A stretch of 55,651 bases of DNA from a virus, in IMG/VR virus record IMGVR_UViG_3300027749_000134, positions 1-55,651 of that record. One strand, 5' to 3'. This document shows, piece by piece, positions 1-55,651 of this stretch (position 1 is the first letter of the stretch; each line of letters opens with the position of its first letter). The notes under the pieces were generated by a model. That model searched no databases. It was not told the origin of the DNA and saw nothing but the letters and a program-made list of their open reading frames with translations. A program made the position numbers and the translations under genes.

Positions 1-1033
1 TAAATGTAATACCTCTTATAGAATTATAAAACTGACAATTTTGAATTACAGGATTAACAATATCGTAATTTGATCTAATACAATAATATAATCCGTCAAA
101 TTCACAATTGTCAACTAATAAATTATTCGATGATACTGTTAAATTTTCCGAACTTGGATATCCTCTAAGTTGTATTCCAGAATGTCCACCGTTAACATTA
201 TCTATGGTATCACCGATGACATGATTACCTGCAAATCTAACATCTCTAAAAATAGCATTTTCGGCGCAATCTAAACTCACTAAAGGGCGACATCCTGATA
301 CACCACTTAATAATGGATCATATTGTATGGTAAGACCTTCTATGTGAATGTAGTTAGGTTGAGCACGGCCTGATGATATAGTTCCTGTGTCAAATATTAC
401 ATTACTTCCATTTATATCATTGATGTCAGCATCTCTGGTTAATATAGCATGGCTATCATTTAATGCAATTAAATTAATAATAGTTTTTCCAATTCCTTCT
501 CCAACAATAGTTGTATATGCTGGTAAAAGTAAAGGTTGATCTATATTGTAAACACCTGCTGGAAAATATAAAACTTTGGCACTATGCTTTCCATAAACAG
601 AGCCATCCTTTAAAGGATCAAGAAACAATTTGTCAATGGCATTTTGTATTGTTAATACTTCATTAGCATTGCCTCCCTCACCTACAACACCAAAATCTTT
701 GATATTAACAAAATCATCGAGCTTTTTATTGATATCTCTTATAACCGCAAGACCTGTATCAATATTAGCAGTGATGGGTGGATCTGTATCTGCACGATAG
801 GTGTAGTCAGCAACTGCTGGAGAATTGAATATATTTTCTGTGGGTAGAAGATCGTTCTCTGTTAGAATTCTAACATTGGCATCTCTTGCACCACCGTCAT
901 CTCTGCGTAGACCAATGTATAGATGTTCAGTGTCAGCTGCCCAACCAAATTCTCCACCTGCAAGTGTAGGTATACCTGTTTGATTTTCTTGTCCTCTTCG
1001 GACTTGTATTCTGCTGATTTCCACTACGGCCAT
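1..1033 (-). CDS. Tailspike with Mtd-like N-terminus and pectate-lyase-type beta-helix (3' end outside window)
   Basis: An open frame of 344 codons runs from the ATG at 1033 through the left edge, so the C-terminus is missing. The N-terminus (about residues 1-60, with ISRIQVRRG, LAGGEFGWA, DTEHLYIG) matches the N-terminal attachment domain of Mtd-like and T4-like marine phage tail proteins. From about residue 110 (VNIKDFGVVGEGG, YFPAGVYNI, TTIVGEGIGKTII) it follows the Pectate_lyase_3 right-handed beta-helix pattern, continuing with short turns such as LVDNCEFDG and PVIQNCQFYN. The likely role is a trimeric virion spike that binds or cleaves a host surface polysaccharide; the catalytic residues cannot be assigned because the domain is cut. 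GAGGG lies about 9 nt before the ATG, and a GATAAATA late-type box sits at 1056-1063. Confidence 0.85.
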   Translation of the reverse strand, partial: MAVVEISRIQVRRGQENQTGIPTLAGGEFGWAADTEHLYIGLRRDDGGARDANVRILTENDLLPTENIFNSPAVADYTYRADTDPPITANIDTGLAVIRDINKKLDDFVNIKDFGVVGEGGNANEVLTIQNAIDKLFLDPLKDGSVYGKHSAKVLYFPAGVYNIDQPLLLPAYTTIVGEGIGKTIINLIALNDSHAILTRDADINDINGSNVIFDTGTISSGRAQPNYIHIEGLTIQYDPLLSGVSGCRPLVSLDCAENAIFRDVRFAGNHVIGDTIDNVNGGHSGIQLRGYPSSENLTVSSNNLLVDNCEFDGLYYCIRSNYDIVNPVIQNCQFYNSIRGITF

Positions 1034-1055
1034 AATAATATCCCTCGCTATGAGA

Positions 1056-1063
1056 TATTTATC
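1056..1063 (-). promoter_or_regulatory. Late-type promoter box GATAAATA for the tailspike gene
   Basis: GATAAATA on the minus strand, 22 nt before the tailspike ATG. It is identical to the boxes in the duplicated cassette at 6468 and 6985. T4-like phages use TATAAATA-type late promoters; function here is inferred from position and recurrence. Confidence 0.6.
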
Positions 1064-1072
1064 CTGATCAGG

Positions 1073-1774
1073 CTACTTAGTTAGGGCGTAGTATTCTTCT
1101 ACTTTGTTTAACCAAGCATCTTGCCACTTGTTAAAGTCTTTAGGTTCTAATGTGAATTGCTGATATTGCAGATCTCTGCTACACATAAAGATAACGCCCT
1201 TGCGAATAGTGGTGCCATACACTTCATTATGTGCCATTATATACGCCATTAACTGCAAATAATAATCATCAACCCATTCTGCCTTCTTTGGTTTATTAGT
1301 TTGTTTATGATCGCAAACTGCTGGCTCACCTTCGTGTACGCCAATTAAGTCAGTGGTGCCACTGTATAGTCCTGGAAAGTAAAGACTTTGTTCCATTGCC
1401 CAAACTTCACTCATTTTGCTTAGACCATTTTCAATAATGATATCAGCCATTTTGTTAGCTTGTACATGAACTGGATTGCTGCCCGGTTGACGTTGTTCGC
1501 CAATTAAGAAACGTTCCAAATTGGCATGCATGGCTGTACCTACTCCAGCAGCCTCTGTGGTAATTTGCTGTGCCTTGGCATGCCCGATACGATCCCTCCA
1601 TTGATTCAAATGGGTCATATCTTTAGTAGCACCGAGAATAGTAGTTACACTGGGCAACTTCTCACCATCTGGAGTTTGATAAACTCTTTTACGAGTTAAT
1701 GGATCATTGATTTGAACACAGTTTTTATATTGGAAACGCTCGATAAATGCAGGAGGAGTATAGGTTGTTGTCAT
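1073..1774 (-). CDS. PD-(D/E)XK (RecB/Cas4-like) exonuclease
   Basis: 233 aa. Motifs of the RecB-family PD-(D/E)XK nuclease superfamily appear in order: an early His in GTAMHANLE (H83), the metal-binding Asp in GTTDLIG (D142), the DxK core in AVCDHKQTN (D155 and K157), and the QxxxY motif in LQLMAY (Q174 and Y178). This order and spacing fit single-domain phage exonucleases that process DNA ends in recombination, replication or packaging. There is no helicase domain. Unlike its virion-gene neighbours, it lacks a Shine-Dalgarno sequence: the 7-bp hairpin 1777-1794 and a sigma-70-like promoter directly abut the ATG, suggesting different timing and a nearly leaderless mRNA. The next internal Met is too far in to be the start. 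Confidence 0.85.
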   Translation of the reverse strand: MTTTYTPPAFIERFQYKNCVQINDPLTRKRVYQTPDGEKLPSVTTILGATKDMTHLNQWRDRIGHAKAQQITTEAAGVGTAMHANLERFLIGEQRQPGSNPVHVQANKMADIIIENGLSKMSEVWAMEQSLYFPGLYSGTTDLIGVHEGEPAVCDHKQTNKPKKAEWVDDYYLQLMAYIMAHNEVYGTTIRKGVIFMCSRDLQYQQFTLEPKDFNKWQDAWLNKVEEYYALTK

Positions 1775-1776
1775 AT

Positions 1777-1794
1777 AGTGTTAATTATAACACT
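1777..1794 (-). other. 7-bp hairpin abutting the exonuclease start codon
   Basis: AGTGTTA / ATTA loop / TAACACT, a perfect 7-bp inverted repeat ending 2 nt before the ATG, where a ribosome binding site would be. It overlaps the -10 box, so it could be a protein-binding palindrome on DNA or a translational block on longer read-through mRNAs. Confidence 0.5.
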
Positions 1795-1812
1795 ACAAGA
1801 CCTATATAGCAA
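1784..1812 (-). promoter_or_regulatory. Sigma-70-like promoter for the exonuclease, leaderless geometry
   Basis: On the minus strand: -35 TTGCTA (1812-1807), a 17-nt spacer, then -10 TATAAT (1789-1784) with an upstream TG that makes an extended -10. Only 9 nt separate the -10 from the ATG, so transcription would begin 0-3 nt before the start codon. The -35 begins immediately after the stop codon of the upstream gene. Confidence 0.55.
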
Positions 1813-2169
1813 CTATTTGGTTATAGTTTTGGCATTCTTGGATGCCATAGCGTCAATAGCAGGACTTGCGCCGCCTGCTTGTTGAGCTTGGTCTTTATTA
1901 GGATTTTGTGCTGTGGTTTTAACTATTACAGATCCATCATCTAATACACTGTCAATAACTGCTTTAGCGCCGGGAACTGTTTCGACCCATTTACGTATTC
2001 CGTCTATGGTGCTAATACCTAAATCGAATCGATCTAACAGATTAATCATTGCAGAAAAAGGCACAGTCAAAGACTGGCCTCTTCCTGCTGATCCTAGTTG
2101 ATTAGCATTACTTTGTAGAATCCTCAGAACGTCGCTTGCGGATCCAAGATCTACTTCAAATAATTTCAT
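1813..2169 (-). CDS. Uncharacterised small phage protein (118 aa)
   Basis: I do not recognise a family. The first 75 residues are mixed alpha/beta, with an amphipathic N-terminal part (DVLRILQSNANQL) and a DDGSVIVKTT strand. The last 40 residues (from about QNPNKDQAQQAGG) are Gln/Ala/Lys-rich and probably disordered. The start codon directly follows the stop of the 471-aa gene with no gap, so the two are probably translationally coupled. There is no signal peptide or membrane helix. By position it belongs to the late virion-associated block. Confidence 0.7.
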   Translation of the reverse strand: MKLFEVDLGSASDVLRILQSNANQLGSAGRGQSLTVPFSAMINLLDRFDLGISTIDGIRKWVETVPGAKAVIDSVLDDGSVIVKTTAQNPNKDQAQQAGGASPAIDAMASKNAKTITK

Positions 2170-3585
2170 TTACTTTGCCAATGAGGACATGATGTTATGT
2201 GATTCAGCTAGTTTGCGAGCAAACTTGCTTTCACGCATTTCACGTCCGGTTGTTCCCATACCTGCTGCTGCATCTGCTGCACCAAATTCATCACCAGCTG
2301 GTTCTGGATTCATCTCGTCAGGTGCGCTCATATCCATACCTGGCTCTGCTGGCATTTCTGGTTCCATACCCATTGCTGCATCTGGAGTGGCTTCACCTGC
2401 TAGTGTTGCAACTGCTCCACTTACTGCTTCACGTTGTTGAGTTAGTGTCTCAAGTGTGGCGGATAGTGCTGGTCCAACTGCGGCCTTGAATGCTTCTGCT
2501 TCTTGTGCTCCAAAGTCTGCTTTAATTGCATCAGCTAATTCAATCATTGTTTTAGTTTGATATTGACCAACACGTTGCATCCAACTTGTAAAATCATTAA
2601 CCATATCACCGGCTGCGGTAATAGCCTTGGCTTTACCTTCTTCATCTTCTTGTAGTAAGAATGCCAGACTTTCATTAACAAAACGTACATTGTGTTTGAA
2701 GTTGCTTTCTTCTAATGTACCAGCCTTGGCCTTGTCAGCACGGATCTTACCTGCTACACGTTCACCAGCTTCTTTACTACCATAACGCTTGCCTGCATCT
2801 TTGGCAATCTTTTTAAACATCTTACCTGGTTTGCCTTCATCCTTGCCTTCATACATGCCCATGCACTCTTTGCAATCACAATCCTTAGGATGCTTACCGC
2901 CTTCCTTAACTGGAGTACCTTTTTTATCTTTCAATTTCATTGTATTTGCTGGGCGACGTTCGTCTTCTGGCGGCTTCTTATAATCAGATTGATTGCCATA
3001 AGATTTGCCTTGAACTCGGGTACTTGGCAAATCAGCCATTTTAACTTCTGCAACTTTCTTTTCTTTTGAAGATTTTGTCAAATCGTTTTTACCTTTGCCA
3101 TCTGCTGCAAAAGCTGGGACACTTTTACCATTGACTTTTTTCATTGGCATTGAGCCTTCTTTAAAATTATCACTAGTTGCTTTAGCAATGGCTTTCTTTT
3201 TAGGAACACCACCAGCTGTCATGCGAGCAACTTGAACATCGTCAAAGTCTTTCTTACCATCACCAGTTAGGTCTTTTTTCTTACCTTCGCTTAGTTCCAT
3301 CATTTTGTCACGTAGTTGTTTGATATTTTCGCCTAGCATTTCTTTAATCCTTGTATTAAGCAAGTCCAACATGGCCTTGTCTTTTTGGTATGTTTCGTTG
3401 GTTAGCAAGTCATTGATACCTGCTGAGCCTTCCTGTTGGAAAACACGGGTACGTAATTTATTACGCATGTCTTCTAGTTGTTCTCTTGAATAGTTTTCCA
3501 ACTTAACTCGTACACCGAACATTTTGTTCATGTTTTCGTTGAGTTTGGCACTTGTTAGCGGAGAGTTAAAATCACTTGTTTTCAT
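2170..3585 (-). CDS. Putative virion-associated protein with EF-hand-like loop and CxCxxC (471 aa)
   Basis: Highly charged and modular, with no enzyme domain recognised. Residues 30-100 are helical and coiled-coil-like. Residues 105-116 (DLTGDGKKDFDD) match the 12-residue calcium-binding loop of EF-hand/dockerin repeats. Residues 120-230 are a Lys-rich low-complexity linker. Residues 236-241 contain CDCKEC, a possible half zinc site. The segment KRYGSKEAGERVAGKIR (267-282) resembles a motif I associate with T4-like marine phage proteins. Residues 320-400 are helical, followed by a Met/Pro/Glu-rich acidic tail. The composition is compatible with a scaffold or internal head protein, but that is inference. 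An ACTAAATA box lies at 3613-3620, with CGGGA before the ATG. Confidence 0.75.
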   Translation of the reverse strand: MKTSDFNSPLTSAKLNENMNKMFGVRVKLENYSREQLEDMRNKLRTRVFQQEGSAGINDLLTNETYQKDKAMLDLLNTRIKEMLGENIKQLRDKMMELSEGKKKDLTGDGKKDFDDVQVARMTAGGVPKKKAIAKATSDNFKEGSMPMKKVNGKSVPAFAADGKGKNDLTKSSKEKKVAEVKMADLPSTRVQGKSYGNQSDYKKPPEDERRPANTMKLKDKKGTPVKEGGKHPKDCDCKECMGMYEGKDEGKPGKMFKKIAKDAGKRYGSKEAGERVAGKIRADKAKAGTLEESNFKHNVRFVNESLAFLLQEDEEGKAKAITAAGDMVNDFTSWMQRVGQYQTKTMIELADAIKADFGAQEAEAFKAAVGPALSATLETLTQQREAVSGAVATLAGEATPDAAMGMEPEMPAEPGMDMSAPDEMNPEPAGDEFGAADAAAGMGTTGREMRESKFARKLAESHNIMSSLAK

Positions 3586-3612
3586 AGTTAATCCCGGAAA
3601 GATTGATAATAT

Positions 3613-3620
3613 TATTTAGT
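3613..3620 (-). promoter_or_regulatory. Late-type promoter box ACTAAATA
   Basis: Minus-strand ACTAAATA, 27 nt before the ATG of the 471-aa gene, overlapping the stop codon of the upstream gene. It has the same core as the other NNTAAATA boxes here. Confidence 0.45.
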
Positions 3621-4089
3621 TAAATTGCATAAGTTTATTAAAACTTCTCATCACGGTTTTGAGATGTTGTTCCTTCTTATACCTATCTATTTTAGCCTTG
3701 GTATACATAACATCAGCACGATCTATCATTTTAGTTTTTATATTCTTGTCAGCCAACTTAGTATGTAGTTCTTCATTAAACAATGAATATCCATAATTTG
3801 TATCAGCATCTACAACTTCATCATCGATGTATTTGCCTAATGCTAGTCTATTAGCTATTACTGCTGCTGTTTGTGGGAGATTAATTTTGTCTAGGATTAC
3901 TTCTTTTTCGAAGTCTAAAATGCAATAAAACCCATCTTTTTTTCGTTTAATTGCATAGTTTCCTACGTTAATGGTGCCATCTTTGCTTCTAATAGGCATG
4001 ACTACACCTTGTTGTAATAATTTTGATTTAGCGTCTTTGCTGAGTTTTTCTATTGTTGAATAGACATCATTAGGCAGTTGTTGTTTCAT
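3616..4089 (-). CDS. Conserved hypothetical T4-like phage protein (157 aa)
   Basis: No catalytic motif is visible. Residues 35-60 (GTINVGNYAIKRKKDGFYCILD) form a short beta-rich segment, followed by a helical segment with INLPQTAAVIANRLALGK and a Lys-rich helical C-terminus (MYTKAKIDRYKKEQHLKTVMRSF). This layout resembles small accessory proteins found between structural genes of T4-like marine phages, but I cannot name a function. The first 20 nt overlap the end of the upstream 70-aa gene, indicating coupled translation in the run 4626-3616. Confidence 0.7.
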   Translation of the reverse strand: MKQQLPNDVYSTIEKLSKDAKSKLLQQGVVMPIRSKDGTINVGNYAIKRKKDGFYCILDFEKEVILDKINLPQTAAVIANRLALGKYIDDEVVDADTNYGYSLFNEELHTKLADKNIKTKMIDRADVMYTKAKIDRYKKEQHLKTVMRSFNKLMQFN

Positions 4090-4282
4090 CTAGTTTCTTT
4101 ACCATTGTTCGGTTATCATTACTTATCGAGTAAATTCCCTTGCGGACAAGGTTTTGAGCCAACCAAAGGTCGTGCTCATCCAAACTGGTAATAGATACAT
4201 TATCCTTATGTCTATTGACAAAAGATTGTTCTTCATTGGTAAGAACAATATGCATCCCTGATAATAACTGCCCTATTTTCAT
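4070..4282 (-). CDS. Small hypothetical protein (70 aa)
   Basis: Begins MKIGQLLSG, resembling the MKIQELLE and MKIQDLLFE starts of two nearby proteins but without the acidic residue of a prohead-protease site. The rest (NEEQSFVNRHKD, LDEHDLWLAQNLVRKGIYSI) reads as a compact helical fold. It looks like a small winged-helix-type segment, but there is no firm match. It overlaps its upstream neighbour by 4 nt and its downstream neighbour by 20 nt. Confidence 0.65.
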   Translation of the reverse strand: MKIGQLLSGMHIVLTNEEQSFVNRHKDNVSITSLDEHDLWLAQNLVRKGIYSISNDNRTMVKKLDETTTA

Positions 4283-4626
4283 ACTCTAGGTGGTTGCTGC
4301 ATTTGCTGCTGCATCTGTTGTTGTTTTTGTTTTAGACCTACGATCTGTGCTGCAATCTTATCAAGGTCTGTCATTGTGGTTTGCATACCTTGTTGTAGTG
4401 CAGGATTAGGTGCTGGTGCTGTAGTAGGTGCTCCAGTAGCAGGAGCAGGTGTTGTACCAGTAGCAGGAGCAGGTTGTTGTCCAGGAGTAGCAGGAGTTTG
4501 TCCCGGAGTCACTGGTGGAGTTGTTCCTGGTTGATCAGATGGTTGATTTGGTGGGATGTTGGGTTTAGCAATAGGTTGTGTGCTTGAACCAAAAGGCACT
4601 GCTTCTAGTAATTCTTGTATTTTCAT
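4279..4626 (-). CDS. Pro/Thr-rich protein with capsid-targeting-like N-terminus (115 aa)
   Basis: The first eight residues, MKIQELLE, followed by AVPFG, fit the T4 gp21 prohead-protease consensus (I/L)-x-E before A/G and resemble the T4 internal-protein targeting peptide. Residues 15-75 are a flexible Pro/Thr/Gln/Ala linker with repeats such as TPAPATGA. Residues 80-112 form a Gln-rich helix (LDKIAAQIVGLKQKQQQMQQQM) likely to be a coiled coil. I infer a small protein that may be carried inside the head and processed there. Alternatively the match is chance and this is a flexible linker protein. It overlaps the next gene by 4 nt. Confidence 0.65.
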   Translation of the reverse strand: MKIQELLEAVPFGSSTQPIAKPNIPPNQPSDQPGTTPPVTPGQTPATPGQQPAPATGTTPAPATGAPTTAPAPNPALQQGMQTTMTDLDKIAAQIVGLKQKQQQMQQQMQQPPRV

Positions 4627-4627
4627 T

Positions 4628-4948
4628 TTATTTTAGGATACTTAATAATGTATCGCCATGTGCTGTAATCCATCCTAATGCTGCTATTGCGCCTGCACTA
4701 AGATAAACCCATTTTGTTTTGAACTGCTCAAGGTCTTTGATCTTACCTGCTAATTCACTGTGCTGATCAATATTGGCCTTATGCATTACTTCCAGTTGAT
4801 CCATAATGCTATCACGAGTTTTATCTAGACAGTTATGCATTTCTTTGACATCTACTTTAAGATCATCGATCTTTTCTTCAATGTTATCAACTTTTGTTTC
4901 TAATACGCTAACACGTTCTGGAACGGTTGCTAATGCCGATGTGGCCAT
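4628..4948 (-). CDS. Coiled-coil protein with C-terminal membrane anchor (106 aa)
   Basis: Residues 8-75 are continuous heptad-type sequence (VPERVSVLETKVDNIEEKIDDLKVD, then LEVMHKANIDQHSELAGKIKDLEQF). Residues 80-102 (WVYLSAGAIAALGWITAHGDTLL) form one hydrophobic helix. The VPERVxVLETKV plus C-terminal helix architecture recurs in T4-like marine phages, where it is unassigned. Possible roles are a membrane-associated lysis accessory or a virion component; the sequence does not decide. A good Shine-Dalgarno (AAGGAGAAA) precedes the ATG. Confidence 0.75.
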   Translation of the reverse strand: MATSALATVPERVSVLETKVDNIEEKIDDLKVDVKEMHNCLDKTRDSIMDQLEVMHKANIDQHSELAGKIKDLEQFKTKWVYLSAGAIAALGWITAHGDTLLSILK

Positions 4949-4995
4949 CTCAAGTTTCTCCTTTAGGGTGTACGAATTTCCAACTATTATGTTGC

Positions 4996-5421
4996 CTAAA
5001 TTGTGCCTTTGATTGCCTTGATGATGGTATTCTTGGAAGCGCTATCTATTAGTTCGAAAATAGCCTTCTCGATATTTATCGTTTCAGTTAACTTTTCAAC
5101 AACAGGTACACCATGTACATCTTCAAGTAAGCAGCCTATATCGTTATCACCTTTAGCATATGCTCCTGATCTATCAGGGCTAAATCTAAATGTCCATACA
5201 GCTTGTTTGCCTTTGTACTTAGAACCAAATCCTAGATCCTTAACATCTATGACTTGTTTCTCAGGTGAGAAATCATAGGAAATAATTGATCTAAGTTCTG
5301 CACATTGTTTTAATGTTGTAAAGTTTCTATTTTGATCTATTTCAAGTTGTGTACCTTGATTGGGTCTTGATACTCTTGTGTTAGTAATATCTACCAGTGT
5401 TTTTATTTCAATTAGTTGCAT
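4996..5421 (-). CDS. Conserved hypothetical protein of T4-like marine phages (141 aa)
   Basis: Recognisable by LVDITNTRVSRPNQG near the N-terminus, the central DLGFGSKYKGKQAVWTF.FSPDR segment (residues 62-85), and VPVVEKLTETINIEKAIFE near the C-terminus. I recall similar proteins in Synechococcus and Prochlorococcus myoviruses, always uncharacterised. It is probably an alpha/beta fold and has no signal peptide. It has its own CATAAATA box at 5439-5446, only 18 nt before the ATG, and sits downstream of the terminator that closes the previous unit. Confidence 0.75.
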   Translation of the reverse strand: MQLIEIKTLVDITNTRVSRPNQGTQLEIDQNRNFTTLKQCAELRSIISYDFSPEKQVIDVKDLGFGSKYKGKQAVWTFRFSPDRSGAYAKGDNDIGCLLEDVHGVPVVEKLTETINIEKAIFELIDSASKNTIIKAIKGTI

Positions 5422-5438
5422 AATATACCTATATAATA

Positions 5439-5446
5439 TATTTATG
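5439..5446 (-). promoter_or_regulatory. Late-type promoter box CATAAATA
   Basis: Minus-strand CATAAATA, 17 nt before the ATG of the 141-aa gene and just after the terminator at 5456-5477, so it would restart transcription there. Confidence 0.55.
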
Positions 5447-5455
5447 TCGTAAAAA

Positions 5456-5477
5456 AAGGAAGTTAAAAAACTTCCTT
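5456..5477 (-). terminator. Rho-independent terminator of the 138-aa virion gene
   Basis: Perfect 9-bp inverted repeat AAGGAAGTT / AACTTCCTT with a 4-nt loop. On the minus strand it is followed by seven T (5457-5451). It lies 19 nt after the stop codon of the gene at 5497. Confidence 0.8.
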
Positions 5478-5496
5478 CTTTATTCTTTAATTTATA

Positions 5497-5913
5497 TTAA
5501 AGAGCAACTCCACGGATCTCTGCTGCTACAGTAGTATTAGCATTGTCATATCCTTGCAATGCACCTGTAACAGTGGCCATAGCAACAATAGCTTGTTGGC
5601 AAGCAAGAGCAAAAGTTTCAGTATCATCATCACCGTCATAGTCTTGTGTACCAAATGCACCACCTAATGCTGCTACAGCAATAGATAATGTTGTGTTACT
5701 AGATGAATATCTAGGAGTACCAATGATTTCAATACTGGCTATCTTAGCAATAGCATCTAATGCTTGTACCACTGGACTTTGAACGCCTGCAACTCTTCCT
5801 AGGTTATCAGTTAAATCTGCACTAGGAAATGTAATTGTTACAAACTGTAGTGTAACACCATTTTTATATGCTGGTGCAATTAACGTTTCATGTGTTTTTG
5901 TAATTCCTGTCAT
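5497..5913 (-). CDS. Putative small virion protein, paralogue of the next gene (138 aa)
   Basis: The open frame begins at 5955, but I place the start at 5913. MTGITKTHETLIAPAYKNG then aligns residue for residue with the N-terminus of the paralogue at 6002-6412, CGGAG lies 9 nt upstream, and a GCTAAATA box sits at 5936-5943. Shared features are PxYKNGVxLQxxTxTFPS (residues 14-32), SPVVxAxDAIAxxASIEI (about 46-65) and a Gly/Ala-rich centre (AVAALGGAFGTQDYDGDD). There is no signal peptide or membrane helix. The monocistronic unit with a strong promoter and terminator is what is expected of an abundant structural or decoration protein; that role is inferred. Confidence 0.75.
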   Translation of the reverse strand: MTGITKTHETLIAPAYKNGVTLQFVTITFPSADLTDNLGRVAGVQSPVVQALDAIAKIASIEIIGTPRYSSSNTTLSIAVAALGGAFGTQDYDGDDDTETFALACQQAIVAMATVTGALQGYDNANTTVAAEIRGVAL

Positions 5914-5935
5914 AATAAATATCTCCGATTGTTTA

Positions 5936-5943
5936 TATTTAGC
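5936..5943 (-). promoter_or_regulatory. Late-type promoter box GCTAAATA
   Basis: Minus-strand GCTAAATA, 22 nt before the ATG at 5913 and inside the longer alternative open frame, which supports the shorter start. Confidence 0.5.
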
Positions 5944-5959
5944 AAGTTTACTCAAAGGA

Positions 5960-5982
5960 AAAGGGAGTTAAAAACTCCCTTT
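5960..5982 (-). terminator. Terminator hairpin of the 136-aa virion gene
   Basis: Perfect 10-bp inverted repeat AAAGGGAGTT / AACTCCCTTT with a 3-nt loop, 19 nt after the stop of the gene at 6002. The downstream T-tract on the minus strand is interrupted (TTCCTTT), so it is weaker than its neighbours. Confidence 0.7.
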
Positions 5983-6001
5983 AATATCACTAATTTTTAA
6001 A

Positions 6002-6412
6002 TTATAGTGTAATTGCTGCTACTGCACAGCTAGCCAAGTTCACACCTTGATGTGTACCGGCAGCCTGTACTAAACGTGTCAAGTAAGCAGCAAAATCTTC
6101 GCTGTCTGTACCATCCCACTTAGCTGTACCAAAGTCGCCACCAGCTGCGGCTACTGCGAAACGCATATCACGTCCAACACCACCAATGCTTAGATTTTGT
6201 ACTGTACCAAAAATCTCAATGCTAGCAGCTTGAGCAATTGCGTCAAACGCAACTACAACAGGGCTACGTGGAGTACTTGGATAGTTTGTATAGTCTGTGT
6301 CTAATTTAGCAGCCACTGTGCTTGGAAATGTTAGTGTGAACCACTGTAGACTTACACCATTCTTATAAAACGGTGCTACGATCGTTTCATTCTTTTTTGT
6401 TAATGTTGCCAT
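6002..6412 (-). CDS. Putative small virion protein (136 aa)
   Basis: Paralogue of the 138-aa protein at 5497-5913: same length, shared PFYKNGVSLQWFTLTFPS near the N-terminus and SPVVVAFDAIAQAASIEIFG in the centre, with a Gly-rich middle (AVAAAGGDFGTAKWDG). Divergence is spread along the whole length, so the duplication is old. The Shine-Dalgarno is AGGAGAAAA. It has its own promoter cassette (6439-6481), identical to that of the next gene, and its own terminator. No enzymatic motif is seen. Probably a highly expressed structural protein; which one cannot be told. Confidence 0.75.
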   Translation of the reverse strand: MATLTKKNETIVAPFYKNGVSLQWFTLTFPSTVAAKLDTDYTNYPSTPRSPVVVAFDAIAQAASIEIFGTVQNLSIGGVGRDMRFAVAAAGGDFGTAKWDGTDSEDFAAYLTRLVQAAGTHQGVNLASCAVAAITL

Positions 6413-6438
6413 TATATTTTCTCCTGATCTTGTTTTTT

Positions 6439-6481
6439 AAGTTTCCCTATGAAACTTTGTATGCTTTTATTTATCAGTTTT
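6439..6481 (-). promoter_or_regulatory. Duplicated late promoter plus 5'-UTR hairpin cassette, copy 1
   Basis: A 43-bp stretch identical to 6956-6998. On the minus strand it contains GATAAATA (6475-6468), then a spacer, then the hairpin AAGTTTC-ATAGG-GAAACTT, which would lie in the 5' leader. The leader continues with an A-rich stretch and AGGAG before the ATG at 6412. Confidence 0.75.
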
Positions 6482-6490
6482 GGTCAAAAA

Positions 6491-6514
6491 GAAAGGGGAT
6501 AATAATCCCCTTTC
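6491..6514 (-). terminator. Rho-independent terminator of the 131-aa virion gene
   Basis: Perfect 10-bp inverted repeat GAAAGGGGAT / ATCCCCTTTC with a 4-nt loop, followed on the minus strand by five T (6490-6486). It is 17 nt after the stop codon at 6532. Confidence 0.8.
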
Positions 6515-6531
6515 AATATGTCTACTTAGTA

Positions 6532-6927
6532 TTAAGCAGAGAATGTGCCTGCGTTTGTAAGTGTTGTATAAGTATTTACAGTTAATTTGTCAACTGTAGT
6601 AATACCTGCTAGAACAACCGCATCCTTCAATGCACCATATGCACCGGAAGTAGTTGCACCAGCACCAGCATTGAAGCTAGGGCCATCAACGATACATGTG
6701 AAGTAATGAGCATCTGTACGAGCGCCAAGCCATACAATGCTGCCCAATGATTCTACAGCCTCAACAGCTTTAGTATAACCACCTTTAGTGATTGCACCAG
6801 TAGTGCCGCTAACTGTATCTGCTGTGAAAGCAGCAGAATCGGAATCAGTAATCTTAATTACTAGTGGGGAATAACCGTAAAATGCACCGGCTGCTACAGC
6901 GCCGTGTTTTCTATCTAATGAAGCCAT
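6532..6927 (-). CDS. Putative small virion protein (131 aa)
   Basis: An Ala/Gly/Thr-rich protein without Cys clusters or membrane helices: N-terminal MASLDRKHGAVAAGAFYGYSP, a central strand-rich part (SIVWLGARTDAHYFTCIVDG) and a Thr-rich C-terminus (LTVNTYTTLTNAGTF). It is not homologous by eye to the two paralogues beside it, yet it shares the exact 43-bp promoter/hairpin cassette with one of them and has a strong terminator, so the three may be expressed to similar high levels. The Shine-Dalgarno is TAGGAG. A structural role such as decoration, tube or fibre is inferred only from context and composition. Confidence 0.7.
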   Translation of the reverse strand: MASLDRKHGAVAAGAFYGYSPLVIKITDSDSAAFTADTVSGTTGAITKGGYTKAVEAVESLGSIVWLGARTDAHYFTCIVDGPSFNAGAGATTSGAYGALKDAVVLAGITTVDKLTVNTYTTLTNAGTFSA

Positions 6928-6955
6928 TTTTAAATCTCCTAATCTTATTTTTTTT

Positions 6956-6998
6956 AAGTTTCCCTATGAAACTTTGTATGCTTTTATTTATCAGTTTT
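6956..6998 (-). promoter_or_regulatory. Duplicated late promoter plus 5'-UTR hairpin cassette, copy 2
   Basis: Identical over 43 bp to 6439-6481: GATAAATA at 6992-6985 and the 7-bp hairpin just downstream. It drives the 131-aa gene (ATG at 6927). Confidence 0.75.
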
Positions 6999-7023
6999 GA
7001 AAAAAACTTATATAACCAGACGC

Positions 7024-7323
7024 TTAATCGTCGTTTTTAACATCACCGTCGATGACTTTTAGATGTTTGGCAACTTCTTTGTTATCTCTAAGTCTACGTA
7101 TACTGCGTGTAAACTTGCTAGGATCGCTGCCTTTGATGCTGTTAATTAGTCTACGTTCTAACTCATAGGCATCTTCGGTAGAGAAATTTTCTCTGATTAG
7201 AGTTAATAGGTTAATAGCGCTATCAATTACATGAGTAGCCCTGGCTTCTATGATGGCCTCACTGTTCTTCTTTTCCGTTATGGAATTGAGTTCTTCTAAT
7301 AGGCTACGTGTTGTTCGTTTCAA
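7024..7323 (-). CDS. Conserved small T4-like phage protein, TTG start (99 aa)
   Basis: An all-helical, charged protein: SLLEELNSITEKK, then SAINLLTLIRENFSTEDAYELERRLINSIKGSDPSKF, then a basic segment (RSIRRLRDNKEV). The ELERRLINSIKG.DP.KF block resembles a small conserved protein of T4-like marine phages with no known function. The start is TTG at 7323, chosen because AAGGA lies 8 nt upstream, the only in-frame start with a ribosome site; an overlapping ATG is out of frame and closes at once. An ACTAAATA box is at 7345-7352. Confidence 0.75.
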   Translation of the reverse strand: MKRTTRSLLEELNSITEKKNSEAIIEARATHVIDSAINLLTLIRENFSTEDAYELERRLINSIKGSDPSKFTRSIRRLRDNKEVAKHLKVIDGDVKNDD

Positions 7324-7344
7324 GATGTCATCCTTGTTATATGA

Positions 7345-7352
7345 TATTTAGT
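7345..7352 (-). promoter_or_regulatory. Late-type promoter box ACTAAATA
   Basis: Minus-strand ACTAAATA, 21 nt before the TTG start of the 99-aa gene. It is the first minus-strand signal left of the plus-strand island. Confidence 0.45.
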
Positions 7353-7386
7353 AGATTGTAGCACATATGTTTGGAAAAATAAAGTC

Positions 7387-7431
7387 TTGCGAAATTGTGC
7401 AGTTGCAGCATAAAATAGATAAGTATATTAG
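7387..7431 (+). promoter_or_regulatory. Possible sigma-70-like promoter of the plus-strand island
   Basis: Two overlapping candidates: TTGCGA (7387-7392), 18 nt, TAAAAT (7411-7416); and TTGCAG (7403-7408), 17 nt, TATTAG (7426-7431). The rest of the 7324-7476 gap shows no other feature. Neither candidate is a consensus match. Confidence 0.4.
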
Positions 7432-7476
7432 TAGAACTACTGAGTCTCTACAATATTTTAACAACAAGGAGAAAAT

Positions 7477-7653
7477 ATGTTAAACCGATTAGCTGAATAC
7501 TTCCACAAGATGTTTCAGAATTTTGATAAGCCACAAACTTATGGAACAGCATTAGAAGCATACATTATGCGTAATTCACCACAGAGCGTAGGTGATGTTG
7601 ATAGATTAACTCGTCAGTTTGATCTAAGTCAAGTAAATCATAGAGGATGGTAA
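7477..7653 (+). CDS. Small protein, possibly DUF3563-like (58 aa)
   Basis: Reads from ATG at 7477 after a strong AAGGAGAAA ribosome site: MLNRLAEYFHKMFQNF, then LEAYIMRNSPQSVGDVDRLTRQFD, ending NHRGW. An N-terminal amphipathic helix followed by a short acidic domain with a conserved-looking Asn-Pro-Gln resembles small bacterial and phage DUF3563-type proteins; the match is from memory and tentative. It is the first gene of the only plus-strand operon in the window, with a 2-nt gap to the next start. Function unknown. Confidence 0.65.
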   Translation: MLNRLAEYFHKMFQNFDKPQTYGTALEAYIMRNSPQSVGDVDRLTRQFDLSQVNHRGW

Positions 7654-7655
7654 TC

Positions 7656-7793
7656 ATGAGAGTACTAAAAGCAATCTACAATTTTTTAGGTGAAGTAGGC
7701 CGTGTACGTGCTGCTACACATCTAGCACACAAGGGCGATCATGCAGGTGCTCAACGAATCATGTCAATGAAAGAATTTAAGGGGTGGATATGA
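7656..7793 (+). CDS. Very small basic protein (45 aa)
   Basis: Starts 2 nt after the preceding stop and overlaps the next start by 4 nt (ATGA), so it reads as the middle of a coupled operon. Sequence features: a hydrophobic helix (VLKAIYNFLGEVG), then RVRAATHLAHKGDHAGAQRIM, a helix-turn-helix-like pair of helices, ending FKGWI. The RAATHLA..G....A..IM pattern looks like small uncharacterised proteobacterial and phage proteins. No function is assignable. Confidence 0.6.
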   Translation: MRVLKAIYNFLGEVGRVRAATHLAHKGDHAGAQRIMSMKEFKGWI

Positions 7794-7948
7794 ACATCGA
7801 AGAAATTTTTACCCTACACTTTTTGTTTATGATATCACTTATGGTCATACACTTTGTCAAAGAAACATTGACCAACTGGTGGCCTGTTTCTAATGAAGAG
7901 TGGGAGAGATTAAATTATCCTGAACGTTTTAAGAAAAAATGTTCATAA
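7790..7948 (+). CDS. Single-pass membrane peptide (52 aa)
   Basis: MNIEEIFTLHFLFMISLMVIHFV contains one hydrophobic helix (about residues 6-23), followed by a hydrophilic tail (KETLTNWWPVSNEEWERLNYP) with a basic end (RFKKKCS). The start overlaps the previous stop as ATGA. Membrane insertion is likely; a lysis, superinfection or host-membrane role is possible but unsupported. Confidence 0.6.
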   Translation: MNIEEIFTLHFLFMISLMVIHFVKETLTNWWPVSNEEWERLNYPERFKKKCS

Positions 7949-7951
7949 CAG

Positions 7952-7980
7952 TTGCAATATAAATAACAATGCAGTACAAT
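7952..7980 (+). promoter_or_regulatory. Overlapping late-type and sigma-70-like promoter for the 93-aa gene
   Basis: TATAAATA, the canonical T4 late box, lies at 7958-7965. The same stretch also reads TTGCAA (7952-7957), 17 nt, TACAAT (7975-7980), an acceptable sigma-70 promoter. Either would give a leader of about 25-45 nt before the ATG at 8013. Confidence 0.55.
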
Positions 7981-8012
7981 TACTGCTTACACACATACAC
8001 AAGGAAATAAAA

Positions 8013-8294
8013 ATGTTTAATAAACTATTCGCACCGTATCTAACACTTGAAGCACATATTGATGCTTTCCAACAAACCAAGCGAGGCCTAACAGATAAGA
8101 TCATTACAGATCCTACGCTGAACAAGGCCGCACACGAATACATCGATGCTCAGACTGAATTTGCTAAAATGTTAGCACACAACTTCACTGACATCGCCAA
8201 GTATTCTGTAGACTCTATTACTAATAAATGGTTTCCTAAGAATGAAGAAGTAGCCCAGGCTAAGGCTACACGTAGCAAACGTGCTACTGCCTAA
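8013..8294 (+). CDS. Small helical protein, weakly phasin-like (93 aa)
   Basis: Entirely helical: FAPYLTLEAHIDAFQQTKRGL, then NKAAHEYIDAQTEFAKMLAHNFTDIAKYSVDSI, ending in a Lys/Arg/Ala tail (AKATRSKRATA). The A..YI.AQTEFAKML....TD.AKYS pattern is reminiscent of the second half of phasins (polyhydroxyalkanoate granule surface proteins), but with only 93 residues and no decisive motif this is weak. It could equally be a small coiled-coil protein. The Shine-Dalgarno is AAGGA. It is followed after 25 nt by the 89-aa gene and probably shares its terminator. Confidence 0.6.
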   Translation: MFNKLFAPYLTLEAHIDAFQQTKRGLTDKIITDPTLNKAAHEYIDAQTEFAKMLAHNFTDIAKYSVDSITNKWFPKNEEVAQAKATRSKRATA

Positions 8295-8319
8295 GACATA
8301 CACACACAAGGAGAAAATT

Positions 8320-8589
8320 ATGTCAACAATTAAAGCACCTGAAGTTAAATTCAACAAGAATGGTTATGAAATCCGTACAGACATTTTAGATATGGCCAAA
8401 GGTCTTGTCAGTGAAGAATATCACAGCAAGTTTCGTGGCTGGGAAATGTCAGTTCAGCGTGATGAAAAGACTGGTCAAGTAGTTACTCGAGTAGATATGC
8501 CAGAGTTTCCAGGACTTGATAAAGTTCTTGAGACAGCAGAAAAAATGTATTCATTTGTCAATGCTGGTAGTACTACATCTAAAAAATAA
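8320..8589 (+). CDS. Small conserved-looking phage protein (89 aa)
   Basis: The open frame can be extended to 8281, but the start at 8320 is preferred because AAGGAGAAAA lies 6 nt upstream and the extension would overlap the previous gene. Features: KFNKNGYEIRTDILDMAKGLV, then SKFRGWEMSVQRDEKTGQVVTRVDMPEFPGLDKVLETAEKMYSFVN. A short alpha/beta protein with a conserved-looking central beta-hairpin; I know no family function. Last gene of the plus-strand island. Confidence 0.65.
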   Translation: MSTIKAPEVKFNKNGYEIRTDILDMAKGLVSEEYHSKFRGWEMSVQRDEKTGQVVTRVDMPEFPGLDKVLETAEKMYSFVNAGSTTSKK

Positions 8590-8619
8590 TACTAAAAAAT
8601 ATATAGGACGTAGTCCAGG

Positions 8620-8647
8620 AGCCCCGGCATTAGATCGGGGCTTTTTT
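8620..8647 (+). terminator. Strong rho-independent terminator of the plus-strand island
   Basis: AGCCCCG / CGGGGCT, 7 bp, with a 9-nt loop and a run of six T (8642-8647). It ends just before the stop codon of the convergent metalloprotease gene at 8656. Confidence 0.85.
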
Positions 8648-8655
8648 ACAACTGA

Positions 8656-9060
8656 TTAGATTGGGCGGCTTTTTAAGAACTCAGGATATTGCTTGTTGAA
8701 GTTTCTCATTATAACACCGGCAATTTCATGTGCTTGATTTTCTTCAGGACTACCAGTGGCACCACTTTCATCATTGAGTTCATTTCTGATATCTTGTCTA
8801 TAATGTACAAGTTCGTGTGCTACAGTTCTAAGTATATCCACGGGATGACGATTCAGTATAGCAACGTGTAAAATTTTATCTTCGTTGTTATACATACCAA
8901 AACTTGGTTGACTACCTGATTTTACTTCAGGTTCAAAGTCCATCTTAGGTAGTCTATCAATCTCTAAGATCTCCATGGCCAAGGGAAGAAACTTTTTAAA
9001 CATATCAACGAATGTTGCTCGAGATTCCTTGCCCTCAAATAATAGATCTTGTATCTTCAT
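8656..9060 (-). CDS. Small zinc metalloprotease-like protein with capsid-targeting-like N-terminus (134 aa)
   Basis: The zinc-protease motif HELVH is at residues 82-86 (TVAHELVHYRQD), followed after about 20 residues by Glu/His candidates for the third ligand (PEENQAHEIAG, E106-E112), as in IrrE/M78- or SprT-like minimal metalloproteases. The N-terminus MKIQDLLFE followed by GKES fits the T4 prohead-protease rule (L-x-E before G) and resembles MKIQELLE in the 115-aa protein. It may therefore be packaged in the head and injected, though this is inference. It is the first minus-strand gene right of the plus-strand island and faces the terminator at 8620. A CTAAATA sequence lies only 6 nt before the ATG, so the promoter is unclear. 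Confidence 0.75.
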   Translation of the reverse strand: MKIQDLLFEGKESRATFVDMFKKFLPLAMEILEIDRLPKMDFEPEVKSGSQPSFGMYNNEDKILHVAILNRHPVDILRTVAHELVHYRQDIRNELNDESGATGSPEENQAHEIAGVIMRNFNKQYPEFLKSRPI

Positions 9061-9251
9061 AATATGTATTTAGTGCCGGTGACTTTATCCGGCTCCTACT
9101 ACGCGAGGAAGTTCAATTGCGCGGACGCCCGGGCAAGCAAGCCTGCCCCCGTGACGACAACGGTCCCTAAGGTGAGATCTATACTGGACTATATGGATTA
9201 CGGGGTCTATCCGTGCCATCGTCCTCCGGGTATACCGGATAATCATTAGGG
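9061..9251. other. GC-richer intergenic segment with several inverted repeats
   Basis: About 190 nt visibly richer in G+C than its AT-rich surroundings. Short hairpins include GCCGG/CCGGC around 9075-9096, GGGCA/TGCCC around 9131-9148 and TCCGG/CCGGA around 9227-9241. Overlapping open frames on both strands (plus 9049-9249, minus 9085-9276) lack ribosome sites. No tRNA fold was found. It may be an untranslated structured RNA, a decayed gene or foreign DNA. Confidence 0.4.
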
Positions 9252-10070
9252 TTATTCTGTGGCATTTGCACCGCATTTAGCACGTTTGGCTTTGGTCAAC
9301 GATCCAAAATCTACAGGCCATTCAGCACCCGGTGCTAGTTCAATTGCACCTGCTGGGAAAGCATACTTAACGCCGGCTTCTTGCATAATGTTAGCAATTG
9401 GTTGACGGAACTTAGTTAAGTCGTTGCCTAGGTTAACATATGGCTTTGTATGTGGGAATCTCCAGCCTGCTACTTCTTTAGTGGCATTATTAATTACAAT
9501 CTTATAATATCCGTGCGGTACAATAACACCATTACCGATAAACTCATCACCTTGTCCGTAGAAAGCACCTACATAGATAGTGTATGGTTGATTGCGTTGT
9601 ACTGCCCAACCACGTACACTAGTTTCTAATAGTTTCCAAATTCCTCTGTTTAATGATCCATGCTGTGGATACATATTAGTCATTAAGAAACTTTCGTATT
9701 CTACCTGTTGGCTCCAACTTAGATCACCGTCTGGACTTGCATGTCCTTTGTCGTAGCCTGTACCAGCATAGTCATCTGGGCGAGCACCACCTGGTACACT
9801 TTGATCTGCCACAAATGCATTGGTACGTGGAAAGCATCCTAGAGCATTTTGCGGTAATAATGTGTATGCTACATACACAGGAATCTTTACAGGAGCGTCA
9901 TAGGCAACCAAATATGCTTCACGGCAGATAGGCTGTGCTGTACGCTGTGTAGAAGCAAATCCGTATGGGCTGTGTACAGCACAGGTTTGTACTGGATTTA
10001 GGGCACGTTGGTCCCAGGCTTGGGCTAACCCTGCTACGAATAGCAGAGCAATAGTTAGTAGTTTTTTCAT
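9252..10070 (-). CDS. Secreted DNA/RNA non-specific endonuclease (NucA/Serratia nuclease family)
   Basis: 272 aa. Residues 1-18 form a signal peptide (MKKLLTIALLFVAGLAQA, predicted cut after AQA). The catalytic core follows the beta-beta-alpha-metal family: DKGH (107-110, H110 as general base), N141 in SLNRGIWKLLE as metal ligand and E149 eight residues on. The H-N-E spacing of 31 and 8 equals that of Anabaena NucA as I recall it. N132 in TNMYPQ is a further family residue. Four Cys in the exported part could form disulfides. It hydrolyses DNA and RNA non-specifically, here probably in the periplasm or outside the cell. A canonical TATAAATA box (10094-10101) and AAGGA precede it, so expression is late. 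Confidence 0.9.
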   Translation of the reverse strand: MKKLLTIALLFVAGLAQAWDQRALNPVQTCAVHSPYGFASTQRTAQPICREAYLVAYDAPVKIPVYVAYTLLPQNALGCFPRTNAFVADQSVPGGARPDDYAGTGYDKGHASPDGDLSWSQQVEYESFLMTNMYPQHGSLNRGIWKLLETSVRGWAVQRNQPYTIYVGAFYGQGDEFIGNGVIVPHGYYKIVINNATKEVAGWRFPHTKPYVNLGNDLTKFRQPIANIMQEAGVKYAFPAGAIELAPGAEWPVDFGSLTKAKRAKCGANATE

Positions 10071-10093
10071 AATAGTCCTTGGTTAACTACTAA

Positions 10094-10101
10094 TATTTAT
10101 A
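10094..10101 (-). promoter_or_regulatory. Canonical late promoter TATAAATA for the secreted nuclease
   Basis: An exact T4 late-promoter octamer on the minus strand, 23 nt before the nuclease ATG, with an AAGGA ribosome site between. Confidence 0.7.
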
Positions 10102-13100
10102 TTATCTACGCACGAAATGATAATCGCCATCTGGGCCATTATTGCTAAACAGTCCTAGACAATCATAGCCCAATGAATCCATATAAGCGATTACAGTATC
10201 TTTTAGTGGAGCACCTTTATTGTACTCTACTATCTGTAATTCTAATATAATGTGTTTGGCAGTTTTAATAGTTTCCTGTGCGCCTTTAAGTACATCCATT
10301 TCTGCGCCTTGCACATCCATTTTAATTAGATCAGGTGGTGGATATTTATTAAGGCTAACCACTGCATCGAGTGTAATAGTTTTAAGTTTTCTTACATATT
10401 TGTCACTGTACAGAGTTGCTGCTGCTGGTTGAATATCAGGATTTTCTCTGTAATAGCTATTGCCGCCAGGTGCTTCATTGTTTTGATAGAAGTCTACTTC
10501 TTTGCCGCTTTCATTGCTGAGTACACCAATGAAGTATTTTACACCAGCTTCCTGATATAAGAACTCGTGTACATCTGCTGCTTCAAATGCTACAACTTCT
10601 GCTTCAGGCCATATATTTCTAACTCTATCTGTCCAATGCAATACACATGCACCAATGTCATAGATGACCTTAGGTTGTACGCCACCTTCTTTTAGTTTAT
10701 CAAGGTATTCGATGTGTGCTGGAGGGAATGGATATGGATCACGTAGCTCTCTTAGAAATTGTTTAATATCAACAATAGTACCATTTGTTTCTATCACAGG
10801 TGTATTCTGATCAACGTTGAATGTAAAACTTCCAATATGTCTACATAATATTCCAGGATCTGCCCAAATAGTAAATCCGTTTTCTCCTGCCTTTCTACAG
10901 AAATCTACATCTTCGGATACAGTATCATTGATGCTTATAGCACTATGGTATTTAAATTGAGGATATCCTATTTTTCTAAATACTTCTCCCTTGATCAACG
11001 CACAGCCAAATCCACATCCTGCAACTTGTGTTAAGGGCCTACCTTTTAATTTTCCATAAGGCATATTAATCATACCACCTGTGGGAGTATGTTCGTATAT
11101 TTCTATAATATGTTCTCCAGGTTTACGTTGTATGTATATACCGCTAACAACATCTTTATCATGTGATAACATTCTTGCCAATGTATCAGGTGCAAATGCA
11201 ATATCACTATCTACCGCAAGTAGATAATCAAATCCATGTACCACCCAATCTGCAATTAAATTGCGTACTTGATCTATGTTATATCCATAGAAAAATTGAA
11301 ACATTGTTTCATAACCGTCTGGTATGATAAGATCGTAGATACTTTTAAAAGTATCTGGCTCAATATTTTTAGCTGTGGGTATTGCTATAAGTATCTTTTT
11401 TTTAGGTTGAATCATTTTCTGTACTATCTCATGTGCATTTTTATTTTGTTCTACTGCATTAACCTTATAATCATTTAAAGGACTTGCATCATTATAATTA
11501 TATACAATATCTTGTAAGCATTTTACCTGGTTAGGATCTGCTTGTTCTATTAATGCGTAAAATACGCTACCATCGCCACCGGCTTTGTACCAATTACCAT
11601 TACTATCTTTAAATGAACTATCATTGATATTGTTTAACAATGACTTTTTAAATGTTCTTAAATGTGTATAAGGTAATATCCAGTTAAAATGATGATCTCT
11701 ATAGGATTTATTTTGTTTAACTGCTTCAGGATAAGGTTGACTGATCAGTGGAATGTTATCAACCATGCTCCAGCAACTACCATAGGTAAATTCAGTGGTA
11801 CCGTCATAGATAGAATTGTAATAAGAGAATACTGTATTATCATTAATAAGACTGTCATCTCCGTCTAACAACATAACAATGGTATCATCTGCGACCATTG
11901 ATCTAATGTTTTGTATTTGATTTCTAACTGCGCCTAAGTTTTCTTTATTAGAGATAACAGTGAACTTACTTCTAATATCTTCTGGTAATGTTTTCAATGT
12001 TTCTATAATAACCTGTACAGTATTATCTGTACTAGCATCATCAATTAAGATATGTTCATAGTTATCGTAGTCCTGTACAGCCACACTGGTTATACAACGA
12101 GAAATATACTCAGCACAATTATAAAAAGGACTAACAACTACTATCTTTTGTTCATTGCCTGATTTATAATGTTCTAATTCGATAGTGTTAGTAAACCTGC
12201 GATTCCATATCTTATGTACTTTGTGATTAATCTTTGATACGCGACGGTATCCATCTTTAGATAGATATTTGCCCAGCCGCTGCGCCATTAATTGTTTCCA
12301 CTGTAGAGCAACACTATCCCATCCTGCTACATCTTTAACAATATTACAGTAGTATTGTTTTTGTTGATGTAGATATCTATTATGATAGGCTTGTATAGTC
12401 ATCTTTACAAATTTATTAATTTGTTCTTCACTATTGATATCAGGGAACAAGCCGTTAGGTTCTATAGCATAGTCAATATGATAACAAGCACCTTCTAGAG
12501 CAATTTCTTCCAATGCGCCAAATCTACAAGTAAGTATAGGAGTATTGTAGAGTAAACTTTCCAGTGATGATATACCAAATGTTTCAGGAAACGCAGCAGG
12601 GTAGATCATAAAACTTGCTGATGTAAGTATATCAGCAATTTCTCGTTGAGGAATAACTCCTGTGTATTCTATACCTAATTCTAAGTTACGTGGATCGGCC
12701 GCCATAATGCGCCAATCTTTTTCCTGTTGATCAGGTTCCGATGCTTGACTAAATCTATAATATCCGCCTATGATTTTTAATCTAGCACTGGGTATCATTG
12801 CTTTAACCTTGGGCCAAATATGATTCACTAATGGGATCATACCTTTAGTCACACTGGCGTTATAGACAAACAAGTTATGATCTTTAGCACCAATGTCAAC
12901 TTCTTTTCTATAATTACGAGCACCATTACGTGTAATAAACATCTTACGTTTAAGTACTTCAAAATTACGTCTACGTCCGTGATGGCAGTTAGCCACGTAG
13001 GTTAAGTGAAAATCGCTGAGTGTGAATATATCAGTGATGCGATCTGCTACCACAAGTTCTTCAATGATATTATCACCGAGACAAAATGTATCATGCATCC

Positions 13101-13473
13101 AAAGTATACGCATGGTAGCCTTGGATAGTATTCTATCATACAAGTTCATACTGTGGAATGGATATGCTCTACCATCGCCTAACTTTTCGTAGTCTTTAGG
13201 ATCAGTAAATGGTATTACAGTTCTTGAGCTTATAACAATATCAAAAATATAATCGTTGGCTAATTCATCAAGTGTACGATATTCAACACCTTGATAATTT
13301 CCAGGATGAGCATGATCTGTATTGCAGTTATTAAACACTGTCACATCAAATCCAATTTGGGCCAATTCATAGGCCATGAGTGTTACAGCACTTTCGCTGC
13401 CTCCCAATCCTTGATTGTCTATGGTATTACCATCATAGGGTATGCCAATAATATCTATAATAGCAAGTTTCAT
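10102..13473 (-). CDS. Four-domain fusion: GT4 glycosyltransferase, two GT-A/GT2-type domains and FkbM methyltransferase
   Basis: 1123 aa. Residues 1-405: GT-B fold of family GT4, with the donor-site motif FPETFGISSLES (295-306). Residues 443-680: GT2 domain with VVVSPFYNCAEYI (445-457), IDDAST (477-482) and DXD-type LDGDD (536-540). Residues 690-890: a second GT-A-like domain with IAIPTAKNIEPDTF, AVDSDIAF (753-760) and a conserved GCGFGCALI segment. Residues 935-1123: FkbM-type SAM methyltransferase with VIYDIGACVLHW (937-947) and LIKMDVQGAEMDVLKG (1049-1064). The protein would build and O-methylate a short glycan on either virion fibres or the host envelope. It sits between fibre genes and a nuclease, but unlike them has a consensus sigma-70 promoter and no Shine-Dalgarno sequence. 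Confidence 0.9.
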   Translation of the reverse strand: MKLAIIDIIGIPYDGNTIDNQGLGGSESAVTLMAYELAQIGFDVTVFNNCNTDHAHPGNYQGVEYRTLDELANDYIFDIVISSRTVIPFTDPKDYEKLGDGRAYPFHSMNLYDRILSKATMRILWMHDTFCLGDNIIEELVVADRITDIFTLSDFHLTYVANCHHGRRRNFEVLKRKMFITRNGARNYRKEVDIGAKDHNLFVYNASVTKGMIPLVNHIWPKVKAMIPSARLKIIGGYYRFSQASEPDQQEKDWRIMAADPRNLELGIEYTGVIPQREIADILTSASFMIYPAAFPETFGISSLESLLYNTPILTCRFGALEEIALEGACYHIDYAIEPNGLFPDINSEEQINKFVKMTIQAYHNRYLHQQKQYYCNIVKDVAGWDSVALQWKQLMAQRLGKYLSKDGYRRVSKINHKVHKIWNRRFTNTIELEHYKSGNEQKIVVVSPFYNCAEYISRCITSVAVQDYDNYEHILIDDASTDNTVQVIIETLKTLPEDIRSKFTVISNKENLGAVRNQIQNIRSMVADDTIVMLLDGDDSLINDNTVFSYYNSIYDGTTEFTYGSCWSMVDNIPLISQPYPEAVKQNKSYRDHHFNWILPYTHLRTFKKSLLNNINDSSFKDSNGNWYKAGGDGSVFYALIEQADPNQVKCLQDIVYNYNDASPLNDYKVNAVEQNKNAHEIVQKMIQPKKKILIAIPTAKNIEPDTFKSIYDLIIPDGYETMFQFFYGYNIDQVRNLIADWVVHGFDYLLAVDSDIAFAPDTLARMLSHDKDVVSGIYIQRKPGEHIIEIYEHTPTGGMINMPYGKLKGRPLTQVAGCGFGCALIKGEVFRKIGYPQFKYHSAISINDTVSEDVDFCRKAGENGFTIWADPGILCRHIGSFTFNVDQNTPVIETNGTIVDIKQFLRELRDPYPFPPAHIEYLDKLKEGGVQPKVIYDIGACVLHWTDRVRNIWPEAEVVAFEAADVHEFLYQEAGVKYFIGVLSNESGKEVDFYQNNEAPGGNSYYRENPDIQPAAATLYSDKYVRKLKTITLDAVVSLNKYPPPDLIKMDVQGAEMDVLKGAQETIKTAKHIILELQIVEYNKGAPLKDTVIAYMDSLGYDCLGLFSNNGPDGDYHFVRR

Positions 13474-13484
13474 ATATGCTATTA

Positions 13485-13512
13485 ATTATACACTAAATGA
13501 TAACAATGTCAA
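13485..13512 (-). promoter_or_regulatory. Consensus sigma-70 promoter for the glycosyltransferase fusion
   Basis: On the minus strand: TTGACA (13512-13507), 16-nt spacer, TATAAT (13490-13485), both hexamers matching the bacterial consensus exactly. The -10 ends 11 nt before the ATG, so the leader would be only a few nt. No late-type box is found here. Confidence 0.7.
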
Positions 13513-13523
13513 AGATCTTGATA

Positions 13524-14498
13524 CTAAAAAAACATTGAGGCGCTACCAACAGCAGCAAAGTTTGGGGTAAACTTATATATTCTGTATCCGTTTTCTATAC
13601 TAGTTGTGTAATTGCCTGTGATAGTAAATGGATGATTATATATTGCTGGCCACCAGAATATAGCAACACCGTCAGCGCTCCAAGTACCTTCACCGCCATA
13701 ATATGTACCCCAACCTCCACCTGCACCGTTGCCCGTATTACTACCGTAGGTTGATACAGCACTACCTCCAACGCCTCCTGCAGCAAAAGTTCCTGAATAT
13801 GATGAACCGTCAGCTATATTAACATAAAGCCCAGGACCAGGGGTGTTACCCACTGCGGCCCCACCGGCTCCGCCGCCTGCGCCCTGGGAGCTGCTGGATC
13901 CACCTCCACCATACCCTCCATAACCGCCAAAAATAGAACCGGGTCCATTATAATTTCCACCAGCACCGATACCATTACCTGAACCTGAGTTATCACTGCC
14001 AGCACCCCCGCCACTACCGCCAGAACCGCCACCACCGTTGACTCCGCCATTACCACCTGCGTAAGCCACCTTAGATCCTATAGGTGCGTAAGTAGAAAAA
14101 GACAAAACGGTGGAGCCGGGAGACCAACCTCCGTAATATGCTCCCGATCCTGCGGCGCCACCACCTAATTTTTGTCCCTGTGAGCTTCCACCAAAACCCC
14201 CATTACCTATTTGAAGTCCTACTGTCGCACTAATATTTGTAAGCATGGTAAAAGTACCTAATTGTAGTCCACCGCCACCGCCTCCACCAGGAGTACCACC
14301 GTAAGATGTGCCAGCACCGCCGTAGCCGCCACCACCGACTAACAAATAATTCATAACTGGTATTATGTTGTTGGGCCAATTACCCGAATATTTTGCTTGA
14401 ACTTGGTCCTTTGGGGTCCAAACGGTTCCCGAAGAAGCAATGGATACACTAGGATATAACGCAGAACCTGTTATAAGTTTTCCAATAAATTTACTCAT
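13524..14498 (-). CDS. Glycine-rich tail adhesin (324 aa)
   Basis: An N-terminal domain of about 55 residues (VWTPKDQVQAKYSGNWPNN) precedes the Gly-rich domain entry MNYLLVGGGGYGG. Residues 55-260 are Gly/Ser/Tyr-rich with many GGxGG runs and short strands between (LQIGNGG, VAYAGGNGG). The C-terminal 45 residues (FTITGNYTTSIENGYRIYKFTPN) form a folded tip-like segment. Gly-rich domains of this kind form polyglycine-II-like sandwiches at the tips of phage fibres (T4-like gp38-type adhesins) and determine receptor specificity. Paralogue of the next gene, from which it is separated by 6 nt. Confidence 0.8.
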   Translation of the reverse strand: MSKFIGKLITGSALYPSVSIASSGTVWTPKDQVQAKYSGNWPNNIIPVMNYLLVGGGGYGGAGTSYGGTPGGGGGGGLQLGTFTMLTNISATVGLQIGNGGFGGSSQGQKLGGGAAGSGAYYGGWSPGSTVLSFSTYAPIGSKVAYAGGNGGVNGGGGSGGSGGGAGSDNSGSGNGIGAGGNYNGPGSIFGGYGGYGGGGSSSSQGAGGGAGGAAVGNTPGPGLYVNIADGSSYSGTFAAGGVGGSAVSTYGSNTGNGAGGGWGTYYGGEGTWSADGVAIFWWPAIYNHPFTITGNYTTSIENGYRIYKFTPNFAAVGSASMFF

Positions 14499-14504
14499 AA
14501 TATA

Positions 14505-15374
14505 TTAATAGAAGTTGATTGTTCCATTTCCAGTCCAAATATAGGTTGTATATCCTGTGCTATATGGTGCCCCTCTGTACAAATAAAGGTTGGTAGCCTT
14601 TGCGATTGGAATATAATCCGGAACACGTATTATAACAACACCATTGCCGCCGGCGGCACCAGGGTAATACCCACCACCAACAGCAGCATCGTTATTCCCG
14701 CCACCGCCACCGCCAGTGTTTGGTGCCCCAGACGCCGAGTAATCAATTTGCTGATATCCTCTACTGAACCCACCGCCGCCTACGCCGCCTCGACCCACGC
14801 TGGTGTTCCAGGTCACGTAGGGGCTACCACCGCCACCACCAAAGTAAACCTGACCTCCGGAGACTTCACCAACTCCTAATAATGTTGCAAGTGCAGTTGA
14901 AATTATGGTAGTAGTAAGACCAGTCCCTCCATTACCACCAGAATCACCAGAAGTCTGACTCCCTAAGTTGATGTGGTTTGAACCATCACCATGGGCGGCA
15001 TAGTCAACGTTGCCACCGTTAGCCTGTTGTACATATGAATTAACGGTAACACCTGAAATTATACTAGGACTGCCGTTACTTGGTCCTCCGCTACCGCCAA
15101 GTCCAGCTGTAATATTATACAATCCCGGATATAAGATGGTACTAGTTGACAAAATGTTTCCTCCATTTCCACCAGGACCGTAATGTAAACCGGGATATGC
15201 AGTTGTGCCGCCGCCACCACCACCTATTAAAAATAGATCCGCAGGAAATTTAGTTGGCCAATTACCTGATTTTTTTGCATTGAATTCATCAGTGATATTA
15301 AAAAATGCATTAGTTGCCGAAATAGCAGCTACAGGTTTATTTGCACTAACAATTCTTCTGTAATAATTCGACAT
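14505..15374 (-). CDS. Glycine-rich tail adhesin, paralogue (289 aa)
   Basis: Same plan as the 324-aa gene: N-terminal segment with EFNAKKSGNWPTKFPADLFLIGGGGGG, a Gly/Asn/Ser-rich body (residues 50-240, with GGNGGN, GLGGSGG, GVGEVSGG) and a short C-terminal strand-rich cap (NLYLYRGAPYSTGYTTYIWTGNG). The shared NAK/QAKYSGNWP motif just before the Gly-rich start argues for duplication. It is translated from an ATG just after the preceding gene. Probably a host-range tip protein, alternative or complementary to its paralogue. Confidence 0.8.
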   Translation of the reverse strand: MSNYYRRIVSANKPVAAISATNAFFNITDEFNAKKSGNWPTKFPADLFLIGGGGGGTTAYPGLHYGPGGNGGNILSTSTILYPGLYNITAGLGGSGGPSNGSPSIISGVTVNSYVQQANGGNVDYAAHGDGSNHINLGSQTSGDSGGNGGTGLTTTIISTALATLLGVGEVSGGQVYFGGGGGSPYVTWNTSVGRGGVGGGGFSRGYQQIDYSASGAPNTGGGGGGNNDAAVGGGYYPGAAGGNGVVIIRVPDYIPIAKATNLYLYRGAPYSTGYTTYIWTGNGTINFY

Positions 15375-15383
15375 AGATGTAGA

Positions 15384-15764
15384 TTATGTTGAAGCTGAAA
15401 TTAGTTCATATACTGCTATATATTCCAACGCTGACGCTACTGCGCTTTGCACATACAAACTTGAACCTTCTGATATATATAAAAAGTTTCCTTTATCTAC
15501 TAATTGCAAACTGGAATTAGCAGGTATATAAATGTTGTAGGCTAATCTATAACTTATACCTGTTCCGTCTGCTCTATCATTCATCCATACAGTGGTTCCT
15601 ACGGTATTATCTGTTACATTAGTAATAATCATTGAATTTACTTTATAGATTAGATTAGTATCTGGGAAATTATATAACATTACATTTGGTGTAATATTAG
15701 CCGGAATAAGTCCTCGCCAACCTGCAAGAATTGATGATACATTAACTATATTTGGGTTTGCCAT
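15384..15764 (-). CDS. Beta-rich phage structural protein (126 aa)
   Basis: The strand-turn-strand pattern YKVNSMIITNVTDNT.GTTVWMNDRADGTGISYRLAYNIYIPANSSLQLVDKGNFLYISEGSSLYV matches a widespread small phage virion beta-sandwich domain (tail or head fibre associated), which typically carries 'VNSIxVTNxD' early and an 'L.EGDSL.V' strand late. There are no enzyme motifs. GGAGGA lies a few nt before the ATG. It probably assembles with the fibre proteins on either side. Confidence 0.75.
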   Translation of the reverse strand: MANPNIVNVSSILAGWRGLIPANITPNVMLYNFPDTNLIYKVNSMIITNVTDNTVGTTVWMNDRADGTGISYRLAYNIYIPANSSLQLVDKGNFLYISEGSSLYVQSAVASALEYIAVYELISAST

Positions 15765-15770
15765 TTTAAA

Positions 15771-16052
15771 TTATCCTCCGAATATCATTGCCATGGCAAT
15801 GCCTTTACCTGTTGTGATGCCAGGATTACCTGCTGAACCTGTATATCCTTGATTACCTTGATAACCCTGACTACCAGTATATCCGCCTGCCTGTCCACGA
15901 CTACCTACAAAACCAACACTGCCGGTATATCCTCCAGCAGGGCCTGTACTGCCTACAAAACCAACGCTGCCTGTAAATCCTCCAGCAGGGCCACGACTAC
16001 CTGTAAAACCTACAAGATTTGATCCTAAAATTTGTTGTATACTTATTGTCAT
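15771..16052 (-). CDS. Collagen-like short fibre protein (93 aa)
   Basis: After a 14-residue head (MTISIQQILGSNLV), residues 15-80 are Gly-X-Y triplets of the type GFT-GSR-GPA, GYT-GSV-GFV, interrupted about every 15 residues by one extra Gly (GPAGGFTGS, GQAGGYTGS). The C-terminus is GKGIAMAMIFGG, a short hydrophobic tail often seen on small phage collagen-like proteins. It would form a thin trimeric stalk. The Tyr-Thr-Gly-Ser motif is shared with the 278-aa and the 1863+-aa proteins of this window. Confidence 0.75.
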   Translation of the reverse strand: MTISIQQILGSNLVGFTGSRGPAGGFTGSVGFVGSTGPAGGYTGSVGFVGSRGQAGGYTGSQGYQGNQGYTGSAGNPGITTGKGIAMAMIFGG

Positions 16053-16053
16053 T

Positions 16054-17532
16054 TTATCCCCAGAACTGATATGGTAATGGTGTTATACCATTAGTTATAG
16101 TTTCACCAAATTTCTCATAGATGTTTACAGGTTTTAAATTCAATGTTGATCCTACCTGATTAATTAATCCTCGAATAGTTGTAATATTTGTATTATTGAC
16201 TATTATAGGAACTGGTACAAATTTTTCAAATATGATATTCTTAGGTGAATCATTTTTGCTAAAAGCATCTCTACCCACCAATGTTGCCGACGTTATATTA
16301 TTTATTGTTGGGAATGGCGACCAATTTTCAGATACAATAATTTTAGGTATATTAATTAGTCCAAGAGCATTTTTACTTACTAATGTTGCTGACGTTATAT
16401 TATTTAATGTTGGTCCCGGAGCAAGTGTTTCAATATATACTACGCGATTATATCCAGGTGCAAATACATTATATGATATTGTAGCTGTACTTGCTGTGCT
16501 TATTGTTGTTAATATTGGCAGCGAACTAACATTACCTATACCTAACGCATTTCTAGTTGCACTAGCAGTATTAATTGTTAACGTTCCACCGGTTTGATTA
16601 TTTTTTCCTATTGATGTTTTAATAGATGAACCGATATCAACAACTATAATACTACCAAGTTGATTATTTTTTCCTATTGATGTTTTATATGACGAGCCAA
16701 TATCAATAGGTTCTATGGCCATACTACTAACATTTATCTGACCTAACGCATTTCTAGTTGCACTAGCAGTATTAATTGTTAACGTTCCACCAGCAAGTGT
16801 TTCAATATATACTACGCGATTATATCCAAGTGCAAATACATTATATGATATCGTAGCTGTACTTGCTGTGCTTATTGTTGTTAATATTGGCAGCGAACTA
16901 ATATTTGTTGGACCTAAAGCATTTCTAGTTGCACTAGCAGTATTAAGTGTTAACGTTCCACCGGTTTGATTATTTTTTCCTATTGATGTTTTATATGACG
17001 AGCCAATATCAATAGGTTCTATGGCCATACTACTAACATTTATCTGACCTAACGCATTTCTAGTTGCACTAGCAGTATTAATTGTTAACGTTCCACTGGT
17101 TTGATTATTTTTTCCTATTAATGTTTTTTCAGATGAAGAAGGGACAGTTAATGAAAAAACAGAAGACGACTGTGTAGTAATTACAAATTTAATTAATCCA
17201 GTACCAATTGTTAAGAAATTTGCAGCGCCAGTTCCTGTAGATAAAGCTATATTATAACTTCCATAGACAGTAAGTGTATTGACATTAAGCGTACCCTTAT
17301 CAATGGTTAATGCACCATCGGGGTAAATTACATTGAAATTTGCACAGGTAGCGGCGGTGTCTAATGTAACAGTCCAAACGCCTGTACCTACATTTGAATT
17401 TGTATCAAAATATACATCATCTAGATAAGTAGGAGCGCTAGCACCACCACTACCGCCGGAAGTAGCTGACCAATTTGTAGTAGCACTAAGATTCCATGTG
17501 CCATTACCGAGCACCCAATAACGATTGGCCAT
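16054..17532 (-). CDS. Repeat-bearing fibre or surface protein (492 aa)
   Basis: N-terminus (residues 1-100): RYWVLGNGTWN..TTNWSATSGGSGGASAPTYLDDVYFD, a recognisable start of many phage and bacterial surface proteins, followed by beta-helix-like strands. Residues 130-370 are imperfect repeats of TLTINTASATRNALG....SS and SSYKTSIGKNNQ segments, mirrored at DNA level by near-identical blocks (16421-16528/16793-16900 and 16660-16790/16966-17096). The C-terminus (KFGETITNGITPLPYQFWG) is unique. No enzyme motif. Probably an elongated beta-structured fibre; the repeats point to recent internal duplication. Preceded by AAGGATATT and a TATAAATC box-like sequence. Confidence 0.75.
   Translation of the reverse strand: MANRYWVLGNGTWNLSATTNWSATSGGSGGASAPTYLDDVYFDTNSNVGTGVWTVTLDTAATCANFNVIYPDGALTIDKGTLNVNTLTVYGSYNIALSTGTGAANFLTIGTGLIKFVITTQSSSVFSLTVPSSSEKTLIGKNNQTSGTLTINTASATRNALGQINVSSMAIEPIDIGSSYKTSIGKNNQTGGTLTLNTASATRNALGPTNISSLPILTTISTASTATISYNVFALGYNRVVYIETLAGGTLTINTASATRNALGQINVSSMAIEPIDIGSSYKTSIGKNNQLGSIIVVDIGSSIKTSIGKNNQTGGTLTINTASATRNALGIGNVSSLPILTTISTASTATISYNVFAPGYNRVVYIETLAPGPTLNNITSATLVSKNALGLINIPKIIVSENWSPFPTINNITSATLVGRDAFSKNDSPKNIIFEKFVPVPIIVNNTNITTIRGLINQVGSTLNLKPVNIYEKFGETITNGITPLPYQFWG
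16421..16528. repeat. Direct repeat A, copy 1 (108 bp)
   Basis: Matches 16793-16900 with 2 mismatches by eye. Inside the 492-aa gene, in frame. Confidence 0.85.
16660..16790. repeat. Direct repeat B, copy 1 (131 bp, identical)
   Basis: Identical base for base to 16966-17096 by eye; offset 306 bp, a multiple of three, so the reading frame is kept. Confidence 0.85.
16793..16900. repeat. Direct repeat A, copy 2 (108 bp)
   Basis: See 16421-16528; spacing between copies is 372 bp, a multiple of three. Confidence 0.85.
16966..17096. repeat. Direct repeat B, copy 2 (131 bp, identical)
   Basis: See 16660-16790. Perfect identity implies recent duplication or gene conversion. Confidence 0.85.
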
Positions 17533-17596
17533 TTAATATCCTTAACCTAATTGATTTATAATAGAATCTATGACAATCAAGGATATCACAGATAAA

Positions 17597-19822
17597 TTAT
17601 CCTTTTATTACTAATCTACCATTGGAAAAACCTTGGGCTGTATAAGCAACGTTATGTAAACCACCTACATAATAGATACGATTATCACTAGCAACCACGT
17701 TACAGAATGCTGTATATAGTCTTGCTCCATTACTATACATGCTTGTACCATAACCCATAGGCGAGTTAGCAATCTGGTTGGTACCAGAATTCATTACAAT
17801 TGGCAATCCTGCTGCTATTGGTCCTGGACCTGTTGCATATATAGGATGTGGATAGTTGAATTGAGCTCTTACAACATAACCGTTGGCGGCAAGTGCTGAA
17901 ATACCAGTCTTCTTAGGACTAATCCAGAATTGTCCTCTAACTGGAACAATATTAAGATCGCCACGATAATCATATATAACACCAGTGGATCCCATAGCAG
18001 CACTAGCTACTGGTAAACCAGCAGCAGCACCAGGTAAGAATGGAGTTATAGAAGTAGTTACAGTGCTCAATGTGGTTGTACTTACCTCATATATAAATCC
18101 AGGAACAGTAGATGACCCACCAACTGCAAGATAAACCCTATTAGCCGCATTATCAACATAGAAGCTAGTTGGAGCATCTGATGCCGCCGCTGTTGAACCA
18201 AGAGGGAATTTAGGATTGTATGTTCTAATTAATTCATTGCCTGTATCAGCAAAATATTTAGAAATGTACATATGATTAGCGGTTGCTGATATTACACCAC
18301 CTTGAGAAGCTATATACACGTTGCCAAGATAGTCAGGCACAGGAGTACCAAGACCAGATGCTACTGCGGTTGCACTACTAAGTGTATATGTACTCGATTG
18401 CAAGAAATTAGATCTTGCAAATGAATATACTTGCATCAAGTTGGTCGAAGATGTTCTATGTGTGGCATAGATATATTTCTGATCAATGGCCAAGAATGCT
18501 GTTCCTGTTGTAATAGCAGCACTTGCACTAAAGGTAGGAGCAAATGTCTCAGTATCAATGGCCACAACACCAGTGGTTGTGGAAGCATAAATTGTTCTTT
18601 GTCCATCATGCACAATATCCCATACTGATCTATCAGTGGCTAAGTTAGTATATCGTTGAGTAATACCGGAGTTTTGACCTTGACTTGCATCCCAGGTATA
18701 AACACCCTGGTTAGTGGCCATCCAAACGGTAGAACCTATAGCAATTACTTTTCCTACAATAACAGAACCGGCTTGTCCATAGACAGCAGTAGTACCGGTT
18801 GAGAAGTTAGTATATGAAGCATTGTTCCATGATTGTTCACTGCCGCCATTTAATGGTAATAATAAACATTCGGTGCTTGCACCACTAGCACTTGGCCAGC
18901 CGCCTGTACCGTCAAGGTTGACAAATGTAGTATCTAATGCACCGCCTAATGGTTTAGTAATGCCCACATTGTAGGCTCTACCCACTGGCATAACTTTAAG
19001 CATGGCATCTGCTGCTATTGGACTTACGATAGTTTTTAATGTATCCCAACCATAAGCCAATGAAGATGTGGAAAAGTATCCCGATCCGTAATATGAACCA
19101 AGATGTAATTTGTTTGGATCAAGTGAGGTAGGTTGTGTAATGCCCTGTGTATAAATTGGAGGGAACATTCCTCTATTGGTTGTAGGAGCATAAATTCTTG
19201 CCGCTGCTGCACCAACAGATCCGTCTGGTGCTCTTGGGAACGCCATCATGATTTGACTGTAAACAGTTTCATTAAATTGTCCGTATGGACTACCAAGCAT
19301 CAAACTATTTGTCCATGCCCAACATGGTACTGGACTACCTGTAGTAACGTCTTCGCCGGCTACACGTTCAAATTCAAATACACCAGTCCACATACCTGGT
19401 TCACTTCTAATAAATGTCCAAATTATGCAATGTCTAGCTGTAGCAGATACAAGGATAATACTATCTTTTAAATCATAGTTTTGTGTAAATGCTCCAGCAC
19501 CATGCCATGTTTCATTGGTTGGAAGGTGAGCAGAGTTATCCCAACTTTCACAAGATGACGTATTAATTGTCAGGGTCATTGCATTAATACGTAGAATAAT
19601 GTATTTGTAAGTAACAGCATCTGCATTAAGTACACGATACACATATGTACTTATAGGGGTAAATGTATAACCTGCTGAACCTGCAATTGTAGAATCATAC
19701 AGCGTCCATCCTCCTTTAACCATACCCTGGTTAATGGCGACGATGATGTTAGAAGAAGTAGTTTCATTAGAAACGTTAATTCTTAAACTATTTGTTGTAT
19801 ATGATGATGTTGTTACTGTCAT
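17597..19822 (-). CDS. Large virion/fibre protein with propeller-like C-terminal half (741 aa)
   Basis: Residues 1-330 form a beta-rich domain typical of large structural proteins of T4-like environmental phages (SNIIVAINQGMVKGGWTLYDS, LKDSIILVSATARHCIIWTF, FPRAPDGSVGAAAARIYAPTTNRG). Residues 360-620 contain repeating four-strand units (VWMATNQGVYTWDAS, TIYASTTTGVVAIDTET, YIYATHRTS.....VYSFAR, NVYIASQGGVISAT) suggesting a beta-propeller that could bind sugar. The C-terminal 110 residues are unique. No signal peptide or catalytic motif. It has its own TATAAATA box (19868-19875) and AGGAAA site. Confidence 0.75.
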   Translation of the reverse strand: MTVTTSSYTTNSLRINVSNETTSSNIIVAINQGMVKGGWTLYDSTIAGSAGYTFTPISTYVYRVLNADAVTYKYIILRINAMTLTINTSSCESWDNSAHLPTNETWHGAGAFTQNYDLKDSIILVSATARHCIIWTFIRSEPGMWTGVFEFERVAGEDVTTGSPVPCWAWTNSLMLGSPYGQFNETVYSQIMMAFPRAPDGSVGAAAARIYAPTTNRGMFPPIYTQGITQPTSLDPNKLHLGSYYGSGYFSTSSLAYGWDTLKTIVSPIAADAMLKVMPVGRAYNVGITKPLGGALDTTFVNLDGTGGWPSASGASTECLLLPLNGGSEQSWNNASYTNFSTGTTAVYGQAGSVIVGKVIAIGSTVWMATNQGVYTWDASQGQNSGITQRYTNLATDRSVWDIVHDGQRTIYASTTTGVVAIDTETFAPTFSASAAITTGTAFLAIDQKYIYATHRTSSTNLMQVYSFARSNFLQSSTYTLSSATAVASGLGTPVPDYLGNVYIASQGGVISATANHMYISKYFADTGNELIRTYNPKFPLGSTAAASDAPTSFYVDNAANRVYLAVGGSSTVPGFIYEVSTTTLSTVTTSITPFLPGAAAGLPVASAAMGSTGVIYDYRGDLNIVPVRGQFWISPKKTGISALAANGYVVRAQFNYPHPIYATGPGPIAAGLPIVMNSGTNQIANSPMGYGTSMYSNGARLYTAFCNVVASDNRIYYVGGLHNVAYTAQGFSNGRLVIKG

Positions 19823-19867
19823 GAGTTTTCCTATTATGTTAAAACAGACTAAGCTGTAAATTTAATG

Positions 19868-19875
19868 TATTTATA
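19868..19875 (-). promoter_or_regulatory. Canonical late promoter TATAAATA for the 741-aa gene
   Basis: An exact T4 late octamer on the minus strand, 45 nt before the ATG at 19822, in the gap after the 278-aa gene. Confidence 0.65.
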
Positions 19876-19896
19876 CCTAATAATCAGTTTTTAATA

Positions 19897-20733
19897 TTAA
19901 ATTGGCTGGTATAATACCTGTACATACAAGTCTTCGCCCGGTTGTGCGCCGGTTCCTACAGATAAAACGTTAACTGTTAGGTAATCTCCCGTGGATAATG
20001 AGTAAGTAGTTGTGTTTGTTGCTGTAGTTGTTGCTTGTGCTTGAATGGTTTGTGAAAATAACGAAGTTCCATTTTTTAATAAATTTAAAGAAATAGGCAA
20101 ATCCGCAGAAGTTCTAACCCTAGGAGTTACAGATGTTATAATAGAGTTAGTAGGCGAATACCACCTTGCTGTACCTGTATATGTTACTAACTTTCCAGGT
20201 TGTTGCAATGTAATATTATTACCCCCAAGACTACCTGTGTATCCTATATAACCACGGGGTCCAGTAGTTGATGTCACTTGCCACGTTGTTCCATTGAATA
20301 CAAATTCAAATGTGGAACCCTTGAGATCTAAACTTATATCTTCGGTTAAATTTTCAATGGTATTACCATTTCTTAATACTGTAATTGGATATCCGTTGCT
20401 AAAATCATTACCATCTGTGATCTGTATATATGATCCTGTATATGCACCGCCGGGCAATGAAATACTAAATGATCCAAACTTATTATCTGCAATAATTCTA
20501 TCACCATCTCTGGCTGTATAATTAGTGGATGTACTAAACCATGGATTTGTAGCAGATCCAGTTAGTCCTGGCTCACCTTGACTACCAGTATAACCAACAC
20601 TACCTGTATATCCTATAGTAGTACTAATAGCTTTCCAAAATCCACTAGGACCACCGGTCCATACCCATGTACGGTCTCCAAAGGTAAAAACGTATCCGGT
20701 TGCGGTTGTTACTGGGAAATTAATAGCTGTCAT
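19897..20733 (-). CDS. Short collagen-like tail fibre protein (278 aa)
   Basis: Residues 1-40 (MTAINFPVTTATGYVFTFGDRTWVWTGGPSGFWKA) form the small 'tWxWdG..W' domain common at phage fibre N-termini. Residues 41-60 are a collagen-like stalk ([16 protein letters not shown]). Residues 62-155 form a beta-sandwich with RDGDRIIADNKFGSFSISLPGG, which resembles a domain also repeated in the 1863+-aa fibre. A second short stalk follows (GPRGYIGYTGSLGG), then a C-terminal beta domain (residues 175-278). No clear Shine-Dalgarno: AATAAATA sits 5 nt before the ATG, so expression may rely on read-through from the giant gene, whose stop is 22 nt upstream. Confidence 0.8.
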   Translation of the reverse strand: MTAINFPVTTATGYVFTFGDRTWVWTGGPSGFWKAISTTIGYTGSVGYTGSQGEPGLTGSATNPWFSTSTNYTARDGDRIIADNKFGSFSISLPGGAYTGSYIQITDGNDFSNGYPITVLRNGNTIENLTEDISLDLKGSTFEFVFNGTTWQVTSTTGPRGYIGYTGSLGGNNITLQQPGKLVTYTGTARWYSPTNSIITSVTPRVRTSADLPISLNLLKNGTSLFSQTIQAQATTTATNTTTYSLSTGDYLTVNVLSVGTGAQPGEDLYVQVLYQPI

Positions 20734-20755
20734 GTTTATATTTATTAGTCTGAAA

Positions 20756-23700
20756 TTACCTGTTAGATAATTTTATTGGTGGTACAAATACCTGTGATGT
20801 ATAACGTGCTACACCTTTGGTTAAACGTACATCTTCCATGTATCCTTGGAAATAGTTAGGAGTGGCAGTACTTGTATTTAGATTACCAACAGCCACTGAT
20901 GGGAATGTATAATTATACGTATCTGTTTGTGTACTAACAACAAAAATACCATTGATAAACACACTAGTAACTGCATTCTGTCTTGCCACTGCAATATGTG
21001 TCCAAGTAGATGTGCTAATACTTAAACTTGTACTTGCAGTAGAAGTAGCCACTGTAGCATTAAAATATGAAAGTCTATCAGAATTGTATCTTAAACTTCC
21101 GCCGGCGCCAGCGCCACCGTGATCTAACAAATATGTCAAACTAGTATTCCATGTTGAACTTGTTGGATATATCCACATTTCCCAGGTAAAATCATTTGAT
21201 CCATATACGAACGATGTACTACTTGTAGCAATTAAAACATCAGAACTTCCATTGAAACTTAGACTATACTGATTATATTTCGTTGTTAGATTAGAAATAG
21301 TATATGTAGTTGTATTATTTGTTCTAATTGTAGTATTACCTGAATAATCAACTGCCTTGCTGTCGGTGAAGTTTAACAACAAGTTAGTAGGATTACCAGA
21401 ATACAATGCTAATGGTATCTGTGATGGATTAAAGGTACTATTGTATAGTGCAGTTCCTTTGATAATTCTAAAGTTAGACATATAACCATACAAGTATTCA
21501 TTGTATGTTGGAGCCGTTGTATACTGTACTGCTCCTATAGTCAATGGCGAGACAGTATCTACTACGGTAGCCACTGTGGAATATACACATACTCCATTGA
21601 GATATATATTGACAGCAGTACCATCATAAACATAGGCAATATGATTCCATACATTAGGCGGTACAATTGTAGTAGATATATATTGTGTACCATTATAAAA
21701 TGCTATATAACCAGTAGTTATAGCAAGATATCCTTCGTAGGAAGTATCAGCTGCACCGCTGGTATTTCTCTTAGCAAATAAAGCATTATAATTAGTATAA
21801 TTTCCAGGATGATTTAACCATAACTCAATGGTCCATGGTCCACCAGCAATATTCAATGAAGTTGTGTTAGGGAATATCATAACACTCTTGCCATTAAAAT
21901 ATCCACTTAGATTATTTGTAGAGAATGGTGAATATACCGTTGTCTTAGGTGCACCACCGGCTACTAAAGTGCTAGAATATTTTGAGTTATCCTTAACATA
22001 TTCATCCTGCAATGTTAACAATGATGTTTTGATAGCAGTTGTTGCTGGGAACGTTACCGTATTTGTTAATGTACCTACGTTCGATGTAGGAACACCAATA
22101 AATGATCCAAGGTAAAGTGCAGCATCTTTTACAACTCTAAGATTACTCATGTATCCGTTGAAGTTTTCAGAAGTATTTAAAACTCCACCTATAAAGAAGT
22201 TTTCATTGCTATCTGATATAATTGCTGATGTTAGATTACTAACAGATGATGTAGTGATAGCACTAAATGCATTAACTGTATCAGTTATAATGGTTCCTGT
22301 GCGTGTGTCATTATAAGTATCTTTAATGTAGTAAACATAAATCTTATAATTTGTACCTGCAAGCAATGCAATTGTTTCAGATTCTTGAGCAACATTGTTT
22401 ACATCGTCTATGGATATAGTTAAATTATTTCCAATTTTAATAGCATGAAGTCTAAAATTATTAGATGCAATAGCAGGATTAATAGCGTAATAAATTAAAC
22501 GTCTAGCTATAGGTAAATTATATGTTGCATACCACGCCCATTCAGCTGCCTGTGTGTATACCATGGTACTAAGATTAATATATCCCATGCCCAAATAACC
22601 AGTAGCTAATCCAATTCCATTAAATCCAATACTAAATTCAAAATCACTGGCATTAGTTGCACCAAATATATATGTAGATGATGTAATAGTAGTTGGATTA
22701 TTGGTCAATACTAATTGTGTAACTGGTGATCCAACAACCTGTGTTGTGGTCAATGTAGTAAACGAAGAAGTTGTAAAAATACGATTTCCATTTACATACA
22801 TACTTAATTGATGATAATCACGAAGAGTATTATATGTATAAGCAACATGATTCCATGTACCAGTGGTCAATGCAGTGGTAGAAACTTGAAAATTTTGATT
22901 AGATCCATCATAGGTAGTAAATGCTAGATAACCATTACTTGCATTTAGATATCCCTGATACGAAGTTGATGTATTTGAAGGAAGGATTGTTCCAAATGGT
23001 GATAGTACCGAAATAGTAGGAGAATTGACTAATGTTATTGATGCAGTATTATAACTATGATCAACTACCGTTGTTTCTGTCCCTATAAAGTTTGCAGTCA
23101 ATAATACCGTTGATGATGTTTCGTATACATATCCAGTGTAGATATATGTAGCATTAGTTGCCACTGATACAGGAGTAGTTGCAGTATTAGCTATACTTAG
23201 ATTATTTGTACTATTATCTACAATAATATTAGATTGTGCAGTTAATAACTGTACATAACTTGCTGTAGTAATTGCAGCAGTACCTGTACTACTAATTTGT
23301 AAATTTTCAAAAGGTGCAGTCTGTGGTGTAAATGATGATTGATACAATGCTTGTCCACTAACTATACGAAGATTAGATACATATCCTTTTAGATAGGTAG
23401 AAGTGGTACCATTATTATAATAATTATAATATCCAATATAACCAATATTGTTAGGATTTGAAAAATTCCAATCATTTGCGCCTGCTGTAAATGCAACTAA
23501 AATACCATTTTTAAACAATGAAAGTTCGTTGCCATTTCTAACCATGGCAATGTGTGTCCAAGTAATTAGAGGAACTCCTGCACCTGCGCCAACTATTAAA
23601 TTAGTAGTCCATGTGCCAGCAGCATCACTATTAACGCTCAGTGAATTAATATCTTGTCCAAGATTTAAATACCATCCTGTGGCATTATAACCATAAAACC

Positions 23701-26700
23701 CAGTAGGTGTTCCATAGGTAAATTGTAAAGGTTTTCTAAATTGCCCACTGGTGTTTGGTCCACCACTAGCACTAGTACCACTGGCAAATATAAATGACAA
23801 GGCACCTGTTCCGGCAATATTAAATCCACCGCCTTGTCCAAGAGGCGCAAGTGATGAATATACTAGTGTATTAGGATTAGCGATTGTATTAGGTGTTGTG
23901 CTTGAATCTGTTATATATGTGCCAGAAGATGCTACTTTGAGCAATAGTGAAGTATAGCTTGCAGTTGATATGGCTCTTATACCTGATAGTACACCAAACG
24001 GATTTAAAACACTATATGTAGCTGGAGAACTACTATTTGTAATACCAGTTATTACACCACTGCTATCTGTTAATATTGATCCACTATCACTGGCCAACAA
24101 TAATAATTTTGTATTATTAACAGTAGTTAATGGTGAAGTAGGTACACTGCCTGTGAAAGGACCTGTATAATATCCAGTGCCGACTATTAATCTAATATTG
24201 GTAAGATAACCTGTAAAATATGCCAGCCATCCACCAATATAACGTATCTGTGTAAAATTAACAGTGTTAGAAACGCTGCCGTTGAACGCTCCATTTAAGT
24301 ATATAGTCAAAGTTCCAGATATTCTCACCACTGCTACATGAGTCCATGCATTAAGAGTAAGGGCATTAGTACTACCTAAATAATCAGTAGTACTATAGTT
24401 TGTTACATGTATTCTATTGCCATCACTTTGTGTTTCAATACTCAAACCGCCACCTACTCCACTGGTTATGAACTTGGTAAAGTTTGCCATATTTGCAGTA
24501 GGGTAAATCCAAAACTCAATGGTGAAATCACTGGTACCAACTGCTAATCGACTGTCTACAGGCAAGATTATGGAGTTGGCGCCGCCTGCAAATGATAAAC
24601 TACCACTTGTGTTTGTCAGAGCGCCAGATTGAGTGGTATTTAATGCACTTGTAGGTATGGTAAAGTTGCCAACATAAACTGCTACTCCCTTTACAATACG
24701 TAGATTTGTTACATATCCATTTTGATAATAGGTATTGTATGCACCCATGGTAAGTGCATACGAAACAGAAGACTGCGGAGTTCCGATAATTGCTGTTGTA
24801 GTTTGTGCAACACCATTTACAAACAATGTAATACCACCCGAAGTCTTGGTCATAGCAATATGAGACCAATAGTTAAGAGGTACCGTATTTGTAGAAACTA
24901 CACTTTGTCCTCCGGCAGTTCCTTCATAGTAATAAAAACGAATTTGTCCTGTGGCGCTACCAATACCAAATGACCAATAATTTGTAGCAGCATTGAAGGC
25001 CATATTACCAACAGTGGTTGGTGGGGAATTAGTGGTAGCAGAATACCAACCAGTATACGTAGTTGGATATATCCAACATTCAATGGTATAATCAACTCCA
25101 GATGTATACCAATCAAACAATGCAGTTGAATAAGCTGTTGTTAGATACTGATTCGTACCATTAAAATACAAACTACCACCACTAATTCCAGTACTTGCTG
25201 GCAATCCAGGATATCCCCCAAGTGTATGCCATACTCCATTTTTACCAATCCACTGTTTATTTGTAGTTGGATTATATGCTACATTTATTACATCACCTAT
25301 TACATATGCACCTAACGCACCGGGTTGTAGATTATCATTAATATAGATATTGCCATCGTAGAGATAAATTCCAGAATAATTAGCACTACCAGAAACACTG
25401 GCTCTGGCCAAGCCAATTACAATTCCTTTATTTCCTGTTGTTGCAGTTATAGCTATTTCTAAATAGTAATTCTTATCTTCCAACAATGCTGTGGTTCTTG
25501 CACCACCAGAGGAAGATTGTATACCTATTGTAAAGGCACCAAACTGCCAAGTACCTGTGCCACCAGCTGACATCAATGAATAATCAGTTCCACTATCTTC
25601 CCAGCCCCAGTTTGGTGTTGAACTGCTTGTGTGTGAATAAGTAGAACTAGCTACTGGTACATAGTTAGGGCTAAGAGGAGTTGCTGTTCCAAACAGCACA
25701 CTAGCAGTAGTCGAATACCCAGACAAGTATACCCAAGCTTCAACTGTAAAATTAGTACCAGTTGAGAAACTAAAGGACGATGTTGATATCTGCAAATATT
25801 GACTGCTTGTGGTAATATTAAAAGCAGCACTATAGGTAGGATAGAATAATGTTGGATTAATAGTGGTACTAACAGTGGCTGTATTAACATTTATTGGCAG
25901 AGCTCTAGTGCTATAATCTGCGATAAGATTATATTGTGCTGTTAATAAAGATACATTGCTGGCGGTGGTGATAGCAAGAATATTTGTTCCACTATTTTGT
26001 GTGGTCTGCAACATCTGTGACGGTGCTGTAAAGTTGCCTGTGTATATTGCTTGTCCTCGAACAATACGAAGATTACTCAAATACCCTTTATAATTAGTAT
26101 TTCCATAAAATCCACTTGCTCCTATATTCAATGTTTCTGCAACACCACCGTCTATAGTTGATATATTATTCGTTGTACTTGATAATGTTCCGTCAACATA
26201 TAGATTAAATGTTGAGCTACTTCTAACAATAGCCATATGATGCCAAGAACCATCATTCAAATTAGTAGCAGTTGAAATTAAGTCTGTTCCTGTGTTATTT
26301 TTGCTATTAAAACTTAAACTACCTGTTAAATTTTGTTCATTGGATCCATTAAATGTAATCATCCATGAATTAGTTGATGCGGTATATGTAGTACCAGTTC
26401 CGTTGCCCATGATTTTTGAATTAGAAGTTGAAGTTGAATTCATCCAAAATTCAATGGTGAAATTATTACTACCCAAGGCTTGAACAGAACTAGTTGATAA
26501 CGATATTGGAGAATTATTAAAATTTATACTACCGCTAGCAGGCAAAGCAACCTGACGATATTTAGTCAATGGTGCTGTGGGTACTGTAAAGTTACTGGTA
26601 TAAAGTGCTACGCCGTTCATTGCACGAACATTAGATATATATCCTGCAAACTTATATCCAGTTTTTTGTCCACCTATGTAAGTATTGCCTATTGATAAAT

Positions 26701-29700
26701 CATAAGTTGATGAATTTACCTGTGTAAGACCAGCTTGGATACCATTGACAAACATTCGCATATTTGTACCACTTCTAGATACAGCAAGATGTTGCCATAC
26801 ATTATTAAGTCTTCCGGCACCCACGGCATAATCCCAACCGCTGCCGCTACCACCCCAACCCCAAGAGTTAGCAGTTGAACTATAACCCATGAAGAATCCA
26901 ACACCATTAATACCGCCACTGTATGGACTATTAGTGCTATATAAAACAGTAGTAGTATTAGTTATTGTAAAACTTGATGTACTTGTATCAGTTATATATG
27001 TTGCAGAGCTTGCTACATTTAATAATAATATTGTAGTGTTGCTGGCTACATTGGTAGAACTATTGGTACTTTGAGTTAATCCTAATGGAGTAGTGGGTAC
27101 TATAAAGTTGCTGGTGTATACTGCTTGACCGTTGACTACTCTAAAATTAGTTATATAACCATTATAGTAACCTGTATAAGATCCAGCTGTACCAGATTGA
27201 TTTTGACCACCTATATTATACCAAACACTGGTATCATTGACAACTGCGATGGCTCCAACATGTGACGACAAATCAACAGTTAGTGTTTCTCCTACTCCAT
27301 TAATATAGATTGTAATAGCTGTAGTACCAACACAGACAAATGCTATATGAGTCCATATACCTTTAGGCACAGATGCAGTGGTATAAACAACACTTGCGGC
27401 ACTGACACTAGTTGTGTAGGTAAAAGAGAATTTATCATAATTATTAATCCCTAATGCAAATCTACCGTTTACAGCCGATGCTACCCAATTTCCAAATATG
27501 TTATATTTGTCATAGGTATATCCTACATCTCCAGCACCTGATGCAATGTAATAGGTCCAAAATTCAATGGTCTTAGATCCAGTTCCTAGATTTCCAAAAG
27601 CATTGAAAAAACTAACTGAATTAGCAATTTTTAAATACTGACTTGTACCATTAAAACTCAAACTACCACCAATACCACTTGCTGATATAATTAAATTATC
27701 TGTAGACTGAGCAACAGTTGGATATACCCATGCTTCTACCGTAAAATCACTTTGACCAAAATTCAATGATGAAGTAGGAAGGGCTGTCAAGTATTGTGAA
27801 CTACCATCAAATTTTACACTGGCATTAAATATTGGACCCAGTGTTGTGCCGGCAACTATGTTAAAATTTGATATAAGAGTTCCAGCGGTATAACTTCTAT
27901 CAACAATGATATTTGATAGACCGTCAAATTGTCCAATAATTAATACGGTACCAGTGGTAATTGCATTGGTGTTAAATCCACCAAATGGATTACTAGATTG
28001 TGTGATAGTTAACGATTCATTGGGTACTGTGAAATTACCTGAATACACGGCTGTACCATTGACTATACGGAAATTAGCTATGTAGCCATTCATTAGATAA
28101 GTGGTGCTGTAATATCCACCTATGGCTAAATTTGTTGTATAGTTATAGTTAGTAGTATCATTGGTTGCAACAACATATCCAACTCCATTAACATATAGAG
28201 TCAATACCGTTGAACTACGAACCAATGCTACATGGTTCCAATTATTAGTAGACATTGGGCTAACTGCCAAATCTAAATATGTACCTGCAGTACCGTAGTA
28301 TATGCGCCAGCCGCTAGTAATAGATGCCAATGCAAGACCACTAATAGTTGCAGGTAATGTAGTTGCGGCTAAATGCCAAACACCATTATTAGTACCGCCT
28401 GCAATATAATTAACCCAACATTCAATGGTAAAATCACCAGTACCAAATTTAAATGCAGTGGAGTTAACCACAGCCAAATATTGATTAGTACCATTAAATG
28501 ACAAGGCATTGAATGAGCCTGCATTACGTTTTGCAAATAATACATTATTATTGGCGTAATTTCCATTGGGATTTACCCAGGCTTCTACAGTCCACTCTGT
28601 ACTGGTTGAAAAATTAAATCCGTCAAAATTAGCTGCACCAACAAAAGAGCTACCATCAAAATATGTACTATAATTTGTATTGAATGGTGAGAATGCTTGG
28701 AATGATGTAGCTGTGGTTGAGTTTGTAATTGCAAATGAATTAATTGATCTATCAATAAATGTAGTTTCGGTGCTTAATAATGTTAGTAGCACAGTATTAG
28801 TAATTGTAGATATATCACTCATAGGTGGAGTAAAACTTGTGATATATTTTGCTGTACCTTTTACTAGATGTAAATTACTGATATATCCATTAAATGTAGT
28901 TGCAGCATTACCATTAATATCTGAACCTATAGCAACTTTTATTGTATTATTAATAGTATTACCAGAACCACTAATTGTATAATTAATAAACGATGGTAAA
29001 GATGCATTATAATATGTTGCACCAGTATTACTCATAGTTGAGAGACCAGTTGTATCAACTATTTTATTGGCATCACTATTAACTAATAATAATAATTTAG
29101 TACCACTAACATTTGATGTTGCATCTAATATATTTGAAGAAGTTAATGGATTAAATGAACTTGTATATAAAGCAGTACCTGCAACAAATCTTACTCCAGT
29201 TATATAACCAACAAATGGATAAGATGCTGTATCTGTATATCTTCTACCCAAGGCAATTATTGTGGTACTAAGACTTATATTATTTGAATTACTTGCACTA
29301 CCTTGCAATATACCATTTCTAAAAAGTCTTACAGTACCAGATTGATTTGACAATGCCACATGAGTCCATGTATCAGTTACGAAAGTACTCAACCAAGGCA
29401 CAAGGGTGTTGGGACCACTTCCATTAGCAGGAATTAAGCCTCCACCTGCATCACGGGTTATCGCAAATCCTGAGGCCGCGCTGCTAACGCTGGCTAAAAA
29501 TGATGCATAATTAGCATCAGATCCTGTACTATTTAAATATACCCAACATTCTACAGTGAAATCACCAAGACCAACAGCAAACTCACCATTAGTAGCCGAT
29601 ACATTATTACCAGAAGTGATACTCAATGCACCTGCCGCTGACACTATTACTGGAGTTAATGTTGCGCCGGCAGGAGTACCAGATCCGTTTATCTGTCCAT

Positions 29701-32700
29701 TGATATAGAATGTAGTTAGCGCATTATATCTCACACATGCCACATGTGACCATTGATTCAATGGAACCGCGGCAGTTGAAAACAATCCTGTGCCTGCTCC
29801 AATTTGAAAATATAATAATCCACTGGGATAAATCATCCATACCCAATCAGTGGTAACAAGATAACTAATTGGTCCTACAATCACAGATCCATATACTGTA
29901 TTACGTGTTGTTGGATATATCCATGCTTCCATGGTAAAGTCACCGGTGCCAAAGGCAAACGAATTAGAAGAAGGTAAGGTCAAATAATTATATTGACTAT
30001 TGAAGTATGCACTACCACTACCACCAAATGGGGTGTATGGAGCAACCACAGTAGCAGTGGTAACATTTGCTGTCAATAATCTTACAAAATTAGAATTAGT
30101 TGAATTATCAATTAAATTATTTTGTAGAGTTATTAACTGTGTATTTGAACTTGTAGTTAATGCTGTTGTTGGAACAGTGGTAGTTGCATTATTGTAAATT
30201 GACCGACCAACTAATATACGAACACTGGAAATATAACCATAGAATGTTTGATTGCTAGCAGTGACAGGACTATTTAAAAATAATGTTTGTATTATAAATG
30301 CTGTGGTATTTGGGTATGCTATGCCCACCATATATCCATTGATATACATGGCAATGGTAGAACCATTTCTAACCAATGAAATATGATTCCAAGTATTTAA
30401 AAATACAGATCTAGTTGAAGTTATTAAATCAGTACCACCTGTGGCTTGGAATCTAAGTGTTCCATTAGCCGCAAGATATAAAACAGGTACATTAGCAGTG
30501 GCACCACCGTTGGTTCGCCAATCAAGTATAATGCCACCCGATGAGTTATATAATGTTGGGTAGATCCAGCATTCAACGGTAAAGTCTCCGCTGCCCAATG
30601 CTGATGTAGCTGCTGTTCCAAAATTTAAGTTTTGACTACCAGCAGTAGAAGTACTAAAATATACACTGCCACCAACCATGGATTTATTGTATTCACCGGG
30701 TATTTTATAAGGTGTGAATTTAGTTATAGTTGGAGAACTGTTTAAAGTTCCAGTGGTAATATATTGATTATAAACACTGTCGTCTACATGATTATTGTTT
30801 GCTGCAATTAATAAACTTGTATTATCAATTCTTGCCAATGGTGAGCTAGATGGTGTAAAATTACCAGTATAAAGTGCTGTGCCATTTACCATTCTAAAGT
30901 TAGATAGATAGCCAGGATACATGCTGGTTATAGCAGAACCAGCTGTGCCTATAAGCATACTTGCTGTGCTATTGTAGGGAGTAATAATTTGTGAAGGAGG
31001 AATTGCAGTTAAGAATCTTGTACTAGTATTAAATGTAATAGCGTTGGTATTTGTTCCACTCCAGGGATTTGTTGGTTGCTGTGTGGTTAACACTCCGGTG
31101 GGTGGTACAAAGTTTGTTCCAGTATAAACTGCCACACCGCTGACTATTCTAAAGTTGCTGATATAACCTGTTAGATAAGTTGATGTGGCTGTACTAAATC
31201 CCATGTAACCAAGACGTAGAGTATTCTGTTCTGTATAACTGGTAATTATTGTTGATGAAGTTCTAACACCATTTACATACATTGACGCAGTAGTACCTAG
31301 TCTTGAGAATGCCACGTGATTCCAAGTGTTCAGTGTAAATAATTGTGTTGGTAAAGATGAAACACCTAGTAATAATGATATATAACTTGCAGTTAATACA
31401 GCCTGTGTATTAACACCTCCAAATTGGGTTGAAATTGATAGACTAATTGGAGGAGTAAAGGTACCGGTATATACTGCTAAACCTTTAACTATGCGTATAT
31501 TGTTAATATAACCTGGGAAGAACCAAGTTGGGCTTGATGCATCATTGTTAGCACCAATAAACAATGGATCGGTACTGGCTATAATAGTTGAAGCAGCTAC
31601 TGTTGCAACTTGAATTCCGTTAAGATATAGATAAAAATTAGCACCATTTCTTGTCCATGCTACATGATTCCAGGTGTTTAAACTAATAGTTCCACCACTC
31701 AACCCAGAAGCATTCAATGTTACAGCAACAGCGCCGCCAGTAGTAGTATAAAGAATCCAGGCTCTACCTGGAGCAGCATGATATAAAGCAAGTAAGGTTA
31801 AAGATGTAGCACCGAATGATGTTTGATAAAACCAACATTCAACAGTAAGGTCTCCTGAACCAAATGCAAATGCTGCATTATTTGCCACAGATACATAATT
31901 ACTGGTACCATTGAAACTCAAACTACCAGAAGAACCATAATAATTGCTAGGATTTAATGTTGTACCATTATTTGTTGGTGTAAACCCAATGCCGCCTTGA
32001 TCAGTAAGAAGTTGTGCAAGGCTAGGTGATGGAGATGAAGTAAAAGAAGTTGAAACAAACGTTGTCACCGCACCAGAAGATCTATATCCTAGTGTCATGT
32101 AATAGTTGTTTATACTCCATTCCCACCCAGTAGTGCCAACACCGTCGTATGTTCCAGCTATCAACATACTAGAATAAGTTAAGGTATTTAAATTAACCCA
32201 AGCCTCAACGGTGTGATCACCATAGGTCAACCAACCAGTAGATGATGTTGCGCTTAATGAACTATTACCATTAAAATATAAACTACGTAAAATAGTAGTA
32301 AATGGATTTAATGTACTTAGACTAACTGTGCCTGAACCTATGGTTATCGCAGAAGTGTTGGTACTATAATCCACTATGTTAGTAGTGTACGGTAATAATG
32401 TTAATAACGATGTGTAAGTACCAGTGGATATTGCCTGTACATTACTACCTCCGTAGGGATTGGCAGTTTGTGTAATGGTTAATGGTTGACTGGGTCTAGT
32501 GAAGGCGCCGGTATATACTGCTAAACCTTTAACGATACGTAAGCTAGAAATATAACCGTTAAAAAAACTTGTCAATGCTGCGCCGCCGGAATAAGATGCA
32601 GCTATTTGTTGGGCACTAGCAACATATGTATTAGCATCTGTGTAGGTACTACCTGTTTGTGTTCCATTCAAATACAACTTAGTTGATCCACTTAAACGAA

Positions 32701-35700
32701 CCAATGCCACATGATACCAAGTGTTTATAGACAACGCTGAACCGGTAATTCTTATTACACTATTTGTATAGTAAGCAATAGTTCCTGTAGTTTGAGTTAT
32801 ATACAATGTAGGATAAAGTCCCTCTGTGCTTGCTAGTCTACCGTCAATTAGCAACATATTAGCAGCACCATTAATTGCTGTAACATATATCCACATTTCA
32901 ATAGTAAAATCAGTACCACTTGCATAACCAAATGCTGCATTGGATGGTACAGTTAATGATTGACTTGTACCATTAAAGTACATACTACCACCCCATACTG
33001 TAGGGTCGCTAGTAGTTGGAAAGGGGGAGAATGGCTGTATGCTTGGGGTACCGTTAACTGTTAGTGCAAAGGCATTAGTACTATTATCAACAAATATATT
33101 ACTTTGGCAAGTTAGTAAACTTGTATTAGTGATTGCAGTTAATGGAGCAGTTGGGGGTGTAAAAGTACTAGTGTAAAGAGCCAATCCGCTTACATATCTT
33201 AAATTACTAATATTTCCAATAAATGGTTGTGAATTAACACCAGTATAATCCATAAATCGACCAATATGAACTGCACTAGGATTGCTACTATTAAATTGAG
33301 ATTGTGTGCCTGATCCTACCTGTACACCATTTACATAAAAAGTTATTGCAGAACTGTTACTAACCACTGCCACGTGCTGCCACGTATCAAAATTAATTAC
33401 TCCTGCAGAACTAGTTACAGAATAATCACCGGAACTAGGACTATAATAAAATGACACATCTCTAGCCGTACTGGTTGCTGCGTTAATATATATAGCCCAA
33501 TCTCTATTTGTAGTTGTTCCTTTGCTTATAATTGTAGCATACGCTATATTAGTACTACTAGGATTTATCCAGCATTCTATAGTGAATGTTCTAACCGTGC
33601 TTGGATTCATTGCAGTTCCAGAAACCGTTAAATCAAGATTATTGCCGCCGGAAGTATAATTACTCCACCCACTTGAACTAATAGGCGGAGCAAGATTAGT
33701 TGCAAAAGTATTACCCACGCTGGTTATATAATTAGGAATAACACTATAATCTACAGCAATACCACCTTCACTGACAATAGGAGAAGATCGGCCTATCAGC
33801 AAACTTGTACCAGCGGTAATAGCTGGTGTATTATTACCATTTTGATTGGCCAATTGTGTGGTAGTTAACTGTGATGATGGTACAGTAAAGTTACTGGTAT
33901 AGATTGCTGTACCTTTAATAATACGTAAATTGGAGATATATCCTGTCCATGGTTCAGCAGGCCACGTGGCATAAACTCCGCTGATTCCAATAATTAATGG
34001 ATTATTACTGGATAAATTAGTGCTTCCTAGCGGAAATGCCTGTGTTGAAGTTGTAACGTCATTCCCATTTAACCATATTTTTCCAGTGGTGCCTGATCTT
34101 GTTGCCGCTATGTGATACCAAGTATTACCAACAATGGTACTTGGTCCACCCCATCCATTTACTGCCCAAGTATCCCACGATGCAAGTCTCCAATAGTTAC
34201 CAATATATTGTAATTCCCATGAAGCATTATTAAAAGGAATTATATTACCTACAATTGCGTGTTGAGCCCCATCAAAAGGAACCGTGCTTGGCCAATACAC
34301 CCAAGCTTCTACGGTAAAATCACCAGTTCCAAACGTCCAAGCACTATTAGCAGGTATTGAAAGGAATGATGTTGATGTACCCCTGAAGTACATACTATTA
34401 AATGTACTAGTTGATGAGATAGGTGGATATAAGTTTGCCGCAGCAACTCCTGTATTTGTTACTACAAAATTATTAGAACTATAATCATCAAAGAAATATC
34501 TACTAGGATTAACAAATCTACCCGTTAATAACTGTGTAGTGTTGGTGAAATTAGCCGACGCCGCAGTAAGTGCGGCATTTTGTATATTAGACAAAGGACT
34601 AGTTGGTACTACAAATAGTGAACCAGAATACAATGCTAGACCTTTGACTATACGTACATTACTGATATAACCGTTGAAGAAATAACCATTCCCAGAAGTC
34701 CATCTACCAATTGATCCTACTAAGGTGTTACTGCCTATTGCCGACGCTGCCGCAGTAGGAGTATTGCCAATTCCATTAATATAAATTGTAATATTTCCTG
34801 CAAGACGTACTACTGCAAGGTGGGCCCAAGCATTTAAAGGTATTGTAGCAGTTGTTGTTATGGTCGACACCAATGAAACACTCGTGGCCCATTGGAAATA
34901 AACAACACCTGAATTGTTTATCCAAAATTGGCACGATCCAATTGTATATGCACCTACAAGACCATTCCAAAAATCTATTATCATGCCGCCCGGGCCGCTT
35001 CCATAGGTTATTGGATATACCCAACTTTCCCAAGTAAAATCACCAGTACCAAAGTTAAATCCAGCGTTGGCCGGTAAATTTAAATAACTTGATCCATTAA
35101 AATATAAACTATGATATTGACTTTGATCATAAGGATCCAGTGAGGAGTATGTTAGATTACTCGGTACAGCAACAGCAGAATTAATACTAGAATCGGAATA
35201 AGCACTTCCATAGGTAAATGCTTGCTCTTGACCATTAACATATACACTGAATTTTAGCCCCGAACGAACAAAGGCAAGATGAGACCATGTACCTGTTGAT
35301 ATAGCTATTGCAGAAGTAATTGCGACACTATTAGTTGCTGTGGTATTGGCCAATGTCAATGTTGGTTTATTTGTCGAAGATAAAGATATACCAAATGGTG
35401 CAACATTGTTGGTATTGAATTGTCCAGCAATATAAGCAGTCCCTGTGTTGGCTGTAAGATATGCCCAGGTTTCTATGGTCCAATCATTACTACCCACTGT
35501 AAAAGCAGGTATATCTGGTACAACCAAATAATCAGTGAGCCCGTTGAAGTATGTACTCCAGTTATTACCAAATGGGCTGAATGTTCCTTGCCCTGGAAAA
35601 TTTGAAGAAACAGCACCTAAATTGTATGCACCATAATCAACAAAATTAGATGGTGCTAGACCATAGGTGGAATATTTAAGAGTTAATAAACTTGTACCAG

Positions 35701-38029
35701 TTGTTATAGCAGAGGTATTATTGCCACCGTAGGGATTTGCCACTTGTGTGGATTGCAATGAACTAGTAGGTGGTGTAAAGTTTCCAGTATATACTACTAC
35801 GCCATTTACTATTCTAAAATTACTTATATAACCATTAAACCGATATTGCACACTTGAGCCCGAAGCAACTGATCCAAATAGACCAATCTGCAAAGTGCCA
35901 CGGGCAGTCCACGGCCCCGAATTTCCACTACCAACTTGAGAACCATTGACAAATAGTGTAGCAGTGACTCCTGATCCTGTGAGTGCTACATGATACCAAG
36001 TAAACAATGACAATGGTATACTGGCGCCCGCACCGCCGTTACCTAGGTTCAAATATTGATAAGACACGCCAATACCAGACGTACTAACAACCCAATTCCA
36101 CGAGTATATAGTACCCGAACCAGGTCCTCCTAATTCACATGCAATTGTCATTGTACCAGTAGCATTTAAATAAATCCATGCTTCCATGGTGTAATTGCTG
36201 GCTAACCAGCTACCCGACGCTTTAGTTAAACTTAGATATTTGCCAGTACCATTAAAATAAACACTTTCATTCAATGTAGATGTAAATGGATTTAATGTAC
36301 TTGCACTAACACCTACATTTGTTATTGAATTTGTTAATGTACTATAATCTGTAATTGATGTACTTGTAGTTGCAAATCTTCCTACCAATGCAGATGTACC
36401 TGATGTAATAGTTGCTACATTTATTGAAGGCGCAAATTGTATTGTACTTAATGGTTCTCTTGGTATCACAAATAAACCTGAATAAACTACAGTTCCATTC
36501 ACCAAACGTAAATTAGATATATATCCATTATAAAAATTACCACTTGATCCAGATTGTCCTATTGTTAGTGCAAATGTAGAATTGGATGTAACACCTACGC
36601 CAAACCCTCGAACAAATGTACCCGAAGGATTACCATTAATATAGAATGCTCCAGTATTTCCTGTATAATTCCATGTAACTGCAATATGCGACCAAACATT
36701 AGAAATTATTGTTCCAGCACTAGTAGCTTGAACAATAAAATTTCCGCCACCGCTGGCAACGGTAAAAGCAATATTTCCACTTGAGGTAATTTGTACACTA
36801 CCACCTACATAATTTGCATTCCCGGCATTGGTACTAAAAATAAAAGGATTAGAAGTTAATAAAGTTGGATAAGCCCAAAACTCTACAGTAACAATGGCTG
36901 CGGTGCTGTGTATAAAATTAAAATTAGTATTAGCACCTATGGTCAGATAACTACTACCGTTAAAATATATACTATGATAAAATCCCGGATCAAATGGATT
37001 GAGAGTAGCAGCAGTGACTCCATCATTAGCCATAGCTAAACCATTTCCACTGAAGTCTGTAAAAATATTATAAGTTAATAAAGAAGAATTACCAGATGTA
37101 CCTGTAGTTGCATTCAACAACAATGCATTATTACGGAAGTATGGATCTGATTGGTTGTCAGGGTATAAATTCTTAGGAATAGCATAGCTTAGTATAACAA
37201 TACCACTACCACCAGCACCACCGACACCAGTAGTTGATCCGCCACCGCCGCCACCACCACCGGAGTATGAAGAACCTGATGCACCAGCAGGTGATGTGGT
37301 AGTTCCGCCTGCGCCGCCACCACCAGTTAAGCTACCATTAGCATATCCAGCGGCATTTGCTCCACCACCGCCACCGCCACCAAAGTATAGTGGAACACCT
37401 GTTATACGTGTAATTGTTCCTGTACCACCACGGCCGGCAGCACCTGAATTAGCCGTGTCACCAACTCCGCCCGAACCGCCACCTGCACCTCCATAAGTGG
37501 TTTGCGATCCACCAGCGCCACCTGCAAAACCCTGACCACTTATTCCAGTGCCACCTGTGCCGGAGCCGGAGCCGCCTCCACCTGAGCTGCCATTGCCACC
37601 ACTACCGTTTAAAGGAGCACCTCCTGGGCCTCCGCCCAGAGCTGTAAGCACAGTTAGACCATTAGTCACTGTAGAACTTTGTCCAACTACATTGGTTGCA
37701 CCGCCGGCACCAATTTGTATTACAAATGAAGTTGTAGTTATTGAAAATGTAGAAGAATTTATAACTCCGCCACCGCCACCACCACCACCTACACCTCCAC
37801 TAACAGCAGGGCCACCACCGCCACCACCTCCGCCTACTACCAATAGTTGTGCAGTGGTAGTGGTAACAAAACTTGGTAAAGTAAATGGGCCTGATGAAGT
37901 GAACAAATGTACAGCATAGTAGGAACTACCTGTAGAATAAAATCCTACAAAGCTACTTCCGTAGGTACCTGTGGTTATTGAAGGAGGTTCTCTTCTTTGT
38001 CTTTTAATTACACCTAAATCGTATGGCAT
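20756..38029 (-). CDS. Giant LamG-repeat adhesin (5757 aa)
   Basis: One uninterrupted frame of 17.3 kb, roughly 600 kDa. Residues 1-60: a head shared with the 3218-aa paralogue (MPYDLGVIKRQRR..., HLFTSSGPFTLPS). Residues 65-290: a Gly-rich domain (LLVVGGGGGGGG onward). Residues 300-5757: LamG/concanavalin-like domains, each with SLSFNGTSQYL, FTVEAWVYPT, WSHVAxVR, LYINGxxxG, L.IG, and FNGYISNLRIVKGxAVYTGNF, followed by a linker ending in SLL.......DxST. I count about 22 copies of the GYISNLR-type motif. One SPRY-like insert lies near DNA 25200-25640. Several domains are truncated or fused in frame. No protease, membrane anchor or signal peptide is seen, consistent with a virion fibre that binds carbohydrate. 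GAAGAG precedes the ATG; the gap to the paralogue is 20 nt. Confidence 0.9.
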   Translation of the reverse strand: MPYDLGVIKRQRREPPSITTGTYGSSFVGFYSTGSSYYAVHLFTSSGPFTLPSFVTTTTAQLLVVGGGGGGGGPAVSGGVGGGGGGGGVINSSTFSITTTSFVIQIGAGGATNVVGQSSTVTNGLTVLTALGGGPGGAPLNGSGGNGSSGGGGSGSGTGGTGISGQGFAGGAGGSQTTYGGAGGGSGGVGDTANSGAAGRGGTGTITRITGVPLYFGGGGGGGANAAGYANGSLTGGGGAGGTTTSPAGASGSSYSGGGGGGGGSTTGVGGAGGSGIVILSYAIPKNLYPDNQSDPYFRNNALLLNATTGTSGNSSLLTYNIFTDFSGNGLAMANDGVTAATLNPFDPGFYHSIYFNGSSYLTIGANTNFNFIHSTAAIVTVEFWAYPTLLTSNPFIFSTNAGNANYVGGSVQITSSGNIAFTVASGGGNFIVQATSAGTIISNVWSHIAVTWNYTGNTGAFYINGNPSGTFVRGFGVGVTSNSTFALTIGQSGSSGNFYNGYISNLRLVNGTVVYSGLFVIPREPLSTIQFAPSINVATITSGTSALVGRFATTSTSITDYSTLTNSITNVGVSASTLNPFTSTLNESVYFNGTGKYLSLTKASGSWLASNYTMEAWIYLNATGTMTIACELGGPGSGTIYSWNWVVSTSGIGVSYQYLNLGNGGAGASIPLSLFTWYHVALTGSGVTATLFVNGSQVGSGNSGPWTARGTLQIGLFGSVASGSSVQYRFNGYISNFRIVNGVVVYTGNFTPPTSSLQSTQVANPYGGNNTSAITTGTSLLTLKYSTYGLAPSNFVDYGAYNLGAVSSNFPGQGTFSPFGNNWSTYFNGLTDYLVVPDIPAFTVGSNDWTIETWAYLTANTGTAYIAGQFNTNNVAPFGISLSSTNKPTLTLANTTATNSVAITSAIAISTGTWSHLAFVRSGLKFSVYVNGQEQAFTYGSAYSDSSINSAVAVPSNLTYSSLDPYDQSQYHSLYFNGSSYLNLPANAGFNFGTGDFTWESWVYPITYGSGPGGMIIDFWNGLVGAYTIGSCQFWINNSGVVYFQWATSVSLVSTITTTATIPLNAWAHLAVVRLAGNITIYINGIGNTPTAAASAIGSNTLVGSIGRWTSGNGYFFNGYISNVRIVKGLALYSGSLFVVPTSPLSNIQNAALTAASANFTNTTQLLTGRFVNPSRYFFDDYSSNNFVVTNTGVAAANLYPPISSTSTFNSMYFRGTSTSFLSIPANSAWTFGTGDFTVEAWVYWPSTVPFDGAQHAIVGNIIPFNNASWELQYIGNYWRLASWDTWAVNGWGGPSTIVGNTWYHIAATRSGTTGKIWLNGNDVTTSTQAFPLGSTNLSSNNPLIIGISGVYATWPAEPWTGYISNLRIIKGTAIYTSNFTVPSSQLTTTQLANQNGNNTPAITAGTSLLIGRSSPIVSEGGIAVDYSVIPNYITSVGNTFATNLAPPISSSGWSNYTSGGNNLDLTVSGTAMNPSTVRTFTIECWINPSSTNIAYATIISKGTTTNRDWAIYINAATSTARDVSFYYSPSSGDYSVTSSAGVINFDTWQHVAVVSNSSAITFYVNGVQVGSGTQSQFNSSNPSAVHIGRFMDYTGVNSQPFIGNISNLRYVSGLALYTSTFTPPTAPLTAITNTSLLTCQSNIFVDNSTNAFALTVNGTPSIQPFSPFPTTSDPTVWGGSMYFNGTSQSLTVPSNAAFGYASGTDFTIEMWIYVTAINGAANMLLIDGRLASTEGLYPTLYITQTTGTIAYYTNSVIRITGSALSINTWYHVALVRLSGSTKLYLNGTQTGSTYTDANTYVASAQQIAASYSGGAALTSFFNGYISSLRIVKGLAVYTGAFTRPSQPLTITQTANPYGGSNVQAISTGTYTSLLTLLPYTTNIVDYSTNTSAITIGSGTVSLSTLNPFTTILRSLYFNGNSSLSATSSTGWLTYGDHTVEAWVNLNTLTYSSMLIAGTYDGVGTTGWEWSINNYYMTLGYRSSGAVTTFVSTSFTSSPSPSLAQLLTDQGGIGFTPTNNGTTLNPSNYYGSSGSLSFNGTSNYVSVANNAAFAFGSGDLTVECWFYQTSFGATSLTLLALYHAAPGRAWILYTTTGGAVAVTLNASGLSGGTISLNTWNHVAWTRNGANFYLYLNGIQVATVAASTIIASTDPLFIGANNDASSPTWFFPGYINNIRIVKGLAVYTGTFTPPISLSISTQFGGVNTQAVLTASYISLLLGVSSLPTQLFTLNTWNHVAFSRLGTTASMYVNGVRTSSTIITSYTEQNTLRLGYMGFSTATSTYLTGYISNFRIVSGVAVYTGTNFVPPTGVLTTQQPTNPWSGTNTNAITFNTSTRFLTAIPPSQIITPYNSTASMLIGTAGSAITSMYPGYLSNFRMVNGTALYTGNFTPSSSPLARIDNTSLLIAANNNHVDDSVYNQYITTGTLNSSPTITKFTPYKIPGEYNKSMVGGSVYFSTSTAGSQNLNFGTAATSALGSGDFTVECWIYPTLYNSSGGIILDWRTNGGATANVPVLYLAANGTLRFQATGGTDLITSTRSVFLNTWNHISLVRNGSTIAMYINGYMVGIAYPNTTAFIIQTLFLNSPVTASNQTFYGYISSVRILVGRSIYNNATTTVPTTALTTSSNTQLITLQNNLIDNSTNSNFVRLLTANVTTATVVAPYTPFGGSGSAYFNSQYNYLTLPSSNSFAFGTGDFTMEAWIYPTTRNTVYGSVIVGPISYLVTTDWVWMIYPSGLLYFQIGAGTGLFSTAAVPLNQWSHVACVRYNALTTFYINGQINGSGTPAGATLTPVIVSAAGALSITSGNNVSATNGEFAVGLGDFTVECWVYLNSTGSDANYASFLASVSSAASGFAITRDAGGGLIPANGSGPNTLVPWLSTFVTDTWTHVALSNQSGTVRLFRNGILQGSASNSNNISLSTTIIALGRRYTDTASYPFVGYITGVRFVAGTALYTSSFNPLTSSNILDATSNVSGTKLLLLVNSDANKIVDTTGLSTMSNTGATYYNASLPSFINYTISGSGNTINNTIKVAIGSDINGNAATTFNGYISNLHLVKGTAKYITSFTPPMSDISTITNTVLLTLLSTETTFIDRSINSFAITNSTTATSFQAFSPFNTNYSTYFDGSSFVGAANFDGFNFSTSTEWTVEAWVNPNGNYANNNVLFAKRNAGSFNALSFNGTNQYLAVVNSTAFKFGTGDFTIECWVNYIAGGTNNGVWHLAATTLPATISGLALASITSGWRIYYGTAGTYLDLAVSPMSTNNWNHVALVRSSTVLTLYVNGVGYVVATNDTTNYNYTTNLAIGGYYSTTYLMNGYIANFRIVNGTAVYSGNFTVPNESLTITQSSNPFGGFNTNAITTGTVLIIGQFDGLSNIIVDRSYTAGTLISNFNIVAGTTLGPIFNASVKFDGSSQYLTALPTSSLNFGQSDFTVEAWVYPTVAQSTDNLIISASGIGGSLSFNGTSQYLKIANSVSFFNAFGNLGTGSKTIEFWTYYIASGAGDVGYTYDKYNIFGNWVASAVNGRFALGINNYDKFSFTYTTSVSAASVVYTTASVPKGIWTHIAFVCVGTTAITIYINGVGETLTVDLSSHVGAIAVVNDTSVWYNIGGQNQSGTAGSYTGYYNGYITNFRVVNGQAVYTSNFIVPTTPLGLTQSTNSSTNVASNTTILLLNVASSATYITDTSTSSFTITNTTTVLYSTNSPYSGGINGVGFFMGYSSTANSWGWGGSGSGWDYAVGAGRLNNVWQHLAVSRSGTNMRMFVNGIQAGLTQVNSSTYDLSIGNTYIGGQKTGYKFAGYISNVRAMNGVALYTSNFTVPTAPLTKYRQVALPASGSINFNNSPISLSTSSVQALGSNNFTIEFWMNSTSTSNSKIMGNGTGTTYTASTNSWMITFNGSNEQNLTGSLSFNSKNNTGTDLISTATNLNDGSWHHMAIVRSSSTFNLYVDGTLSSTTNNISTIDGGVAETLNIGASGFYGNTNYKGYLSNLRIVRGQAIYTGNFTAPSQMLQTTQNSGTNILAITTASNVSLLTAQYNLIADYSTRALPINVNTATVSTTINPTLFYPTYSAAFNITTSSQYLQISTSSFSFSTGTNFTVEAWVYLSGYSTTASVLFGTATPLSPNYVPVASSTYSHTSSSTPNWGWEDSGTDYSLMSAGGTGTWQFGAFTIGIQSSSGGARTTALLEDKNYYLEIAITATTGNKGIVIGLARASVSGSANYSGIYLYDGNIYINDNLQPGALGAYVIGDVINVAYNPTTNKQWIGKNGVWHTLGGYPGLPASTGISGGSLYFNGTNQYLTTAYSTALFDWYTSGVDYTIECWIYPTTYTGWYSATTNSPPTTVGNMAFNAATNYWSFGIGSATGQIRFYYYEGTAGGQSVVSTNTVPLNYWSHIAMTKTSGGITLFVNGVAQTTTAIIGTPQSSVSYALTMGAYNTYYQNGYVTNLRIVKGVAVYVGNFTIPTSALNTTQSGALTNTSGSLSFAGGANSIILPVDSRLAVGTSDFTIEFWIYPTANMANFTKFITSGVGGGLSIETQSDGNRIHVTNYSTTDYLGSTNALTLNAWTHVAVVRISGTLTIYLNGAFNGSVSNTVNFTQIRYIGGWLAYFTGYLTNIRLIVGTGYYTGPFTGSVPTSPLTTVNNTKLLLLASDSGSILTDSSGVITGITNSSSPATYSVLNPFGVLSGIRAISTASYTSLLLKVASSGTYITDSSTTPNTIANPNTLVYSSLAPLGQGGGFNIAGTGALSFIFASGTSASGGPNTSGQFRKPLQFTYGTPTGFYGYNATGWYLNLGQDINSLSVNSDAAGTWTTNLIVGAGAGVPLITWTHIAMVRNGNELSLFKNGILVAFTAGANDWNFSNPNNIGYIGYYNYYNNGTTSTYLKGYVSNLRIVSGQALYQSSFTPQTAPFENLQISSTGTAAITTASYVQLLTAQSNIIVDNSTNNLSIANTATTPVSVATNATYIYTGYVYETSSTVLLTANFIGTETTVVDHSYNTASITLVNSPTISVLSPFGTILPSNTSTSYQGYLNASNGYLAFTTYDGSNQNFQVSTTALTTGTWNHVAYTYNTLRDYHQLSMYVNGNRIFTTSSFTTLTTTQVVGSPVTQLVLTNNPTTITSSTYIFGATNASDFEFSIGFNGIGLATGYLGMGYINLSTMVYTQAAEWAWYATYNLPIARRLIYYAINPAIASNNFRLHAIKIGNNLTISIDDVNNVAQESETIALLAGTNYKIYVYYIKDTYNDTRTGTIITDTVNAFSAITTSSVSNLTSAIISDSNENFFIGGVLNTSENFNGYMSNLRVVKDAALYLGSFIGVPTSNVGTLTNTVTFPATTAIKTSLLTLQDEYVKDNSKYSSTLVAGGAPKTTVYSPFSTNNLSGYFNGKSVMIFPNTTSLNIAGGPWTIELWLNHPGNYTNYNALFAKRNTSGAADTSYEGYLAITTGYIAFYNGTQYISTTIVPPNVWNHIAYVYDGTAVNIYLNGVCVYSTVATVVDTVSPLTIGAVQYTTAPTYNEYLYGYMSNFRIIKGTALYNSTFNPSQIPLALYSGNPTNLLLNFTDSKAVDYSGNTTIRTNNTTTYTISNLTTKYNQYSLSFNGSSDVLIATSSTSFVYGSNDFTWEMWIYPTSSTWNTSLTYLLDHGGAGAGGSLRYNSDRLSYFNATVATSTASTSLSISTSTWTHIAVARQNAVTSVFINGIFVVSTQTDTYNYTFPSVAVGNLNTSTATPNYFQGYMEDVRLTKGVARYTSQVFVPPIKLSNR
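20760..37100 (-). repeat. Array of about 22 LamG-type domain repeats
   Basis: Protein-level repeats of about 200-260 residues (600-780 bp), with strongly conserved FTVEAWVYP, WNHVAxxR and GYISNLRIVxG blocks and variable loops between. The repeats are divergent at DNA level, so most are not recent duplicates. Confidence 0.85.
37160..37835 (-). repeat. Glycine-rich low-complexity domain of the giant adhesin
   Basis: Codes for GGGG-rich sequence with short strands between (VIQIGAGG, LYFGGGGGGG, GIVILSYAIP). The C-rich plus strand creates long Pro-rich shadow frames that are not genes. Confidence 0.8.
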
Positions 38030-38049
38030 CTCTTCTTTCTCTATATTAC

Positions 38050-41000
38050 TTATTTAACCGAAGATGCTTTCTGGGGAATTGCGAAACCAGAATAATATGT
38101 ACTTGTTGAAGTAATTGAGTAACGTGCTACACCTTTGGTAATGCGTACTTCGTCTATATAACCATTAAAATATCCAACACCTGCTACACCAAATCCTATA
38201 CGTATAGTTGAATTAGTAAAGTTTTGTGTTATACTACCAGAATACGGATTACCTTCTTGTATTCCGTTTAAAAATAATACAAAAACATTATTTCTTCTAA
38301 CCAATGCTATATGATGCCAGAAATTTGTTGGCAACGGAGTTGTACCAGTAATATAAATTAAACCAGTTGTACTAAAATTTAATGTACCGGTGGCAGTTAA
38401 ATAAATGTCAAAACCAACATTAGCAAGATTTATTGTTCTCATATCAAATAATGATCTAACTGTAGCAGGTTGTAATTGTGTACCAACCCAAGTTGATACT
38501 GGCAATGCATAAACCCACATTTCTACAGTGAAGTCGGACACTCCTAATGCATAGGTAGCTGTAGATCCAGCTGGTGTTATACTAAGATAATCGGATATAC
38601 CATTGAAATAAAAACTTCCTGGATTATACTTAACCACTGAGGTAGATATTATAGGACCATCCTGCGGAGTAAGATTAGTTAGTGCAGTTTTATCAATCAA
38701 AGATGCTTGATTAAAATTCAATAATAAACTTGTAGAAGTACTTAGATCAACAGTGGTCAATGGTGCTAAAGGTGGGTTAAATGTATTTGAATATAACGCA
38801 CGTTTAACTATTCTAAAGTCTGAAATATAACCATTAAAATATGATGTAGCTGTTGGGCCATTTCTACCTATTACTAGTTGACCTGCTGAATAATTAGTGG
38901 TTGTGTTATATCCCAGTGTTGGAGAACCATTTTGGAATATAGATATTAATGGACCACTTCTAACCATGGCAATATGATTCCAAGTAAATGGAAGTATAGC
39001 ACGATTTGAATTAGGTGAAGTAGAATTATTTGTAGCTATAGAATAAAATCCAGATGTTGCTAGGTTCAAAGCTAATGAATCGGGTCGAAGAGTATTACCA
39101 TAATTCCCTGCAAGATCAAATACAGTCTGTGCAGCGGCCAATGAATTTACATAAAGCCACATTTCTATGGTAAAATCACCCCCAGTGTTATATGAAGATG
39201 AAACTGAATTTACTGTAGCTATGGCACTGGTACTATAATCTGTGCTAGCAGATACCCAACCTTGTGCATTATATGCTGCATCTGCTGCAATGGTAGTCCC
39301 ACCTGAATATGTTGCATTAGTAAATCCTGCTGGTGGAGAATAAGTATTGGCTGTATAATATCTAAATGTACCAGTTGTCGATGAACCAAAGCTGGCACCG
39401 CTCATAATTATAAAACGTAAATTTCCAGTTCCGGGTATAGTACTTCCTGCGGTGCTTACAGGATCTAAATACCATACAGCATTTCTACCAATCCATACTT
39501 TATTTGTTGATGCATTATAGGCTATTCGTATTATATCACCGCTGGAAAATGGGGCTGTAAGTGTAGTTCCACCAGTCATTCCCCCATAGCCGGTGCCATC
39601 ATACGCATATATTGATGGCACATTACTATATCCGCCGGTGCTAGTATCTCGTGCTAATCCAAATAAAGGAAAATCACCACTGTTATATACTACTTCAAAA
39701 TAGTAACTGCCTGAATCACGTAGAGCAGTACTTCTTGCACCGCCTGAACTACCTTGAATATTGTTAAAAGAAAAACTAAAAATACCAGTCGCAGCAGATT
39801 GAGCAGCACTAATATTTGTTATACTTAAACCTGATCCACTAAGTTGTAATGCGGTTGATGTACTAGTTAATGTATTTGTATATATAAAATCTGATGTACC
39901 ATTAAACAATGCACTACCACCTAATGTTGCAGGATTATATGCAGATCCTAATGGGAATGGTGAGAATCTTTGTATCTTAGGTGTACTAGTTGCTGTGCCT
40001 GTACTAAGAGCAATTGTAGATGTACTACTATCAACAAATTGATTGCTGTTCATAGTTAGTAAAACTGTATTAGCACTGGCAGGTAATGGACTAGTTGGTA
40101 CACTAAATGATGGTAATACGTTAGGATAAGTTCCAGTGACAAACACAGGTGTAACAGCAGGAGTTATAGAAACTGCATTTATAGAGCTATCTACAATTGT
40201 TGCATCTGTGGGTAATAATGTTAATAAAACTGTATTTGTAATTGAAGTTAAACTAGTTGTAGGCGGTGTAAAGTTAGAAGTATATATTGCTGTACCTATA
40301 ACCAAACGTACATTGCTAAGATAACCATTAAAACAATTACTAGCAACATCCCACTTCCGCCCAATATACAATGTACTTGTGGTGATTGTTGCTACAGCAA
40401 CAGATCCAGGAGAAACTGCAATTTTAACTCCATTTAAATATAAATTATGTTGAACACCGTCATACACACCTGCAACATGACTCCAACGATATAATGGTAA
40501 TTGAGTAGATGAAAGTGCTCCAATCATACCAGCATTGTAAAAACCAAAAAATAAATTAGATCCGCCGTCGCCCGGCGAGGAAGTACAGGTACATAGAATA
40601 AAATGTGCATTGTTGTTATATATAGCTGTACCAAAAATATATTGACCAGCTGTAACGTTTGGAAATACCCAACACTCCAAAGTGTATGGTGTTAAATATA
40701 AACCTAAAGCAGGTAAACTATACGATCTTGAAATACTTAAACTTTGATTAGTTCCATCAAAATACAAACTCTTCTGATTCAAATTTGTAGGATCACGACT
40801 ATAAAGTGCTGTCCCTGATACGGCTCTTAAATTACTAATAAATCCATTATAGTATTTGGCACCATACGCACCTATTACCATACCCTGAGTTTGTGTGGTA
40901 TTAGTAAGTGTGCTAATAGTTGAAGCTGTGGTAATTTGATAAATTCCATTAACAAAAATTGTAGGTGTTCCTGCATTAACTACCCACGCCACGTGATTCC

Positions 41001-44000
41001 ATGAACTAGTTGATAAGAAATTAGTTGCTGTTATAAAATAATTTGTATTAGCAGAATCTCTCCAATATAGCATTGGTCTATTTTGAGAATCAATGCCCAC
41101 ACTCCATGCTAGCTGTCCACCTGTAGGTGATGCATCACCTAATATAACCGATGATGTGCTGGCAGTTTGAAATCCGTTTGGATATAACCATGATTCAACA
41201 GTGAACGTTTTATTTGCTCCAAAGAATGTATTTTGTGCAAACGCTGTTCCTGTGGAAGTAAAACTAAAATAATCTGATGTACCGTTAAAAGCTGTGCTCC
41301 ACAACGAACCATATGGACTAAATGATCCTTGTGTAAATGTAAGAGATCCTGTATTAAGATTAGAAGTAAGGTAGTTATAACTTGTATCTATCACAGCTCT
41401 ATTATTAATAGTTGATGATGTGATTGTTCCAGATACATAAGTTGTTGTATTAAATAGAGTTGATGTAGAAAAACTTAAAGTTCCTGTAGCAGTAAAAATA
41501 TAAGTTTTATAACCACCGGTATTAATAAATGTTGCGGTTCCCGGAGTATAAGTTGCATCTTGTATTACACTATTATATCGAATGACAACTACACCAGAGC
41601 TACCAGTGGTACCAGAAGTAGATGTTGAGCCACCAAGTCCGCCACCACCTGTACCATTGGACGGTATTGTATAAGGAGTATTTGTATTAACATAAACAAC
41701 ACCTCCAACATTGCTGACCACATTAGCATATATGCTTGAATCATATGTACTTTGTGGAACCAATAACAATGATGTATAACTTGCTGTTAATATTGCCTGT
41801 GTATTACTACCGCCATATGGATTGGCAGCTTGTGTGGTTTGTAATGAACTTGTAGCAGTGGTAAAGTTGCCAGTATATACTGCTAGACCTTTAACTATAC
41901 GTGCATTAGTTATGTAGCCAGTGAATGGTTGTGTACCTGCACTACTTGCCCCAATGGATATAGTATTTGTTGCAGCATAAAGGCTGGGTGTACCAATTGA
42001 ATATGTTACAACAGAAGTACCATTTAAGTATAAAGTAAATGTATTACTATTTCTAACAAACGCAATATGATTCCATTGATTTAACGGTATAACTGTACTC
42101 GATATACTATCTGTTAGTACGGCCGTGCCATCGGTAGATAATAAAAATCTAGCATATCCATTTGTATCATTGCTGGTGATAACTGCCCAGGACAGAGTTG
42201 TACCGCCAGTAGATCCGGACCATTGGCAAAAAAATATGTTTTGTGCTGTCCAGGCTACAGATCTAAAAACCCAAGCTTCAGCAGTAAAATTATTTGTACC
42301 AAATTGGAATGTTGTACTGGTTGGAACAGTCAAGTAACTACTACCATTAAAACTCAAACTACCGGGTATACCATTACCATAACTAATAGCACCGGCTGTG
42401 GCTCCATTACCAGAACCGCCGCCGGCAAAATAAACAGATGTTCCTACAACTTGTCCAACGCCTGCATATGCCGCTATAGCCGCTGTAATTATAGTAGATG
42501 ATGAACCTATACCACCAGTGCCTCCAACAGTGGTAGGGCTCGCAACGGTTCCAGTAGTACCGGTGGTGCCAGCACCGCCACCACCACCGCCAGGATATGC
42601 AGTAATGTTAATATTAATGTTAATAAACCCATAAGTAACAGGTGCACCGGCATTTCCTTGAACTACAATGCCGCTGCCACCAATAGTTTGCCCGGTACCG
42701 CCACCGCCGCTGCCGCCCGCGCTACCTGCTTGGCCATAGGTTGCACCGCCACCACCACCATAGGCCACGATATTTGTATTACTAAAACTAATACTTGAAT
42801 TAGTACCACTACTACCATTATTTGGACTTGCACCACCAGTACCACCAGATCCTCCTGAGCCCACAGTAATAGTATATGTGGTGGTGTTTAATGTATATGT
42901 ACCATCACTATTAAGAGTACCAGGTAGTGGATACCCAAGGGCTGCTAACAAACCACCACCACCACCACCACCACCACTAATACCGGCAACAGAATATGAT
43001 ATTACAGAGGCTGCTGATGGAACATTTGAATTAAATGTAACTCCGCTAGGATTTGCTGGAGTAAGAGGACTACTACTACTATCAGTTAGATATGCTCCGC
43101 TACTTGCTACATTTAATAATAATTTTGTATTAGTAACATCGGCCATGGGTATACCCGGTATAAACCCACTTGGGAAAAGTGTAGTAGTATACGCCGCAGT
43201 TCCATTTATTACCCTAACACCAGTGATGTATCCAGTAAACGGATCGTTATAGCGGCTGTTGACCGATTCATCACCTATACTAAACGGATAGCCTGAATTT
43301 CCAATAGTATCTGTAATTTGATTACCACTATAGCTATAAAATACCCCGTTGAGCCAAAGATTATGATTTCCGTTATAGCGAACATAAGCAACATGATACC
43401 AAGTAAACAACAGTATCCCGCCGGCGGGGGCGGCGGCGGGTTGGGAATACACGCCGCCGGTTCTTCTAGTTACTATATAGAGACCACTGGAGTACATAAT
43501 AAGACTGTATCCGTCGGTGTCACCACCACTCTGCCCACCATTGGAAAATACCATTTTGCCATGACTATTTGGGCCAGTAAATGAAGTTGGATATATCCAC
43601 ATTTCTACTGTGAAATCACCAGTTAGCAGGAATGCCGATGCACTATACGGAACTGTTATGCTATTACCACCACTAAAACTTAAACTACCACCCGTCCATG
43701 GTGATCCAGACAGAGACGGTAACGTTGTATTTTCCCATGTGACACCACCGTTATTGGTTACTGGGAAAGCATTTGTACTTGAGTCAAACAATTTAGTGAG
43801 ATCTGTATTAAACAACAATAATACTGTGGTATTGGCTCCAGCTGACAGAGGCGTGGCTGGGGTAAACGTAGTATTGTATAATGCCTGTCCTTTGGTTATA
43901 CGAACATTGGTGATATATCCAGTCCATCTGTATGATGAGCCAAGGCCACTCTGCCCAATATATAGTGCCGAAGATTTAGAGACGTTAGCTGGTGTTAAAT

Positions 44001-47000
44001 CAGCACTACCGATGTCTTGAACGTTAGTAACATCTACACCTCCTACCCATATTTTTCCAGTGGTGCCAGATCTTGTGGCTGCTATGTGATACCAGGTATT
44101 GCCAACTGTTCTTCCTTGTCCTACTATATTATTTCCAGTTATGCCCCACAATGGGATATCATTGACGCCTACCAAGGTGCCATAACCAACAAATCTCCAT
44201 GTATTGTTATAGTATTGCAGTTCCCAAAAACGATTTTCAGCAGAGGTCATATTACTTAAAATTGCGTATTGACCAGTGTCAGTGGGCATGGTGCCTGGCC
44301 AGTATACCCAGGCTTCTACGGTAAAATCACCAGAGAATGACCATGCCGATTGATAGGTAGCGGCAATGGTTAAATATTGACCATTCCCAGCAAAACTTAC
44401 AGCACCAGATATTGTTCCTGCACCACTAACTGAAATAGTAGATGTATTGCCGCCTCCGCCGCCTCCGCCACCTGCAACTACCAAATAGTCAATGGTTACT
44501 GCAGATCCAGTACTTCCATACACCGGTAGTTTATATGTAGTTGGTTGATTAGCTGATAATAATAGTGTGGTATTTTTAAAATATGTATCACTGGCACCTG
44601 TAGGATATCTATCTGCATCACCTAAGTTTGCAGGATAGCGGAATACAACAATACCACTGCCACCAGCGCCACCAGCGCCTCGCCAGTCAAACGCACCAGC
44701 AATTTGACTGCCACCACCTCCACCACCTCCTGTATTTGTTAGGCCTGCAATTGCAGGAAGAGTACCTATCCCATCTTTATATCCTGATCCGTCACCACCA
44801 CCGCCTAATCCACCGGGGCCTCCGGTTCTACCAGCATTAGCGGGATAATCGCCACCACCACCACCGCCACCATAAGCTGTAGAAACACCTGTATAATTAA
44901 AGTAAGCACCATCGCCGCCGCGCCCGCCTTCCCACCCTACAAAGCCTTGGCTAGCAACTTCTATTAAACATAGTTGTCCTGGACTAGCATATCCGCCACC
45001 GCCGCCAGAACCGCCGCCGCTAGTTCCATTGATACTTCCTCTACCACCGTTGTAGCCTTGTCCAGGAATACCTGCACCACCTGGAGCATCATATCCGCCA
45101 CCGCCCCCACTTCCGCCTATTTGTCCTGAGCTAGCCTGGGCACCTCCACCACCACCACCGCCTACTGCTCTTACTAAATCACTTTGTATATTTGTAGAAC
45201 TAAATGCATAGAACGGAGACATCATCGATGATGTTGTTACTGCCGTTCCAGATGTTGTAAACGTAACATTATTATTAGAAAAATCAGTGGTTATTGAACT
45301 GTTATTTTGACTAACCAACGTCAATAAAACAGTTTGAGTAGTTATGGCAGCAATTGTACTTCCTGATATTACATTTATACTTTGGCTTGTTGTTAAATTT
45401 TGTGTAGGAGGAGTAAAATTTCTTGTGTATACGGCGGTGCCTTTTACTATACGTACATTTGTAATAAACCCTGAAAATTTACTCGCACCAGCGGCATCAC
45501 TGCCAATTACAAGGGGAACGGCAGGATCGTCCCATAATGTAAAACTAGTGGTGATCGATGCTGTTGAAACACCATTTGCCCATGTTGAAAATGTATTTCC
45601 AAAACGTGTAGCGGCCACATGAGACCAAGCATTGGCAATAACAGGAGTTGTACCCAATGATGTGACAAGCCACCCACTACCGCCGCCATTATTCATAGAA
45701 TATAATTTAACAAGATTATTTTCTAACAATAGAATAAATGCACCTGCACTAGAAACAATACTTGCATTCTTTGTTATAATTTGTTGTTGTGCTATATTCA
45801 CCGCAGTAGGATATATCCAACATTCAATAGTCCAATCTCCTGAGCCAAATGTAAAGTCTGCTGAACTTGGTATTGTTAGATATTGTGTACTACCATTAAA
45901 ACTTAAACTACCACCGGTGCTGAATGGAGTAGCAGCATTGTATGTAACGCTGCCAACATTGGTGATATTAGTATTTCTTAGAGAACTATCATTTAAATAT
46001 GCACCAGAAGATGCTACATTTAATAATAATGATGTATATGTAATGTTAGTTACTGGATTAGTATATACAGTTAACGGCGTAGATGAAGGAACAAAAGTAC
46101 CTGTATAAACTGCCACACCATTGACCAAACGTAAATTACTTATATATCCAGCATAAGTTAGATATTGAGCGCCACCTGCTATGGATATATTAGTAGTAGT
46201 AAAAGTTATTGCATTTGAATAGTTGTAGGTAAGGCTATCAGGTACACCATTGATCCATAAATTAAAATAATTTGATTTTCTTGTTAGTGCTATATGTGTC
46301 CATTTATATGCAGTAATTGTTCCATTGCTAAGAAAGTATTGTGTACCGGGTGGATTCACAGACAATGAATATCCTTGTCCAAACCCAAGTTTATAATTAG
46401 GATCTAAATAAAAGTCCCAGCTTCCGGTAGGTACATCAGGATTTCTTGTATCAATCAACGTGCGATTATAATTTGCACTTGTTTTTTCAGGTCCTGCAGT
46501 GGGATAAATCCACATCTCAATGGTAAAATCACTAGAGCCAAAATTAAATGATGAATTAGATGCTCTTAGTTTAGTATTAAAGAAATATCCCGAATAATAT
46601 GAAAATGTAGTAGATGTTGGATAGAATAAACTATCGCTGCCATTTCCACCGTTTAATCCCGCTGATTGATTTGTTCCTGTGAGAATTGCAGCAGTGCTAC
46701 CACCAGCACCTACCACTACGTTCCAAGTTGTTCCAGAAGTTATATACCCTGTTCCAGCAGGAACTGGATTTGGATAATATCCTGTATAATTACTTAATGT
46801 AGAAAATCCTGTTGGAGGAGCATAGATATTTTCATTACCTGCACGAAATAAACCGTTTAATGTTCCACCTGCTGCGGCACCAGAAAACATTATTAGTCTT
46901 ATAGCATTGGTTCCTGTAAACCCTGTTCCACTTACAGAATTTGGATCAAGATACCAGGTATTATTTTTACCAAAAAATACCTGTGCGGGATTTGCATAGC

Positions 47001-47706
47001 ATTGATATGCAATTTGCAAGGTATCACCTGCAACAAAATTTCCTAATGCTGTTCCACCGGTTGTACCACCAAATCCTGTACCACCAACAAGGTATATACA
47101 TGGAACATTAGTATAACCACTCAATGGTACACCATCTCTAATTAATCCAACAAGTACATCGGCACGCGGTAGTGAGCGTATATATATTTCAAAATAAAAT
47201 GCTCTATTTCCCTGAGCATCAGCTTCGGGCAAAGGCATACTTCTTGCGCCGCCGCTGGCATTTTGTACATTACGCCAATCAAATAGAAAATTACCAGTTG
47301 CTCCTGTAAAATCAGTAACATTAGTACCAGTAATCCAACCACCTGCAACAGCAGCAACAGAAGATGTTGTTGCTGCAATATACAACGGGCTTGGAACTAC
47401 CCTAGATACTGGAGTTAATTGCCCAGTAAGTATTCCTCCAGCACCGCCTCCAGCGGCACCTGCCTGTCCGTTAAAAGAAGAACCACCGGCACCACCACCA
47501 CCAACTGCAAACCACTCTAGTGGGTATACAGTGGAAGTAACTGTGAATATACCCGATGAGGTAAAAATATGGGCAATATACGTTGTGCCATTATAAGTAT
47601 AGGAAGTAATTGTACCACCACGAGCATATGTACTAGTAGTTACATTAGCCGCCGTAGCAGTTGATACATAACGTTGTCTGCGAATTATACCTAAATCAAA
47701 TGGCAT
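38050..47706 (-). CDS. Giant LamG/SPRY/Gly-rich adhesin, paralogue (3218 aa)
   Basis: Head MPFDLGIIRRQRY followed by HIFTSSGIFTVTS parallels the 5757-aa protein. The layout is more mixed: an early Gly-rich patch, then an SPRY-like domain (about residues 115-330: SGGARSMPLPEADAQGNRAFYFEIYI, VLVGLIRDG, LQIAY......FFGKNNTWYL); then about nine LamG domains marked by GYITNVRIVKG-type motifs, interspersed with three Gly-rich blocks (around residues 860-1010, 1080 and 1590-1750) and a second SPRY-like insert (about 2680-2860: SGGARSTALRDSGSYYFEVVYN). The last LamG domain (YFNGYIDEVRITKGVARYS) matches the last domain of the larger paralogue. It starts 10 nt after the preceding stop without a clear ribosome site, so translation is probably coupled. 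Confidence 0.9.
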   Translation of the reverse strand: MPFDLGIIRRQRYVSTATAANVTTSTYARGGTITSYTYNGTTYIAHIFTSSGIFTVTSTVYPLEWFAVGGGGAGGSSFNGQAGAAGGGAGGILTGQLTPVSRVVPSPLYIAATTSSVAAVAGGWITGTNVTDFTGATGNFLFDWRNVQNASGGARSMPLPEADAQGNRAFYFEIYIRSLPRADVLVGLIRDGVPLSGYTNVPCIYLVGGTGFGGTTGGTALGNFVAGDTLQIAYQCYANPAQVFFGKNNTWYLDPNSVSGTGFTGTNAIRLIMFSGAAAGGTLNGLFRAGNENIYAPPTGFSTLSNYTGYYPNPVPAGTGYITSGTTWNVVVGAGGSTAAILTGTNQSAGLNGGNGSDSLFYPTSTTFSYYSGYFFNTKLRASNSSFNFGSSDFTIEMWIYPTAGPEKTSANYNRTLIDTRNPDVPTGSWDFYLDPNYKLGFGQGYSLSVNPPGTQYFLSNGTITAYKWTHIALTRKSNYFNLWINGVPDSLTYNYSNAITFTTTNISIAGGAQYLTYAGYISNLRLVNGVAVYTGTFVPSSTPLTVYTNPVTNITYTSLLLNVASSGAYLNDSSLRNTNITNVGSVTYNAATPFSTGGSLSFNGSTQYLTIPSSADFTFGSGDWTIECWIYPTAVNIAQQQIITKNASIVSSAGAFILLLENNLVKLYSMNNGGGSGWLVTSLGTTPVIANAWSHVAATRFGNTFSTWANGVSTASITTSFTLWDDPAVPLVIGSDAAGASKFSGFITNVRIVKGTAVYTRNFTPPTQNLTTSQSINVISGSTIAAITTQTVLLTLVSQNNSSITTDFSNNNVTFTTSGTAVTTSSMMSPFYAFSSTNIQSDLVRAVGGGGGGGAQASSGQIGGSGGGGGYDAPGGAGIPGQGYNGGRGSINGTSGGGSGGGGGYASPGQLCLIEVASQGFVGWEGGRGGDGAYFNYTGVSTAYGGGGGGGDYPANAGRTGGPGGLGGGGDGSGYKDGIGTLPAIAGLTNTGGGGGGGSQIAGAFDWRGAGGAGGSGIVVFRYPANLGDADRYPTGASDTYFKNTTLLLSANQPTTYKLPVYGSTGSAVTIDYLVVAGGGGGGGGNTSTISVSGAGTISGAVSFAGNGQYLTIAATYQSAWSFSGDFTVEAWVYWPGTMPTDTGQYAILSNMTSAENRFWELQYYNNTWRFVGYGTLVGVNDIPLWGITGNNIVGQGRTVGNTWYHIAATRSGTTGKIWVGGVDVTNVQDIGSADLTPANVSKSSALYIGQSGLGSSYRWTGYITNVRITKGQALYNTTFTPATPLSAGANTTVLLLFNTDLTKLFDSSTNAFPVTNNGGVTWENTTLPSLSGSPWTGGSLSFSGGNSITVPYSASAFLLTGDFTVEMWIYPTSFTGPNSHGKMVFSNGGQSGGDTDGYSLIMYSSGLYIVTRRTGGVYSQPAAAPAGGILLFTWYHVAYVRYNGNHNLWLNGVFYSYSGNQITDTIGNSGYPFSIGDESVNSRYNDPFTGYITGVRVINGTAAYTTTLFPSGFIPGIPMADVTNTKLLLNVASSGAYLTDSSSSPLTPANPSGVTFNSNVPSAASVISYSVAGISGGGGGGGGLLAALGYPLPGTLNSDGTYTLNTTTYTITVGSGGSGGTGGASPNNGSSGTNSSISFSNTNIVAYGGGGGATYGQAGSAGGSGGGGTGQTIGGSGIVVQGNAGAPVTYGFINININITAYPGGGGGGAGTTGTTGTVASPTTVGGTGGIGSSSTIITAAIAAYAGVGQVVGTSVYFAGGGSGNGATAGAISYGNGIPGSLSFNGSSYLTVPTSTTFQFGTNNFTAEAWVFRSVAWTAQNIFFCQWSGSTGGTTLSWAVITSNDTNGYARFLLSTDGTAVLTDSISSTVIPLNQWNHIAFVRNSNTFTLYLNGTSVVTYSIGTPSLYAATNTISIGASSAGTQPFTGYITNARIVKGLAVYTGNFTTATSSLQTTQAANPYGGSNTQAILTASYTSLLLVPQSTYDSSIYANVVSNVGGVVYVNTNTPYTIPSNGTGGGGLGGSTSTSGTTGSSGVVVIRYNSVIQDATYTPGTATFINTGGYKTYIFTATGTLSFSTSTLFNTTTYVSGTITSSTINNRAVIDTSYNYLTSNLNTGSLTFTQGSFSPYGSLWSTAFNGTSDYFSFTSTGTAFAQNTFFGANKTFTVESWLYPNGFQTASTSSVILGDASPTGGQLAWSVGIDSQNRPMLYWRDSANTNYFITATNFLSTSSWNHVAWVVNAGTPTIFVNGIYQITTASTISTLTNTTQTQGMVIGAYGAKYYNGFISNLRAVSGTALYSRDPTNLNQKSLYFDGTNQSLSISRSYSLPALGLYLTPYTLECWVFPNVTAGQYIFGTAIYNNNAHFILCTCTSSPGDGGSNLFFGFYNAGMIGALSSTQLPLYRWSHVAGVYDGVQHNLYLNGVKIAVSPGSVAVATITTSTLYIGRKWDVASNCFNGYLSNVRLVIGTAIYTSNFTPPTTSLTSITNTVLLTLLPTDATIVDSSINAVSITPAVTPVFVTGTYPNVLPSFSVPTSPLPASANTVLLTMNSNQFVDSSTSTIALSTGTATSTPKIQRFSPFPLGSAYNPATLGGSALFNGTSDFIYTNTLTSTSTALQLSGSGLSITNISAAQSAATGIFSFSFNNIQGSSGGARSTALRDSGSYYFEVVYNSGDFPLFGLARDTSTGGYSNVPSIYAYDGTGYGGMTGGTTLTAPFSSGDIIRIAYNASTNKVWIGRNAVWYLDPVSTAGSTIPGTGNLRFIIMSGASFGSSTTGTFRYYTANTYSPPAGFTNATYSGGTTIAADAAYNAQGWVSASTDYSTSAIATVNSVSSSYNTGGDFTIEMWLYVNSLAAAQTVFDLAGNYGNTLRPDSLALNLATSGFYSIATNNSTSPNSNRAILPFTWNHIAMVRSGPLISIFQNGSPTLGYNTTTNYSAGQLVIGRNGPTATSYFNGYISDFRIVKRALYSNTFNPPLAPLTTVDLSTSTSLLLNFNQASLIDKTALTNLTPQDGPIISTSVVKYNPGSFYFNGISDYLSITPAGSTATYALGVSDFTVEMWVYALPVSTWVGTQLQPATVRSLFDMRTINLANVGFDIYLTATGTLNFSTTGLIYITGTTPLPTNFWHHIALVRRNNVFVLFLNGIQEGNPYSGSITQNFTNSTIRIGFGVAGVGYFNGYIDEVRITKGVARYSITSTSTYYSGFAIPQKASSVK

Positions 47707-47716
47707 TGCTTAGTTC

Positions 47717-48121
47717 TTATTCAGGTGGATTTTCACTAGGAACTTGTTCAGTAATCAGTGGGATTATTATAACCTTCCACGATACTGTTTCTTCATCCCA
47801 TTGATAATAAGTTCCAGTGCTTGGATCAGCTGCGGGCATTTCAACGGGTGCATCCCAAATACATGTATCTTCATTTAAAATCCAGCTTGGATATGGTTGT
47901 GGTGAATAAAATGCATCGCGTTCTAGATCATATACAGATCCAATGCCTGCATAGTTTTTACGTAAAGGGGTGCCGCCTAATTTATGTTCACCGGCATAGG
48001 TATTATAGCTAGTTTGTACCCAACTTCCAGGATCTCCAAATAAACCAGTATTAATTACATCTTGTTCTACAACAATAACCTGTGTTACTAGACCGTTTTC
48101 AACTTTTGCAAAATGACTCAT
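47717..48121 (-). CDS. Small conserved virion-associated protein (134 aa)
   Basis: Strong family signature: MSHFAKVENGLVTQVIVVEQDVI, WVQTSYNTYAGEHKLGG, KNYAGIGSVYDLERDAFYSPQPYPSWILNEDTCIWDAPVEMP. Proteins with this plan occur alone or as domains in fibre regions of many T4-like marine phages and are taken to be virion components. The tail is Pro/Glu-rich (EQVPSENPPE). It has a GGAAGG ribosome site and a late-type box in the 48150-48171 palindrome. The two giant adhesins follow directly and may share its transcript. Confidence 0.85.
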   Translation of the reverse strand: MSHFAKVENGLVTQVIVVEQDVINTGLFGDPGSWVQTSYNTYAGEHKLGGTPLRKNYAGIGSVYDLERDAFYSPQPYPSWILNEDTCIWDAPVEMPAADPSTGTYYQWDEETVSWKVIIIPLITEQVPSENPPE

Positions 48122-48149
48122 TTTTATTAACCTTCCGTGGTACGTATAT

Positions 48150-48171
48150 GATATTTATTAATCTAAATATC
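48150..48171 (-). promoter_or_regulatory. Late-type promoter box within a perfect palindrome
   Basis: AATAAATA on the minus strand (48159-48152) lies inside the inverted repeat GATATTTA-TTAATC-TAAATATC. It is 30 nt before the ATG of the 134-aa gene and is the last box before the two giant adhesin genes. Confidence 0.5.
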
Positions 48172-48203
48172 AATGTGATTAATATTTTTGAAGATTGAAA
48201 AAT

Positions 48204-49181
48204 TTACCAGCTTGTGGCTATAACTATACCATCGCCGCCCTTGCCGCCTGCGCCGGAAGTTGATAAATTTCCTGTAAGACACCCGCCACCGCCGCCACCA
48301 CCGCTGCCAAAAGCACCATCACCGCCTCTGCCACCGCTAGATCCTGCTACTGCACTACCACCGGATGATCCACCACCCGAGCCGCCATAAAAATACCACA
48401 ATCCGCGTATTGGTTGATTGCCATGTGAACCAGCGGTGCCGCTACCCGTTGAAGTACCACCTGCACCACCTGCAATTGTAGGGAATACTCCGGCACCTGT
48501 AATGGCACCGCCAGCATTTCCAGCTGTTGCTGTTGCTGGAAGAGTACCTCCACCTGCTCCCGAGTTTACAATTATTCCTGTGACACCTATTGTAATAGCA
48601 GCACCACCTATAGCACCAATAACGCCAGCAGTGTTAAGGTTATTAGCGGCAGATGAAAAGAATGTTCCAAGCGTACATAAAGGAGCCTGTGCTACAGTAA
48701 CTTGTGCAGCTAATGCACCAGCGGTACCAGCAGTAGCACCAGTACCACCACCTGCACCACCACCACCATTCGCTCTAATTAATAAGTTATTGGCATTTAG
48801 AGCTGTATCAGGATATATAGCAACATAACTATTAATACCAGCTGTACCTGCTACGCCATTACCAGCAGTGGTTAAAACTGCTGTTCCGCCAAGACCGCCG
48901 TTGCCCACCGAGATATATAATACATCAGGTAAGGCCCATGCTGGAAATGTAACAATAGATGGGGAACATGACGCACCACCACCACCACCTGCTGCGGCAC
49001 TAACTGCACCTAGTACACCACTACCACCTCCGCCACCCCCTGCAAATACAAAAAATTGTACAAAGTTAATACCACGCGGTTTAACCCATGTAACCCAGTT
49101 TGCACCGGCTACAGGAGAATTAGCATTAAACACCTGTAGATCATATTTAGGATTACCAGCAAGATGGCTTATATCTAACAT
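48204..49181 (-). CDS. Glycine-rich virion adhesin (325 aa)
   Basis: An N-terminal segment of 45 residues (YDLQVFNANSPVAGANWVTWVKPRGINFVQFFVFAGGGGGG) ends in the same hydrophobic-strand-then-GGGG entry seen in the other Gly-rich proteins here. Residues 48-310 are Gly/Ala-rich with short strands (VLYISVGNGGLGG, NNLLIRANGGGG, ITIGVTGIIVNSGAGG), closing with GGDGIVIATSW. It is Ala-richer than the paralogues at 13524-15374, so probably a separate lineage. The start lies 4 nt after the preceding stop. Likely a fibre-tip or capsid-fibre adhesin. Confidence 0.8.
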   Translation of the reverse strand: MLDISHLAGNPKYDLQVFNANSPVAGANWVTWVKPRGINFVQFFVFAGGGGGGSGVLGAVSAAAGGGGGASCSPSIVTFPAWALPDVLYISVGNGGLGGTAVLTTAGNGVAGTAGINSYVAIYPDTALNANNLLIRANGGGGAGGGTGATAGTAGALAAQVTVAQAPLCTLGTFFSSAANNLNTAGVIGAIGGAAITIGVTGIIVNSGAGGGTLPATATAGNAGGAITGAGVFPTIAGGAGGTSTGSGTAGSHGNQPIRGLWYFYGGSGGGSSGGSAVAGSSGGRGGDGAFGSGGGGGGGCLTGNLSTSGAGGKGGDGIVIATSW

Positions 49182-49184
49182 AGA

Positions 49185-49949
49185 TTAATACTTTCCACCT
49201 ATACCCATTACATACCAACCTGTGGCCACGTTTTGTCCTAGGCCAACAAATACTCTGTATCCCGGTGGCAATGCCAAGTTCATTGGATAGTCAAGTTCGG
49301 TGGTAGCAGCATTGATAGTGGCTGCTGTAGCAGGCAATGACAATTCACCATAAAACATATTGTTAACCACATAGTCTGAAGGGTTTGCCAACTGTCCTGC
49401 TATAATAGGCACGGTTTGTGTAAATGTAGTAAGTGTTGAAGAAAAATAAACATATTCTCCCTGCGATACAGGTCCAGTATATATACGATAACTAACTGCT
49501 CCACTGACACCTGCCCATGACCAACTAATTGAACCCAATGGTCCGACTACGTTAACTGCACTAGATTCAGCAGATTGATTACTTAATCCGCCCCATTGAT
49601 CAATTGCTTGAATTTTAGCATAAAATGTACCAGTGCTTAATGTTCCGCCAGATGCACTAGGAGTACCAGTAGGTGTACCAGGCGTGGTTAATGGAGATAC
49701 AACGTTTAATAAACCTTCATTGATCCATATACGAGCCACAGTTGCTACGTTGGCACCGTCTGCTTTGGCTTTAAATCTTATTCTTTGTATAAACCCGCCA
49801 TTGGTAAGATCTGCTGTAAAAACTGGAACAACATATGTACCTGTACCTGCAAAGTCTGCAACAGCAGAGTTAGTTGAAGAGTTAACGATCAATACACCGC
49901 CCTGTATGTCTCCTACTCTTGAAAAAATTGGGGATGAATTTCCAGCCAT
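49185..49949 (-). CDS. Structural protein with inserted FN3-like domain (254 aa)
   Basis: Residues 1-80 (MAGNSSPIFSRVGDIQGGVLIVNSS, VPVFTADLTNGGFIQRIRFKAKADGANVATVARIWINEG) and 195-254 (ELSLPATAATINAATTELDYPMNLALPPGYRVFVGLGQNVATGWYVMGIGGKY) form a phage structural family usually about 130-140 aa long. Residues 85-190 interrupt it with a fibronectin-III-like domain (YAKIQAIDQWGGLSNQSAES, ISWSWAGVSGAVSYRIYTGPVSQGEYVYF). FN3/Ig-like inserts in phage virion proteins are thought to aid weak carbohydrate binding. A CATAAATA box is at 49982-49989 and AAGGA precedes the ATG. Confidence 0.85.
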   Translation of the reverse strand: MAGNSSPIFSRVGDIQGGVLIVNSSTNSAVADFAGTGTYVVPVFTADLTNGGFIQRIRFKAKADGANVATVARIWINEGLLNVVSPLTTPGTPTGTPSASGGTLSTGTFYAKIQAIDQWGGLSNQSAESSAVNVVGPLGSISWSWAGVSGAVSYRIYTGPVSQGEYVYFSSTLTTFTQTVPIIAGQLANPSDYVVNNMFYGELSLPATAATINAATTELDYPMNLALPPGYRVFVGLGQNVATGWYVMGIGGKY

Positions 49950-49981
49950 GTTTAGTATTCCTTAAATGTGTTAACTGTACG

Positions 49982-49989
49982 TATTTATG
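49982..49989 (-). promoter_or_regulatory. Late-type promoter box CATAAATA
   Basis: Minus-strand CATAAATA overlapping the stop codon region of the upstream fibre gene, 32 nt before the ATG of the 254-aa gene. Confidence 0.55.
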
Positions 49990-52900
49990 GTAGGTACCAA
50001 CCAGCAGCGCCAGTTATGACAGAATAGTAAGAACTAACACCGGATGCACCTGTATCACCTTTACTGCCCACAAAACCGTTATTTCCTGATGGACCCATTG
50101 CACCCATTGAACCAGTGAATCCATTAGATGCTGTAGCTGGCCCAACCCATGTCCATTCATTAACAGCAATTTTTATCAAAGAACCAATGGCATATTGCTG
50201 ATTTAATATAGGAAAATCAGTATAATGCAGCGTAACCGCACCAGAATATGGAGATATTGTTACAGGTCCTACACCAAATTGTTGAATATCAACTCGTTGT
50301 CCAATTGCAAAAGTAACATCAGCATCACGTGGAATAACTAATGTAGTTCCCACGGCATTGTTTATTTCAATCAAATATCCAGCATCACCGGACACTAAAG
50401 TATATGTAGTACCTGTTTGTACATTGAATGCTTGTACAGCATTAAATCCACCAATACTTCCAGTATATCCAAAACTTCCAGTATATCCAGCTGATCCAAT
50501 ATAGCCAGTGCTACCAGTGTAGCCTTGGCCACCAGTTGGTACAACAAATAACCATTCATTAGAATTAGTTTTTACCAATGACCCTAGACTATATTGAGCA
50601 TTCAGTATAGGATAATCTGTGGATACAATTGTAACACCGGAATCACCTACTACTGTAATACCACCTATACCAATCTGTTCTATATCTAAACGACTACCTA
50701 TTGGAAAGTTTACTGAACTTTCCACAGGTACTGTTAGTGTAATAGGAAGTGTGTTATTTAATTTTAATAGATTTCCAGCATCAGTTAATGCCAATGTATA
50801 AGTTGATGATGTAATGGTATTAAATGCTTGTACCGCACTGCTGAAATTACCCTGACTACCAGTATAACCAAAGCTACCACCAAACCCGGCGCCTGCACTA
50901 CCAGTATATCCTGTTTGTAATACAAAGTTTAATACAGCCTGTCCAAAGTTTCCAGAGTTAGAAACAGTAGATGTAGTTCCACTGATTGTAACTGTTCCGA
51001 GTTGTACAGTGGCAGCAGTTCCTGTACTGCCTGTATATCCAATATCACCGGTTCTACCAAAAGATATAGCCAATGCATCTACTGCTGATGGAATTTGAGC
51101 ACCAGCAACATATACTGAATTTAATGTATAGTATCCTGAATTGTTGACAACAGATAATATAGCAAATACATTGGTTAAAGTATTAAGATTAGAATTATTC
51201 TTAACCTCTAAATATCCTTTTACTGAATTTGAACTAGCACCCATGGAACTAAACCAGGATGTAAGATCTGCTCCATATATATCATTAGCATCCATATATA
51301 TGGCAGTAACTGAAGCCACTGATGTACTATTATATCTAATAGCACCATTTACCAATGAAGTTAACGTAGTAGTGGTTGACTCAAACGCATATTGAAAACC
51401 TGGCTTTTGTCCTTGACTACCAGTATATCCCCTACTACCCCAATATCCTGTAGCTCCTATACTACCTATCCATCCTTGACTACCAACATAACCGATAGAT
51501 CCCATTGGCCCAGTATCACCTAAATATCCCTGAGGACCTTGGATACCTTGACTACCTGTATAGCCAATGATTAATCCAACATCTAACCATGATCCACCAT
51601 TCCATACCCACATATGACCTGTGCTTGTGGTAACATATGTATCATTAAATGCACCTGTATAGCTACTTGGCCAACCTGGCAAATCTAAATATGTTGATGT
51701 TGTTCCTACGATAACAACGCTGGTACCAGTTGCACCTTGACTACCTGTATAGCCAAGTTGTCCTTGGAATCCGCTGGCTGATATTTCAATCCATTGAACA
51801 CTATCACCATCATTGGTCCATACAAGTTCAATACCATAATTAGTATTAAACCAACGGTCGCCGGGTACTGGGAATGGTGGAGCATCGGGAGAATAAGTAT
51901 AAGAACTTTCACCCATGATACCTTGTACACCCTGGATACCTTGTACACCCTGGATACCTTGAATACCTTGAACATTGGCATCATTACCCTGAATACCTTG
52001 TAATCCCTGAATACCTTGGATACCTTGTATACCTTGTATACCTTGGCTACCATCTTGACCTATATATCCAGCTGTACCTTGTATACCTTGGCTACCTGTA
52101 TAACCAATAAATGATCCAGCATCTGTCCAAGCAGTACCGTCCCAGACCCATAAATGACCATTACTTTGAACTATATATCCATCACCGATAGAACCTGTAT
52201 AGGTCATCGGAGTTGGAGGTGTTTGATAACCAGGTAATAAATTATATGTTGAGGTACTACCTTTAATTACAACGCTAGTACCAGCATCACCTTTGCTACC
52301 TGAATATCCTACACTACCGCCATAACCCTGTACACCTTGAATACCCTGTATACCCTGTACACCTTGACCAGTAAGACCCTGTACACCTTGTATACCTTGA
52401 ATACCCTGATAGCCCTGTGTACCTTGTAATCCCTGTGTACCTTGAACACCTTGGCTACCAGTATAACCACGTGGTCCCTGATCACCTGTAGTACCTTGAC
52501 TACCGGTATAACCTTGGCTACCGGTATATGCTCTACTACCAGTATAACCTACACTACCAGTAAATCCAACTCCACGTTCCTGACCACTTATGAATAGTTG
52601 TCCTGTAACGTAAAATGCTCCTGCAACATTTAAATCGCCGCCAATGCCAACGCCACCAACAACAGTTAATGCACCATTGGTACTGGTTGTAGAACTGGTA
52701 GCAGAATATATTGCCACTCCAGTTTTATTCATGGTCATTACATGAGTAGCAGTAGTGGCACCAAAGTCAGTAGTTACACCTGGTAATGCAGTTCCGTCTG
52801 TATAGAATTCAATATTTGTATTAGTGTTAGCATTGGCAATGACTAAATTTTGGCCCTTGTTGATGAGATATCCATCATTTGCGTTTGTTATTCCAAAATC

Positions 52901-55651
52901 AGGAGTTGAATAAGCACTATTGTTAATACCAAGATTTATATAGTAGTTGGTATCTGTACCAATATCAGAAGTTAATACTAAATCAGTACTGGCAAACGCA
53001 TAAGGGCTAAGATTTTGTATATTAACTTGTAAAGAATTATTAATATCACCAGTTACTTGCAACGGAACATTAGGTAATAATGTTTCATTTAAATTTGCAC
53101 CAATTTTTACTTTACTTGTTACATTTAAATTACCACCAACCCCAACACTACCTGCTACTGTTAACGCACCTGTATTAGTTGATGTAGTATTAGTAGTATT
53201 AGTAATTGATATTGCGTTGGTAGTAGTATATCCACGGTCAGTAACAGTTTGTAGTGTACTAGTATTCCAAATTGTAATATTACCAGTGCTGGTGTTTACT
53301 GCTGTATCGGTGCCAGCGGTTATAGTTGTTGCAACTATTGGGCTATTACCTAAGTTTAAAGTAGAGCCTTCAGCTAAAGTTAAATTTCCACCAATATATA
53401 AATTACCACCAATACCAACGCCACCTACAACTTGTAATGCACCTGAGTTAGTTGATGATGCTTGATTGTTTCCTGTTAACGTTAATGTATTTTGGAAACG
53501 TGGAGAATTTGTACCATAACTTACTAAAATACTGCCAGTGGAACCTGTACTAACAAATCCTGTAGCATTAGTAGAAGTTTGATATAATAATTGTCCAGGC
53601 CCGCCGCCAGTTATATAAAGTGCTGAATCAGCAGTTCCACTTACAGATCCTGTAAATGTACCAACAAAATTGCTTGCGGTAAGAACACCTATTACATTTA
53701 AATTACCACCTACATTTAAATTACCGCCAATACCAACGCCACCGGCAACAACTAAAGCACCTGTGTTTGTTGAAGTTGATACTGTTAAATTAGAAATACT
53801 AATAGCTTGATTAGTAGATGATCCTCTATTTGTAATAGTTTGGAAAGTACTAGTATTCCATATTGTAATATTACCAGTGCTGGTACTAATAGCAGTATCA
53901 GTGCCGGCAAATATAGCAGTTTGGCTGGCGTATTGATTAACAGTGGCGCTGGTTAAAACAATTGCTCCATTAGCATATGCATTGCCACCAACATATAAAT
54001 CTTTGCCAATACCAGCACCGCCGCCAATTTGTAAAGCGCCAGAAACAGTTGAGTATGACTGAGTAGTATTATATGTGCTAATAATATCATCAGTGGTTAT
54101 CAACGTGGTAGTAATTGTAGTGAGTTGTACAGTTATTTTCTGTGCAACAATTTCACCACCTACATATAAATTACCACCTATTCCAACACCACCAATAACT
54201 TGTAATGCACCAGAGTTTGTAGATGTTGCTGATGTAGTATTTGTAATATAAACAACTTGGTCAGTAGTACCTGTAAAGCTACCAGTAATACCCTGTATAC
54301 CCTGTATACCTTGACTACCGGTATAACCTACAATACCCTGGATGCCTTGTAGGCCCTGTGTTCCTTGTATACCCTGTATACCCTGACTGCCGGTATAACC
54401 TACAATACCTTGCAGGCCTTGTAGGCCCTGGATGCCTTGTAATCCCTGTATACCCTGACTGCCGGTATAACCTACAATACCCTGGATGCCTTGCAGGCCC
54501 TGGATGCCTTGCAATCCTTGTATACCCTGACTGCCAGTATAACCTACAATACCCTGGATGCCTTGTAGACCCTGTGTTCCTTGTATACCTTGTATGCCTT
54601 GTAATCCATCAAGTCCTTGTATACCCTGTATACCTTGCGTGCCCTGTGCACCGGTAGCACCGCGAGGACCCTGTCCACCTTGACTACTCTTTTCAAGGGC
54701 AACATAGTCAATCCATGTTCTATGTGCTGTATTACCAAAACTAACGTGATAAATTCTAAGACTAACATTACCACCAGAAATATATGGTGTTGAATCAATT
54801 GTGCCAAGAATAAACTCAAACCAACCTGTAGAACCAGAATAGGTAGTAAATGTATCCCATTGACTTTGAGCATAGTTATATAAATCAATATCTTGTGTAT
54901 GTCCAGATGCTTGTGTATAGTTAATATTCAATACAATTCTATTGAAATCTGTAATATTACTAAATCCAACATAAACAATATGGGCAGGTTGTGTAGCCGC
55001 ATCATGGATACTATAATATCCTGTATTTGTTCCAGTGTTAAAGTCGTTGAATGTCCAGATATCACTAACACCACCAAAGTCATAGGTTCCATAAACTGTT
55101 GTAGTATTGGCAATTGTTGCCAATCCAGATACACTGCCTGGATTATTGGTAATGTAGGTAGCAGTATGTGTAACTGTTTGTAAATCGACGGCAGTAAGAA
55201 TTTTAGAACTATTAATATAACTGGTTGTAGTTATATTCAACACACCATTTACTTGCACATCACTATTAATTGTAGTCAATGTACCAGCAGGGTCAAGTGT
55301 AAGGTCGCCGGAATTCGTTACTAAACTACCGCCACTTAATACTAAACTTCCAACACTAACGCTAGTTGGTAATATTACTGCATTGTTAGATCCGTCGGTT
55401 ACTGTAAGTTGTCCTAGATTTCCTAGATTGACTTGTGCATTGCCAAAACTTACATCTCCAGTACGTTGATTAACTAAGAAACTTTCTCCTACACGGAAAT
55501 CACCGCCTTGATCAACTGTTTGATAATATACCTTACCACCATTTATCTGTATAACTTCGTCGGCCTGCACAACCAAACTGGTATCATCTGATGAATCTTT
55601 ACCTGCGCCAATATGACTTACGTTAAAAGCAATAAGTTTAATATCGGTACC
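49985..55651 (-). CDS. Large collagen-like tail fibre protein, 5' end outside window (at least 1888 aa visible)
   Basis: The frame is open to the right edge: upstream of the TTG at 55576, 25 more codons read [20 protein letters not shown], a known internal segment of T4-like marine phage fibres, so no start is inside the window. In order: a beta-rich head; a small sandwich domain ([14 protein letters not shown]); collagen-like block 1 with four tandem 24-residue units (DNA about 54290-54590); six copies of a [23 protein letters not shown] repeat (about 52600-54260); collagen-like blocks 2 to 4 separated by two [19 protein letters not shown]-type domains; and two C-terminal repeats of an AGNLLKLNN...[13 protein letters not shown] domain joined by GYTGS stalks. 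Probably a long receptor-binding or side fibre. Confidence 0.9.
51905..52470. repeat. Collagen-like micro-repeats (9-bp GIQ/GVQ/GLQ triplets)
   Basis: Two dense blocks (about 51905-52110 and 52325-52470) of 9-bp units of the type ataccttgt/ataccctgt on the plus strand, coding GIQ, GVQ and GLQ triplets in the large fibre. Prone to slippage and to assembly error. Confidence 0.75.
54296..54590. repeat. 72-bp tandem repeat, four units, coding a 24-residue collagen-like unit
   Basis: The marker GGTATAACC recurs at 54320, 54392, 54464 and 54536 (AGTATAACC in the last), exactly 72 bp apart. Each unit encodes [13 protein letters not shown] followed by LQG/IQG triplets. Confidence 0.85.

Follow-up and report, generated by a model that had tools for sequence, protein, structure and literature searches.

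A GT4-GT2-GT-A-FkbM fusion in a phage fibre cluster as a candidate modular assembly line for an O-methylated oligosaccharide

The stretch of DNA analysed here, called the window throughout, comprises the 55,651 nucleotides of IMG/VR virus record IMGVR_UViG_3300027749_000134 and, judged by its relatives, is a fragment of a T4-like phage. A single uninterrupted open reading frame of 1123 aa occupies its minus strand at 10102-13473, where a sequence-only reading had described one chain of that length, strand unstated, joining four enzymes in the order GT4-GT2-GT2-FkbM. The frame is intact and the order stands, but the second domain called GT2 falls below the Pfam cut-offs, though it is a GT-A enzyme by fold. 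The gene, its domains and their site residues are:

10102..13473, minus strand: whole fusion gene GT4-GT2a-GT2b-FkbM, 1123 aa plus stop
12274..13473, minus strand: GT4-type (GT-B fold) domain, residues 1-400; PF00534 above cut-off, GT-B structures matched; site residues GGSE 24-27, H127, K210 and EX7E (E297/E305)
11419..12156, minus strand: GT2a, the first GT2 domain, GT-A fold, residues 440-685; PF00535; site residues D479, D537-G-D539-D540 and D634
10804..11406, minus strand: GT2b, the second GT-A domain, residues 690-890; phrog_1574, own model and fold search; site residues D755xD757, S853-E854-D855 and H879
10105..10761, minus strand: FkbM methyltransferase domain, residues 905-1123; PF05050, TIGR01444; site residues DxG 939-941, E964, D1053, G1056 and E1058

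Pfam calls were judged by curated cut-offs, which GT4, GT2a and FkbM exceed and GT2b does not. The first domain is matched by PF00534 and PF13692 over residues 208-340 (36.0 and 32.5 bits against cut-offs of 26.4 and 27) and carries the EX7E motif, as in GT4 (GT-B) enzymes, and GT2a combines PF00535 over residues 446-582 (79.9 bits against 23.3) with the DXD motif and catalytic Asp of GT2 (GT-A) enzymes. The methyltransferase is identified by PF05050 over residues 939-1104 (58 bits against 22.7), by TIGR01444 (64.4 bits against 37.7) and by a SAM-binding motif. For GT2b no Pfam GT2-type model rises above its cut-off, and because the best of them, PF13632, stays below it at 17.6 bits against 27, this domain is filed outside GT2 as a GT-A transferase (phrog_1574, A197-like), the phrog_1574 match reaching 5e-24 in a profile search. 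Profile search and structure prediction, the checks proposed in the sequence-only reading, agree on this outcome of three domains above Pfam cut-offs and one GT-A domain by model. When predicted alone (pLDDT 87, pTM 0.86), GT2b adopts a GT-A fold with a DxD motif and a catalytic acidic residue; its fold search returns A197 of the archaeal virus STIV at 9.8e-11, then LH3 and COLGALT1 among the closest, with polypeptide GalNAc-transferases ranked lower, and by profile A197 (PDB 2c0n) is likewise the closest solved structure at 6.9e-6, fold likeness identifying neither donor nor acceptor. The full-length model has a mean pLDDT of 83 and a pTM of 0.54, so that the domains can be trusted and their mutual arrangement cannot. 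No segment of transmembrane-level hydrophobicity occurs anywhere in the chain, which is a soluble protein of four predicted catalytic domains.

Relatives are encoded in at least 415 IMG/VR stretches by one scan, from which the best 80 of 415 were kept, and number 495 by a profile-based scan; all are metagenomic, and their contigs may be fragments. Among the loci fetched, about 75 carry the four-domain fusion unbroken, with identities of 57-100% (dereplicated alignments reach 57%). Among 77 wide-family sequences the GT4 residues (GGSE, H127, K210, EX7E) and the GT2a residues (D479, DGDD, D634) are invariant where aligned, as is the GT2b DxD, with E854, D855 and H879 nearly so, and the SAM-site residues of FkbM are conserved in about 51 close-family sequences. 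Ratios of dN/dS lie between 0.03 and 0.11 in each of the four domains where dS is unsaturated, indicating strong purifying selection on all of them. The sequence-only reading had named two findings that would speak against it, the loss of predicted active-site residues and the joining of separate genes by assembly. Neither was borne out: a dead enzyme is rejected by the conserved site residues and the dN/dS values, and an assembly join by the recurrence of the same four-domain chain in many independent contigs. The same reading knew of no characterised phage enzyme of this order and proposed a survey of phage databases, in which none of 50,697 phage records covers 80% of the fusion, in keeping with that statement, and the four-domain order recurs across IMG/VR. 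The literature searched holds no description of the fusion or of its modularity. The sequence type is already present in databases as unannotated metagenomic entries, including the phage protein A0A6J5T3W3 of UniProt, a full-length relative at 55% identity.

The surroundings of the gene accord with the earlier description of a phage fibre cluster, as collagen-repeat, nine-LamG and Gly_rich_2 proteins are all present in the window. The neighbouring features are:

13485..13512, minus strand: sigma70-type promoter TTGACA-N16-TATAAT, no mismatches, ending 11 nt before the ATG of the fusion gene
13524..14498, minus strand: Gly-rich (30% Gly) putative fibre or adhesin protein, directly upstream of the fusion
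14505..15374, minus strand: fibre-cluster protein with a Gly_rich_2 domain (PF21722), one of several such regions in the window
15771..16052, minus strand: short collagen-like (GXY) protein, candidate acceptor; 18 GXY triplets with Thr commonest at Y
19897..20733, minus strand: fibre protein with a short GXY stretch and a match to a proximal tail fibre family (phrog_972)
38050..47706, minus strand: protein of 3218 aa that has Gly-rich domains as well as nine LamG (ConA-like) stretches (PF13385, PF21722)
49985..55576, minus strand: collagen-repeat fibre protein with 134 GXY triplets, candidate acceptor (PF01391, tail fibre PHROGs)

Similar surroundings are found in the relatives, including four large module-carrying contigs (118, 202, 364 and 383 kb) that encode the T4-type capsid protein gp23. 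Every collagen-like frame found in the 364-kb contig is no more than about 28 kb from the module, and most of those in the 202-kb contig lie within about 21 kb, one of them encoding a 236-triplet collagen protein divergently at a distance of 99 bp. Across the loci with enough flank, which were not dereplicated, 37 of 58 have a collagen-like frame within 8 kb and 49 of 58 have a collagen, LamG or Gly-rich frame within that distance. Fibre genes cluster in T4-like phages anyway, and closeness to the module is weak evidence. Threonine-rich GXY triplets were considered as a glycosylation signature and rejected as uninformative, given that Thr at the Y position is widespread in bacterial collagens, at 31.6% (PMC8968730). 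A collagen scheme dependent on hydroxylation was likewise rejected as a general rule, since 2OG-Fe(II) hydroxylases, looked for as regular partners in 18 records, are present in 1 of the 18; a 2OG-Fe(II) oxygenase adjoins the module in a few loci and adjoins a GT2b relative in cyanophage S-SCSM2R. The sole match in a genome collection, a contig of 12 kb from a gammaproteobacterial MAG, was set aside for host assignment, as its phage-like collagen neighbour suggests that it may be phage contamination.

The promoter sits in the 50-nt gap between the fusion gene and the gene starting at 13524, and in a motif-based scan it is the sole perfect sigma70-type site upstream of the window genes tested. 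A few dozen freshwater loci retain it although their spacers have diverged, and the exonuclease gene at 1073-1774 has a similar promoter arrangement. The T4-late TATAAATA is found instead at some neighbours, namely the nuclease gene at 9252-10070 and the fibre gene at 17597-19822, and judged from these motifs the module is probably transcribed alone and early, with an almost leaderless message. An early-type promoter fits modification of the host as well and was counted against the reading in which virion proteins are the acceptor.

Although each domain is conserved, the relatives show that the chain is modular, with a shared order GT4-(GT4)-GT2a-GT2b-(methyltransferase) that is kept despite the splitting, fusing, doubling, loss and replacement of modules. 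Architectures were classed with one HMM per domain, and the following counts include close relatives (not dereplicated):

GT4-GT2a-GT2b-FkbM: 75 loci
GT4-GT2a split from GT2b-MT24: 43 loci
GT4-GT2a-GT2b: 15 loci, some truncated by contig ends
GT4-GT4-GT2a-GT2b: 14 loci, some truncated by contig ends
GT4-GT2a split from GT2b: 7 loci, some truncated by contig ends
GT4-GT4-GT2a-GT2b-FkbM: 5 loci
Second FkbM frame behind the fusion: 4 loci, among them L087, where it is the remainder of a frame-shifted copy
GT4-GT4-GT2a-GT2b with a separate MT24: 1 locus
GT4 split from GT4-GT2a-GT2b-FkbM: 1 locus
FkbM between GT2a and GT2b: 1 locus (L210, a single short contig)

The label MT24 denotes a Methyltransf_24/TylF-like enzyme from a methyltransferase family unrelated to FkbM, and TylF-type enzymes methylate sugars. 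Where modules are split, the stop codon of one gene and the start codon of the next mostly overlap by 4 nt. In a quick tree built from the GT region, with weak deep rooting and with some labels affected by contig ends, at least 17 changes are needed for the ten architectures, and the GT4-GT2a-GT2b-FkbM label alone requires at least 7 by well-supported branches. Across the wider family FkbM has been repeatedly lost or gained, has changed its place once, or has given way to a TylF-like methyltransferase. Exchange at a finer scale is found among close relatives in one segment:

10324..10836, minus strand: exchanged segment, about residues 880-1050, with two deep allele types among close relatives (identity profile, allele tree)

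The loci L005 and L037 share about 78-88% DNA identity over most of the GT region, fall to 60-65% in this segment and return to 84-89% beyond it. An AU test rejects the GT-based clade as a constraint on the FkbM segment (p 3.9e-5), indicating that FkbM alleles recombine between close relatives.

Among characterised systems, the closest precedent for the fusion is A064R of the chlorovirus PBCV-1, a GT-GT-methyltransferase of 638 aa in which the third domain is responsible for O-methylation of the terminal rhamnose on the capsid glycan (PMC9614988), and which is likened here by design and not by sequence kinship. In both, successive glycosyltransferase domains are followed by a C-terminal methyltransferase (class-I in A064R) in a single viral chain, and the phage fusion shares with A064R the combination of at least two glycosyltransferase domains and a methyltransferase. 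The fusion differs in its glycosyltransferase families and their order (GT4-GT2-GT-A-FkbM), in belonging to a bacterial virus and in having modules that are split and swapped. PBCV-1 also encodes the GT-GT-GT chain A111/114R, and both chlorovirus proteins are expressed early and serve a virion protein of the virus that encodes them (PMC9614988, PMC7826918). The closest solved counterpart of GT2b is also a viral GT-A enzyme, STIV A197 being an essential glycosyltransferase whose presumed substrate is the capsid protein (PMC10551542); it differs from the fusion in having a single domain, and its identity to GT2b is about 19%. LH3 and COLGALT1, with which mimivirus L230 was grouped as a comparison, share the GT-A fold and act on collagen repeats of the kind common near the phage module, but at 11-15% identity to GT2b, with a hydroxylysine acceptor and with hydroxylase partners that are not regular here. 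The glycan of BclA, a protein of the Bacillus spore, is O-methylated. Going by a title cited in PMC9614988 and by PMC8968730, BclA is a collagen-like fibre glycoprotein with oligosaccharide side chains on its repeat region; as a bacterial spore protein served by separate enzymes, it offers an analogy only. Glycosylation of phage virions is known from few cases, such as the mycobacteriophages (cited in PMC12619734). The host recognition clusters of pelagimyophages likewise place glycosyltransferases among the fibre genes of T4-like aquatic phages, and the available sections of that account (PMC7029224) give GT8 as the most represented family, describe no such fusion and read the enzymes as LPS modifiers.

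The sequence-only reading had suggested that the chain builds a glycan and caps it by O-methylation, either on the virion's own fibres or on host surface sugars, and the first part is well supported by the domain set and by the two distinct methyltransferase families found at the end of the line. The reading favoured here, with about even confidence, is a modular, virus-encoded assembly line that makes an O-methylated oligosaccharide, with fibre or other structural proteins of the virion as its most likely target. The three transferases would add sugars in succession from nucleotide sugars in the cytoplasm of the infected cell, with GT2b as the enzyme most likely to start the chain on a protein, GT2a and GT4 extending it, and the methyltransferase capping the terminal sugar to leave a tri- or larger oligosaccharide. 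The acceptor would be Ser/Thr on the phage's own fibres or on other virion proteins, a part of the proposal that is less sure. Virion proteins are preferred on circumstantial grounds, namely the position of the gene, the fold neighbours of GT2b and the lack of membrane parts; GT2b relatives standing alone in other viruses also adjoin baseplate, capsid/tail or structural genes.

The other part of the earlier suggestion, in which an O-methylated oligosaccharide is placed early in infection on LPS, O-antigen or a capsule precursor and leads to superinfection exclusion, is the main rival and a serious one, though somewhat unlikely. It stays in play because of the gene's own sigma70-type promoter by the start codon, as at the exonuclease gene, and because of the LPS role that the pelagiphage authors prefer for glycosyltransferases of the host recognition cluster (PMC7029224). 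Early expression is seen too for the chlorovirus glycosyltransferases that build the capsid glycan (PMC9614988), which weakens the argument from the promoter. In some jumbo contigs, moreover, ADP-heptose-like genes adjoin the module: two jumbo-phage lineages have cupin, HldE-C-like, HldE-N-like and HldD-like genes directly behind the fusion gene with overlapping starts, and HldE kinase, HldE adenylyltransferase and HldD are their best matches, yet below equivalog cut-offs. ADP-heptose supplies a sugar typical of the LPS core. The cassette counts for the assembly line too, as a possible source of donor sugar. GmhA was not found with it, so that a complete ADP-heptose route was set aside and the cassette would have to rely on heptose phosphates from the host; no report of phage-encoded ADP-heptose glycosylation occurs in the literature searched. 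Against a role at the host surface, the fusion has no transmembrane-like segment and a GtrA-type protein (PF04138) is absent from all 13 records searched, so that it does not resemble a Gtr-type O-antigen conversion cassette with its GtrA flippase and membrane-bound glycosyltransferases, and the module stands among virion genes, with GT2b fold neighbours that are mostly protein-acceptor enzymes. The phages also look lytic and large, and lasting serotype conversion would probably gain them little.

Two further functions carry still less weight. The full-length model has heparosan synthase 2 and the chondroitin polymerase K4CP as its top PDB matches, which would suit two GT-A domains working in tandem to polymerise an alternating polysaccharide as a free or attached capsule-like polymer, but these matches reflect a general likeness of GT-A tandems, GT2b alone fits A197, LH3 and COLGALT1 better and is found by itself in other phages, and a methyltransferase with one or two GT4 domains is better suited to a short capped glycan, which makes polymerisation quite improbable. 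Phage glycosyltransferases are known (cited in PMC12619734) that act on DNA, and sugars added to hypermodified bases and then methylated could serve in nuclease evasion. The early-type promoter would fit such a function, but the gene lies in a fibre cluster away from replication genes and the fold neighbours of GT2b are of another kind. Thymidylate-synthase-family hydroxymethylases are the usual first step of DNA base hypermodification, and because a search of three contigs that carry the module (202, 364 and 383 kb) gave no member of this family, DNA modification is very unlikely.

Returning to the virion assembly line as the preferred reading, its rearrangements could carry a meaning of their own. 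It is conceivable, if rather doubtful, that the set and order of modules (one or two GT4, GT2a, GT2b and exchangeable caps) determine the oligosaccharide structure on collagen-like fibres, and that recombination of modules and alleles diversifies the coat, by analogy with the assembly-line logic of polyketide synthases and with coat diversification at antigen loci. Swapped methyltransferase alleles or modules would then alter the outer sugar coat of the virion, and the module is a candidate means for phages to vary that coat or to keep competitors out at the host surface. As a natively modular enzyme encoded by a single gene, with hundreds of IMG/VR sequences from large aquatic phages, it would make the question of virion glycosylation directly testable, and its rearranged forms are a natural set for relating the order of fused glycosyltransferases to product structure. 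A further enzyme, a NodU-type O-carbamoyltransferase, adjoins the module in one lineage without FkbM.

The fusion of three glycosyltransferase domains with a C-terminal methyltransferase is accompanied in the window by a nuclease gene and, within the fibre cluster, by a giant ORF:

9252-10070, (-), Endonuclease_NS-type DNA/RNA nuclease
20756-38029, (-), 5757-aa ORF of the fibre cluster

The nuclease carries a signal-like stretch at its N-terminus, the T4-late sequence TATAAATA lies 23 nt 5' of its start, and a gene of this type adjoins the fusion in many relatives. Ser and Thr make up 26% of the 5757-aa ORF.

Predicted sugar and capping genes stand beside the fusion in other virus stretches (L-numbers). 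In two jumbo-phage contigs (L049, 8348-10670, and L102), cupin, HldE-C-like, HldE-N-like and HldD-like genes follow immediately and form a predicted ADP-heptose-type cassette. A NodU/CmcH-type O-carbamoyltransferase (L125, 6051-7874, (-)) is divergent from an FkbM-less version.

Among other neighbours, a 2OG-Fe(II) oxygenase lies immediately upstream of the fusion in L055 (2985-4118); similar ORFs are present in a few other loci, and such an oxygenase also adjoins a relative of GT2b, the second GT-A domain, in Synechococcus phage S-SCSM2R (L297). A gene judged by eye to resemble TctC-type periplasmic binding proteins (L034, 10079-11041) occurs a short distance behind the fusion in several contigs. 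The fibre clusters of L068 (8056-8727) and L070 (4098-4769) hold a pirin gene a short way behind a methyltransferase-less fusion, and an ORF near the fusion in L077 (12757-13428, (-)) has TPSTGT repeats followed by an apparent intein/Hint-type segment, again judged by eye.

The 364-kb contig G001, which carries the module, has an array of 24 tRNA genes (L279, 4208-11964). Apart from it, a tRNA at position 10196 of L284 has the anticodon CTA; ARAGORN labels it tRNA-Pyl, and it may be an amber suppressor.

Follow-up and report, generated by a model that had tools for sequence, protein, structure and literature searches.

The larger of two giant LamG proteins encoded side by side in a virus record is built by insertion of domains into domains. 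At the level of sequence, its landmark motifs follow a nested order, the split domains that form its frame are conserved in related phages, and the LamG domains lodged in that frame are mobile. The two proteins are probably branched multivalent adhesins of a tailed phage, combining a conserved frame of vertical descent with swappable LamG cassettes acquired by exchange. The window, i.e. the whole stretch of DNA analysed, is a linear IMG/VR record of 55,651 bases with both giant LamG frames on the minus strand (Table 1).

Two giant LamG genes and their surroundings

The uninterrupted frames of 5757 and 3218 aa described in the sequence-only reading are borne out, both being open end to end in the record, with calculated masses of 606.4 kDa (large protein) and 332.9 kDa (small protein). 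Their size, called extreme there, has precedents: in the isolated cyanophage S-IOM18, a protein annotated as virion structural is encoded over 19,164 bp (about 6,387 aa), and the profile of PHROG 701 has 6,136 positions.

A repetitive gene in a metagenome contig may be suspected of being an artefact, created when short reads of repeated LamG genes are misjoined. This is highly improbable here. The longest exact direct repeat across the 27 kb is only 26 nt, so that collapse or short-read mis-joining is unlikely, and the frames are open across 17 and 9.7 kb. An equivalent gene pair with the same heads recurs in two viral contigs assembled independently of the window's record, G001 (39.5 kb; 1930 and 4966 aa) and G002 (73 kb; 1771 and 5611 aa), where the same frame domains and nested order are found.

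All 34 matches to Laminin_G_3 (PF13385) in the whole record fall inside the two giant frames. All but one of these stretches (33/34) exceed the curated cut-off, singly or with neighbours, and whole-protein E-values are 1e-136 to 1e-164 (pieces scanned). The landmark parse finds 22 LamG domains in the large protein and 9 in the small, in line with the earlier estimates of about 22 and 9, and the LamG sandwich fold is supported by profile matches and predicted structure. Gly-rich modules are likewise present, Gly_rich_2 (PF21722) reaching 48.8 bits in the large and 54 bits in the small protein, above the curated cut-off of 24.3 bits. The SPRY-like modules fared less well: among four candidate stretches scanned, two match SPRY (PF00622) weakly, at best with 19.2 and 14.7 bits (E 0.0013 and 0.033) and thus under the cut-off of 26.3 bits, and the other two give no match.

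Both proteins start with a related head (MPYDLGVIKRQR in the large, MPFDLGIIRRQR in the small; 42% identity across 77 aa) followed by Gly-rich sequence, as had been claimed. Their last LamG domains are also shared, but diverged, given 33% identity across 220 aa. The idea of a duplicated multivalent fibre pair therefore stands as to a related pair with a shared head; the simple array that it assumed misses the nested LamG domains. In the small protein, the Gly-rich domain that starts in the head is interrupted at about 46756-47331 by a module without family match and then by two LamG domains; its sequence returns near aa 840 and stops at aa 1018 with GIVVFRYP. Alignment places a further LamG unit (b-c-d-a) in the last strands of another LamG domain (aa 2089-2304 and about 2530-2545), the returning part of which is short. 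Judged by sequence, the interruptions and nesting of the small protein make a weaker case than those of the large one.

A sole promoter upstream of the pair had also been proposed. The T4-late-promoter-like AATAAATA is indeed present, and in the short gaps before the two giant genes no such site was found. A single 27-kb transcript for both giant genes is plausible. T4-late-like NATAAATA sites precede several genes, that of the 134-aa protein ahead of the pair among them; as TATAAATA by itself occurs in the window less often than expected by chance, the promoter assignment relies on position. Sigma-70-type matches number 46, about as many as the 44 expected by chance.

The 134-aa protein (PHROG 7759) matches at least 600 stretches of viral contigs, with identity up to 73%, and in some of these contigs it sits near LamG genes. 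Other fibre-like genes are also among the neighbours of the pair. A 1863-aa collagen-like frame of tail-fibre type (49985-55576, minus strand) has a TTG start near the window edge, past which it may continue. Elsewhere, two adjacent small genes (6002-6412 and 6532-6927, minus strand) have a leader of ∼45 nt in common (aaactgataaataaaagcatacaaagtttcatagggaaacttaaaaaa) that is almost the same in both and contains GATAAATA. In a 1123-aa protein (10102-13473, minus strand), distinct stretches have PHROG matches of glycosyltransferase-like and of methyltransferase-like type. The window's exonuclease has many phage matches, all under 50% identity, and no phage match was found for a 471-aa protein. 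A T4-type major capsid gene occurs in 5 of 10 related or compared contigs; the window, G001 and G002 do not extend far enough to show whether they have one.

Nested layout of the large protein

A 215-position LamG unit model was made from full-length copies in the giant proteins and their relatives, and whole proteins were aligned to it with jumps allowed and with composition correction; omission of this correction gave many false short pieces. Four landmarks mark the unit, namely a (LLLN..D.S), b (DFTVEAWVYP), c (NTWNHVALVR) and d (GYISNLRIVKG). In a tandem array their order is abcd abcd, whereas in the large protein out-of-phase jumps occur, each closed later by a complementary jump. The order was parsed with the grammar S -> b S c S d S under fixed score limits, using landmarks b, c and d only. 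Motif a, which is often weak, was left out; its apparent one-to-one count with b-c-d is partly judged by eye.

The 66 b/c/d landmarks of the large protein resolve into exactly 22 domains as well-nested brackets, with remainder 0. With the fragment counts fixed, 12,870 of 3,603,600 fragment orders parse (0.36%). The large protein of G001 parses in the same manner (60 landmarks, 20 domains, remainder 0), and that of G002 falls short by one weak b at about aa 4735, visible by eye. As the window, G001 and G002 phages are related, these parses are not independent trials.

Six of the 22 domains are split by inserts in one of two loops. F1 spans aa 839...2369 and encloses F2 (1929...2231), F3 spans 2687...3044, and F4 is interrupted twice (3145...5054...5288), with two more split domains inside it (3418...3743 and 4083...4819). 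By the b/c/d parse the deepest inserts sit inside two hosts, and some inserts are split in turn; if motif a is counted, partly by eye given its weakness, some units look nested deeper. Across the three phages, the breaks at 17 split sites are confined to the b/c and c/d loops, and the N part ends before, or where, the C part resumes (model positions 79-104 and 103-135 for b/c breaks, 156-161 and 162-173 for c/d breaks). The A1-B-A2 arrangement, in which a host domain is interrupted by a complete domain, is thus found by the parse, by complementary breaks and by joint conservation of the F1-F4 halves. Both window-only splits are drawn from the bracket parse, as their halves have no consistent orthologues.

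These data bear on a simpler explanation, a plain tandem series of LamG units with useless, truncated repeat fragments left behind by unequal recombination. Internal repeats are abundant and related phages do have plain tandem arrays. However, random truncation should leave unmatched pieces, and none remains of the 66 motifs; breaks occur in two loops only, and in two relatives each of F1-F4 is conserved in both its halves. A degraded array is therefore quite unlikely.

With the same parse, one set of other viral contigs (40 LamG frames, 180 domains) is mostly plain tandem, as are most of about 40 LamG frames in a second control set, and no clear split domain was found among the LamG frames of other viral contigs. 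A few other frames (among them L148, L150, L164, L177, L160, L192 and L144) have apparent nesting that seems, on reading of the segments, to stem from truncation at an edge or from an overlooked motif, and L206 is too diverged to judge. A 3736-aa frame (L097; positions 124001-143000 of the 199-kb contig G003) has three b-c-d sets without a, then three a motifs, twice, an order that perhaps represents another nested arrangement.

Structure prediction was applied to an insert-type unit and to a nested piece. The AlphaFold2 model of an insert-type b-c-d-a unit (scores in Table 1) is a compact LamG sandwich, with the trailing motif-a strand in a block of pLDDT above 90. By Foldseek it matches laminin LG, pentraxin and PAPP-A lectin-like structures (prob 1.00), and also phage ConA-like proteins (best TM 0.85). 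The insert-type unit is thus predicted to adopt the LamG fold. The model shows that a motif a lying C-terminal to the other three can complete the sandwich, the native register being left undecided by a prediction whose alignment rows are mostly tandem arrays. The nested F2 piece gave a low-confidence model (mean pLDDT 56.5, pTM 0.42) that matches LG domains; the order of its strands, 6+5 enclosing 11 inner ones, is no more than compatible with a split outer sandwich.

Table 1. Positions of the features discussed, in the window (- denotes the minus strand)
Feature	Position	Strand	Remark
AATAAATA, T4-late-promoter-like	48152..48159	-	31 bp upstream of 134-aa gene
134-aa protein, PHROG 7759 (annotated unknown function)	47717..48121	-	just upstream of the pair
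Small LamG protein	38050..47706	-	3218 aa, 9 LamG domains and interrupted Gly-rich domains
Head of small protein	46588..47706	-	MPFDLGIIRRQR motif and start of Gly-rich domain, module-interrupted
Two LamG inside Gly-rich domain of small protein	45211..46608	-	aa 367-832
LamG unit (b-c-d-a) in last strands of another small-protein LamG	40117..40794	-	by alignment
Large LamG protein	20756..38029	-	5757 aa, 22 LamG domains, nested architecture
Head of large protein	37130..38029	-	MPYDLGVIKRQR motif and uninterrupted Gly_rich_2, aa 1-300
Frame F1, N part	35219..35656	-	aa 792-937
Insert in F1, c/d loop	30992..35218	-	four LamG and frame F2 bearing its own insert
Frame F2, N part	32075..32431	-	aa 1867-1985
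LamG insert in F2, b/c loop	31367..32074	-	aa 1986-2221
Frame F2, C part	31082..31366	-	aa 2222-2316
Frame F1, C part	30830..30991	-	aa 2347-2400
Anchor M, whole conserved LamG between F1 and F3	30152..30829	-	aa 2401-2626
Frame F3, N part	29675..30157	-	aa 2625-2785
LamG insert (b-c-d-a) in F3, c/d loop	29003..29674	-	by landmark parse
Frame F3, C part	28802..29002	-	aa 3010-3076
Frame F4, N part	28520..28801	-	aa 3077-3170
Insert in F4, b/c loop	22985..28519	-	1845 aa, seven LamG, two themselves split
Window-only LamG insert (b-c-d-a)	26861..27682	-	splits LamG aa 3400-3449 / 3724-3824
Window-only insert	23828..25630	-	weak-SPRY module and two LamG; splits LamG aa 4020-4133 / 4735-4908
Insert-type unit b-c-d-a modelled with AlphaFold2	23981..24604	-	pLDDT 89.5, pTM 0.89
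Frame F4, middle part	22730..22984	-	aa 5016-5100
Non-LamG module in F4, c/d loop	22247-22729	-	aa 5101-5261
Frame F4, last part	22070..22246	-	aa 5262-5320, beyond non-LamG insert
Anchor C, conserved C-terminal LamG of large protein	20759..21394	-	by reciprocal best hits and comparison with small protein

Conserved frames and mobile inserts

Pairing of the split halves can be assessed without any grammar, by matching the b, c and d pieces separately to the domains of G001 and G002. For each of F1-F4, all three pieces resemble one and the same G001 domain (with one tie, in F3), and 10 of 12 pieces agree on the same domain in G002. Together with the unsplit anchors M and C, F1-F4 are reciprocal best hits in all three phage comparisons, at 49-80% identity. 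In F2, the halves are strongly conserved in the alignment but the core of the insert is not. Plain global alignment of filled and empty sites was discarded in favour of half-by-half matching, as it misplaced gaps owing to the likeness of inner and outer C halves. A search for relatives with the head of the small protein as query matched none, although G001 and G002 hold this head.

Inserts follow other affinities, their best relatives often lying at a different site, in the other gene or in a different phage. The insert in F1 of G002 resembles a domain of G003 (88%), and a LamG domain of the window's small protein resembles both G003 (81%) and the insert in F1 of G001 (71%). Similarly, the insert in F4 of G001 resembles that in F1 of G002 (80%). 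Shared insert DNA blocks measure about 510-600 nt, corresponding to one b-d core. Some inserts stay put (the window's at 987 and that of G002 at 1305 match at 65%), so that turnover is frequent but not total. Acceptor sites also differ in occupancy between the phages, since domain 2 is whole in the window and LamG-split in G001 and G002.

Proposed mechanism and known systems

A mechanism for these branched adhesins can be outlined. The giant pair would probably be displayed on the virion via the shared short head. The large protein would be built on a LamG frame, with F1-F4 split and M and C whole, where the b/c and c/d loops of host domains serve as acceptor sites for complete LamG domains. 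Inserted domains may carry inserts of their own, making the chain branched rather than a simple string. Inserts would act as cassettes of about 510-600 bp that pass from one acceptor site to another, from gene to gene within the pair and from phage to phage, the frame being passed on vertically. Such a protein would likely serve to bind surface glycans multivalently, its binding domains being replaceable with the scaffold left intact. The scheme presumes that the proteins are on the virion, that they bind glycans, that the chain branches in space and that exchange proceeds by homologous recombination.

Phages are usually thought to alter binding by tip swapping or by mutating one domain. The chances are about even that the pair embodies a host-and-cassette tree, with split LamG frames passed on vertically and cassettes moving between loops, genes and phages, a diversification unlike that by mutating retroelements or tip swapping. 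If so, a frame with accepting loops would allow binders to be exchanged or added in mid-protein without breaking the protein, and would help to account for the growth of chains of 5-6 thousand residues that can still fold. LamG repeat counts in giant viral proteins miss split domains. The large protein and its relatives also provide natural examples of recursive insertion within one fold, useful for studying how such chains fold.

Another possibility is that the large protein is a known giant LamG protein of the cyanophage baseplate or virion type, its nesting being a local oddity without functional meaning. PHROG 701 (virion structural protein) and baseplate-wedge families do match through the LamG part, where most of the best PHROG stretches of the giant proteins lie, and the annotated S-IOM18 protein is of comparable size. 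These matches are to repeated LamG units, however, and need not extend to a baseplate domain; moreover, the combination of conserved frames and mobile inserts suggests that the layout is under selection. This alternative keeps a small but real chance, and branched adhesins with exchangeable cassettes remain the preferred reading. S-IOM18 SWYG_00065 (annotated as similar to gp7) and PHROG 701 resemble the giant proteins as virion structural proteins of several thousand residues with LamG/ConA-like domains, a likeness of annotation, size and domain type, without evidence there of the head motif or frame domains. The ConA-like protein WJZ48124.1 of the isolated phage DSL-LC04 (1365 aa) has the same type of LamG unit (44% to the unit consensus), but its units, about six, are in plain tandem with no split domain seen, unlike those of the large protein.

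In the literature searched, mostly outside subscription papers, nested LamG phage adhesins with exchangeable inserts and recursive phage adhesins are undescribed. LamG3 and SPRY lectin-like domains, the same domain types as here, occur on jumbo-phage tail fibres with a proposed role in adhesion, and the accessible text of that report describes neither nesting nor cassette exchange (PMC7824862). A parallel in layout is cyanobacterial RpoC2 SI3, where, as in the large protein, domains are recursively inserted inside each other, in RpoC2 over six levels. It differs in that its domains are hybrid-motif domains of an RNA polymerase and not of an adhesin, and movement of inserts between sites or viruses is not reported in the accessible part of that study (PMC13114784). 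Giant LamG virion proteins and nested insertion are thus each known already; the nested LamG layout is the unexpected part.
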